A stretch of DNA of 64,000 bases, taken from NCBI GenBank assembly GCA_030141605.1, contig JAQGDQ010000191.1, forward strand, positions 62,001 to 126,000, written 5' to 3'. Origin of the DNA: Tubiluchus corallicola. Taxonomy: Eukaryota; Priapulida; Priapulimorpha; Priapulimorphida; Tubiluchidae. The position numbers were made by a program, and so were the translations under genes. Shown here in pieces: positions 1 to 64,000 of the stretch. Below the pieces are notes generated by a model. That model did no database searches and had not been told where the DNA came from. It saw only the letters and a program-made list of their open reading frames with translations. The first letter of the stretch is position 1; each line of letters starts with the position of its first letter.

Positions 1-3000
1 TGCAGCTGATCTTGTTGCGAGAGAACAGTTTTAGTTCCAACTGTGCAAGAAAGAACTGTAACTATACGGTTTATAACAAAGAATTATCATTTATGAAGAA
101 AATCGAAGTATTTTTTCCTTGCCTGTTTTTGGAAATCAGGATACTGTAATGATTTGCCGGTTAGGGGCTTTAAAACCCTTGGAGAAGTGGGTAACGGATA
201 AGCTAGAGTTGAGTACAGTTAGACCATGATCGACAATGGATTGACTATTGATCATACCGCTCACCTAACAATGAAGTTCTTTTATTTACAGTAATTGGTT
301 GCTGAAAAACGGGAGTGCAGTAAAAATCCTTGTAAGATATGGATGTATTTTTAGTGGAGGAGAAACATTTGCATGTTAAGCGTCTGGCAATCTGCATTAT
401 TACTTTCTGATACAGATTTAGCACAGATGTTTCTGAAATGGTCCAAATCCGCGATAATCCCAGGACCTAGGCAGACATAAGAAAAGAAGACCCGAATCGA
501 ACGCCTGAACTATTAAATGCATTTGACCTCGTTTTATACAGCAATCTTAAAACTAGCGTTTGATTCGTAGATTAGATTTTGCTTAAGATGTATATTCCTG
601 TTCATTGATATGCAAGATCATCGTAGAAATTAAGTAACCAAAATCTAGTGGCTTCTTGACTCGCCCTTAATCTGTATAGAGCTTCACTTGGCTTTCCAGG
701 TTATCAGTTCAATTGTCACGGTCTGAGTGTTAAAATCTCCGATCCTCTTACAAGCTTAAGCCCTCTTTTGCTAAAGTCCATGGTAAATAAGAGTTGGTAC
801 AGCTGGCGTGAGGAGAATCATGACAAGATAGATGATAGAATCACATGTTAAATATGCAAACGAAACCTTATGGCTGAAAAAAATGCACAAGAAACCATTT
901 AATAATAGGCGAAAACTTACCTGCCTTAATAGTTTTGCAGTTTTTCGTTGAAAACTATATAGCAATTCTTATTGGATGTAAAGGAAATCTTTAGTTTTAT
1001 TACCACTCTGAAACTCCAACATGTTGTTGTTTAACTATGATATTCAGACCTAAAACGCTTTTTTTAAATCTCGTGTAGATTATAAATGGGTTATCGAATT
1101 TGAATGTACTGAATGTAATTTACAGCGCACATATGTTTAGTCAAGTTATTCGTTAACGTTACGTAATTATTAATAGCCCCATAGTGAATTATTATAATCA
1201 TGTCAGGAACTTTTCTTTTTTTAAACTCCTGTGTATTTTCATCAGGGACAATGAGACACGCGAAGTAAAATGATACGTAATTAGTAGAGAGATTAAACTG
1301 GTTGCACCCGGTAATGTTTATTTTTATTTGTGAGCCTAAAAGATAAAATCTGTTACTGCGCAGAGGAACGTCTGTTACTGCGTCAACACATAGGACATCA
1401 AATTTCGAAAATTCTTCAGAATGATTTAATAGTACTCGTGATACAAATGCCGTTACATTTCAAATAATGACAATTATTGCTAATAACTTAGCAGTTAAGT
1501 TAATTTTCAAAATGTTTAGAAGATTTTGTAGGGAAGTAACCAAGCTGCAAATTCTGTGTTAAGTGTATTAATGTGTTAAATTTCGCATGAATTTGGTTTA
1601 AAATGGTTTGCTTCTGTTGCTGCCATGATTTGCCTTGGCCTGTTTTAACAAGTGCATGACTTTTAATATAGCTAATACACCACTTTCACTCTACCTGCAC
1701 TTTCTTGTAAAGATTATATCTATTTGCTTGCATATATTAAGTAGCTCTGGTAATTACTTGTGTATTTATCATTTTTGCATTATTTGCTACGTATTTGCCA
1801 ATAAAGATTAGTAAAAAGAGTTTTTATGCATTTTTATGAATTTGATTATTAAAATACATAATTACAAGTACACGATGTTTCTGATTCTCATTTCACGTCA
1901 TTGTTCGTATAATGTGTACAAAATATTAAATTTGTTTGTCATTAGGGTTAGAATAAGTGTTAGTAATTGGGTAATCATTATAGACATCATTGCTCAAGCT
2001 TTTCTCATTTGTTATTGTTTTATATTAGGGGATACATAAAATTTATATAAGTGGAATTATTAAATGAAAATGGGCTGTTTTATCTCATTTGGGATTTCAT
2101 GTTTGTTTTATTGTGTTTTTAAATATCTTATAACAGTTTTTTAACATTAGAAAGAAATAATGCCTTTGACTGCAATGCTTTTTAATACGATCTATAGCGT
2201 CGTCCCCACTGAATGGTCATATCGAATTATCTACTGTCGAATAAGATGATAAAAACCAATAATACATCATAATAAAGTTTGTGTGATTTTTCTGCGATTG
2301 TTCCATATTCGTTTTCAAGTGACAGAAAAACTCGATTAATGTTTGTTTAATCTCTTGCCACGAGGGAGAGTTCCTGCATGGGAACTATCTCGTATGTCAG
2401 ATCGAAGTCAAGAGTTTTACAATTTCCGATATGTAATCGCGCGTACTCGATCGAAACACACTTTCTGTAAAAGCCCAGTCTCCCCATGAATGTTAGCCAA
2501 CGTTGCATGAAATCGCACAGTGATTTCCCTCAAGCTCTGAGTTATTTTAATGCTGGTCTGCACGGTCAGCTGATTCATAATGCAAATAATTATCCATCTT
2601 CTTGGTTTTTATGAATGAATATGAGTATTTAGATTTGGGGCTGCGTTCCGGGCCAAAGTTTTGCTTGGGTCGCCGGCTCCGAAGAACCGAATTGAATTGC
2701 TGACGTACGTGACACACGAAAGAGGAGTGCTGAACATTAAATCCGTAGGTGTCTACTTCAAATCCGAACGCTTTTCATATTTACTCATTTTTATTAATGC
2801 TAATTTCAAAAATTATTAATTGTACGTTTAATTGTAGGATTATAATTTAATTAATTAATTAGGCCTACTAGCGGATAAGTCTGTGCGATAAATTAATTAC
2901 CGAAAACTATTTTACTTAGTTAGTAATTAGTCTAGTACGAGTAATTCAGCTTTTGGAACTGTACTCGATTGGTTGATGAGCTGTCAAGATTGAATTAAGC

Positions 3001-3016
3001 CTCGTTTGATCACAAG
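1..3016. other. AT-rich non-coding sequence
   Basis: No exon, RNA gene or recognisable repeat was found. The open frames are short and of AT-driven composition. It could be intron of the K2P gene whose 3' exon is at 22.5 kb. Confidence 0.5.
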
Positions 3017-3095
3017 GAGGTGTATAATATAGTGGTGATGGCATTCGACTTGTCAGGCAAAGGTTCCTGGGTCGAATCTAGTCTTGTTCCTATTT
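3017..3095 (+). mobile_element. tRNA-like SINE head
   Basis: Contains an A-box-like ATAGTGGTGATGG (3029-3041) and a B-box-like GGGTCGAATC (3069-3078) at tRNA-like spacing, followed by non-tRNA AT-rich sequence. It has no acceptor stem that I could pair, so it is more likely a SINE head or tRNA relic than a functional tRNA. Confidence 0.45.
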
Positions 3096-4147
3096 TTCAC
3101 ATTAAATATTTTCCTACTTTTTGGTCAAATTTAATTTAAAATCCAGGGCTCCACCCCTAATTATTACTGCAAATGAAAAAGTACAGTTATCCGAGTTTAT
3201 TCAGAATTCATAAATTTGTTTAATTTTCTACGACTGATAAATTTACGATTTAACTAACAATTTGTACAAATCCACTTGAAAATTAAGTGCTCAGTATGTG
3301 AGCGCTTGGCATGTATTCAAAGGCATAGCCCATTCCTTATAATCTTAGCAGAAGAGCGACACGATATAATTTCAAACTACTATATCAGTTCCTATTGTAT
3401 AGTTTATTAACAAGATTTTAATTGTTAAGAAAATTGCAGAATGTACTTGATACATACAGCCTAAAGTAATGAAAGTTTTGTGACGGTTGATAAAATAGAC
3501 TGTCAGTCGCGTAGATGGTCGCCTGTGGTTTTGCATCTCGTGCTAAAGAAAACTTGACAACTTCCTTGTTTGCAGAGAAAACTGGAGGATATCCCAGATA
3601 ATAAAATATTTATCTATATAACCTACAGTGTGCTCTGTTTAAACAAAAGCTATTTCTATTAAAAACGTATCATATCAGTACCGTCACGACATACTTTTTT
3701 GTCTTCATTATTTTCTAATAATTTTTCACAAGTTTACGTGATTGTTTTTCCAATGTGGTTTTTTAGAAAATCTTGAAAATGTTAGACTACAGTAAGCTTG
3801 TTCTCATACATAGTAAGTACTTTTAAAATGCGCCCACCCTGTTATCATTTCTATCAGTATTTGTTCGCATAATGTGTCATGGGAATGTTGATGGGGGGGA
3901 TGATATCGTTACAGTGACACGAATTTTACATATTAAATCACATTTTGGGAAATAGTAATACCCATGTTTGCACTCAAACAATAAAAGCCATGATAAAAGA
4001 ATGAAAGAATGATAGTGACGTCAGACATTTTATTTGACAGCCTGTATACGATGTAGTCTTGTTGAACACGCGTAAGCAAGATTCTCGCGAGAAAGCTTTT
4101 GTGGTCTTACTGCTCCACTTCACTGCAGAATTTCTGTTGTAAGTCTC

Positions 4148-4184
4148 GTTTAGACTATCGAGTGAATAACTCGATAGTCTAAAC
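4148..4184. repeat. Perfect 16-bp hairpin
   Basis: GTTTAGACTATCGAGT, a 5-base spacer GAATA, then the exact reverse complement. It is too short for a complete transposon. It might be an inverted terminus, a protein-binding palindrome or a small-RNA hairpin. Confidence 0.9.
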
Positions 4185-6287
4185 ACACGTGAATGACAGC
4201 TTTCACAACAAATTAATCACACAAACCATTTACTGAAAAATAAATTACCTAAGCCTTTAGTTTCGTTGTTAACCATAGAATAACTAATATTTTTTTTCAA
4301 ATCGTCTGCCCATCACAAAAAATTGTTATACCTACTCTTCGAAAGGCCTTAATTTTTTTCTGTTGGCCAATGACGCCGCTGCACTGTTGTACCAAGCCAT
4401 AATTTATTGTTTTATCAGTAAAATAATTTTCGACTTTCATTGAAATTATTATTGCCAGAAGAAATATAGTAGTCGCTGAAATCTAAGTAATGTTTATGGC
4501 GTACTTCAATGATTGACGCTCTGAGACTGTGAAAGGATCATTGGTAATTTAATTGTAGAGTTTCAGAGAATTGTAGACACGTATAGACACGTATAGTAAG
4601 TTTCAACAAATTACCAACTTATTCTTTGCTATTTTTGGTTAGGGAAAAGTACTCGCAGTTTTTCTCTTTAATCGATTTTCTATTTAAGCTGAACACCCCA
4701 GAGAAGCCAACTGAATGCCTTTGATAAGAAACGTAGTTTTATTAGATCCCAATTTCCGATAACGTCTCCTTACACTTTCGAACTGATCCCGGCTGGAAAG
4801 CCAGAAAAATATGTGAGTTTTTTGTTCCCTTTTGAAGTGGGATGGCGGTGCTGGGAAAGCAGGAGTAATTGGACGGTAATTGCTGTACATTTACTCGATA
4901 TCATTTTTTGAAATATGATATCTTTGTATAATCGATGAGACATTAGATAGGTCTGACGCATCCATACACCTATTACACAGAGTACTTTGTAAAAAGAGAG
5001 AACTACATTGTGTGGTTATTTTTAGCACATCGTTAACAGCACTTAGTACAATGACTTTAGAATGATGCATGTGTAATAGCTGAATGCGAATATATCGAGC
5101 ATTGATGACTTTACGTAAATGCAGTTCTGTAATATAGTTTTTATCTAAAGTATAAGAAAAATATTAAGTGTCAGGGCTAGTTTCAGCAGATTCTAGTGAT
5201 GTACTGGTATATGGAAATTGACGTATCATAATCCGACAAATTATCGACAGAGTTTATCAATTATAAAATATTTGACTTGATTCAACTGTTCATTTGGATT
5301 TATGAGTATTGGTTTTGCAGCGCACAAGCATGAGACGCGACAGAATCGTCCTTCAGTTTGAATATTAATTATTTTTTAGTTTATTTATGTATTTATTTTC
5401 AATTCAGTTATACAAATGCAATCCAGCACGAATCAAAGAATTTACAAAAAAACAAAACAAATCACAATAATAATAGGAAAAACATTTAAGTACGCTATTT
5501 TCAAAACTGGAATGTGATTACGGTTTTCATTATCGTATAGATTTGGTTAATTTGATGATAGTAACATCGATTGAGTTTCTATCGCTTCCAATTGTTAATG
5601 GCAACTAATTTTGTAATAGTTTCTGATTTAATTAGTCAGCTGGTTAACGTAGGTGGGCTACCAAGTTACGACTAGTATATTTTTCAACATTGAGAAAGAG
5701 CTTTGTCTATTAGTTTTTATGGTTGGCAATCAGAGTCTCAAAACTGTACTTATGCCGCAGCCAATTTGGCGAATTTCTTATACAACTAAACATTAATTTA
5801 CCTCGTTTTTATGCTCAATATCGCGTTTCGCTGTAATCGTAAACTTGCGATTAATGAGAATTAAGCCAGATTTATTGGCTTGCTTAAGCAAACTGATAAC
5901 AATCTCAAATTACAAACTGCGCCATTACTGCGTTGTGTTGCATAACATATTTCGAAAAAGAAGTCTGTTTATTGTGACAAAAGAAGCCAACGATTACGCT
6001 TTGAAGTTGCAGAAACTTTACGCCTTGTTTGTGGATATTGCGGCTTTAGCATAAGCGCGAAGAAAGGCGGAAATTGCATGCTGGATATTTTGGATGTATT
6101 ACTCACATTAAAGGGTTTCAATTATAAAATGTCAAGCTATTTTTTGTAGAATTGCTATAGACCTTAATTGTGCTTTTGTACAATTAATCTAATTTCTAGC
6201 AATGTAACTTTGGTAGTTAGTAGAAGGAAACTGCCAAAAATTTATGCCTAATTGAAAGCAAGCAATCAGTTACTGTATTTAATAAAC

Positions 6288-6346
6288 CATTCTCTCTCTC
6301 TTTCTTTCTTTATTTCTCTCTCTCTCTTTCTCTTTATTTCTTTCTT

Positions 6347-6386
<40 letters not shown>

Positions 6387-6420
6387 GATAGATAGATAAC
6401 TAGATAGACAGATAGATAGA
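6288..6420 (+). repeat. CT-rich then GATA microsatellite
   Basis: About 100 bp of CT/CTTT repeats, then (AGAT)n-like units, ending at a SINE tail. Confidence 0.95.
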
Positions 6421-6490
6421 ATTTTATTTAAAGTCGGTTTTCGTAAAAAGAAACCTAAGCTGGACCAGCTTTTACGACTAACAATATCTA
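6419..6490 (-). mobile_element. 3' tail fragment of a related SINE
   Basis: The reverse complement resembles the end of the SINE at 60.3 kb: an AAAAGCTGGTCCAGCTT stem-like segment, a TTTTTACGAAAACCGACTTTAAATAAA end, then simple repeat. Only the last 70 bp or so are recognisable. The tail abuts the CT/GATA microsatellite at 6290-6420, which may have grown from it. Confidence 0.5.
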
Positions 6491-6514
6491 CACAAACACG
6501 ATATTTGTCTCGCT

Positions 6515-6592
6515 TTCTCTCCCCCCTCTCTCTCAGTCTCTCTCCTCCCACCGCCCCCCTCTTTCTCTCTCTCTCTCTTTCTCCCAGCTCTT
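6515..6592 (+). repeat. Pyrimidine-rich low-complexity tract
   Basis: Imperfect CT and C runs, a second pyrimidine tract about 100 bp from the first. Confidence 0.85.
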
Positions 6593-6689
6593 GTCTTGCA
6601 GTGTCTGTTTAAGGCACTGTTTTCATAACCTTTTTTATATAACAGAAGTGTGAGTCTTTGCTGCGTCAATACCACATAACATGAGCTTG

Positions 6690-6785
6690 CGCTTAATGGT
6701 CTTCATACATACATGAACGGTGATCTGGGCAGTAGCAATTTTCATTAATGCTGATCCACTCAGGCAAGGTCAATGATTAAATGAG
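6690..6785 (+). other. Short block resembling 57.72-57.81 kb
   Basis: GCGCTTAATGGTCTTCA...GATCTGGGCA here corresponds to GCGCTTAACGGTCTACA...GATCTGGGCA at about 57723-57760. It is either a shared repeat or duplicated upstream sequence of the K2P genes. Confidence 0.35.
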
Positions 6786-8460
6786 TGGGCTACGTTGCTT
6801 CTAATTTGTCAACTATGTAGCTAATGTAGCGAAGTATTCTCATTCTTTTCTGATACACTAGGCGTTTAGCATATAGCTACCAAATCCCATCATTCTTGCA
6901 AACCGAATTGCCATTTTTCAAAAAAAATCGTATGGCACACATATAACAGATAGTTCTGTGAATCAGGCTATGCTTATTTACATAAATTCTGCATCATCTA
7001 CGTTGGGTATATGTTTCGCAAAAAGACCAGTTAAGGAAACTCGTTAACACCGGCTTTGAAATAGTAACTAAAATATATTGATTATCCAAATCAGTGTTTG
7101 ATGAAGACAGATGTATATTTAAACTATTGAATATTCAGAAGAATCTTTTAGAACTATTGATTATTGTTCAGGTCTTACTTTCGTCAATGTTCTTTGAAAG
7201 AACGAATCCACACAATAATTGATACTTTGTTTTTCTTTCTTCAGCTTTTTCGCATCTGTTTGCTTTTCTACTCCGTTTCCATTTTATGTTTGCTTTGTCA
7301 TTGATACTTGTTTTATTTATTATTCGACTTCATTTGTAAGCAAACAATGTTTAATTACATTAACCAGGCTTTAAGGAATTCATAAATTAAACGCTGTTGG
7401 GCAAGTATTATATTATGAGCAAAGGTTAAAAAATTACATTCTCGAACAAGAAGGTTATAAGAGAAACGTTCTGCTCTAGTCTTTCGGCAGCCATGATTCA
7501 TATTAAATCTACCATCTCGACGTTCGTCAAACTAACTCTTCGCTGGTCTAAATTTCTTTTCGCTATAGGGAATCCCACTCCCGATGGTACATGGATCTGG
7601 TTAGATAAGTATGACAGTGTGGCTAGAAATCACTTGTAAATTGTGGTGCTCTGAATCTAGGATAATTGCTCTTAATGGATGAACAGTTTCTGCTTGTTGG
7701 CTTGCTGCATTATAGCAATTGCAAATTTGTAAGGCTTCCGGAAGCCATAAGTAGGTTTACATATGCATGCCTGTTTCATCTGGGAAGACCGCCTTGCTTG
7801 TCAAATAATAATAAAAAGTTTTTATTAGGTCGTGTAGGACTACCGCCTTTTTGTATGTTTTAAAATACTTGAGTAATAATTGCCTGCATTATACCATTAA
7901 ATGTCTGTTTTTCGGTTGTCCTCCTTGTTGGCATTGACTAGTCCTCGCTATTCATCTTGTAGGCGCCATCTTTAACTACATGTCTTCGAAGTCGACCAAG
8001 TAGAGCAGCGAATTGGATGCTGTGTCAAACGCAGCAATCTCTGGAACGCATCAAATCTAGTTAATCCTTGGACCACTCTATGACCGCTTCAAGGACTAAA
8101 GATAAAAAGTTTTGCAACGTAATTACGACACGCTCTTTGTGTTAACGATTATTAACGAAGCTAGACGGCTCATAATTGTTTCTTCACCTCAACAGCAAAA
8201 CGATAATCCCTGCAGATTTGAAAAGGCATCAAATGAAATAAAACAATTAGTGCCAAGTTTCGAAGAATGATGTTTGGATTTGACGATTTATTCTCAAGCG
8301 AATCGCGAAGGGCATAACAAATTTATACTGCGCTGTTTGTTATGGCACCACAGACAGGCAAATTCCAGATCACTACTTATATCCTGTTTATTTAGCTTTT
8401 AATATCATCATCATTGTCATCATTGTTGTCGTCGTTTACTGGTGTGCATCATCAGTAAAT

Positions 8461-8518
8461 GTCATTATCATCACTGACGTGATCATCATCATCATCATTA
8501 TCATCTTCATCATTCATT

Positions 8519-8597
<79 letters not shown>

Positions 8598-8702
8598 TCA
8601 CAACAACACATCATCATCATCATCATCAACAACAACACATCATTCTCACCATCACCACTATCATCATCATCATCGTCGTCGTCGTCGTCATCTTCATCAT
8701 CA
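8461..8702 (+). repeat. Compound trinucleotide tract (TCA / TCG / CAA)
   Basis: Long runs of TCA, switching to pure TCG for about 33 bp, then CAACAACA and back to TCA and TCG. Open frames through it encode only His, Arg, Ser or Ile runs and have no other coding signs. Confidence 0.95.
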
Positions 8703-9280
8703 ATTATTAGTTTGATTTTAGTGTTGTAGGCATGTGCTTTGTACTAGCTTATTGCTCTTGCTACCCATTTACCAAAAATTTCATATTCGATCAAATGCTC
8801 CGGCCCACACCAGTGGTAACATCTGGACCACTTTGAAGTTTCAGGTATCATGCTTAAAATCCGTTAGCCAAGCAGGTTCCAAATGAGGATATGTTATAGC
8901 GCACAATTTGGAACTAGCTCAGGAAAATAGCTTAATTTGGAAAGCCTAACTGCTTCGTCTTTCGCTTCGTTGTTTGTTCACTCAAGCATCGACATAATCT
9001 CACGAAGCTTCAAAAAGTCTTATTGCAAACATCCAACATATCCAAGTATATTCATGAACATAGTTTTCTCCTCTATTGGAGAGGTTAATTTCAGCTCTTT
9101 GGATAATGATTTCGTTTAAAACTTAAAATACATATATTGCTCACGTATAAGCCATTAAATGGCTCCCCTAAAAATTCTATACATGGCCGAATAAGCTTGT
9201 TTCAGTTTAAAGTGTTCTTTCAGTCCCCAATCCACTGTATTTTGGAAATTACTGTTTTTTTTTGAGTTCGTGCATGACAG

Positions 9281-9345
9281 TATAATTATTATAGGCCAAA
9301 CGGATAATTGTCCATTATTGTCTAGTTGCCTACAATTATCCGTAA
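9281..9345. repeat. Inverted repeat, 12-bp perfect arms
   Basis: ACGGATAATTGT (from about 9299) and ACAATTATCCGT (from about 9331) flank a 20-base AT-rich spacer. Function is unknown. Confidence 0.6.
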
Positions 9346-12031
9346 TTGTCGAGATGGTTTTCTTGTATTTCAATCCTTCACAATTATCATTTCTAATTTT
9401 ACTTCTCTATCATATAATATTTCACCAGAATATTTGTTCACAAAAGTATTTTGGCTATTAGTACAAATCTATTTTAAATCTATAAAAAATCGTACATTTG
9501 ACGTAAAATTTTTTTGCTCCTGTAAGTAAACTTTTACTTTTAATAATTGACAACTAATTAAGTGACAAACAGGTCTTTTGCTGCTCCTCAGTTACTCTAA
9601 AATTGTTACATAACTATGAAGAGAAAATAAAACTGAATTTAACTGAATTGAATTGTAAGTGAACTTCAGGTACAGAAGTTTGCTTAGAAATTGGCTCAAA
9701 TTTGAGTTGGCCATACAACTGGCAATGGCAGAACAGGTCCAATCTAAAATCCAGTACTGATGAAAAGCTAAAACTTTAATTTTTATGAATAAATAGTTAT
9801 TAATGATAATGAAACCGTTTATTTAAAAGCAAAACAGCTTAGTGTTCAGTTATTTAGGAAACACCACTTTTCTTCAGGTAAATTATGAAGTAAAAAATAC
9901 TACATGAACTTTTGTGAATTTCATAATGATTCATTATCATAGCATTTAGAAAGTGATCCGAAGATGCCTTTATAATATACGTATAATAACAATTAACAGG
10001 TGAGATTTCTTTAAACTGCAATTTACGTGTATATCATGAAAAAATCGCAGCCCATATATGTTGTAGTTTCAATAATTTTTTCACTGTTTAAATTTTTGGT
10101 CATACTTGGTACTACTCTATATTTAGTGCTGACTCTTTTTGTTGCTTTAGCATAAGTGATAAAGATCCTCTTAGTTAAGGCGTTAGACTTATTTCTCCCC
10201 ATGACATTGTACTTATCGAAGCGTCAGTTATCCCAAGGATTCCGAAAGTAATATCATAAACTCGGTACATTATTCTTTTATTTCATAGAACACAGTTTGT
10301 TTTTCATTAATTTCATTAGGCAGAAAGTTTTGTAGTTTTGTATTTTGTTTATCCTACATTTTTTATATTTGTTGGCACTGATACATTTTAGGCTTAACGC
10401 ATCATATCATACAATTACATATGATATTATGTATATAAGACAATGTTACTAGCCAAAGTAGTATCAATGAAAATCAAAAGCAGCGCATTTTAAGGTTTGA
10501 ATATAAGACATGCAGTTTGTTAGGTAAGCAACATAGCAGTTGACTGTGAACTTAATTAGTTAAAAGGTATATGATGTTTTCGATGACGCAGATCTAATTT
10601 TACCAGTTTCTGTTTACGTTGATTTTTCTGCAATAGTTTGCGTACGACTTGCCGAAGACCAGAAACACATTATCGTAGATTATTATTTTATTAATCGACA
10701 GCGAACATACGACGGACACTCATGCTCATTTTTGGTACAGTTCCCCCGACATTAGTTTCGCTGACCAGCTGCGAATCAGTTAAAATTGTCGATATTTTGG
10801 CAGAGATAGTGTTCCTATTACTTTATAATTAATTCTTCGCAGCTTTCCTACTTTTTTGTAGTTTGAATTTTGACGTGGACATTCGATATTATAATCAGGC
10901 CTATTTAAGGATATTGACTTTTGAGACAATAAATTGCAATTAAAAAACTGTCTGTTCTCGAAATCTTATTTCACTAGTACTGTTAGTTAGTTAAAATTTC
11001 ATTTCAACTCTAGGACACACACACGCACATATTAAATGTATATATGTATACGTATCTAATATAAAATAAGTATGCGTATTTAAAAAAGTTGGCGACACTT
11101 ACTTTTATCAGCGATTTTTGTTTCAGTTTGAAAAAAGTGAATTCGTTTATTATTAGTGAGAGGAGCTTGCCGCAAGCATTACTATCTTAATATTTTTTAT
11201 TGGAATGGTTTAGATTGTGCAAGTAAATACTTCCTTTTCATCCTTTGTCACAACAAGACAGGCAAAGCTTCTTGTATGTTGGAGCCTGCATCGAGACTCA
11301 AGTCGAAAGCTAATGAAATTCTACTTAAAATTTGTGATTATCACGAGCGCACTGAAATTTGTTTCGTATAAGAAATATAAGCATGTCAGGCCCCCAAAGA
11401 ATGACTAGGCAGATTTTGATGTTTTTAACTCCTAGTTATACTTAGTCTATACGTTATTATTAATTTTAAAATAGTCAGTTAATGTGCTAATTTAAAGCAA
11501 GTGGCATCAACAAAGAGCAATTTTGTCAACGACATCTTACATGATTAATGCCGCAGCTTCTGCAGCCATCCTCTGCCCCTCCGTGACATAATCACAGAGT
11601 CACAAGAATCACATTCGTCATTATCACTATATAATATAAATAATAAATATAAGCTATTCTCCGTTTGCAGAAGTACAATACATTTTTTACACATAAATAC
11701 CCTAAATGCGTAATATATGAAATAAGTTATATATGAAACTGTTATCACAGTTAAATACATTATAGTAATATTATACAATAGTGTGCATAAAAGTTATCTG
11801 TATTTTTCAGTAAATGTTCTCTAATGTATACTGTGCATTACAGCACCTGTTACAAATGTCTGCAAAATAAATACTATAAACATTATTTAAATTTTGAAAC
11901 CAAATTAATAATGTAAATTATACGATGCTAGGATTAAATTTGTAAAAATTATTAATATAAATAAACTACTGCAATTATTATCAGTTTTCCTTTAAACTTA
12001 ATTATTTTCAAGTATATAACAAATGGTTTGC

Positions 12032-13165
12032 TCATTTGTGGATCATGTCATTATGAACTAGTTCCCGTGTGATACTGATGTACAGCTTAAGAGTAGACAT
12101 ATCTCGATTTCTATATATTGTATTTATATCCATTCTGTCTAAATTATTATTTACACAAGTACAATCAAAGATTAAACATTGTGGCGTTTGAAAGTCATCA
12201 CTACATTGACACATTGCATTATCACTAACCCTAATACTATATTTAAAAGCATTACAGCCTCTGCCAAGTAGTAAACTAAAAGCACTTGTTTCAATAAGTC
12301 TGTCATACTTTCCTAGAGGTAACATTAAAGGGGCGGTGAAAATTTGTACTATTTCCCGAGGCAGACCAGCTATCTGATTACCATACTGCAATTTTCTGTG
12401 CCACAGAGTTTCAACAAATTTTCAAACTTCTGACTAACTATATTTGACGTTTAGTGGATTAACACAGGCATCAACCAATTTTACATTACGTGAAATTTCT
12501 ATAGCTCTAGTGATTTTAGAACTGACTTGGCTTTTACGACATGATTTGCTATGAAGTGGTTAGCTGCTTGGCGTTAATTAATGAAGTATCAATCTTCTCA
12601 ACCTCACACCTGGCTAAATCGCTTTCCGGTTGACCTAGAATTTTCATCAAGAATTTACAAACAATAGCAAAATATTGTACATCAAGAGGCGGGAAACCGC
12701 ATATTATTTTTAGTTCCTTTTTGGGCGGATTATAAGATACCTCTGTGGCTGTATTTACTATGTCGTACAGAAGATAATCGAAGGCGTTTAATTATTTATC
12801 TAGCCAGTTAGAAGCTGCGTATACCAATGTGGGCAATACCACTGTTTTAGCTAGACTGGTAATTGAAGCCAGCTTTAGTCCTCTATATTTAAAGCAGAAA
12901 CACTTAATTTTGTGCCATTTATTCCCTGATTTTTTTCCTCAGGTCTGCTACATGAACAGAAAAGTTCAATTCTTTATCAACCGCAACGCCTACCACCTTA
13001 GTTTTGTCCGTATACTTAATCTGCATATCACTGAAGAGTAAATTTGGTGGTGTGGGTTCATATTTTAAATTTAGCGAGGTTTTATAGAGAATGGCCTCGG
13101 TTTTGTTAACAGCACAGTTGATATTCATGCGCCATCTATTACACCACCTATACAGCTTGTCACAT
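12032..13165 (-). pseudogene. Degraded non-LTR retrotransposon (LINE) reverse transcriptase, 5'-truncated
   Basis: The minus strand encodes fragments in the order expected for the C-terminal part of a LINE reverse transcriptase. First comes LYRWCNRWRMNINCAVNKTEAI with the following VVGVAVDKELNFSVHV (about 13165-12940). Next is a thumb-like WHKIKCFCFKYRGLKLASI and LAKTVVLPTLVYAASNW (about 12930-12800). Last is a C-terminal region with a CQCSDDF.TPQCLIFDC cysteine cluster (12391-12032). Several stops and frameshifts lie between and within the blocks, and the catalytic FADD region is missing, so it cannot be active. The pattern (W..W.M.IN..KTEAI; LGV.vD..L.F..HV) is shared by Jockey/CR1/RTE-like LINEs; I cannot fix the clade. 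The 5' truncation at about 13165 is typical of LINE insertion. Confidence 0.8.
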
Positions 13166-14524
13166 TATCACTAAAAACCGGCGACGACGACGACTACAAA
13201 CTGCTGACATTTTTGTATGAGTTTTGTAAATATATTGCAGCCAGTGCGCCACGAAGGAGGATGCATACGGGCCACCTTAGTGAACTCTCTTTAATTGGTA
13301 CCAGTCCCGCCACGGAGTGCTGGATCTCAGCTTTCAGAGCTGCAAATTGATAAAAATCTCCTATTCGATAAAACCACGTGCTAATTTTGTGAAATGTTTC
13401 AATTTGACACGGTTACAAGTTTAGTCTGAAATGCATTTAAATCACCCAGCATGTGTCGTGTTGACGTGCGTGACTTTTTCATTAGGATGAATTTACAACC
13501 CGCGTCAATTCATTTCCTTTACAAGAGTCCCTGCCGTGCGTTACCTTAGCATAAGCCTTCCTTGTCACTAATCATAAATAAGTTAATGTCGGCTATGCAC
13601 ACAGTGCTTTATAAATTCTTAATTCTAGTGCGTTCTTTTGGGTCGCGATAGTCAGGAATTTATGTGGAAACAGATGTAATTTAATGTTCTGAACTAAGGC
13701 GCCGTATACGTGTGGACAAAGACTTCTAACACACTTTACTTTGTCTGAATCAACGGTAAGTCTACTGTGCAAGAAATAGGAATTTTCTGGAAGGTTACCT
13801 TAAAGGCTTTTCAAACGTCAACAATCATAATGAACTTTCCTACCGCAACACGCTTTAATCATCAACTTAATGGTTGTGTTTGGTTTTGAATACTCCCGAA
13901 TTATTTGAACACTTGCAGTTAGTCACGTTCCAGATTGAATTCAACAACAGCTATTTAAACTTTGTTTATTCAAAATACTAAAATTAGCTGCTGTGCTTAT
14001 TTCGCGTTTTGCATTGTTGCTATTTTAGCGTGAATGTCAAAATGTTGGTATTATCCAGTCCTCCAAGTTACATAAACCGAATTCCAAATTCACTTTTTGT
14101 AGGCAGCTCGAGACCCTTAGATGCCAACTGGAGAAAAATGCCAATCTAACAAGCACTTTAGACTTTTTCAGAGTCCCTCTGTTTTTATCTATTTATAAAA
14201 ATAGAAGAAATTCTTATGTTATATATATAGCGGTTTTAAACCTCGTATTTTTACAGTGTAACAAACTTACTGCAAATGTACATGTAAAGTGTTGTCTAAC
14301 GCTGAACAACAGAACTCTTTAATTTACAATTTATGTACACCAATTATTACTTAATATTATTAACAACATTAATAATAATATACACAAGTTAGATTGCAAA
14401 ACTCGTAAACTATTTATAATTAGTAAATTATCCACCGACTATTCTAGGCTCAAAATTGATCTGGTCTAATAATAACTGCGTTTCGAAACGATGGCTGGGT
14501 GCTCAGTTAAGAATACATCACAGC

Positions 14525-14620
14525 ATAGATCATTGGACTGAATAGTCTTGTGATCAAAAATGTTGAGCTTATAATTGGAAGGTCTCTAGTTTAAATCCAG
14601 TATGGACCGGCGATTTTTTC
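14525..14620 (+). mobile_element. tRNA-like SINE head (diverged)
   Basis: Has a B-box-like AGTTTAAATCC (14588-14598) about 60 bases after a weak A-box-like TAGATCATTGG. Non-tRNA sequence follows. It is diverged and tentative. Confidence 0.35.
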
Positions 14621-15691
14621 ACATTGTTTCTTCGGTTGCATTTAAATTTAAACATTTAATAGGTTGTGCATTTACCCACGGTCAATTCACACTTAAAATT
14701 AGCTCAAAAATGAATCTAATTGATCTATTTAATTACTTTCTTTTTTATTCCTTTGTTTAATAAGTTTTAGTGCCTCATCAATCAGAAAATTTGGATTTTT
14801 TATAAGACCAATCGAGTTTTTTAACCCTGTTGAAGGCAGCCATTAATACAGGAACATTTGTTATATTCTTTGCTAAAAACGAGTCCATAAACCATAAAAT
14901 GTAATTTTGCTTATCAACACGAACAGGCATGAAAGTTGAGAATTCACAGCTGTGAGATCCATAATTGTCCGATAGTTACTCCTGCAGGATTGTCATTGCA
15001 CTTGCCAAAAGTTGACATTGCAAAGAGTTCTTTGATGCGTTTCGCCGACAGCCTCGCTAACCAGTTATGCAAGAGGAGAGACGTATTAACACACGCTGCT
15101 CAAATTTGCATAAATTATTAAATCAGTTTACCATTTTTGTACAGCTGTGTGTTATGTAAATCGGCCCCGCTTTGATGTTCACTGATGACGTGTTTAGTAT
15201 ATTTTCACTGTCATTTTGTTGAAAATTTTGCCTCTATAGTTTTAATGTTTTTAAATTGCATGCTGTCCAATGTAATCAGTAAAACGCCGTTTTTACGATA
15301 TTTTTAAATCTCATTAAAGAAGAAGGCTATGTGACGTCGAGTGACTGTTTAGCTTCCCCTCGTCTATGCACACGCCTGTGATAATAAAGAAAAAAAAAGA
15401 ATTGTAAAAGTAATGTCTGTAATAGTTTCTGCTTACTTTGACGTATTAATCGGGTTTTCAGTAACAAATGTAGGAAATCGATTTGCTAATAAAAACACGG
15501 TTAACTCTAAGATTTTTGTGTGTTTGCGCGCGCTTTAGCAATGCATTTAGCAGCATGCCAAACAAGAGCAGCATTTTCAGCATGGAGTCTAAAATATGTA
15601 TATGCTATGCAGATTTTACTCATAATTCCACTAACCGTTAACGATCAGTCAACTCAACTTAGCTGTCGAGTATGAAAGAAATGCTTTACAA

Positions 15692-15742
15692 TATGTCCAC
15701 AATATGTTGGTATTTAAATGCCCACAATATGTTGGTATTTGA
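15692..15742 (+). repeat. Tandem duplication of a 24-bp unit
   Basis: CCACAATATGTTGGTATTT occurs twice in direct succession with one or two differences after it. Confidence 0.85.
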
Positions 15743-16031
15743 ATTTAGTTATATCATTGCTTAGCGAGAAATAGTTATTTAATCACCTCAATTATAATGA
15801 AAAAGTTTGACAAATTAATTTGTCAGGCAGTGTTTGTTTTAAGAAAAGCACCAAACTCGTGCGGCTTTATAAAGGAGCGGAAAAATATTTGACAATGTGT
15901 ACTGCTATGTAAAGAATTGTCTCGTTTGAAGAGCGGCTTTTTATTTTGCCCAAATTTTGTATGCTTCCTGTGTTTTAAAATGTTGTAAAGAAAAAAGTGT
16001 CTATACTATCTAGAAAACAAACTAGACTTAT

Positions 16032-16610
16032 TGCCCTACATTATATATTATACTATACTATACTGTATTATACTATGCTATGCTATGCTGTGTTGTACTG
16101 TACTGTACTGCACTGCACTGCACTGCACTGCACTGCACTGCACTGTACTGTACTGTACTGGACCGTACTGGAGCGTACTATGCTGTACTGTGCTGTGCTG
16201 TGCTGTACTGTACTGTACTGTACTGTACCGTACCGTACAGTACCGTACCGTACCATACCGTACCGTACCGTACCATACCATACTATTCTATACTATACTA
16301 TACTATACTATACTATGCTATACTATACTATACTATACTATGCTATGCCACGCCACGCCATGCCATACCATACCATACCATACCATACCATACCATACCA
16401 TACCATACCATACTCTTCTACACTGCACTATGGTATGCTACCCTAAACAACACTACACTACACAGCAATATACTACATTGTGCTACATTACATTACATTA
16501 CAATATACTATGCATTGTGCTATAATGCCCAGCATTGCACTACACTACATTTGGGCTATCCTTCACTACGCTTCGTTACATTCTACTACACCATACTACA
16601 ATGCTACAAA
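16032..16610 (+). repeat. Pentanucleotide satellite (TACTA/TACTG/TACCG/TACCA variants)
   Basis: About 580 bp of 5-bp units. Variants come in blocks: TACTA, then TACTG and CACTG, then TACCG, TACCA, back to TACTA, TGCTA, then TACCA, then decaying. The 5-bp period gives open frames of up to 200 codons in several frames on both strands that read as Tyr/Thr/Leu/Cys pentapeptide repeats. These are artefacts. Confidence 0.95.
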
Positions 16611-17070
16611 CTGTCAAACGAATTGGACATTAAGATTTCGTTGGAATCAATGCAATTACTTATCGTTGCTTCAGTTGGTTAGCGATTGCTGCGCAATTGA
16701 TTTCAGCTTTTCGCAACAGAGGCCTCTGTAACATCAAAAATATCATGCAGATAGTGTGTGTAATACATAGAGCTTATGAAAAACGAAGTCAGTTTTCATA
16801 CTGACGCTGTTTCACTCTTAAACCTATAAACCTAAAAATTACACTAGATTTCTAAACTACGTGTTTACTGGCGTGTGTACTACGTTTATTATCTGCGTAT
16901 GTACCACGTAAAGTAGGATTTTGGTCATTTAAATTAAGCAACTATAGTCGCTCAGCCAGTTTTTCAGTCAGTCTACACACCTGTCAATGAATAAATCATT
17001 CCACCACTTTTTGTTGTTTAGATAGTTCAGTTAGCCAGTCAGTAGGCCAGTTAGTCATCTTACGAATCAC

Positions 17071-17073
<3 letters not shown>

Positions 17074-17160
<87 letters not shown>
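17074..17160 (+). repeat. (CT)n microsatellite
   Basis: About 87 bp of uninterrupted CT. Confidence 0.97.
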
Positions 17161-17164
<4 letters not shown>

Positions 17165-19610
17165 CAGCGATAGTAATTGCACAATGTACCATTTCAGGCA
17201 CCGCAGATTTCAGACTATTCCGGACTATCTGTCGTCGTCGGTCCAGATGTTTATGCGTACGCCCTACGAAATGCATACTAATTAATGAATGCTTAACCTT
17301 TTGGCTATATAAATTTTGTATTGCGTATAAATATTTATATATATTTTTAATATGTTTTTTTGTAACTTGAGCATATTAGGTTGCATTGCATTTTTTAAAC
17401 GTGTTTATAGCAAATCACAAATCAGTAAGCTTGCCTGTAAGTCGTCACAGTCAGTAAGTTTGTCAGTCAAATGTCAACCAAGACTGAAAGATGCAGGCTG
17501 AAGTATCTTTAGTACTTTAAGTCTTTAGTGAGGTAAAGTGGGCAAATCAAATGGTTTCTAAACTTGCATTTATCTTGTTTAAATAATCAAGTTTTGCTCA
17601 AATTTTACCTGATTTAGGGCAGAAACATTTCATTTTGTCTTCTGCAGAACCAAATCGAACTACGTTTATTTGCATACTTTTTCAACACTTGGGGCATTAA
17701 TGGATTAATCGACACGGAATTAAATTTTAAATCGCATTTCAAAATCACTAATAAGTAAGAAATTTAAGATCAAAAATTGTATCGCAAATTATATGTTGAA
17801 AATTGTAAATTGAGGACAAAATAGAGATTGTTGAAACCTACACAGCAAAGTGACACCATTGAAATTAGCAAATAAAACAAAAATTAAAATTATTATTGTC
17901 TATAGTAAACCAAGTGTATGGGTTTGGTAAACCATAGTTGACTTATTTGACTTTATGTGGAGACTGAATTTTTTAAAAATGCGTGACATCAAATTATTTG
18001 GGCATGTTTATCACATTCGATCTTCAGTGATAAAAATTGCAAAATGACACAATTAAAGCACTGTGGTATAAGGAAAGGCTTTCAACAGGGTGTCTGCGGG
18101 AACAACAATATTTTCTAATAGAAGAACAAGAATTCAGATAACTTATAATAGCTTCCGCAGGAAATGTGTATTGTGGTTTGCGCAAACAAAAGTTTCAGTT
18201 AAGTCAAACTTCACAACTTTCTCACGACAACAAAACGGTAACATTTTTCTTAAATTTATAACAGCATTTGTTTTCGTGGCCAATCCTACCATAACTTTTA
18301 TCTACCGAGGCAATTTACTCCTCCAGAACGGCTTACTTCTCATCTGAGCTATCTACTGATTGTTTTTGCCGTTTTTACATCAGATACATTCACATATAAT
18401 CATGCGTACTGACACTTTAAAGAGGGATTTACATCAACACCCCTAGAGGTATATTTTAGTAAGATTTTGGACAGCATTGGAGGCAGATAGTGATGCATGC
18501 CATGTTGGATGATAGAATTGCACTTAGATCATTATACAGATTTGATTTACGTAAAGTTAAAACGCTTTCATTGTTCATATGCTGATTCACCACCTTACAA
18601 TGACTGTAAAAACAACAGAAAGTCTACAGACGAGAGGAAAGTTCAAATGCCATGTATCATTTACGCTTCTTTTTTGCACCACAAAACTCATTGTGTAAAA
18701 ATTGGGAAGAGCACGATACATATGAGATTTTCCTGAACAAAAGTTAGCTGACAAAGGTCGATAATGTTCCAGCGCCCTAGTAAGGTGGTAAAAAGCGCTA
18801 TGCTGCTTGGCCATTTTGCTAAACGCGTTAGTTGATTCAAACTAACAAGACAATCTAATTCTTTGTGAGGTTAAACGATAACTGCTTACACTGATACTCG
18901 TTCTCTAACGAACTATTCACTTAATGGGTTAGAAGCTAACGAGACACAATCCAGCCAATAATGTTTGTGTAAGCTCAGCGAGTTGTGCGAGAAGCCAGAG
19001 CGAACGCCATACGGACGATACAAGTAAATGTTTTGTTAGGTTTTTGGTACATTGGCCCAGTGGTTTCTAAACTCCATTTGCACTATGGAGATACGGGACG
19101 TATGCAATATCTTTAATGACGTTGTCCCTGTTTACACGACGTGTTGTCTGATTTTGCTTCTGTGTCATTAACAGCCTACTGTCGGGGTCCCCGCATGCAA
19201 TGCAAAATGCTTGACAAGAGCAGCGCTATGTTAGCAGAGCACAGTAAAAGGATCCACGAGGGACCACGACATGTATTCTGTTCATATTACAAAATAATTC
19301 GGGTCCCAGATGCGTAGATACGTTTAGTGACCACATGAAGGATGTAGCCCTGTAAAGACCACTACCACTGGCTATGTAAACTAGATCACCTCTAAACTGT
19401 GTTCTGCCGGTAGAACATTTTCTGTCTAGTGTGCCTCGGTTCATTTACTGTTCGTAATTTGCTGTCTGTGTAGTTGGTCTAACCGCAATTAGCTGACTAA
19501 AAGAAGTTTGGTTTAGGGATAGGCTATTATGCTGTTCGGAGTTGGGAAGACAGATATTTGTAATAGTGTAAGTCTTTAAATTGAGTCAAAGAACTTTTTG
19601 TAATTGTATT

Positions 19611-19827
19611 CCAATTATTGTAATTGTAATTTATTCCATTGGAGCCTTAAGCTGAATGGCACAACAACAAAATATAAACTTGAATAAAATAATAGGCTTG
19701 ACATTAGCGTGTTCTTTAAATTGAGTCAAAGAGCATGCTAATGTCAAAAGCGTATTATTTTATTAAAAGTCGTTTATATTTTGTTGACGTGCCTTCAGCT
19801 TGACACTCCAAAGGAATAAATTATTGG
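19611..19827. repeat. Long imperfect palindrome with about 95-bp arms
   Basis: Left arm 19611-19710 and right arm 19733-19827 are reverse complements with few mismatches and small indels; for example ACAAAATATAAAC and AATAAAATAATA are shared. They flank a 22-bp spacer. The spacer core TCTTTAAATTGAGTCAAAGA recurs directly at 19573-19592, just left of the palindrome. This suggests the structure arose by rearrangement of one repeat rather than by chance. Confidence 0.85.
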
Positions 19828-21032
19828 AAAGGGGATTAGTGGGTCGAGGTTCCATTAAGGAGGGGGCACTAAACAACAAAACAAGATCAAAATTGCCTTA
19901 GGTCATTCTTCGGCCAAGGTATTGACAAAAAGACACTTCTGGAGATTTTTAAACATTATATGAAAGTTAGCGACCATGTGCGTCATCTGATTTTGTACAT
20001 ACTAAAAATCTTTTGCCTCGGGTTTCAAGTAGTTCTTTTATAATTTGCAAATGTGCATGCAACGAAATTAATTGGGAACACATTTGAACAACAAGATCCG
20101 TCTGAAAATATCCCCGATCAGTTTAAATACTTTATGGCGATACGGCAAAATAATTAGCACATCTTTTAAATCCCGAGCTCACAATCAAAAGCTTTCGCAG
20201 CTATTTTTACAACTTGAAGTTCTTGTTTTGACCTCGCAGAATTTTGCACATGTGGCTCAAATGAACAAAGCCGAAATTGAGTGAAATCATCAGAGCCAAT
20301 GAACTCTTTTTTTGTTATTATTGATAAGTCCAGGTTTCTCGTTCGTTTGATTTGTCTTATTGATGTGTTAACAATGTTTTCTGTAAGATATTGCTGCAAG
20401 TCTGCACATGTAGAATGAGGTCCTTTACCTCTATTTCTGCTAACTCTTTCGGTCAAATATATCAGAACAGAATTACGGTGGTAATATAATACTTATGAAG
20501 ATAATGTGCAGTTTCTAGCTTATCATAAGAAACAACTACACAGACAGGTAGACAGAAAGAAATTAATAATTTACATGGTTATAAGTCTTTGATAATTATT
20601 GTCTACTGTAACCCTGTAACATTAATCTACTAATGATAGAGGTGTCTGCAAAGTATTACAGTCTCGCGGTATTGAACTAAATTATCCCGAAAGATGGCAA
20701 CTGATCACAACTCAAGTTTTAGCTGCGAAGTTTTAAATTAAATTATCCACAACCAAAAATGTTATGACCACACCTCAGATAATCCACGTTTATGGCGTGC
20801 GAACTTTGGTACATTTGATAACACCCTTAACAACAGCTACTTTATAAGTGAGCACTTGGTAAATGGAATGTTTTTAATACAAGCACTTGGCAATCCTGAC
20901 ATGCTCAAGACACTTAACATGAACTCTGTCTAAACATTATTCGATCTAAGTTTTGGGACTCAGTTGACCCGCCCACTTTTTTGTCCTTTTCGTCCTGCAC
21001 ACGGTACTGTTGGTACTGTTGGTGATGAATGT

Positions 21033-21104
21033 AGGTAAAAATGGCACTGGTAAAAATGACACGGTAAAATGACACAAGGAAAAGGGCACGCCAAAAATGG
21101 CATC
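21033..21104 (-). repeat. Degenerate short-unit array, left inverted copy
   Basis: Several units of the form GGTAAAAATGGCAC / GGTAAAATGACAC / CCAAAAATGGCAT. In reverse complement they match the T-rich units at 21991-22113. The pair encloses about 0.9 kb of AT-rich DNA. Confidence 0.65.
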
Positions 21105-21357
21105 CTAAACATGTTCGTCTTATTGTTTTCATAAAAAACAAAACGCACAACAAAGATAAGCACGCGAACATATAAAAATATACTTGTATAAGTATTATAT
21201 AGACTAGCAAGGGAGCCAAAGATATTTTGTTCATTAAACAGAATTATAATCAATAACACACGAACATTCCATGTAGTGTTTGTCTACATGTCTTTAACCA
21301 TGTGGCGATGGTATAATAGAATAACAAATACACGTATTTACACATGAAGCCAGCTTT

Positions 21358-21472
21358 ACATATATATTTATATATATATGTACATATGTACATATGTACA
21401 TATGTATATATAGCTTACGTATATATGTATAGCTTGCATATGTATATATATATATATATATACATATGTACA
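21358..21472. repeat. TA/CATATG-rich simple repeat
   Basis: Alternating TATATA, GTACATAT and CATATG units between the two inverted arrays. Low complexity and non-coding. Confidence 0.8.
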
Positions 21473-21990
21473 CGTACAGGCAAAGGTTAAGGATAGCGTT
21501 TCTTTCCAATCGGACAATTTTCCAAGCGAGAAGTTCTCGAAATAATAAAAAAGTACTAATTACCTTATCTTTTAGCCAAGTCCTCCTTTTTCTAAAGAGC
21601 TATAACATTCTCTCCGAGACATTCTCTCTGTGAAGTGTTTCACAAATGTTTTTTGGACATGGTATTTGGCCAAGAAAAGTCTTGTAAAAAAACAGGCGAA
21701 AAACGCCCATTTTGAAGTTTTTCTCCCCCCACACCGTCTAAGCATCTGCTTCAAGATGCATGTTTTTTGCCTCCTACCTACCTTCTCTACAAAGTACGGG
21801 GGAAATCTGTTAAGCAGTTTTTTGCGTAATAGGCTTACTGCTCTGTAATAGACAAAAAATAACCAACCAACTAAACAAATAGTGTTGAATAATAACTTCC
21901 TTGACAGAGGTAAAAAGAACTAAAATAAGTACCTACAGAGTAACCCTAAACCTAAACTCATATTTTATAAGTGTTCTATATATTTTCATG

Positions 21991-22113
21991 TTTTTTCATT
22001 TGTGCCCTTTTCCCCCTGACATTTTTTTCTGTGCCATTTTTAGCGTGCTTTTTTCCGGTACCTTTTCTCCTGCGACATTTTAACCTGCGTTTCCATTTGT
22101 GCCATTTTTACCG
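21991..22113 (+). repeat. Degenerate short-unit array, right inverted copy
   Basis: Units of the form GTGCCATTTTTAGCG, GTGCCATTTTTACCG, TGCGACATTTTAACC. With 21033-21104 this could be the pair of ends of a foldback-type element about 1.1 kb long, ending about 420 bp before the K2P terminal exon. Confidence 0.65.
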
Positions 22114-22559
22114 CGCTCCTTGGCACTCGACATCCTGTATAGGAAAGTAGGTGTATCAGTTGTACAGATACCAATGTGCAGATTAATGCAAAAATTAATG
22201 TTCACACTGTTACCGCTTACCACGATTCAAAGTGTTTGGGTTATTAAATGTCCGGGTTAAGTAAGTTTAGCTTGTACACACTTATTTTTTGGTTTAATAA
22301 CGCTCATGTTCCAAATACTTGAATTCCGGATGGCGAAATATTCATATATAGTGACTGTGTGTTCTCTGTATTGTTAAGCAATTTCTGGATTTTTTGGTGC
22401 CCACTTATGTCCACTTACCTAGTGTCATTATCAACCATTTTTTGATTTACCCGTCCAGATATCCACTGATGATTCCTTGCTGTCTAGACATTAGAAGCTG
22501 TGTGGTGCATTACCACTTATTTGATATTATGATGTAACCAGATTTCAATTTATTTTTAG

Positions 22560-23467
22560 GATATGGTAATTTGGCACCAAAGACAACTTGGGGTCGGATT
22601 CTCACAATGCTCTACGCAATCGTTGGAATACCCATAATGCTCTTGTGTTTGGCTAACATTGGAGATGTCCTCGCTCATTCGTTTAAGTACCTTTTCGCCA
22701 GTACGCTCCGTGTTATTCGACGTTGGAAGATACGCAGAAAGATTCGCAGACATGCTAACCGATTTCGAATGCTGGCGATGCGTAAAAAATCCGATAATAT
22801 CAGGACTGACACGCCTACTGGAAATGACGTCACTCAGTCGCTCAACAACCCCAGTAACATTGAACTGGAAGTGATAAAATCAAATAATCAAGAAAGTAAC
22901 TGTGGCGTAAAGGTTCCCGATAAGGAAGATGAGGATGATGATATTGATATCAGCAAAGTCACAGTGCCGGTAACTCTGTGTTTAATTGTGCTTGTAGCTT
23001 ATGTCTGCTTAGGTGCACTTATTTTTGCTGTATGGGAAAAATGGTCATTTCTAGATGGTGCCTATTTTTCCTTTATTACCCTCAGCACGATAGGTTTTGG
23101 GGATTTTCTCCCCGGTGCTAGTATGGTGGCTAAAGGAGCAAACGCCCAAACTAAGTTAGCAATATGTGGAGTTTATCTTCTCCTTGGTTTGTCTCTTATA
23201 TCAATGTGCTTTAATTTGGTGCAAGAAGAAGTCGCGAGGAAGGCCAAATGGTTTGGCAAGAAGATTGGAATCATTGTCGATAAAGAAGAAAGGGAAAAGA
23301 AACGACTAGAACAACTTAAGAAACAAGAAGCGGCGACGGTCGCGGCATCTAGTGGCAGCGTGCGAAGTGATCTTTATTGGGTCCAAGGGCAGGCGGCTTC
23401 TGGAGAAGTTTCGTCCTCAGATGACAAAATTGATGAAGCTGAAGCATTTGAAGTAACAGAAACGTAA
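22560..23467 (+). CDS. Terminal exon of a two-pore-domain (K2P, TWiK/TRESK-like) potassium channel
   Basis: Encodes the C-terminal two thirds of a K2P background potassium channel, a plasma-membrane dimer that sets resting potential. The exon opens after a pyrimidine-rich acceptor ending in AG (22558-22559). Its first two bases complete a split glycine, giving the GYGNLAP end of the first selectivity filter. Counting that glycine as residue 1 of about 302: M2 spans about 14-39 (MLYAIVGIPIMLLCL), then a basic cytosolic loop of about 95 residues with an acidic stretch (DKEDEDDDID). M3 is about 137-159, the second pore helix and TIGFGD filter about 162-182, M4 about 200-221, and a charged tail follows to a TAA at 23465-23467. 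The APKTTWGR and VGIPIMLLCLANIGDV strings are typical of the invertebrate TWiK group and vertebrate KCNK18, which also has a large M2-M3 loop. No PQIVID-type calcineurin site is visible in the loop. The upstream M1/P1 exon is not visible in 1-22.5 kb. Confidence 0.95.
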
Positions 23468-24160
23468 ATTACTACCGCAACGTCATAACTGCCTGAAGTG
23501 ACTTATTTTACAGCCCCAGCACGCCATTGAATTAAAAATAATTATGACTATGGCACATTCTATGTTTGCACATATCTCTTTTATAGACACATACTCTTAT
23601 AAATAGAAACATGCATCATTTTAACATAAAATGGATCGAGTAATCATGTCGTTCTTATATTTATCAACCGTGTGGATCCACTGGATCCTATTAAAATAAT
23701 TTTTTACGAGCGTCTACAAAAATGAATATTTCGTGTAAGACGAAATCGCAAGAAAGAAATCGCAGTGGAAGAAAAACCGAGCTTCAATAACTTGAATTCA
23801 TCTGGTTGTCTAATGTTACTTGTTGTTTAATCTAACATTTATATTTAGTTGTTAAAAAATTTATTTCGAATCTTCGCATCTGTGTAAAATCATCACTGAT
23901 AATTACTACTGAATCATAATTTCAACACATTATCGTATCAAATGCCTCTGCAAATGGCTAACAAATTTTGAAAGTAGGCCAATCAGTTTTTCTGTAAGGT
24001 AAGATCAGAACTGAGTTGTGTATACAAACGGTTGTATTTCTTTTTGTGATTCCTTACGGTCAGTAAGGATTTGTTTGACGTGACATCTGTATTGTATTCA
24101 TCTGTATTGAATACACAGTCATGTATTCACTGCTCCAGTCACAGTTTAAATAAAACACAA
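23468..24160 (+). other. Probable 3' UTR of the upstream K2P gene
   Basis: AT-rich sequence following the K2P stop codon. An AATAAA hexamer at about 24149-24154 is a candidate polyadenylation signal. The true 3' end cannot be fixed without transcript data, and AATAAA is common by chance in such AT-rich DNA. Confidence 0.35.
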
Positions 24161-27100
24161 AATTTGATTTTAGATTTCCATTGTTCTTGCATTTCTTTCG
24201 TTTTGTTACAATAATTATTTTTCGCTCTAATAGCCTACTCAAAGGAAGGCTATATCTGCAGTGCCAAGGCTAATAGGATTAGTAAGAGTACGCATTTTTA
24301 TTCACTTTTCAAAGACGTTTACTTATCTCTAGTTTCTCAATTTTTATTTTTTCCAAATGACTTATCAAAACCAATAAAAGCAATACTCTGCAAAAATTGC
24401 ACTTTTTGAAGACCTGCCCTAAGTAGTAAAGGAAGTGAAAAAAATCTTATAAAAATGTTAGTAGCTTGCAAAGTGCTGGGCGTTTTCTCTTATTATGACC
24501 ATATAATTAAATTCAAATCTTTAAATGGGAAACCCAAAATTTTTTTTAAACAATTGTAGCTGATTCTGCACATATTTTACATACAGTACAAAATTCAAGA
24601 ATGACCAAAAATTTCCTTTATAATGCCGGATTGTGAATAAATGTAACATGCAAAAATGATGGCAATTGAAACGCAATGTAAATATCGTTTAGATTTATTT
24701 GACATTAAATTTGCTACCATTATTCATGCATGTTTATCAACCTCTGCTGGCTTCATCACAATGTGTTTTTATACCGTACCACGTGACCAGCTTCCTCGCA
24801 AAGCGAATCATTATCATACAAGATTAATTATTCTTGCACCAAGATCAAATATATTCAGCTAATTACTATAACTAATTCGATTCAAACAAATAAATTTGCA
24901 AATTGATGCGAAATGTTGCCTGTTTATGCTAATGGGGTAATCCTGATGTGACTGTATGGTTATTTCAGGCAAGATTAAAGTATGGTTCAAAAAGTGATTG
25001 GATAATTAAAACTAATCAATAGATTAGATGCCTAAAATAAACAGAAAAGAACGCATTGGAGGGCGGTGAGTAAAAAGAGAAACAAATTGAAGCATTGTAG
25101 AAATGCACCTAAAGTTTTGCCATGAAAAGAAGAAATCCGAACAATTGTACAGCAAACACATCTTTTGGAAAAAAACATTTTGTTTATTTTAAGATTCAGA
25201 CGAAATAAAAGTACTTCGGCAATATCTTAAGTGTCAGTACAAGGTCCATCAAACAGCATTTCTGAGCAACTAACAGATTATTCGTTGTGAGTAAAAAATT
25301 TGGTTCGGAATACAAAGGCGTTCTTTCTAAATTTTGAAAGACGTGGAACTGCGCAGAAGCTGCTTGCTTTTCTCTTGCATGATTTCTGCGTAAAATAACA
25401 GCAACTGTTGCTATAAATGTTGATGTTTTATAACATTTAGAAATGTTATTATATAGCATTTGACTTATCGAAAGTTTTAGCGTTTTCTCTTGCAGTGTAG
25501 AGCTACTCCTTACGTTTTATTGAACCTAGTTAAAGCGTTCGATTCATTAATGTTTGATCAAAACTCAGCCATCCGGTAGCCTAGCTACATTCTTCTGGAG
25601 TTTAGGATGTGTGCTGTATTGTATTTCGTAATATGCAGAGTATTTACACAGCAAAAGAAATCAGAAAGCTTGAACAACGCGTTTCTCCATTGCGACTCGA
25701 ATTCAGTACTCATTTTAGCGAAGGAAAAAAGTCGACCCAGATTAATCAAATAATTAAAACTGTTCAGCTTTTTATAATTAAAACGCTGCTTCAATGGCTC
25801 TGATTTCACAGACGATAAAATAGCTCACTGATTCCTGAATACATTTATTTGTCAAGCTGTAAACAAGCTCCTGTTATGATTAATAGAGTTCTGAGCCTAG
25901 ACAGATACACGGCCTTTGAAGCCCACCGCCGGCTTTTATTTATATACGCAGAGACTTTTGGCATGGCTTCAACTGGCAGAGGAGAATTAAAAACGGTTCT
26001 CGTCGTATGATGCTAAGCAGACCTGTCAGAAACCATGTAAGCGCTTCCATGTATACATGACCTTTAATTAGTAGAAGCATTGCTTAACCACACCAGAAGT
26101 TGAAAACTAGGGAGCACACAAAGGTAGTGTAGACCGACGTCCCCACATGAAATCATTATAGATCAAAAAATTGTATCACATGCTGTGTAACATTGCCATA
26201 GTATGTAGGTGACAATACGCCCTACATCCTACTATGCATTTTTACCTTGTGACCTTGACCTTTAAGTTTTGAATCAAGGTTTCGGGGTCTTGCCTGTCCG
26301 TGCCAATTGTGTTGATTATACTGCAGTTTCAAACTTTTGACCTTAAGTTTTGATGTTGAAGCCTTAAAGCAAGGGATTTCTATCCCTTGCCAGGACTTAG
26401 CTCTGCGACCAGTTTGGTTATTATAACTTCATCAGTTTTATATTTTATTATCCGGACAGACACACAGACGGACAAAGAAACACACACATCCTCAATTATC
26501 TTGGTGTTGCTTTTTTGTCTGGTTTTATGCAACAGAGAAATTTCGTCATGAGTCAGCCCAGCACACACAGTTCGACACGCTTTTTAGATTCAGGTACTTA
26601 AATCTACAAGTAACGTGATTATTAAGATATAAAAGCATCTCAAATTAAGCACGTTGATTTTGGAAAGAATTCGCCTCACTCTTCAATAATTCCTAGTTGT
26701 GTTTCAGTTGTTGCCCCTAAGCACAAAATATCTGCCACTTTTTATTCTCTGGTGCAAACCACACCACTCAACTAAAAATAGTGAAGGAATCAGGAAGATG
26801 TTCATGTTTTTCAACCGAGTCATCTTCCGACTTTAATGTTTTTGGAATCATTCTTATATGGAGTCATTTGCATTATCTGTGCAAAATGAAATTTATTAGT
26901 TTTGAGAAAGCTATATAAAACATTAATCTAAATAATATTATGAAACGAGTTACAAATCGAAAGCGACACAAACTCAAGTGTAAGTCGTAGTACTATATAC
27001 AGTTGCGCATTATTACAGAAAGAAAACTCTGATATTCGCGTCTAAGCTTTCAAGATTATATGCCATCATTATCATCTTATAGCTGCTGTATTATAGCTGA

Positions 27101-28249
27101 CCTTAAAAGAGCGGTAATAGTTATGTTTGCTCACGTGTCGAAGCTTGCGAGTTAAACTCATTCGCTGATTTTGAAGAGCTTTTTCATCTTTCTGCAAACA
27201 ATTTGAGACAAATTGTGAGATGTGGACATGTAGTGGCAAATGCTAATAAATCTAATGCTGCTGCTTTATAGCCAGCAATTCTAAAGAGGTCTATTTAGTT
27301 GTGTTGTAAAACGGCCGTAAACTGGATAGAAATTAAAAATTCTTCTCCGTATCAAAATTTAAACGTGAACTTTTGTCAATGACATATCAAGGAGGTGAAC
27401 CCAATATATACGCTAATGTATGTATTATATGTGCCGTATCTTAATACATGACCAGACCATAACATACCATGAACTGATGTGTGCCTGAATGCGCCCGTAT
27501 TTGTTACTATCTTCACACCCGTTGAAGGTAGACATTAGAAAGTGGTCAAAATCCTACGAGAGAGAAGGGTTTGTGAGCAAGAAGAAAATCGTGTACATTG
27601 TATCCCCTATCAGCCAGTAAAGTAGACGGAGTTCGTCAGCATTGTGTTACTATTTTTGATGCCGAACGTAGGTCACTCCACTTGAAATCTGTTTGTTGTG
27701 TTAAAATCACGAGGAGTTATTTTTTATAATTGTTTGAAATCTCTTAATACCATATTGCATTTTTCGCTGTTTTTGTTTGTTAGTTTCTATTTGCGCATTA
27801 GTCAAACATTTCCCGGTGCAATATCTACTGTTTGAGTAATATTACTTGTTGTTTGTTGACGGTGAGCGTAACATATAATGAAAGTATGTTGTAAACTCAT
27901 GTAATACATTTTGCATTTTGCATAATTTTGTTATAGATCGGAACTCAAAATTGACTGTACCATTTTGTAAAAAAAATTAAGGTCAAATACGTATATATAT
28001 GTATATGTCAAGATATCGTTGATGTATATATTATATATGATGTGTGTATGTATGTATTATATAAGTGAGAGCATTACACACTTGATACATAATAAGTTGC
28101 AATCTGGCACTCACTGGCTGGGTCTACTTAAAGTGGATGGAAGTAGTGAAACCACAATCTAACTGATGATATAAGCGGTGATTTAAAATGAGGTATTGAG
28201 TACTCAGCCGGCAGAGGTGTCTTAGTTGCATTCAGATGTGATTATATCA
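24161..28249. other. Intergenic AT-rich sequence
   Basis: Apart from the GGTCA-type repeat at 26.2 kb and simple TA/TG tracts near 28.0 kb, nothing recognisable was found on either strand. Open frames are short and lack domain features. Confidence 0.45.
26230..26360 (-). repeat. GGTCA-type dispersed repeat
   Basis: Contains TTGTGACCTTGACCTTTAAG and a second TTTTGACCTTAAG, with CCTGTCCGTG between. The complementary AAAGGTCAAGGTCAC phrase is widespread in lophotrochozoan genomes (known generally, not searched here). It also contains tandem AGGTCA nuclear-receptor half-sites, which may be incidental. Confidence 0.6.
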
Positions 28250-28362
28250 GACAGAATCAGTATGGCGAATGAAATCGCCCACAGTCACTTAGTGCTCACT
28301 GACCACTGACCAGCCTCGGCGTTACTTGACTTCGATCACGAAGACAATTCGGCTATTTCCTC
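28250..28362 (-). mobile_element. Diverged copy of the 53.1-53.6 kb repeat family
   Basis: Shares AGAATC.GTATGG.GAA.GAAA.CGCCCA and C.GCCTCGGCG....T.ACTTCG with 53510-53625 in the same order and orientation, including the AATAGCCGA head. Only this 5' portion is recognisable. Confidence 0.55.
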
Positions 28363-30699
28363 CTCTGACAACAAAAATAATATATGAATATGAAGTATAT
28401 GAATGGACGTGAAAAGGTCTAATGAAAGGTCAAGAAGCGGTGATAAAATATCTGAAAATAGTTTTGTCTGTAGTGAATCACTGACTACTACTGAATTTCT
28501 AGAAAATTAACTATTTAATAAAGTTACAGAAATTAATGAAAGTTGTAGAATTAGGAAATGAAGATGACAATTTTTATTCTTGTTTTAATGAACAACGTTT
28601 CTTTGCTTTTATTGTAGAGTAATGATAGAAAACTTTCCACACTTTCAGTCAGGCGTTTTTGCATATTATAGTATTAATTTACATATTTGCGCATAAAACT
28701 TTTGTAAAATTTTACTCCACAAGCAACTTTTTGGTATTAATAACATTTTTTCATTCTTAGGCAATTGGCTCTACTGTGACGTTAAGCTAAAATAATTTTA
28801 GTTATCACAGCCTAAATGTAAAGTCGATGAAGCCAAGGGGTTTTCAGCCATTGGCTATGTATTACAGTAACTGATTACTGTAAAACAAGAGGTTGCTAAA
28901 AGCCATAACCCGGCCATTATTATGGCACCATAGCACCTTACACGGATGTTGAATAATAGTTCCGCTACAGCAATACAACGCGAAATTTCATGGAAGTAGC
29001 TCGGACAATTTTGCGCGTGCGCGGTATCAGCAGATTCATCAGACCAGAAGGCAGAGTTTAGTAATGGTTTCTGCTATAGCTTCATGTTTCGCTTTGGGAT
29101 ACAGATTATATGTAAAAGATCACAACTGTTAGTGAAAAAATTCTCGACTTCAACTAATTCACTCAGGAATTTCAACAGGGCTGACCAACGTGCGCGTGAT
29201 GATGTAACCGAATTAAAAAGTTTTTAACTTACACGAAATTTGAGTTTTGTGTCGCGTTTGAGTTTCAAAATCGTAATCCTGATGCGACTAAATTCCCAGT
29301 GATCAGCATGTAGATGAAAATGAAATCGATAACGTTTTGCGATAACAGTGTCAGTACTCACAGGTCTAATTGCCACGTAGAGTGTTTTATTGGTGACTAA
29401 AACATTTTCACCCGAGTGGCGAGACAAAATTATGGTAAGGTATTTTGAATCTAAAAATTTCGAGTGAAATATTTGCCGGAATTATCATTTTTGTGGTTCT
29501 GACGGTTTTACACATTTTGCATAACAAATTTTCAGCTAATTATATACACGTTATGTTGTTTATAATTGTGGTTTGTGACTGTAATTAAGATAATGATAAA
29601 TATGATGCAAGGTTTTGAAATCAAACGCAATACTAATATTAATTTCTAAATTATTAATGGATATTGACGTCATCGTACGTTGCACGTTAAACAATTTTCT
29701 TCAATTTGCAACTTTGTATGCTGTTGCTTGTGTATTGTGTAAATAGACCATAATAGACCATACAGACATTCTTTGAAAAGTCAGAAAAGAATTACCATTC
29801 TCCTAAGCTTGATAATGCAAATTTGTTAAAGACGACAACACATTGGCTTTTTGCAATTGAACAACTTTTCAGGCGAAATTTTCAGTATAAAGTGTAAAAA
29901 GGGTTGTTGCTCAAGGTATGGTTCAGAGTACATGCTCCAGGGTTATTGTATCGAATTCATTTTTTTCAAATATGTAATTACTATTAAGAGAAGAATCCAA
30001 ATTCAACAGAACAAAGCCATAATAGAAAAGCAGTAGTTTAAGAAGGATAAGAAGCCCTCGCCACAAATGCAGTGCTGTGAACCTGTAGCGCACAGGGAGC
30101 AGATTTAACCATTGACTATGTTAGACAGATATGAGTAAAACAGCTTAATTGCATCTTTACAGTGCGATATAATTATTTATACATCCAGTAAGCCCATAGA
30201 TTTAGAATAAAGACACCTGATGTCCTCGCAATTTGTAGCCATATTGGAAACAGTCGAATTAAAGCTTGCTGACCAGCGATCTTTCAAACTCCTTCCATTA
30301 TCAGGAGGTAATCAATGTATCCAGCCGAGTCAATTATTGTTTGGTTTCGCAAGGAGTCGGTAGGGTAGCGAGATTGTTCCAAATTAAAAACAAATTATAT
30401 ATACATTTTGATAGGCTTGTGCTAGTGGCAATGTGTTTACTTGCGCTACTACCTGTAGGTTTCTCATTGTCACTGTCAATAGATCGGTAGAGTGGACACA
30501 ATAACGCCTTCATTTTGATTTCATGTAACTAGGTATAATTCTCTTTGCCACCATTGAGGCTGCTTGAGGATGACCAATCTGAAGTGTCAGGATTAGTCAA
30601 ATTTTGCTGATCTATTCGATTTTATTCCAGGGTTAGTAGTTCAATAAAACATAACTTCAGACTGTTTAACTCACCACAGCGTCTATCTAAGTGTGCATT

Positions 30700-30800
30700 T
30701 TTTCCGATTGATTGTGCTTTAACTAAGATAAGAGGTCAGGCCTCTTCTGTTACGTGGCTGAGGTTGTGCGTTCATATCCAGTTTTTGCTACAATTTTTCG
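30700..30800 (+). mobile_element. Possible tRNA-like SINE head
   Basis: A B-box-like GCGTTCATATCC lies at 30768-30779 with a tRNA-like 'GTGGCTGAGGTTGTGCG' lead-in. No good A box is visible. It lies about 100 bp before the telomere-like array, which could be its tail or an independent repeat. Confidence 0.25.
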
Positions 30801-30874
30801 GTGTCTCTTCCTTAATTAATTAACCGTTAGCTAATTATTGTCAGAATGCTGTTCCTTTTATGTGTTATGTTGCG

Positions 30875-31020
30875 CCTAACCCTAGTCCTAACCCTAACCC
30901 TAACCTTAACCTTAACCTTAACCTTAACCTTAACCTTAACCTTAACCTTAACCTTAACCTTAACCTTAACCTTAACCTTAACCAAACCCTATCCCTAATC
31001 TTACCCCAACCATAACTCTA
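30875..31020 (+). repeat. Interstitial telomere-like array (CCCTAA then CCTTAA)
   Basis: Begins with CCTAACCC units, the canonical animal telomere complement. It then has some 13-14 uniform CCTTAA units to 30983 before decaying into ATCCCTAATCTTACCCC. It is internal, so it is a fossil fusion, a double-strand-break repair scar or a repeat tail, not a chromosome end. Confidence 0.85.
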
Positions 31021-31869
31021 ATTTTAATCCGCTTCACGAACCAATTTACCTGGTATTTACCGAGAAAATGGCCGCCAAATAATCCCAAATTCTTTAACGT
31101 TAAAAATTATAATGAAAATCAGCAAACAGCTAAATGACCATAATACAGTACGCTTAGAGTCACATAAAAGTTAAAAGACAAAAGTCGATATTGTGCCAGT
31201 GCCCAAATAACGATAAGAAAGTATTGAGATCTGACACCATAAAGAACTTAATGTCACTGGTTACTGGATGGATCCAGTGTGTTTGAGAGGTGTTTTTCAA
31301 GTTATACAGTATATAGGAATGTCGCTTTTTCTTTGGAGACTGACAGACCTACCTTTTGCTATTTTTAAAGTTGAAACTAACATTACATGAGGTAATGTGA
31401 GCCGACTGTGCATAATTCCGCCTTATTAACTTTTTTCGTTCTTGTAGTTTTATAAATAGATTTCATCTAGAGAGTAGGTTTCGCAAAAAGGGAATCGTGG
31501 GTTAGAAACATTACCGATGTGACTCAAGAAGCAAGATATGTGAGTCCTATAATGCTGGTTGTCATGAATGTGGGTCAGGTTGCATCTGAGCCACGGAGTC
31601 TACTGCGTCACGTGGGTAATAAGGGAAATGTTGTGATCCATTTTTAAACTTCATCATTGTTATAGTTATAAGTGTAAAATTGCCTTGAAAGCTCCTGGCG
31701 CATTAAAACTGGTGTTTAATAGAGCAGGGTGAGTTTTTAAGCTCCAAGATAAGTGACAAGTGCCCTTAGAGACATTTTCTTAGCCAACAGAGATAACTTT
31801 GCTCTTAGTTGTAGACTTAAAATCTCTGTCCACTTTTTTATCCTCTGGGAAACGCGTTTTGTCAATAGT

Positions 31870-32040
31870 TTTCTCGAGATTTTTCCAGTGGATGGTGGCA
31901 GTGACGAAAGTGGTGGTATTGGTTATAGTGGTGGTTATAGTGCGGTGGCGGTTTTCGGTGGCGATGGTATTAATGGTAGTGATGTTGGTGGCGCTGGCGG
32001 CTGTGGTGTTGAAGGTGGTAGTTGTTGCGGTATCGAAGTA
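31870..32040 (+). repeat. Imperfect GGT/GTG-rich trinucleotide tract
   Basis: G/T-rich degenerate triplets that open a 117-codon Gly/Val-rich frame (31753-32106). Composition, low complexity and lack of splice context argue against a gene. Confidence 0.7.
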
Positions 32041-32859
32041 AACTTACAGATGCTCTACCTGAAGGAATTTCTTATAATGACACTGACGTATGCTAGTTAC
32101 GTTTGACAACGTTATATGTAGAGGTGTATAATAATCATGATAAATTTCAAGATGACTGTTGCGATTAGTATTTATAATAGTAACGACGGCGTTGGAGGCG
32201 GGGATGGTGTGATATAGGTTATTTTGTTGTCTGACGTGTGACGTAGGCTTAGCATTAAACACAAATGGCGGTCGCGTCTATGGTGATAAGGTGCTCGGTT
32301 CATGGTTATGACATTCATGTTTAAGCGCTAAATTATGAATAACGTGCATTAGCGTCAAAATCATACGCTGCTTTGAGCATAATAATTATCAAAATTAGCG
32401 GATACAGACAGGTCATTTGATTAATTATTCGCCGAACTCATCACTAATTCAGCCAAGTTATCGCTTACAGTTGATTCAATTAAGAAAGGGCGCTAACAAC
32501 ATGGATATTTACTTACTGCGCCGCTCCATTGGTTTCTCTAGGGAGCTAATTTAGTCATTGGCGTTGATGTAATACCATGGATCTTGATTAGTAGTCCACA
32601 TTTAATAGGCACATTGTGGTCAACTGTTGCTTGACTTTGAAAGTTAATCGTCGCAGAATTTGGTTAGCTACGCCGTTTTTTCTTACGTACCATTTTTAGG
32701 TTAACAGGTAGGAAACAGGAAGCGTTAAATTGTTCAGTCAGTGGTTTTACTTTTTGATTTTTGCTAGGAGAGCGAGAGTAGTTATAACCTTTTTTAGAAA
32801 GTTGCGTCCTTCTGCTTTATAAGTCACATCTGGTTTCAGCTGATGTAATTAAACGCGTT

Positions 32860-32945
32860 CTCAAATATTCAGTCCCATCCCGAACCTCGTTCCCGAAGCT
32901 CTCGTTCCCGAACTTTGTAAGTTTATAATATTTAAAAAAACAAAG
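32860..32945 (-). repeat. TTCGGGAACGAGG-type repeat, copy 1
   Basis: The reverse complement reads AAGTTCGGGAACGAGAGCTT and then GGAACGAGGTTCGGGATGGG, matching the plus-strand run at 59225-59345, including the ATTATAAACTT lead-in. Confidence 0.55.
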
Positions 32946-33361
32946 TTTGCTTCAGGTTTTTGAGACATGTAGAAAAAAAGAGCCATTTGTCAAGTTATTC
33001 ACAACTGCATAGCGTAATTATTAACGCTATTTAATAAAAACGTCGTGTAAGTATTTTAGTTAGTTTAGTTTAAACTTTATTTATTTATAGTGGATTTACG
33101 AAACAGACTGCGTCTGATACAGGTATCTCCACGGTGCAAGTCCTGAGTGCAAAGTGCTTGTAAAAGAATAATGGGCATCATAACTAATAATTATCACAAT
33201 TCGATAAAACAACTGACTCAGTTACAATCAGCGGATGGTGATTAAATTCACATACATGAACAATATAAACACAACAATTTAAAGTCTTAGCATGATTATC
33301 TTTTCGCGGCACGGAGAAAGAGACTGCGTTCAGGCATCTGTAAGAGTGACTAAATTGTTAT

Positions 33362-33362
<1 letters not shown>

Positions 33363-33426
<64 letters not shown>

Positions 33427-33436
33427 TGCGTGCGTG
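33363..33436 (+). repeat. Compound (GT)n-(GCGT)n microsatellite
   Basis: A GT run followed by about seven GCGT units, with one imperfect unit near the end. Such alternating purine-pyrimidine sequence can adopt Z-DNA. Confidence 0.95.
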
Positions 33437-33997
33437 TGATTTACCAATAATGTTGGAACAATTTGCAAAAAACATATAAAAGAATCACAACGTTTTACAA
33501 AAAAGGTTTTCTCATTCGCCCAGCACATAATGCTACTTAGTCAGTGTGCATTATTTTTGTTTTCAACAAATATTTAAATTCATAGCAAAGACATTATTGT
33601 TACGTTTACTTTACATTGCTTAGTGAAGTATACAGACGCTCACGTCAAGTTTTGATTACTCAGACATCAAAGAGAAATGAGGGAATGCACTTATTTCCCC
33701 GTTTTATTTGTCTTCACTGTAAATATATGTTTTGGATGATGTTACGTTTTTTAGCTATGTTGTATGCATATCAGTGCCGAATAAATAATAAATAAAACCC
33801 TACTACTCGAGAGCAAGCAACTTAATTAGGGTAATTAATGTATTTATTACCTGGCATACTGCCACGCAGTGTGTGTATTAGTCGCACATCCTCATAGTCA
33901 GGATTAGAAAAGTCTAGACTTTTTTCGTCCAGGATTCTGTACTCGCCTATAATAACAGCTGACAGGACTAATTTCGCTCTAATTTTCGGGGTTTAAA

Positions 33998-34022
33998 GAT
34001 TAAAGGTCAAGGTCAAACGTTT
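33998..34022 (+). repeat. GGTCAAGGTCAA fragment
   Basis: A short isolated TAAAGGTCAAGGTCAAACG phrase of the same repeat class. Confidence 0.4.
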
Positions 34023-35739
34023 TTCTAGCCTCAGCCTTACAATCAATTAAGAAATTAGTGATTCTGAAATCAACTCATTTGGCGAGACACGAAGATGAAG
34101 ATTAAAATAGCATTATAAGTGATTTTACTTATTTTAGCTGTGACAAAACTGTAGACGATAGAAGTTTAATAAATTAGTGAATAAATACAGCACACTAGAT
34201 CAGTCAAGTTTAAAACAAATTAAGGAAGCGCTTGCAACTACCTAGTCGTCTCTCTTGATTCCAGTAGCATTAAAAACTAAATCAAACATATTCCATGATG
34301 AACAACAAAAAGAAAAAAGTGTTATGTCTCTATTACTGTAGGAGAGTCTGGTAGCTACAATACTTCTATTATGTGTTGTTTTTTAATATCTTGTTTTCGA
34401 TGTACTTTCATTCAGTTTTTTGGACTATACGTTTAAATCTGCTCACAGTTGGGATTGCTTAGGCTTGGTGATTAATAGTGCAAAATAACTGACTTCGGGT
34501 TTATTACCAATAAGCGTAGTGAGTGTTGAGCAAAACTAGAAGCAATAAATGGTGTTTTATTGATTACGTATTGGCGCTGTATATCGTTTACCTGTACAGT
34601 AGAGTTGCTGACCATTTCTAATGACCCTGTGAATAACCCAATGCGTTAACAGATTATGAGGTAAATAAACAAGGTGTAAACAGTAGCTAACTTGGACCAA
34701 TTGCAGCTTTTCAACTTTTAAAAGGTAATGAGATTATTAAAGAAGGTAGTTATTACAGGTTTTATAAAAAGAGATGGTTCGATGCGTTGGAAGATTCTTA
34801 TCTGATAGTTTATATGATAAACGGCAAACCATATGAAATTTAGAGTTTTGGTGTATAAAAAACAACGAGTTTTTCATTTGCTGGCAACAAACTGCTTCAG
34901 ATTATCACAATGCAAAACATTTTAGAAAAATATAAACACAAAACTGAATACGCAGAAATTTTGTACTTATAAGATGTTAGGATCAAGTTTACTACTTGAC
35001 GAACGGGTTATCAAAGAACTAACAAAGTGCTGATGAAGGAAACGGCATTTCTAACTTCTTAGACTTGTTTTTAATCTGTTACTATTTGATAATCGTACAA
35101 GGAAGGCCTATAAAAACACAGATTTTCTATAATAGACTAGTTGAAAATCCTAAAAGGTGCTTCTAGAAAGTTCTGGCTTATATAAAGTAATATTACAACT
35201 TTTTTCCAAAAGTGGGCAAGATAGCCATTCTTAGAAATTTGACTATACTGAAACTGCAAAAAATGTTGCCAGCTTGAAAACTTAGCGGAAAGGATACAAA
35301 AGTGAAAAAAACAAAATGATTGCCAAGTTTTTGCGCAAACTATGTAAATCAAAAGAAGTTACCAGAAATAATATTAAGAATATTAATTGTGATATCTATT
35401 CCAGAGCAGCTGTACAGCAATTCATTCCTGTTACTTTATTTCAAAAACGGCGCCGTTTTCAAAAAAATCGCCGCACAAAACAATTGTAAACTTATATTAG
35501 CCTAAAAATTTATTATAAAAACAAAAATTTTTTTTTATCAAATCGACCTTGTTGAGTCTAAAAAACTACTACACTTCAAAAAGGACACAAAAAGACTTTT
35601 AAGATGTGCATAAGCAAAAAAGTGGCGACCGGGTCCAGCATGCACAATGGTAAAAAATCGCTCGTTTCGCCCAGAAGTTATGACACTCTGCACAATGCTA
35701 GAGCTCATCAAGCTGATTATTTTTTTTATTGGAGTCAAT

Positions 35740-36084
35740 TGAAGATCCTCCAATTTGGCCGCCATTTTCAATATGCACGGCAAGGAGGCTGGTGCTAGCA
35801 TATATGGGCGACATCTTAGCTGTTAGTGCAGATAAGATGATGATTTTAGTGTGTAAATGTAGTTTTCAAGGTCAAGAAATCCACATCTGATGCTTAAAAG
35901 CACATATGGGATCACATATCTAGAATTCGAAAGTCATCATCCTTTCTCCAGTAGAACATGCAAAACAGCTAATGCATTATGGAAACGGTCTATGCAGCCG
36001 TATTTTAAACCTTGTTGCCATCTTTTTGGGAACCTTTAAAATGGTGGCCATATTGAATATTAACCCAAATCCTTGATTTTTAAA

Positions 36085-36178
<94 letters not shown>

Positions 36179-36480
36179 ATATATTTATGTTTATATAACT
36201 ATATAATTATATATATAATTGTACTGCAATCATTATCTTATTCGCCTTTGGTATTCAATATAACTAACGTATTACACAGATGGCTGCAGTCATCATGACA
36301 GGTATATGATGTCATATACGTATTTTTAAACATCACATATGGATTACTCACCTCGAAAACCTATATTTGGGCACCAAGATCGCCATCTTATTTGCTCTAA
36401 CAGCTAAGATACAGTTTTTAAAACTATCAATAGCCATCTTCTCAGCCATCTCTGACTTTTGATTGGCCTCATATCCTCGT
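35740..36480. repeat. Dispersed repeat region with CCATCTT / AATGGTGGCCAT motifs, split by (TA)n
   Basis: The segments 35740-36085 and 36280-36480 repeatedly carry GCCATCTT, AAAATGGTGGCCATATTG, CATATGGGATCAC and AGCTAAGAT-like phrases. They look like decayed tandem or dispersed units of one animal repeat family, with a TA microsatellite in the middle. The class is unidentified. Confidence 0.5.
36086..36174 (+). repeat. (TA)n microsatellite
   Basis: About 89 bp of pure TA, inside the CCATCTT-type dispersed repeat region. Confidence 0.97.
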
Positions 36481-37146
36481 TGAAATTATTTGTTCTGGGC
36501 CATGTAATAGCACTTCAAAATTCAACTTGTCATGTCGTCAACAATACTTATATACAAATACGAAACACTTTTAAGTTACTGGCGTGATAATTTTTCAATT
36601 TTTTTAACGTATTAGAAAGTAGCAGCCTAAGGTAAGCAGCAAACAATAAAGTGAACAGTAAGGTCAGAAGTTTAAGAGTGTGATAATTAACTTAAGAGTG
36701 TAATAATCTATTTCAAACGTTTGTGCAAACAACGTGGCTTATAATTCACGCTGTTCAGGAAAACCTGTTTCGCATAGTACAAAGATTTCGTTGTGCTGCT
36801 ATTCTCAGTACAATTATACAGAATATGTGCCTATCACGTGCGCGTATAGCTCTTTTTTTCAATAACGAATTGATTACCAGTTTGTCTAGGAAATGCCTTA
36901 CCTGAGTAATCCATCTAGGTATGCCCGGATGCTCTGAAAAATTTATCTTTATTGAATCAATTCTGTTGAGCAAACAAGTTATTTTTAGCAAACACCTGTT
37001 AAATTATTAGCACTAAATTTTCCTTACAGCATCTATAGCTCTTAACTCCGGTAACCGTCACGTAAGCTGCATACGTGTAAGAGATGTTGGACATTCCTTT
37101 ATCATAAATGTTTATTTCGATGATGATGATAGAAAAGTGAGAAAGT

Positions 37147-37336
37147 GAGTGAGAGAGAGAGAGAGAGAGAGAGCTGAAGCGGGAGTGGGAGAAAAGGGTA
37201 CAGGAGAGAGGAAGAGGGAGAGAAGATGAAGAGAAAGACGAAGAGAAGCTGGCTAAAAGAAAGAGAGAGAGGCTGAAAGTAAGGGAAAGGGACAGAAAGA
37301 AGGAATCAGAAAGAGGAGGGAGAGAGAGAGAAGGAA
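37147..37336 (+). repeat. Purine-rich (GA)-type tract
   Basis: Imperfect GA, GAAGA and GGGA units for about 190 bp. All-purine strand. Confidence 0.9.
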
Positions 37337-37400
37337 AATTTTATATTTTGTAAAGCCGGCTATTCTCGAAAGACCAAACTTTTAGGGAGAAATCTGTTTT
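37335..37400 (-). mobile_element. Possible 3' tail of the same SINE class
   Basis: The reverse complement reads AAAAGTTTGGTC...AGCCGGCTTTACAAAATATAAAATTT, then the GA-rich microsatellite. This is similar in layout to the tails at 6.4 and 60.3 kb, but the match is short and diverged. Confidence 0.3.
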
Positions 37401-38692
37401 AATGTCATAAGAAATATGCATGAACAGGTGTAAAAACAAACAATGAATGATGAAATGAATGGCTCTTTATTTGCATAAACTAAGCACTTTATGTATTCAG
37501 GCTTTACTTTGCCAGCTGCTCGTCTACCAAATATTAATATTACTATTGAACTTGTCACAAGATGTGGCAAAATTATTTCGTTTCTATTTTTTCACTTCGT
37601 ATTTCAAATCAGTCTTTTTTAAATGCATTTAATGCAGGTAGTCGCAACCAACAGTTGCAAAGGTTAACAGGTAACAGGTGCATGTTATTTACGCTATCAA
37701 GCATCAGGCACGCTATTAATTCGTCTGTTTAACCAAACACTCAGTCAACAATAACAATAACAACAAAAATGGGTAAAACAATTAACCCATCGAATAACGA
37801 AGTGCTATTAACGAATAACGCATAACGAAACAAGCAACTATAGATCAATCACGGATCAGATGAACGGTTGAGACGACTGGCGGACAGGGATGGACAGTAA
37901 AACACAAAACCGGTAAAAGTTTGTCAAAATGTAAATAGACGCCAAAATTTATTTAACCATGACACAAACACTGAAAGAAGGTGGCAAACCTGTAATTGGC
38001 AGACATACAATTTGCAAAAAAAAACAGGCATGAAATAAACGCATCTTTCAATTAATTTGCGTATTCTTGGCGATCAAATTCACCATCCAACTCACAGTGA
38101 GCAAGATTTAGGGTGATTGTTTTCTATGAAGTGCTCCTTGAGTACTCACGTGCGTTTTGCCTTGCTGTAGGAGGGATATTTCAAGTATATCGATAATTTT
38201 CATGAAGAATTTAAACTCAACACATCCACTAAGACAACAACATAAATTATTTATTACGTTAGGAACTTGAAAGAGAGATACAGAACAAAAAGTTAAGGTC
38301 TGTCCATGACTGTCCATTACAGCAGGAGTTTAAAGGTCTTGCTAGGTAATATCTACAACGCGCATTTCATGCACTCTTGTGTGCATACAAAAATTTCAAG
38401 TCACCTAAAAACACTTTTCTCAATAAATCTTAGGTATTTTGATTTTTTTGCCATTGTTCTACGTGACTTAAGTAATCATTTCAGTACTTCACATTTTTGC
38501 CAAATTGCAATATAATTACTGCTGTATTTTGCGTAAAATGGTTATATTAACACGACAGATGTCATCTTTTGTGACATTCGCATGCCATCAGGTGAGTTTA
38601 ACAGTTTTAACAGATTTGCTATAGTTAATAGGTTTTTGCAAATCATTCACGCTGATTCATGTCTTCCAGTTTTACTTCCATTGCTATCTTAC

Positions 38693-38903
38693 TTGGAATG
38701 CATGTATCCTCGCCAATATGCCTGAATAATAATAGCAGCACCTTGTAATTTTAGATACTGTTTTCTTTGAACAAAACCCCTGTATGTAGCTTGCATTGTA
38801 ATGGCAGCTAATTTCATCGTCAAATATCGCTGAAGCTGCAATTTTCCAGTATGCCAAGCTCTAAAATAAGACTGGATGGTGCACACATCTTTCATTTTTT
38901 CGT
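38693..38903 (-). CDS. Internal exon encoding three IQ (calmodulin-binding) motifs
   Basis: On the minus strand this 211-nt segment encodes about 70 residues with three regularly spaced IQ-type motifs: IQSYFRAWHTGK, MQATYRGFVQRK and IQAYWRGYMHSK. The IQ glutamines are 27 and 23 residues apart. IQ motifs bind calmodulin or myosin light chains. Tandem arrays with this spacing and AAITMQ/AAIIIQ lead-ins occur in ASPM (abnormal spindle) proteins and in unconventional myosins; ASPM-like is my preferred reading. The exon ends at a GTAAGA donor (GT at 38692-38691). The acceptor is placed at a TTTTTTGAG because an in-frame TGA at 38907-38905 excludes the CAG seen just upstream. No neighbouring exon of the same protein is recognisable, so it is either one exon of a gene with long introns in this interval or an isolated relic. 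The reading frame is intact. Confidence 0.6.
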
Positions 38904-39133
38904 CTCAAAAAACCTGCGTAGTCAATAAATTAAACGAAATTAGCATTTTTATCATTATAGCATTAAGATAATTTTACATTAAAATTGAGATAATTGCTTT
39001 GTGCTCAAACAATAGGCCAGTAATTTCGACTATAGTTCAGTCCTCTGTTTATATGAGTTTTGAGACGACTAGTGCGTTTGAGGCATAAGTGGCGAATGAA
39101 CCAAACTGTAAATGAAAATATGTAATGTGTACG

Positions 39134-39255
<122 letters not shown>

Positions 39256-39984
39256 TTTTTCCTCCTCTTCACTGAAAGAAAGGATGTCGTTTCTCGTTGT
39301 TAATCATTATTATAATCATCATCATTGTCTTTATCATGAATCCTATTGCTATTTCACAAATGGAGCAGTAAATAACCTCAGGACTTAAAATAAAATTGCA
39401 AGCTTTTCTCGAATCAAGTTTTCATTAAACATAAGTGATCCTTAGAATTTTGTTAGGTCAATTTAGATTTTTGCTAAACATTTATCGTCGTTATAAATTT
39501 CGGTTATTAATTTAAGTTCAACTAAAGACTCAACTCTAAACACTGTTTACACGCATGTCGCCACATTTAATAAAATAATGCAGACTTAAAATTATTCAGC
39601 TAATCACAGCGTTGCAATTTAGTGAACACTTAATAGTATAATAACTCCCCATTTTATTAATTATTTGTAATTTCAATTTCAAGATTATTTATTCATGATA
39701 GTCCTGTTTCATATCAAGGTTCAGTCCCGACCTTTATGCCTTTCCTTTACTTGGGCAAGTTTGGATTTAAAATTCAATAATAGTGCGTTTATACCATTAT
39801 CAACCTCCCATTTGTTGCTGTCCATTTCTGACAATGGCATAGAATGTAAAGTTTTATTTTTTTATAAAGCTATCTTTTTTCAAAACAGTTTGTCTGGGTT
39901 ATTTAAATCTACCATATCAGCTTCTCGAGACTGGTCTCAACCAAATATGAAGCCCGCGCTCTGTTAAGCTCGATGGTCGTGTGG

Positions 39985-40330
39985 CTTCAAAAATTCAGCC
40001 CAACTTATTTGCGGAAATGGGGATTTTCAGGCAATTAGACGCTGTCACGCCTCGCAGGGTCCACCAAATCGCTTGCCGATTTATCCTGCCTGCATGCTGC
40101 AGTAGGGTGGACTCTAACATTGTCTACTTTGTTATTGCTTTTCATAGTGAATAGACTTAGAGCTGTCCGGAACTACAAATTGCGAAACGTATGCTCTTTT
40201 CACTTGACGTAGCTAGTTGGTCAAGCCGTTTTGCGGTGCAGGTATGGAACCCGTCAAAAGCTACTTGTGCATTTCTAGATGCGCTCTCCGTTTAATACTT
40301 CAGTTATGTTGGGGCCGTGTATTGGCAGTG
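39985..40330 (+). pseudogene. Possible LINE C-terminal remnant (RFAVQVWN motif)
   Basis: The plus strand contains a short frame SWSSRFAVQVWNPS...CAFLDALSV (about 40213-40290). It resembles the R.AV.VWN.LP end of LINE ORFs, preceded by frameshifted text that fits the same region loosely. There are many stops and no catalytic motif. Similarity is weak, so this is a tentative call. Confidence 0.3.
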
Positions 40331-41732
40331 CAAACTGCATTAGTAACATGTGTAGCATGAAACAACAGTACGAGTGTATAATGAGAGGACATGCCATCTA
40401 ATGACAATAAAAAGTTTAGGTCTATATGGTAATGACTACCCCAGGGAAATAGTTGAGGACATAGATTGATTTAAGATTCTTATTTTTATGTATAGGTTTT
40501 TTCTAGAATATTTTTAGGGTTATGTCAGTAAATCTGTCTAAAGAACTGCGAGTACATTGCTGTTGGCATTGGTCATAGTTGATTTCGCCAATACGTCACC
40601 ATTTTCGCATTTTATTAACGTCATGACCGGAGACTAATTTAAATATTAGTTTAGTCGGCAGTTGCTCATTATATAAATAATTAAAATTATATAAATTTGT
40701 TATTTGTCATTTATGTTTTTTGGCTCTATAGCTGTATGTAATAGCTCTGTTTTGTACTTTTGCATTATGTTGTTGTTTTGTTGTATGTATGTCATTGTGG
40801 TATAATGTCTATGCGAATAATAAATTCAGTTCTAAATTTTATTCTGTAATTCTCTATAAAAATGCACACTTTGGAGCTTACCACTTTTAGCTTTACAATA
40901 TCTTTTTAGACAGGCTCAAGAAAGTTGTTTTTACTAGACAGACAAATTGACTTTTTTGCTGTATGCTGAAAGTGAATGTGATGTCGATCAACTTCGATTA
41001 GCGAAATCCGAGATGTAAGCAAAGTTGAAGCCTTACTTTTGTTATTGATTTTTTTTATTAAATTTACTGCAATTGCGTTCGCCTTGCATTGTCCGTTAAA
41101 GTATGTTGTGAACGAACACATCTGCAATATTATACTGGTCACTGCTCTATGAAGCATTCAATAGAGCAGAGAACTAAATCTCATAGCTGACCCACATTCA
41201 GAATTTAAACTTGTGCAAACACTTACGTAAAAATTACATAAGCATACATAATAAAAGTATAAGAACAGATAATAAGAATGCATAGAATAAATTGAAATTC
41301 GATATAAAACTTTACAACAGACTGCGGGTTCATTTTGCGCGAGTCCCATCACAGTTCTGATATTCGATTCAATAAGGAGACCCAGCAAATTCTCTTCTAC
41401 ATTTAATAATGCGCGTTTCGTGTTGTAAGCCAGGAGACACGCTTAACTCAAAGCCGTAAGACATATAAAATAAAAAATTTACTAAGCAAGCCCTTAAGCA
41501 AAACAAATGCCGTCTTTAACTAAGAATCAACATATTAAGTTAAGTTGCTTCGGTCTACACATATGTATGAAATATGTTTCAAACTTAAGGTTCCACTTAA
41601 GTCTTCAGACAAAATATTGTTCAGGTGTTTGTGAAAGCGAACCGCTTTACAGTTTGATTGATATCACCATGAATAAGAAACCTCTGGACGACATTCTTTG
41701 ACGACTAGCTCTTACAGTCATTGGCTCAGATT

Positions 41733-41787
41733 TAAAAAAATAAAAATTATTAAAATAAAAAAATAAAAATTATTAAAATAAAAATAA
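41733..41787 (+). repeat. AT-rich tandem duplication
   Basis: About two copies of a 25-26 bp AATAAAAATTATTAAAATAA unit. Confidence 0.85.
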
Positions 41788-43748
41788 GTGATCCAAGAAT
41801 GTATGGCACTATTCTCCGAAAGCGAATGTCCATAAGATTGGGGAGACTGCGATAGTTCTGTATAGTAAGGAGTCATTAGAGTACTCAGCGAAGATTCAGA
41901 GCAAAGAGTAAGAAGAAGAAATGGATTGGTAAGTCAGACTTTTGGTAATTCAAAAACATACAAATGAAATAGGCGCGGTCAAAGCAGGAGCACTGAGGGA
42001 CTCCAGACGAGGTATCAGTTGAATAATTAGAGGAATTCTTCTACAACAATATATTTGCAAACAAGTTAGACTCCAAAGAAGTTCGAATATACATGGCATG
42101 TCGTTATTTATTGACATTCTTCACAAATATTTTGAAATCCACATGTACATTATAGTAGTTCTATTTGCAACTTACACGTATGGGGAACATAAAACATACA
42201 AAGAATATTCAAGTTTTTAGTGAACACATTTTTATTTTTGTGGGGAAAATGTATTTAATCTTTGTTCATTGAGTCATATTGTTTCATCATTTCTGTGCAG
42301 CGGGGTCTTCCACGCCGCTAATAGGGAAAGCATGGATTGGGCAGTGATTATGGTGTACAAAAAACCAGAAAAATCTAATGTTTCAGTGTTCAATGTTGCA
42401 TAAAGCTAATCCAGCCGTATATAGGTCAATTAAACGACCCGAATAGTTTTACCAATTTATTGAAGTAGTTACCTTTTAATGTATTTTCTATTTCTGATAC
42501 ACCCCACATGGGTGAAGAAATATTAAGCACGTAAAACGTTCATATGATGTAGCAAAACATTAAAAGTTAAAATGTTCATTCATGTTTGTGCTATACAACC
42601 GTTATTAAAATGTGATTGTAAGTAATTATTAATTGCATATGAAAAGCCGACAGTACACAGTGAGGTACTGGTGGAACAAAACACACGATCTGAGGAAAAA
42701 CAAAGTTTCTCGTCTTCTGTTTAGTTTACGAAGTTTTTCTAAAAAATGGAAAATGTACTCAGGGTAGACACTTAGCCATGTTGACTCTGGCTTGCAGAAC
42801 TGGAGGCGAAATAGTTTAAAATAACAGACGCGCATTGATCAGTCGGTTTGACGAACTGCTTTCATAGTACCATCAAAATTCAGCTGCTCGAAAATATTGA
42901 AAAACGATACATGATACGTGTTTGATAAACCTTTCGAATGTTATCACAAAATTAAGTACTGGTTACTATGTAACAATGAAACATCCACATTAACACTTAA
43001 AGTTAATCATAGTGAGGTAGAACTGTGCTGATATACTGAAATATAATGCTGATAAGCTCACAAGGAAGTGCGACTGAGTGTAAAGTCATAATATAAGAGA
43101 TAACAGCATAGTAAATGCTGGAAGTGTGGTCCGTTAACTTGTACTCCCAGACTTATAGAACCTTCGTATAGTATAGTATTGATACTTCTTGATATATATG
43201 CATTGTTTCCTCTGGAATACCCTGTATATATGTATATAGGCCCAATTGTAAAAGTTTGATTCCTACTGGCTGTTGCAGAAAAAAAGATACTCCACACACA
43301 AGCAACATTGTTGTTAGAACTTAAAGATAACTGTTGCTGATCATGAGACATTCGGGGTGCCAATGGTACCACTCATGCGGGATGGGGTCAGATGATGGTA
43401 ACCAGCTTTGGGCGACTCATTATATTTAGCTGGACATTATATTTTATAATTATAAAATTAAAAATAGCAGAGTTGTCACAGATATCTACTGACACAGCAG
43501 TGCTCCATCGTTTTGTTTCACGACACAGGAACAAAAATAAGTATCCATCAAAACCATTCAAAGCACGAATATAGAACAAGTACCCGATACAAAAGTAAAG
43601 TGGATAAATTACACGTAGTGTGATATTGTTACTTTTATTTATTATAAATTTTTTCAATGGAATCGAAATTTTGCGTTTTATAGCGATTTGATATAAAAGA
43701 TTTATAGGATATGTGTAAAGATTAGAGAAAGCGAATGATGGTAAAACT

Positions 43749-43778
43749 AACATGATAATGATGATGATGATGATGATA
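43749..43778 (+). repeat. (ATG)n microsatellite
   Basis: A short run of ATG/GAT triplets, possibly the tail of an unrecognised retroelement like that at 53.1 kb. Confidence 0.85.
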
Positions 43779-45949
43779 CCTTTGGTACAGTATATAAAGC
43801 AAATATTACCCTTATTTTCTTTTTAATTACATTTAGATGCGGGTATTTTAACCAAAGTTTTCACTATTTTACATCTAAAGTGTGAAGCAACTGACATTAT
43901 GCATTTTTATAAATCTATCTTCGTGAGCTTTTCTGTAACAATTTCGAAATGACGCCTTTTATTTTATATAGTTGTTTTATTATGATATTCTAACAGCAGA
44001 ATATTAGGCCTATCTCATATGAAACCCTAATATTGTTAGGTATTCAGCTTGTACGTTTGCAAGCTCTTAAAGTAAAACAAAATTGTTTTTCCTTTGCGTT
44101 GAACCGAAGTACATTTTTATAAATTATTAAAGGAAAAATCACGAAAACTGCGTTTGCTCGGTAAATTTGCCGGCTAATTTGTCAAGTAGCTGTACCAGAG
44201 CGGCCATATTACGTTCTATGAAACACATGCGTTTTCTTCCCGTAAATCGAACAATAAAATTAGGGGTTCGGGCATTCTCTCGTCCACTCAATCAATGCGA
44301 GGCTGTAAACCTACAGCAGAGTGGAAAATTTAGGAAAATAACACTTTTGATTGTCGCAAAAGTTAGAGAAACGACTAGAAGTGTGCGGTTACGTTAGCCT
44401 GGCCTAACAGCCCTTATCTAAGCGAAAAATGTTACTTTTATCTGTGCTTTTGATATTCATTTCTTGGAATTTGTTTTTATTTACATATGTAATTATACAG
44501 ATAATACAGGATGGCTATATCTGCAGAAATATTATTTATTGATGTGCAATGCACTATGGGCACCATGCATGCTGTTAGGGTTTTTATATGATTTATGCTG
44601 AAATAAACCTATGTAATCTGGTCTTACACGGGTACCGTAGTAGTGTGTACTTCAAATGTCCGAGTAAGAAAAGAAATATCAGAAATATTGGAGCTTGAAG
44701 GATAATTTGCAATAGTTATTGTTATGTCTTGCAGTGAATCTCAATATGTGCATTTATTTTGACGTTGACGGGATGAGAGAACTAATGAGAAATAATCATG
44801 CCAAAAACGCAATAAATGTAGCTGTGAATTTTATTTTGAACTTTTCGGCTGTTCTGTTAAACATCCTCAGCCAGAAAAACCTAGAAACAAAAACAGGGCT
44901 GGTCTAACTTTAGAATAATGTTGTAAATTTGCTAACGATATCGCCTTCAAAAATCCGTATCCGTTGTACGTATACGTCGAATTTAGAAAGATTCTATACG
45001 CAGCCATACAAAGTAAATATAATCAGCATGAACCTTTAATAATCATTAGCATAATAAACATAAAGTCTGCAAAACGTAGAAGCAAAAACTTGAATGCAGC
45101 GAATTAACCAGTCACGAGAGGATTACTGAATCCACGATTATGACTTTATTATTCAATTTCAGTTACTTGTAATCATGTTTAATTCCTCAGTAAAGAGGAG
45201 AATTTCAGGAATTTAATTTTCCGAAATTGTCTCTGTACCATGTTGGGATAAAGACAGACCACTCAGATATTTGCAGTGAAATGCAGTAATCAGGCGCCTG
45301 AATGCTTACAGAAAAACGTACTACTTCTGCGCAAGCGAATTAGAACTAAATGAATTTTGATTACATGGTTCAGTAAGCAAAGTCTTCTGGGTGGGTTTGT
45401 TGGTTGAATGGACTTCTGTTCTCTTAATTGTGGACAGAACCGAAGACCTGTTCGCTGTGATACCAATTAAGCTCAGATGGGTAAATTATTTTGACAAATT
45501 TCACTCCGAACAATTTGATCATGTCATTCCTGCGCGAAGGAAATTGAGAAATGTGCTTGCTGTGGCATTGAAGCTATAACGATTTTAACTGTGAGTGAAA
45601 TTTGGTCGTATTCCCAAAGGGTGCCGCTAGTCTAGATAGATGGCAAAGTTTTCCGCATTTTCAAAATAACGATGATCATTTTACGGAGTTGGCGTCCTTG
45701 ATAGACGCAAGTTCTTGTCTTCAAACACGGATAAGTTACAGTATAAAGAACATTCAGAGTTATAAAGAAAGAGAGAGACAGAGGTATCCAGGGAGAGTTG
45801 AATTCGTGTATATCCATTTGACAGCAGTTGAGTAATAGGTATGGTAATGGTTATACTGAATGTTCTTTTTGTACAAATCTCCCCAAACAGGATCAATGGC
45901 CTCTCGAGATAAGGGGTTACAGTGACAAAAAAGAAGAAAATACTTGCCC

Positions 45950-46337
45950 CTAGAAACAGGGTTCGTATCCATTTTGATAGTGATATCTATCGACATTCTT
46001 CTTGAATCGAGTTTCTGCTAGGTTATACTTAGAGAAGCAATTTTCTGGCAGCGAATTCCACAGATCAGAAACCTGGGAGAAAAATGGATTTATAAGTAGC
46101 TGTTCTACATCTAGAAATGTTCAAGGAAAGTTATAAGAAGCAACAGAAGAAAGAGTGCAATGAACAAGTAGTCGCCATGTCGCCATCAGCGTTTTGAAAA
46201 CAGTAGTGATAGTCCTAAAAGCATCTTCCAGAGAGAAAAGACGCTTAATGAAGCTGACGATGAGAAAGCGGCTGAAAGTATTCTGAGAAGGACTTCGAAA
46301 CTTACTCGAATGAAGTCATACTGCAAAAATTTATGAA
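45950..46337 (-). pseudogene. LINE C-terminal remnant (SDLWNSLP motif)
   Basis: Read on the minus strand, this segment gives an interrupted frame containing FFSQVSDLWNSLPENC, then a short basic tail to a stop at 45952-45950. The 'LWNSLPENC' string with preceding hydrophobic/basic text is the conserved end of many LINE reverse transcriptase ORFs. At least one in-frame TGA (about 46118) interrupts it, and no upstream polymerase domain is visible. It is a decayed fragment. Confidence 0.5.
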
Positions 46338-47630
46338 AAATGTAAGTCAAACTGCATCTGCTAATATACAGGTAAAAGCAATTGTACAGTGGCGTTTGAC
46401 GTTGTTATTGTCTCAATCACAATTGCAATAATACTCCTTAGTATGTACTTATATGAACAGCTGGACACTTACACCCCCAATCGTCGTTTTATCCACCACT
46501 TCGTTCAACCAGCCTGTCTGCCATGATCACACATTTTGTGTAGGGCTTTTCCACGCAGCGAGAACATTAAAAATCCGCGGGCTGTTTTTTGCACTTAGCC
46601 TCATTATCTGCTCTGGTATTTTGAGAAGTACCCCCTCAATGACAAGTCGCCTTTCCGATCGACTAGAAGTTTGTCCAACTGGACTAAATGTAATTTGAGA
46701 TGTTAACTTGCCATCGAGGCCTCACGCAGTTGATTTTATATGAAGTCATGCTGGGGTAATTATTCCATTTTAATCTGAGAATGAAACCCGCACTGAATCC
46801 GCGCCACACACTGACTATCAATCTAAAATTCCAGATACCAGGAAAATCGGAATGTAATTGATTCGAGGATAACAAAAGAAAAAAACCCGAAAAATCCCAC
46901 CTTTTAAAGCTCCGTTTACGGCTAGCGTCATAACAATATATATGTCAACGTCACCAAGTATTTAAAAATATAACAGAATATGGCTCACATGTGGCTAGAT
47001 TTGGCGTGAAATTATTCATTAGAGAGAGCCAAAGCCGTAAAATGGTACAATTTGGCATGCCACAAACTGAGATCGAGCATTCAGCGGCAGGCCATAATTA
47101 CTATAGTTGGTTGAGGAGGGACCGGAACGAAAGACTGGTTTTACACCCTATTCGCTACTTAGGGAATTTATTTGCAGATGCTAATTACTAGTCATGTGAG
47201 AACCATAACAAGTAATAATAGCCCTCTTTCCGCAAGTTCCGCATTTCTAAATATATTATTTAAAACAATGCTCTATTTTATTCATGCTCACATGGCGCCA
47301 TCATTCATTAAAATGAGCGTAACTTTACATGATTTTACTAATTATACAGTTTGTACCGGATTTTTATTGCTAAAATTTTCTAACTTTTGCCCGAATATCA
47401 TAATGCGCCCAACTTCATGAAAGCCTTAACATTTTCTTTGAATAAACTATTGTAATTCGATAATGTTGTTGCATTAGAGGTACCGTCTTTGTTTATATGT
47501 ATTAAATCTTTGCTCACAATAGAGAACCATAAGCTTGATAAGCTATTAGATATCTAATCAGTACAGCGTAAAACGAGTGTGAGCCAAGTTCATATGTAAA
47601 TGCGTCCTTCCTTAGTGAGGGAAGTGGCTG

Positions 47631-47722
47631 GATCAGTATGGCAAATGTAACCACAGAAAACCGTCAGCGATCACTCATACATTTATTAACTAGATCAGGT
47701 GTTGCTCAACTTCACAGCCAAG
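47631..47722 (-). mobile_element. Weak third copy of the 28.3/53.5 kb repeat family
   Basis: Shares the GATCAGTATGGC.AATG core and a following TTGCTCAACTTC block, with insertions and substitutions between. It is strongly decayed. Confidence 0.3.
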
Positions 47723-49371
47723 CGTACATGTCCATGCATGCAACCATTCTCAATAAAATTGTTTTAGTAGGAAGATAAAACTAAGTTAACAAAGTATCAT
47801 TGAATATGGTACAACTGGACCAAACTGACAATTTTAGCTGCTATCATATAGAAACCCACAGTACAAACACCGTCATACAATAAAACAATGATCGAATATT
47901 AAATTCTATATTGCCGCATTGTATAAAATGGCACCAGTGGACTATTAAAACTGCAATTAGGAATTACAATTACCCAGAATCGGACAGGCAATGTGGGCAG
48001 AACTTATTTGAAATGTTAATGATAACGTGACCTATAAATAGCCGAGTGGGATTTGCAGATTTAAGTGTATAACTGAAGCACTGCAGCTACTAAAAGCTTG
48101 TAGAAAAGTCAGTGATTATTTTAATATAGACTAGTAAAGTATTTGCAAACATAAGCGATTATAAAAACCAACAATGTTTAAGCGTGAAACAACAAAAAGT
48201 TATAGGATATAATTTTACGTTTTCCGATCGCTTATTGACCTCTGTGACCGTAAATGTACTTGATTTCTTTCTTGTCTGTCATGAACAGTTTTTATTCTCA
48301 CAGCATACAGTCGATACCTAACAAATCTAACTTGCTAGTTGTCGCAACAAGTCATAATTAATTCAACACTTGTTAGTACCTTAAAGAGGTAGACTTACAA
48401 GTTTAAAGTGAGTTAATTTTTGTTGCTCGGAAAATTTTGTCTCAGCTAGCAACACTGTTATTGTTATCGTCGTTCCCGTTCCCATTCATACAAATATTTT
48501 TGTTAAAAGGCAACTATATGAGACTGTTGTCAGTCAGTGTATGCTCACATTGTTCTATGAGAGCTTTCTGCACAAATTTATTATTTATTTCCTTTATCTG
48601 GAATTTAATATTCCCCGCAGTGATGTAACATTAACCTTTCTACAGCCAACCTTCCAATTTTTTAGACTATGGAAAAAACGTTAAGGTCAAGATGACGGTA
48701 TTCAAAGACATTCCCTCGCAAATAAAGTGGCAAGTCTATCACACAGTTCCTAAAACTATTTCTGTGTTTGTTATTATTTGCGCCGGTTGCCGTCATGTTT
48801 GTCTGCATAACGTTGCGTATACACCACTAGTTGGACTAGCATCAACAATTTACATTCAGTTACACAAATAGTTAGTTTAGGCTGAGTTTTGGTCCCATTG
48901 AGTATTAGCGATGGTGTGCATGATAAAAAGCGCCAAAGGGAGAACCGCCATGAATGAACAAAGCGGAATCATTAATTTATCTGTCGACATATATATATTA
49001 ATCACTTGCAATCTAATAAATTAGAAAGCCGTTGTAGAGTCAACAGTACCCTGAGCGCAATATCAGTCTTTTCAATTAGTGTTGATCACATCTTGTCTCT
49101 TGTGACTTTACTGGTTACAAACTGATTTTGCAGTACCTATAGTATTCTTTAATTGTTTTGAATCGTAAAACGTACTGGCGGATGTTATCTTCAGTTTTTC
49201 AATTTTAATTAGTACTTGATGGATTGTCAGGGCTACTAGATGTTTTGAACGCTGGACACACACCACACATTTTACAACTGAAATCGTGCGTAAGACGATT
49301 TCAAAATTCCATTGATTTCGAAAACAGTAACAATATTGTCAGTCGAACGCATGCTTGATAGGTACTTTTTA

Positions 49372-49553
49372 TGGTTCGTTCAGACATAGAGACTTCTCTC
49401 GTAACTTGTTGCGCAACTTCTCTCTGAGAGTGTAGTTGCAGGTGTAAACGACTTGGCAACTTCTCTCGTGACTTACTGCACAAGTTAACTCTCAGCAGCT
49501 CTCGTTGAGTTTGCAATAAGTTGTGAGAGAAGTCTCTACGTCTGAACGCGCCA
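49372..49553. mobile_element. MITE with about 40-bp inverted termini, TTA target duplication
   Basis: A 182-bp element. Its first 40 bases (TGGTTCGTTCAGACATAGAG and onward) are the near-perfect complement of its last 40, with about five mismatches. Both sides are flanked by TTA, a 3-bp duplication typical of PIF/Harbinger-type elements. Internal copies of an AACTTCTCTC motif in both orientations give a strongly foldable interior. No coding capacity. Confidence 0.75.
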
Positions 49554-50079
49554 TTACATTGCTCAAACGGCTTCCGTTGTGCGTGAGCACCTATGGCATT
49601 AATAAGTAAAATGCTGTCTGGCAATAATGCCTATAGCAGAACAATGAAGTGGTTGCGAAGCACCTGAAAGCGCAGTAGTGTGGTTTGGTTTTAAAACAAC
49701 GAAATTTTAATCTTCTTTGTAGATTAAACAGTTGGTTGGTATCCGATAGCAAGTAAATGTTCTTGCTGTATACAACTACAGTGCATAATCTTCTATAGAA
49801 ACCTTTCCAACGTGGGGACATTTTTAACAGACAACATCGATTTTTGGGACGTTTATCAATTTCTGGTATATTTTGTTGATTTGAACTAACAGTTTGTTCT
49901 CAGATGTTTTCAGCTAAGAGACTGCTACAAAATGGTTCACTATTTTGGTGCTAAATAACTAGCTATAATGGTATGTTTGTGTTTGTACCAGTAATTACAG
50001 TACAGAAATGTATTGCAACTTTTGTTGTATAGTAAAGGTAGAGCAAATTTTTCTTTGGGCGTCAGTAATCTATAGTCCA

Positions 50080-50285
50080 GTCTAGTCCTCGCCTCGTCTC
50101 GCCTCGCTTCATCGAGTTGTATTGAATCGAATAGTATTCAGTCCCATCCAATCCAGCTCACTCCAGTCTAGTCCAATCCAATCCATTCCAATTCAATCCA
50201 ACCCAATCCAGTCCAATCCAGTCCAGCCCAGCCCAATCCAATCAAATTCAATCGAATACAATCCGATCTAATCTTAACTAAAAAG
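50080..50285 (+). repeat. Degenerate pentanucleotide array (TCCAA/TCCAG type)
   Basis: About 200 bp of 5-bp units: CTCGC at the left, then TCCAG, TCCAA, CCCAA, and ATCAA/ATCGA at the right. More decayed than the 16-kb satellite and with a different unit. Confidence 0.85.
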
Positions 50286-52556
50286 CTAAAACTAAAACAC
50301 TGCGTCGACAAACGCGCATGTTTGCTATTTCTTAGTGTCAAACTCAGTGTCTGTAAAGGCAGCGTCTACTGTCTCAGTGTTTACGATCTAATAACCTCAA
50401 CCTCAGCACCTGCAACCTTAATCACCGTAACGAGTAACATTAAAGTTATGATGTTTTATGCATTTTTCTTTCCATTTCACTGTTAATCTGGCAAGCAAAT
50501 GCTGACAAACATTTTAGTTTTTTCAGATTCTGCTTATACGCTGATATGAATACTTGCTAGGGCTTTTAACGAAATTACCAAAAACTCGATGCGGCAAAAA
50601 AGATGTTATCGTTCCACTCCGATCTGGAAACTGACAACAACAGGCACGGAATAACAAAACATCATCAGCCGAAACGTGCGGTTAAGTAATGTGTTTTGAA
50701 AAGCAAAGCAAAAATTTGTAACGAAACTAATAGAACTGTGCAAAAAAATAGGCTTGCAAAAAAGCAAATGCTGTTAGATAGACGCATTTGCGGACAATGT
50801 TATTTACAGAATAGTTTGTGTAAATAACAAACTCGTGCAAGCAAAAACCAAAATGAGAACAGGACCATTAATTAGGAATATTTTGATAACCCATGCAAAG
50901 TGCATTTGCCTGGGTATTAGCATGGATAAAAGCATATGTTTGGGTCTTAGACCTGACAAAACTGCGGTTATGTTGTGGTTCGAACGCAGCAGGTATTGGC
51001 TATAACAACCCAAACACAAACCAGTTGTTTTAAAGTCTTGTGGATGGTACATAATTTAAATGTGGGTTCACAGAATCCAGAAAGAAGAAAACATAAGTTG
51101 TGCGTCAATAGGCTGAAATGCTTTAAGAAGAAGTCAACATATTCTTAATAGCAACACAAATAACGTTTAAATAAATAGCCTGCAATAAATGAAAATTTGC
51201 TAAAGACAAAAAACTATTCGTGAGGAATTAGCGAGTAGTTGAAGCGACGTGTGTACACGTACAAAAATGGAAACGTATAATGTGTAATAAATAAAATGGA
51301 AGCAAATTTCTTTGTTGTGAACTATTTGTATAAATACTGAAAAACGTGTTTAAAAACGTGAAAATCAACGTAGAAAAATGTCTGAGGGTGTTAGATGTCT
51401 CATCTCACATATTTTTTAAAATAAAAATGAATAAAAAGAATTGCATTGAGCGGTTGGAAAGTTGAGAAAAATTTAAAAAGAAAATTAGAGGCATCAAAGT
51501 GCATAGGGACTTCTAAGACATCCTAACACTCATTTGCATTTTTTGTCAAGTTGCGTCACAATACGTGTGGTAATGCAAGACTTGGTTATACTTCTTGGAA
51601 CATCAGTTTCACAATTTCGCACCACGTTATAGCCTCCTTGCCTTGGGCTTCACCTAGTCATAGCGTCGATTACTTAACGCTTTCAGTTTACATTCCAAAA
51701 CGTTTTATTGGATTGGTGATTAATTGGCAAATATTTAACATGTAACTTTGGTGTACTGACAATATTCGCTGTCAGTTGTAACGAAGCCTGTAGCAATTAG
51801 ACTTTTGTTACTTTCTTGACGTAAAAGCATATACTCCATCTGGACAACCTCAATCGTAAGGATGATGCAAATACGTACATAAATTTTAAATTTACGTTTT
51901 ATATAAAAACCGTGTTTTTCACCGGTGAAATAACCCTGAGAAATTTGTTTTAAACTTATTTAATGTTTACTTTTTGCTTTCCTAAGCACGTGGCAGCTTT
52001 CTCAAATTTCTTGTTAACTCTTTCATAGAAACAATAAAAGCCATTGTCTTCTCTGTGAGTAAACGTGCGTCTTATCAGATTGCCTATTAAGTTTTGACAA
52101 ATTTTGATCTTTACCAGTTAACTTATCGCTTTTTACTAACTTATTATCCAGTTAATATCCAGTTATCATCGTAGATAACAATTGTGTAGCCGTTTTCCAG
52201 GAAACGCTTCCAACCACTTTCCAACGTATTTGACCAGTGTGGCTTCATCAGCATTGAAAGCTATAAACTCTACAAATATTTAGTTTTTCAGTTTTTTTCC
52301 TAAGAAATGAAACCACGAGAGATACTGTCTTTTGTGCAGTTCGTGAAGTATGACAAGATGTTTAGTAAGCGGTAGAGCTCATGCTTCTGTTATAATAATG
52401 TACTTAAGGCATTTTGTAGTATTTATGCTAAACCATTAGTGAATCTTTATGTTTTAAACCTCAATGACTGTAAATAGTAAAAAAATCAGATGTATCGCTA
52501 CTTTCGGAGACAAAACTGGAAGTTAACTTCTCAGCTGAATCGTACGTGAAGCCAGA

Positions 52557-52661
52557 ATCTCCTTTCACCATCTAGAGTGCTCGTTTCCTCATGGACTACT
52601 TCTAAGGATTCTTTAGAAGTAGATTATGAGGAGAAGAACAAACCAAATGTTGAAAGGAGAT
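52557..52661. repeat. 105-nt imperfect hairpin
   Basis: Outer stem ATCTCCTTTCA pairs with TGAAAGGAGAT. An inner stem CCTCAT pairs with ATGAGG, and CTACTTCTAA pairs with TTAGAAGTAG around a 7-base loop (GGATTCT). Internal bulges lie between. The architecture resembles a pre-miRNA or a decayed MITE. Expression cannot be judged from sequence. Confidence 0.55.
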
Positions 52662-53116
52662 ACTTGTATAGGAAGCCTAGAGTCAGGCGCAGTTCCGTCT
52701 GGCTCTGCTGCTTGATCCGTTTATCGTCCGCTACTGTCGATCTTCACAATTTTTAGTACTGTGGTGCAGTTTCATTTAGCGATGTGTCGTCCTTCACCAA
52801 ATGTCACTGTATGTCATAAAACATGTGTTGTGCAATCTCGCATAATATGCTTGCAACTATTATCACTTTCTGTAACTTCACCATTTCTCACAGTTTTGTT
52901 CAAATTGTCATCAGCTCAACTCAAATGCTTGATCGTATTACTGATGGCGCCTCCTTTTTTCTGTAATCTTGGTAAGCTAATTTAATTAGCTTCAATTGTC
53001 ACTGCATTCAACTGCAATGGTGGTAGAACCCTCGCATTTCTGCTAGAGCCTGCTACTGATCATCACTGAAACCTCTGAAGCCAGACATGAGTATTTAACA
53101 TGTTTCTTGAATATAT

Positions 53117-53640
53117 GATGATGATGATGAATCTTTTATTACGCCTCTATGTGCAGGCTCAATACAACAATAATTAAAAATGAAACCATGTGCAGACATT
53201 AGTGACACACATTAATAAATGCATACAATTACATAAAAAATATAAGCAACTGTACAAATTATATACAAATAAACAAATGCGTATGTACAAACAGATACGT
53301 TAGGAAGTACAAACTATATACAAATCGTCACCCTATTGAATATATTGCAAATATATATATTGTATTGAACATTAAGCTTGGAAACTAACTTTCAACTGCA
53401 GGACCTTGGCAATGTGGATGCTTGCGGAGAGACCGGAGCCTGGCTCATTATCAGGGCTGAGTCTTTAAGATGAGCTACTGTGAGTGTTTATCCATCAACG
53501 AGGTAAAGTCAGAATCGGTATGGAGAACGAAACCGCCCAGAGACAAGTACTAAACCCAGGCAGTCGTAACTGGCCTCGGCGCTCCTCAACTTCGGTCGCA
53601 TAACACGCACGTAATCACTCGGCTATTCACCCGCCTCTTG
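53117..53640 (-). mobile_element. SINE/short retroelement with (ATC)n tail
   Basis: On the minus strand the 5' part starts AATAGCCGAGTGATTACGTG (A-box-like) at about 53627. The body includes GCGCCGAGGCC and GGGCGGTTTCGTTCTCCATA, and the 3' end is GTAATAAAAGATT followed by ATC repeats at 53132-53117. Diverged copies of the 5' half occur at 28.25 and 47.63 kb. The head looks tRNA-derived but its B box is degraded. A 141-codon open frame overlapping it (54011-53586, minus) is probably fortuitous. Confidence 0.5.
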
Positions 53641-56600
53641 AGTTTGTCAAAAAATAACTCGCGATTTTGGAATTTGGCTAAGCAAAGTGAGCACGTGTTT
53701 TCTGACTCCGCATTATGGAACAATGACGCAAAACTTGCAGATTGATCAATTAACGACAAGGCTTCAACGTGTGAAACATGTGCATGCATGAAGGAATTGA
53801 GTACTTTGCTTGTAGTTGTAGGGCGAGCATTCACTAATGCGGATATATGTATGCATTTGCGTCGTAGAGAGTGTGATTTATGTGTAAACGACTTCTGGTT
53901 AACGTAGTTTAACGTTGAGAAAATGAACGTAACTTTTGCCTCTGGAGTTAGTTCTGGAACTGTCCCCTTTACACGTCTTATTGTAACTGATGTATATTTA
54001 AACAAGTTCATAAGCTTTAAAAGTTGCTATATTTTCAAATAAAAATGTTTTTTGGAATCCTCAAATTAGTGACTCTGTATCAAGTTCAAAAATTACTTAT
54101 AATGATTATTTTTTATTTGGTTGTTCATTTAAATTGAATTAACGCTACAGAAGTTAGCTTAAAGGACAAGACAACTCTTTATTTACATTAAGATAAAAAA
54201 TGCGTCTTGAAATTTTGTGTCACTGATATGCTGACTTTACATTAGCAGTAACGCTGGGCAAAACTTGTAAAATATTAAACTCCCGCGCTGATCGTTGGAC
54301 ACAACCATTCTAACGGCCAGAAAATTAGTAATTAATTTAGGAAAGTTAAAATAAAACATTTAATAAAGCATTTATTAAACAAAAACATAAATTACTTTAT
54401 CATGCCAGTAAGATTAATATAGGTAGTACGTTTTTGGTGAAAAAGTAATATTTTTTGGGTCCACAGTAGCTGAATATTTTAAATTATGAAGAATTTTCTT
54501 TTCCAATTACATATTTTTTTCAAACCCAAAAGCTCAAGACTAAGTAATTGAAATTTATATGGAGAGTTTGTTTGGACGTACTTTAAAATTCATTCCCCTT
54601 TAAGTTTATTAAAATAACAACAACATGAAATCAGTAATTATTTGCAGCGAGATTCGTAAATTTCTCGGTCGCTCAACTCTGCACCAGTTGGCTTTTAAAT
54701 TCTAGGATAAAGTTTGCCTGAACTGACGGAATACTTGACAGAAGTTATGACAACATCGTAGTGGAAATGGAACTGGCTAATTCGGGTCGATAAGCAAGGG
54801 CATGTTGTATGGGGAGCAGACAAAACCTGATCACATCATCTTAGGCTGATTTCTCCTATGTTCTATTATGTGGCGCTGTTTTAGTGGTTCTGATTTCACC
54901 TTCAAGACCAACTTGTGTGTTTTTTACTAGTGTTATACTTTTCCTTATTTTGGCCTCTTCACCCAGATTGCATGGCATCTAGAACCGATCGCTGACGAGG
55001 GGAATTGATTAAGTGATGTGAGGAAACTGAATTTAATGGCGGCCGGTGATCAGTAATTTGGCTTGATGAAAATGGGACATTTCAGTTTGTAGACTCGCGT
55101 GGCGCTGAACCGAAATATTGTGGCAGGAAAATTGATTAGGATAATGAGCTCAGTGCACTGGTGCTGGTTTCATAACAAAACATAAAACATATTTCATCTT
55201 TACATATTTCGCGAAATTTTATTTCTTTGCGTAAAAATGACTGTAGCAATGAAATGAAAAATCGAAATTCATTCAAAACACGTTCTAAATTTATTTCAGT
55301 TGCTTTTCATTTTTCTTTAATTATTGTAAATGCGGTAAGCATCACTGACTGTCAATGCTAAATTTCATAGTCGAAATCAATGCTAGCAATTCCTTTCTCC
55401 CGAAAAACCATCTGTTAAAGACCTTTAGACAGGTTATTTAGTTTCAGCTATAGGTAAAATAATGGTCAACCAAAAAGGATTCAGAGTAATGTGGTGTAAA
55501 TGCGCAGACTGAGATAGATAGAGCAGTTGAGAAGGGACGCAAAAAAATCAAAAACAGTAAATGAACATAAGTATAAAATGACGACTCGAATGGCGGTTTG
55601 ATTTCATATGCACAGAAATCATATGCAGTCGGCTTATTTTGTCTTTATCAGTTTAGGTTGTATGACTGTGAAGATGTAGACATAGAGGTCATGAAAATCT
55701 GAGGCAAAGGTCACCTTAAAAATGTAAAATATTTGGTCCTGTGTGACACATGCGGTACGTTTGGCATATATTATTGCAATATGCCAGATAAGTATCCGAA
55801 AAATGCATGAAGCCTCATATCAAATCAAATTCAGAGGTTACCAAAAGATCAGCCAAAGCCGTCACCAAAAAGGTGACACTTTTGTGTAGGGTTCTACACG
55901 AATGTGGCTTAATGCTGCAGTGAGTCGGTCTACTTTTCCAATGTAGTTAATTACCAGAGACAGGATGAGCATCTAAAGAATTATCTAAAGCCATCTAAAA
56001 AAGTTATCTAGCACAAGTCACTGCGCAGTGTTCTTTTGATAGTAGGAAAATATCATACGCCACACAAGTTAAAATATGCAACCCTAATGTAATTCCAGTA
56101 TCAGATAAGTTATTCTGCTTAAAACAAACGATTCGGCCGATCTTCTTGGTCCGACTTTTTCTCGCCAAATTGAACTTTTCTGGTAGCCCACTCGACTTTT
56201 ACGCATTCTCCTTTGTACCCAGAGCAAACCAGTCACTTAGCTGGCCTTTTTGGTCGATGTGGTTAGATTTACCCACGGCTCTAAGAAGATATTTTCATAT
56301 AATTCAGCGCTTTGCAACCGTTGTCGGTGTAGCTGTTATTGTTCTCAGTGTTACCCCAGAGACCAGTGATAAGAAAATTGATGATATTTCTAGTTTCTTC
56401 ACAATAATCATTGATCACTCGCGGTGACGTATTGTGAGAAATACAAAATAAACTAAATTAGTGTATATGGTAGTACCGTCATTAGTGAAAACCGTAAACA
56501 AAAAAATAAATTGGTGAATACCGTGAAGTACTTAATTATTTCTCAAGCAAATATGAACATCTGTTTTACGCAGCTTATGTGGATGCACGGTATAGTCGTT

Positions 56601-58286
56601 TGATTTTCAGTTCTTCAGTATTCTTAGCTTAATTATATGAATATTAATAATCAAAACCGCACATAGCTTAATGATAGTGATGCTCAAAATTTTATAGTGC
56701 TTGTATCAGAGCGAGAACACTAAAATTGTATAGGTGTACTATTCTTACATATTAATTAACTTGTATTAATTAAGAATATTTAACTATAAGATGATGTTAA
56801 GTGTTGAACTGGTACTCGCACACCGTAGTTCTTAAATAGAATAAATACAAAAGTTCATTGAAAAAACAGCGGAGGAATGGCGAAGATCGATAGAAATTTT
56901 AGTTCCCAAACCAAATTTGGCTAAATGGCAGAGCAGTTTCACAAGGGAAATGTCAACGTAATGTAGTACTCAGAATTAAAGCATGTATTTATTCTAGTTT
57001 TGAGTAGCTAGATTTTCCGATTAATAAAATTAAATATTATTCGATGTATTATTTTTGTTTAAAAGCCGATTTTTCCACAACTTTGACAAATATGTGTCGT
57101 TAGTGAACTTTGAAGCCATGTGTTGTACACCTACTTGCAAGCACTACTAAATCAGCCCCTGATTCAATGTAAAACTACAAACACCACATGGGTTGATTCC
57201 GTAAAATACTAAACGAATGCCTTTACTTTGAATTACACACTAGTGCTAAAGTAATTTGGCATCGTTTTTGCTGCTAAGTTCACTTTCGCTGACATCGGGT
57301 GTAATTGCGACCCAATAAAAACCTGCTAACAGCGACGCGAAAACGTTGCAATTGTCAGAATGAATTACTCTCTGTTATTGAGTATTGACCGGTCTTGTTT
57401 TGTATGCGGTGTGTCAGGGTGTGATGGAAAGAAAATTACCACAATTTTTCGCGCATGCTATACCAACATAATTATTTTGCGTTTTTAGCAACCATTTTCT
57501 AAAATGAGTTCCTTATTTTATAGACATGCCATGAGTGAAGTGATAAAAACCTTGTTATTTTAATAGGCAGAATTTATGCTGCCGTACATTAATTAGCATA
57601 CATTCATGTAGTTAAAAAGCACGCAATCAAGCATACAGCTAGCATAAGACATTCATAACTTTTTTCCCGTTTTACAGATCGTGCCGCCTACAAAAAGAAG
57701 ATATCTATTGAAGGGACATCTGCGCTTAACGGTCTACAATGGCGATCTGGGCAATCAAGGAAGTGATATCTGAGCATTGCCGATCGATCAGAGAATTGAT
57801 TATAATTGCTAGCAAGGCTTGATTAGCGCGGGATATTAGCCAATTACTAGTCTCAGCATCGAATGTCTTAACCAAATCCACTTGTTTGCCTGCAAGCAAG
57901 AAAGCATAGCTTCTTATGACAATAATTATAATAACTTATATGTGAGTATGGCTTTGCCGAAGCCACAAGAAATGATGTTTAAATGAAGGCACGCGATTTT
58001 TTAATTTAATTTCATTTTTAATATAATTTTAATAAATTTTTGCCTTTGTGGTCTCCCTAATATAAAATCCTTACTGTTTCTTCACTATCTTCCAGTTAAT
58101 TTTTAACAGTCGCCAATTTTTGGGCTTTTTGGTATAAATCTGATGGGTAAGGGTATAAGAGGTCTTGACCTCATATTGGAAGCAAGCAATGTCAGTTAAT
58201 AAAAGCAGGTGACAGAACTATTTCCGGCAGTAGGGGTTCTGGAAGGATTTCGGTGTTAATCCTTCCTATATGTTGTTCCACCCAAT
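53641..58286. other. Upstream region of the second K2P gene
   Basis: Holds the GGTCA-type repeat at 55.7 kb and an unrecognised 93-codon frame (56146-56427). No TATA box or other promoter element could be assigned with confidence before the K2P start at 58287, and an untranslated first exon may lie here. Confidence 0.4.
55668..55895 (+). repeat. GGTCA-type dispersed repeat
   Basis: Contains AGAGGTCATGAAAA, CAAAGGTCACC and CAAAAAGGTGACAC in the arrangement seen in this repeat class. Diverged. Confidence 0.5.
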
Positions 58287-58710
58287 ATGATCCGTCGTCG
58301 GCGGAGCACCGTCTTTTCTGACCATCGTCATGAGCAGTTTAAAGATTACTGTAGAAAATTTGCTGCTTTTTGTTTCTCGCACATTGGCCTCTGCGGTCTG
58401 GTAGTGGGATACTCCATAATAGGAGCTCTAACTTTCCGAGCTTTAGAAGCTCCTTACGAAATTGTTACCCGCAATTCTGTGAAGAAGCTCCGAGAGTCGA
58501 CTATAAACGACCTGTGGGAGTTGACCATGGAGTTGAACGTTTTGTACGAGAAAAACTGGACCGAAATGGCCACGGTAAAATTGAAGGATTTCCAGACACA
58601 GCTAATAAAAAAGGTGAAGGAGGGATACGATGGCAAGGAAGAGGAGGGAAGGAATCAGTGGAGCTTCAGCGGAGCTTTCCTGTATTCTCTCACTGTGATA
58701 ACCACAATTG
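58287..58710 (+). CDS. First coding exon of a second K2P (TWiK-like) potassium channel
   Basis: Encodes the N-terminal third of a K2P potassium channel, 141 full codons plus one base. A short basic N-terminus (MIRRRRS) leads to M1 at about residues 31-53 (FSHIGLCGLVVGYSIIGALTF), where the SHIGLC and GYSI.GA strings are characteristic of the TWiK group. The extracellular cap runs from about 54 to 124 and has an N-glycosylation sequon at N90 (NWT). The first pore helix and filter start, WSFSGAFLYSLTVITTIG, ends the exon. The cap has no cysteine, so the inter-subunit cap disulfide known in some K2Ps is absent. The start is well supported: an in-frame TAA lies at 58257-58259 with no AG acceptor between it and the ATG. 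The donor is G|GTAAGG at 58711, phase 1, exactly complementary to the acceptor phase of the exon at 22560. The remaining exons must lie beyond 64000, or upstream if the assembly is permuted. Confidence 0.93.
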
Positions 58711-59024
58711 GTAAGGTATATAATTAATTAAAAATTGTACGTCCAAATAGTATTAAAAACTTTATATTCTAAATTCTGAATACAGACATTTTGATATCGA
58801 TTCTGCTGGCCCACAAATTAGATTGTCGATTACAATTGTATTTTTATTTATAATATAAATAGATTTACTAACGTAAAAGTTACTCAAATAAAATTGACGT
58901 AACTCTTTGAGCACATTATTGAGAAATGAAAAACCGCATGTAACGCCCATTGTCTGATAGATATAGTCACCAAGCTTACAAAAATTTCAAAAAATATAGT
59001 CTTGGAGTTACGTAATTACGGTTG

Positions 59025-59345
59025 CTCGAGGATCGGGACAGGATCGAGTTTCGGATCGAGATCAGGGATACGGATTTAGGATCGCGGTTCGGGTCAGAAC
59101 GAAATGTTCGTGATTATTTTCCTGACCCAAACCAGAAATATAATTACATATAGCAGTAAAATTAATGCAGATGAAAGAATTACTGCGAAATACCGCAGTT
59201 TTAGCGCCGACAAGTAATGTAACAGTTGCTTTTCAATTATTATAAACTTTTAAAGTTCGGGATCTGGATCGGGGTCGGGACGATACGAGATGAGTAGTTC
59301 GCAAGTGAATGTTCGGGAACGGGGTTCGGGATTTGAAAAAGTTCG
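59025..59345 (+). repeat. GGATCGGG / TTCGGGA-type degenerate repeat, copy 2
   Basis: Many overlapping GGATCGGGA, GGATCGAG and GTTCGGGAA units, notably GC-richer than the surroundings. It sits just left of the inverted repeat pair in the K2P intron. Confidence 0.6.
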
Positions 59346-59427
59346 GCAATTATAAATGTACAGTACCCTTAGACTTCTGCCGATTCTCCAAAATGCATTT
59401 TTATTACGTTTGAATTACTGCTGTTGT

Positions 59428-59944
<517 letters not shown>

Positions 59945-60251
59945 GCTGTTGTTGAGATACATAATTTATAAAGCGCTTACAATGCCACGTTTTTTATTGC
60001 TTTTACCGCCCACAAAAATTGCCCCATTTAGCCTGAAGATGATATTAACACGAACCAAAAGAAGCTAATTTGAAAATGCGATTCGTATTCCCGTATGATT
60101 TGGGTTAATTTTGCACTTTGGCTCGTATTACTGATATTACATCATGCCTGATGTAACGCACACCCGCAGGGATAACACAAGTAACAGAATTGCTATGTAT
60201 TATATCATGTCGCTAGTCCCTTCTCTTTATTTCTGTAGCATGCAAACACAT

Positions 60252-60528
60252 CAATAATAATAATAATAATAATCTTTATTCAAAGTCGTCTTTTTGGATG
60301 AACAGTTAACATAAGCTCCAAGAGCTTTTGGGCCGACTGTACATAACAATCTACAACTACGTAACACAGACTATTATTACTCCACTCTTACACTAAATGC
60401 TATGCGCCAGGTAAAGCAACAGCAGGCTCCATTTTTAAAGTCCCATTGATATGACCCGGCCGCTGTATCGAACTCACGACCTCCCAGGCGGAAAGCGGAC
60501 GCGTTACCACTAGACTAAACCGTCTGGT
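60252..60528 (-). mobile_element. tRNA-derived SINE, full length, (ATT)n tail
   Basis: On the minus strand the element starts at about 60528. It has a polymerase III A box TAGTCTAGTGG (60517-60507) and B box GAGTTCGATAC (60475-60465), as in a tRNA. A tRNA-unrelated body follows, with an inverted AAGCTCTTGGAGCTT-like stem, and a 3' end GACTTTGAATAAAG followed by ATT repeats (60273-60252). This layout, a tRNA-like head with A/B boxes, a body and a short-repeat tail, is the definition of a SINE. No clean target duplication was found. Confidence 0.8.
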
Positions 60529-60643
60529 ATACTCCGTTGGTACGTGCGATATTTATACTTCAATGGTAAAAAATGCGATTGGAGATGACAGTTTGATAGT
60601 AGTAAAGTGTAGAAGAGTGATTACCGAACACCCTCTCGGGCAA

Positions 60644-60833
60644 TTTTTGTCGGCGGTGAAAGCAATAAAAAACGTGCTGCTGATACTAACATTTTGTTAT
60701 GACAAGAGCTCCTACTTGGTATTGTAGGCGCTTTATAAATTATATATATCCACAACAGCAATAATTCAAGCATAATAAAAATGCATTTTGGAGAATCGGC
60801 AGAGGTCTAAAGGTGCTGTACATTTATAATTTA
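60644..60833 (-). repeat. Dispersed repeat copy 2, inverted relative to copy 1
   Basis: Reverse complement of the 59.35-60.03 kb repeat, without the transposon. The pair would form a long stem with the SINE and transposon in the loop. Sequence divergence is modest, with scattered substitutions and one 35-bp length difference. Confidence 0.75.
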
Positions 60834-62639
60834 CATGCTGACCACCCAATGCTAAGCAATAGGTATTGATACTATAACTGCAATTATCATTTAATTGCTG
60901 CTGCCTAAGGTTTGGGTTGGCTAGTGTACCGCCGTCAATAGTTAACTCAGTGGGGTATAAAGGAAAAGCGAAGTGGTGATTGCAGAACACTGGAGTTAAG
61001 TCACCGCCGCTACTTGAATAATAAGTCAATATAGGTCATTGGCATGCACGGTTTTTGTCGAACAATAGCTAATATACCTACAGAAAGTCTGCTGCAAAAT
61101 TATAAAATGAAAACCTTGTTTTGGGGTTCTTGAAAACGATAAAGATTCATGACTGTGTTGAGCGCAGAGACTGATGTTTATTTTTGCTAACCACCCTGTT
61201 CTTCAACAAAAGCCGCTTTACGCTAGCAGCGGTGTTTAGTAAAAAACTGTAACGTGATTATGAATACGCAGCATTTTCGTTGAATTGATTATAGTGCAAG
61301 TTTTTTTGCAAAAAACTTCTGGCTGTGGTTTCAGTTTCCATGCACCTCGCCTTTGAAGTACTCGATACACGCGGCCTGAAGGGAAAAAAATGCAAATCCA
61401 TACCTGCAGTTGAATGGCTGCTTAGATGAAGAGAGTCGGTGATTTTTTTGCTTCAAGTAAAAAAGCGTGGCAAGTTATTTACAACAGTATAAGGTTTCAA
61501 GCTCCAACATTGAAGAGTCTATACCATTTATTCGTAGATATTTCAGTTTATTCAGTTTCTTTTGGGGTACTGGATCACACTAGTTGAGGTCAACTTGTTA
61601 CTACAGTATTACTAATAATATCATTTATTTATATTTACAAAGTGATTTTAATTACATTTTAATTACGTTATATTTATGTTACAAAATTTACATTGTGAGT
61701 ATTTATTTTGATAGTTATTCAGATAAGAAAATGTATTAGTCTTCCATATAATAAAGCCCATTGAGAAAATTCCACTACGTCATGAATATAGTAATTTATG
61801 TACACGACTATAATGACATCGTTTTATAAGTCAATACCCCTAGTCAATTAGGAAAAATTGTGTACACGCAATTACATCAAATAGACAAAACGGTATTAAC
61901 AGTACAATTATTAACTATATAGTATTAGAAAAGGAAAGACCGATATTAAAACTGTTAATTTTAATTCTTGTTATCGTTGAGTGAGTGAAAAAACGCAGAC
62001 ATTCAAACTAATATGACGCCAGAAGTTAACTAGAACTCATTTTTTAATGTTATATATATTTGCTACACATGTTGGCGGTTATTTTACGGGTTTTTATGTA
62101 CTTTTTTCGTGTAATTTATATATCTGTTATACAAGCATTCATTTTTAACATGTGGATGATGTGACTTATGCCACTGATACTCTAATCAATGAAACGTTAA
62201 TGCAACATGGCATGGCGAATTAGTGCCAATGTTCGCATAGGAAAGTGATGGTGATATTAACAGGTCCCTATTGCACTATTAACATCGTTCCAACATCCCA
62301 GAGGATTTACTCATTTTTATTGATATGGCAGATAGTTGTAGAGTAGTCGGTTATTAATCACTGATTACAGGCTTTATGGCATTTTCAACATGATGTGTGT
62401 TATTTTGATTAATTGACTTTGAGTAATAATTATATTGTGGTGCCTCAAACACATTTATGTAGAAAAGGGGCAGAGCTACATGCATGGAAGCTAAAGTATA
62501 TTTTAGATCTATTTTTAATATTTAAATGAAATATCCTTGCTAAAATATACGATTCCTAAAGATTGTCATATTATTTTCAGAAAGTTATCAGGTTTTTGTA
62601 CAGACGTAATTATTATTTGCATTATTACCCATGTACGCT
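60834..62639. other. Intronic sequence, nothing recognised
   Basis: AT-rich with no clear exon. An 87-codon minus-strand frame (61029-60766) overlaps the inverted repeat and has no family signature. Confidence 0.45.
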
Positions 62640-62945
62640 TCTAGGTGCGTCTGTTTGGGTGTGTGCTTGTCTTATGCCTGTTTGTGTATTTGTCCGCGCG
62701 ATAAACGAAATGGATGAAGTTATCAAAAAAACTTGGGCAAGCGCTGGACATCCACTGATTTTGGGCTTGAAAAGTTAAAGGTCAAGGTCACAAGATCAAA
62801 ATGGATGAAGCTATAATTTCCAAACTTAATGCAGGTATAGATCTGGACAGAAACTTGGAAACCTATTGATTTTTGGTTCAAAAAGTCAAAGGTCAAAGTC
62901 ACAAATATAAAAATGTCAAAATAAATTTTTGCTTGAAGTTTGAAA
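62640..62945 (+). repeat. GGTCA-type repeat, two tandem units
   Basis: Two units about 90-110 bp apart share AAATGGATGAAG, TGATTTTTGG and AAAGGTCAAGGTCACA. The short open frame overlapping the first unit is not supported as a gene. Confidence 0.65.
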
Positions 62946-64000
62946 TTTTATGCTCACTATTTTTTATTTTACATTATTTGTTCATAATATCTTCATGTTA
63001 GGGTATGGACTGGCACCTCTACTAAGTGCCCTTATTCTACTTAGCTTGCCTGTTCTTTTAGATATTTTAATTTTTGTATCTTAATTTGTTCGCCTCTAAG
63101 GCCTGTAGCTTATTTATTATGCATTACTATTAAGTTGTCTGCTCCTCAAACTATTTAATTCGTCAATTAAATCATGTTGTTTAACTCGTCCGTAGTTGTG
63201 CTAGATTGCTTAGCTTGCACAGTGTGTACACTTAATAGCTCAGCAACGCTATTAATCCTATTAGTTGCCTGCTTGTTTATTTCGTTTACTCTACTGCTAG
63301 GTTTAAGCGTATTATAAGCGTATTATATCGGTAGTCTAATTAGAAACTTGCAAATGCTGAAGGAAACTTCCAAGTGTACTTCCTATGACGGGCTTTATTC
63401 AATTATTTTGTACCTATCTGTTTTCTTTAGCTCATTTACTAAGTAAACGATTTTGACCAGTTTTGAGAAACCAATTCTCGGCGAATAGCTATTTTCGAAT
63501 TAATAAAGTGAAAAATCCATCATAAAAATAGACACGTTTCAGTTTAAATGATCGTCTTTGCGTAGCTTTATGCAAAGGAAGGTTTTTAAACTGACACATG
63601 TCTATTTTTGCTGAATAAATTTCAACACAGACCCGAATTGAACACTTTAAGCAAAAGGTCGCTTATAAGGATACACATTTATATTGCCATTTCGTTCACG
63701 TGGAGCCTCTATCCGAGTCTAATAATTGTGTCATGTGTGTTTGACCTGCTGACAGTATGAAATACATGAACAGAAGGTGAAAGCAATGATGCAGTTAACT
63801 TGCAATCACGCAATACTTTGTTTGACGAGCTACTTTTAATGGCACGAGCTCCGAATAGGAATGAAATAAGATTAAATTTATTAAGCATCTAGAGTTTTGT
63901 TACTTTTTTCGGAATCCTTCATTTGCCACTCATTTATCCAAAGTCGTCTGTTATGGATCGTAATACACCCAGGGGAAATCGCCCCTTCTAGTACCTTCTT

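Follow-up and report, generated by a model that had tools for sequence, protein, structure and literature searches.

K2P (two-pore-domain, KCNK-type) potassium channels share the layout M1-cap-P1-M2-M3-P2-M4, and in many animal KCNK genes the first GYG codon is interrupted by a conserved phase-1 intron. A literature search, which did not reach full texts, yielded nothing usable about where K2P introns lie or about K2P genes in tandem. The two genes analysed here, termed A and B, resemble KCNK4/TRAAK, KCNK10/TREK-2 and KCNK3/TASK-1 in their TIGYG and TIGFG filters and find their best PDB matches there (about 1e-26), although their sequences are divergent from those of these channels. Here we describe what are almost certainly, judging by the sequence, two complete and divergent K2P genes that follow each other head to tail, both on the plus strand, and of which the analysed DNA holds the end of A and the start of B. 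The window, i.e. the whole 64-kb stretch that was analysed, corresponds to positions 62001-126000 of the forward strand of C1935, a contig of 413 kb in a genome of 343.5 Mb. Its features are as follows.

1..22559, plus strand: 3' part of intron A (whole intron C1935:49877-84559, 34,683 bases)
22560..23467 (C1935:84560-85467), plus strand: terminal coding exon of K2P gene A (reading frame, Pfam, phmmer, splice scan)
23468..58286, no strand: 34.8 kb from the stop codon of A to the start codon of B
58287..58710 (C1935:120287-120710), plus strand: first coding exon of K2P gene B (reading frame, phmmer, splice scan)
58711..64000, plus strand: 5' part of intron B (whole intron C1935:120711-156862, 36,152 bases)

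The first-pass annotation had pointed out that a 3' half of a K2P gene lies about 35 kb upstream of a 5' half, and that both are cut at the same glycine. Re-reading of the sequence bore out the coordinates, plus strand, phase 1 and split glycine of both exons, and the gap is indeed 34.8 kb. In both exons the first Gly of GYG is split as G|GN. The exon of gene A is open from an AG acceptor (tttatttttag|GATATGGT) to TAA. It opens with G|GA TAT GGT, the rest of the first filter (GYGN), followed by M2, the loop, M3, the second pore with STIGFGD, M4 and the C-terminus. Pfam Ion_trans_2 matches it in 2 stretches with 93.9 bits, and on its own it retrieves K2P channels from the PDB (phmmer, 2e-15). 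The exon of gene B runs from ATG through M1, the cap and the first pore to ACAATTG|GTAAGG, so that its protein ends T-T-I-(G). Its pore loop is interrupted by the intron, and its Ion_trans_2 score of 18.7 bits falls below the cut-off of 22.5; alone it still retrieves K2P channels from the PDB (1.5e-4).

The window was scanned on both strands for further splice sites of this kind by scoring the stop-free 18-residue stretches before each G|GT or G|GC as donors and the 26 residues after each AG|G as acceptors. The best donor scored 92, followed by 34 (the second pore of gene A itself) and 12, while the best acceptor scored 138, followed by 14. No second first-pore donor or acceptor was thus found in the 64 kb by a scan that a strongly divergent exon could escape, and the partner of either half is therefore not inside the window. 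No first-pore exon was detected in 1..22559 (splice scan; for 8001-22561 also Pfam, two of three plus frames), no partner exon in 58500-64000 (Pfam, one plus frame) and no further K2P exon in 23468..58286. This last stretch carries an interstitial telomere-like array at 30875-31021, in which CCCTAA grades into CCTTAA units. RNA families at gathering score and tRNAs were absent from the window, and no relatives were confirmed in viral contigs (both exons) or in genome contigs (3' exon only).

For the search of partner exons in the flanks, which the first-pass annotation had proposed, C1935:1-62100 and 125901-165600 were added to the window, giving a joined sequence of 165.6 kb. A PF07885 search of the organism's own genome placed a second K2P 3' half at C1935:156862-157482 (plus strand), 36 kb past the 5' exon of the window. 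With tblastn on the 165.6 kb (E up to 1), the 5' exon of B had, besides its own position, a single match at 49504-49878 (48% identical), and the 3' exon of A likewise had a single further match at 156862-157524 (43% identical). Both partner exons, at C1935:49384-49876 and 156863-157635, lie in the direction, on the strand and in the phase expected of tandem paralogues with a common intron position, as had been suggested. The order on the plus strand is 5' exon of A (49.4 kb), 3' exon of A (84.6 kb), 5' exon of B (120.3 kb) and 3' exon of B (156.9 kb), i.e. N-C-N-C. Since the window begins in intron A and stops in intron B, only the last exon of A and then the first exon of B are visible in it. 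The reversed exon order is an effect of the window limits and is ordinary.

Gene A consists of two coding exons separated by a phase-1 intron of 34,683 bases. Exon 1 (C1935:49384-49876, plus strand) lies 12.1-12.6 kb ahead of the window, begins with the ATG at 49384 and ends at the donor G|GTAAGT after 49876. The acceptor TTTTTAG|GA precedes 84560 and the stop codon ends at 85467. When spliced in silico, gene A is open throughout and encodes 466 aa. Gene B also has two coding exons, with a phase-1 intron of 36,152 bases. It starts with the ATG at C1935:120287, has the donor G|GTAAGG after 120710 and the acceptor TTTCAG|GA before 156863, and its stop codon ends at 157635. Exon 2 (C1935:156863-157635, plus strand; 94863-95635 in window coordinates, beyond the window) scores 62.5 bits with Ion_trans_2, and the spliced gene is open throughout and encodes 398 aa. 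Start codons are the first in-frame ATG in both genes, that of A being backed by an N-terminus conserved in a paralogue on contig C1985. The gene structure is one of intact reading frames and matching splice sites; one stretch within intron B reads N, so that the two B exons are continuous insofar as the contig is correct as it stands.

The portion of intron B inside the window contains mobile-element relics. A 517-base element at 59428-59944 has perfect 14-base inverted ends CAGGGCCTATTTCA and, with its flanks (59420-59952), an 8-base target duplication GCTGTTGT; we take it to be hAT-like. It is nested in an older element that has inverted arms of 80 bases (59348-59427 and 60752-60831, 92.5%), and lies at the inner edge of one of these arms. 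A dispersed repeat at 60253-60528 has 85% copies at C1935:14306-14577 and 30849-31122 and looks SINE-like by eye, with an AATAAT run at one end and a tRNA-like box.

Spliced A and spliced B each carry both filters, TTIGYGN and STIGFGD. They match the K2P channels of the PDB better (KCNK10 at 2.2e-26 for A, KCNK4 at 1.1e-26 for B) than the 3' exon of A or the 5' exon of B alone, and all 40 matches listed for each protein (E up to 1e-12) are K2P channels. The first-pass annotation called the genes TWiK-type; in this ranking, which covers solved structures, KCNK4, KCNK10 and KCNK3 stand ahead of KCNK1. On these grounds, A and B are K2P potassium channels. By analogy with the family, each gene would be transcribed and spliced separately to give a subunit of a leak (background) K+ channel, and the subunits would be expected to conduct this current as dimers.

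It was pertinent to ascertain if the exons at 49.4 and 84.6 kb indeed belong together. The paralogue on C1985 (261-267 kb, minus strand) is a compact K2P gene with two coding exons 4.9 kb apart in normal order. It resembles A in having two coding exons, the same phase-1 split glycine and the N-terminus MDKM-F-FKKVGTGK, but differs in its intron of 4.9 kb as against about 35 kb. Gene A is 57.9% identical to this paralogue overall (N half 61.6%, C half 55.2%), whereas B is 44.7% (N half) and 44.9% (C half) identical to it. Thus, A is nearer to the C1985 paralogue than to B in both halves, which is not so for B; this identifies the exons at 49.4 and 84.6 kb as one gene and shows that the 5' exon of the window (120.3 kb) does not come from gene A. 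This pairing by a closer relative was made for A only. For the 3' half of B, the nearest relative is a gene on C2081 (64.4% identical). A search of C2081:110.5-164 kb, in parts N, revealed no 5' exon of that gene, and the matches of the genome search did not include one either. The best other genome match of the 5' exon of B, among the matches listed, was 48% identical.

These results bear on the proposal of the first-pass annotation that the assembly is permuted, i.e. that a single K2P gene has had its 3' half placed ahead of its 5' half. The phases of the two halves seen in the window do fit, and the assembly does have oddities, namely a mirror pair on contig C1102 and, towards the left end of C1935, a long inverted repeat. 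Neither of the oddities overlaps the exons of A or B. However, the contig supplies a separate, correctly ordered partner for either half, giving N-C-N-C, and both halves of A point to the C1985 relative while the 5' exon of B does not. Phase compatibility, moreover, was general to every K2P first-pore exon read, and therefore argues for nothing. We consider a permuted assembly extremely unlikely.

The survey on which this rests covered 28 loci (8 and 20, some overlapping, all inspected) from among 79 PF07885 matches in the genome. By motif pattern, all 14 distinct K2P first-pore exons begin AG|G-YG without TTI before it. The remaining loci, assessed by eye, were single-pore channels, further instances of the same locus, the C1102 mirror copy, the first-pore exon of which has the same AG|G-YG start, and one locus of which the second pore alone was covered. 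Because an ATA codon can also by chance place an AG ahead of the glycine, as it does in one Kv channel and in two second pores, AG together with loss of the filter sequence upstream was used as the criterion. On the donor side, six of six exons read as DNA end T-I-G|GT. A genome search with the 5' exon of B reached at least six places, and six of six end at query residue 141, which is the last whole residue ahead of the intron. The split glycine common to A and B thus carries little information and is unsurprising within this genome.

The oddities themselves may be described briefly. The inverted repeat at C1935:12475-32489, ahead of the window, is long and imperfect, with arms of about 7-8 kb whose pieces are 85-97% identical and with 86-87-base tandem arrays inside; it is either a large transposon or an assembly palindrome. 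At C1102:29.3-40.9 kb a K2P gene occurs as a mirror-image pair with identical match scores, which may be an artefact of the assembly. In the PF07885 search, identical matches on 2-5 contigs were also obtained for several other channel genes, perhaps uncollapsed haplotypes.

The other proposal, a tandem duplication of one gene, taken here as a recent event, whether real or an artefact, would account for adjoining K2P genes that are similar in layout and in the length of their introns. The comparison of the paralogues, also called for in the first-pass annotation, revealed two distinct genes: A and B are only about 44% identical overall (44.5% over the aligned length), with 43.9% in the N half and 44.9% in the C half, and are therefore not assembly copies of each other. 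When C1935:1-165,600 was compared with itself (E up to 1e-15; intron B in part N), introns A and B had no listed similarity, and what intron B shares with the sequence ahead of gene A amounts to repeats of about 100-280 bases. In addition, A is nearer to the C1985 gene, and the 3' half of B to the C2081 gene, than A is to B. The A-B split would thus seem to predate the A/C1985 and B/C2081 duplications, although a tree of 12 C-halves, with two of its nine inner branches well supported, is too weak to prove this: it joins B with the C2081 gene at 81/88 and does not group A and the C1985 gene with support. A recent duplication appears so improbable as to be nearly negligible, and we retain two divergent, separate genes as the explanation.

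C1985 carries another K2P gene on the opposite (plus) strand, with a 5' exon match at 285.7 kb and 3' parts at 317-320 kb, which in the same weak tree groups with a gene on contig C1810 and not with B. The A-like gene (minus) and this gene (plus) point apart, as does another adjoining K2P pair on opposite strands at C1536:200.5-218 kb.

Since all K2P first-pore exons read split at the same codon, read-through or trans-splicing between A and B could conceivably give in-frame hybrid channels made of exon 1 of A and exon 2 of B, the junctions of the two genes being interchangeable in phase and position. Such junctions are, however, also found in unlinked K2P genes of the genome, and A and B each have their own matching exon. 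The two halves of A share their nearest relative, and thus no past swap of halves is seen in A. We regard such hybrids as very unlikely. Back-splicing, trans-splicing, permutation and recent duplication are not needed to explain the exon order, for which two K2P genes in tandem suffice.

The oddity in exon order, and with it the suspected misassembly, is thereby removed. A matched splice phase between K2P exons is no evidence that they belong together, because all first-pore exons read in this genome have the same phase. For annotators, introns of about 35 kb mean that a single false gene model could come to combine exons of adjoining K2P paralogues.
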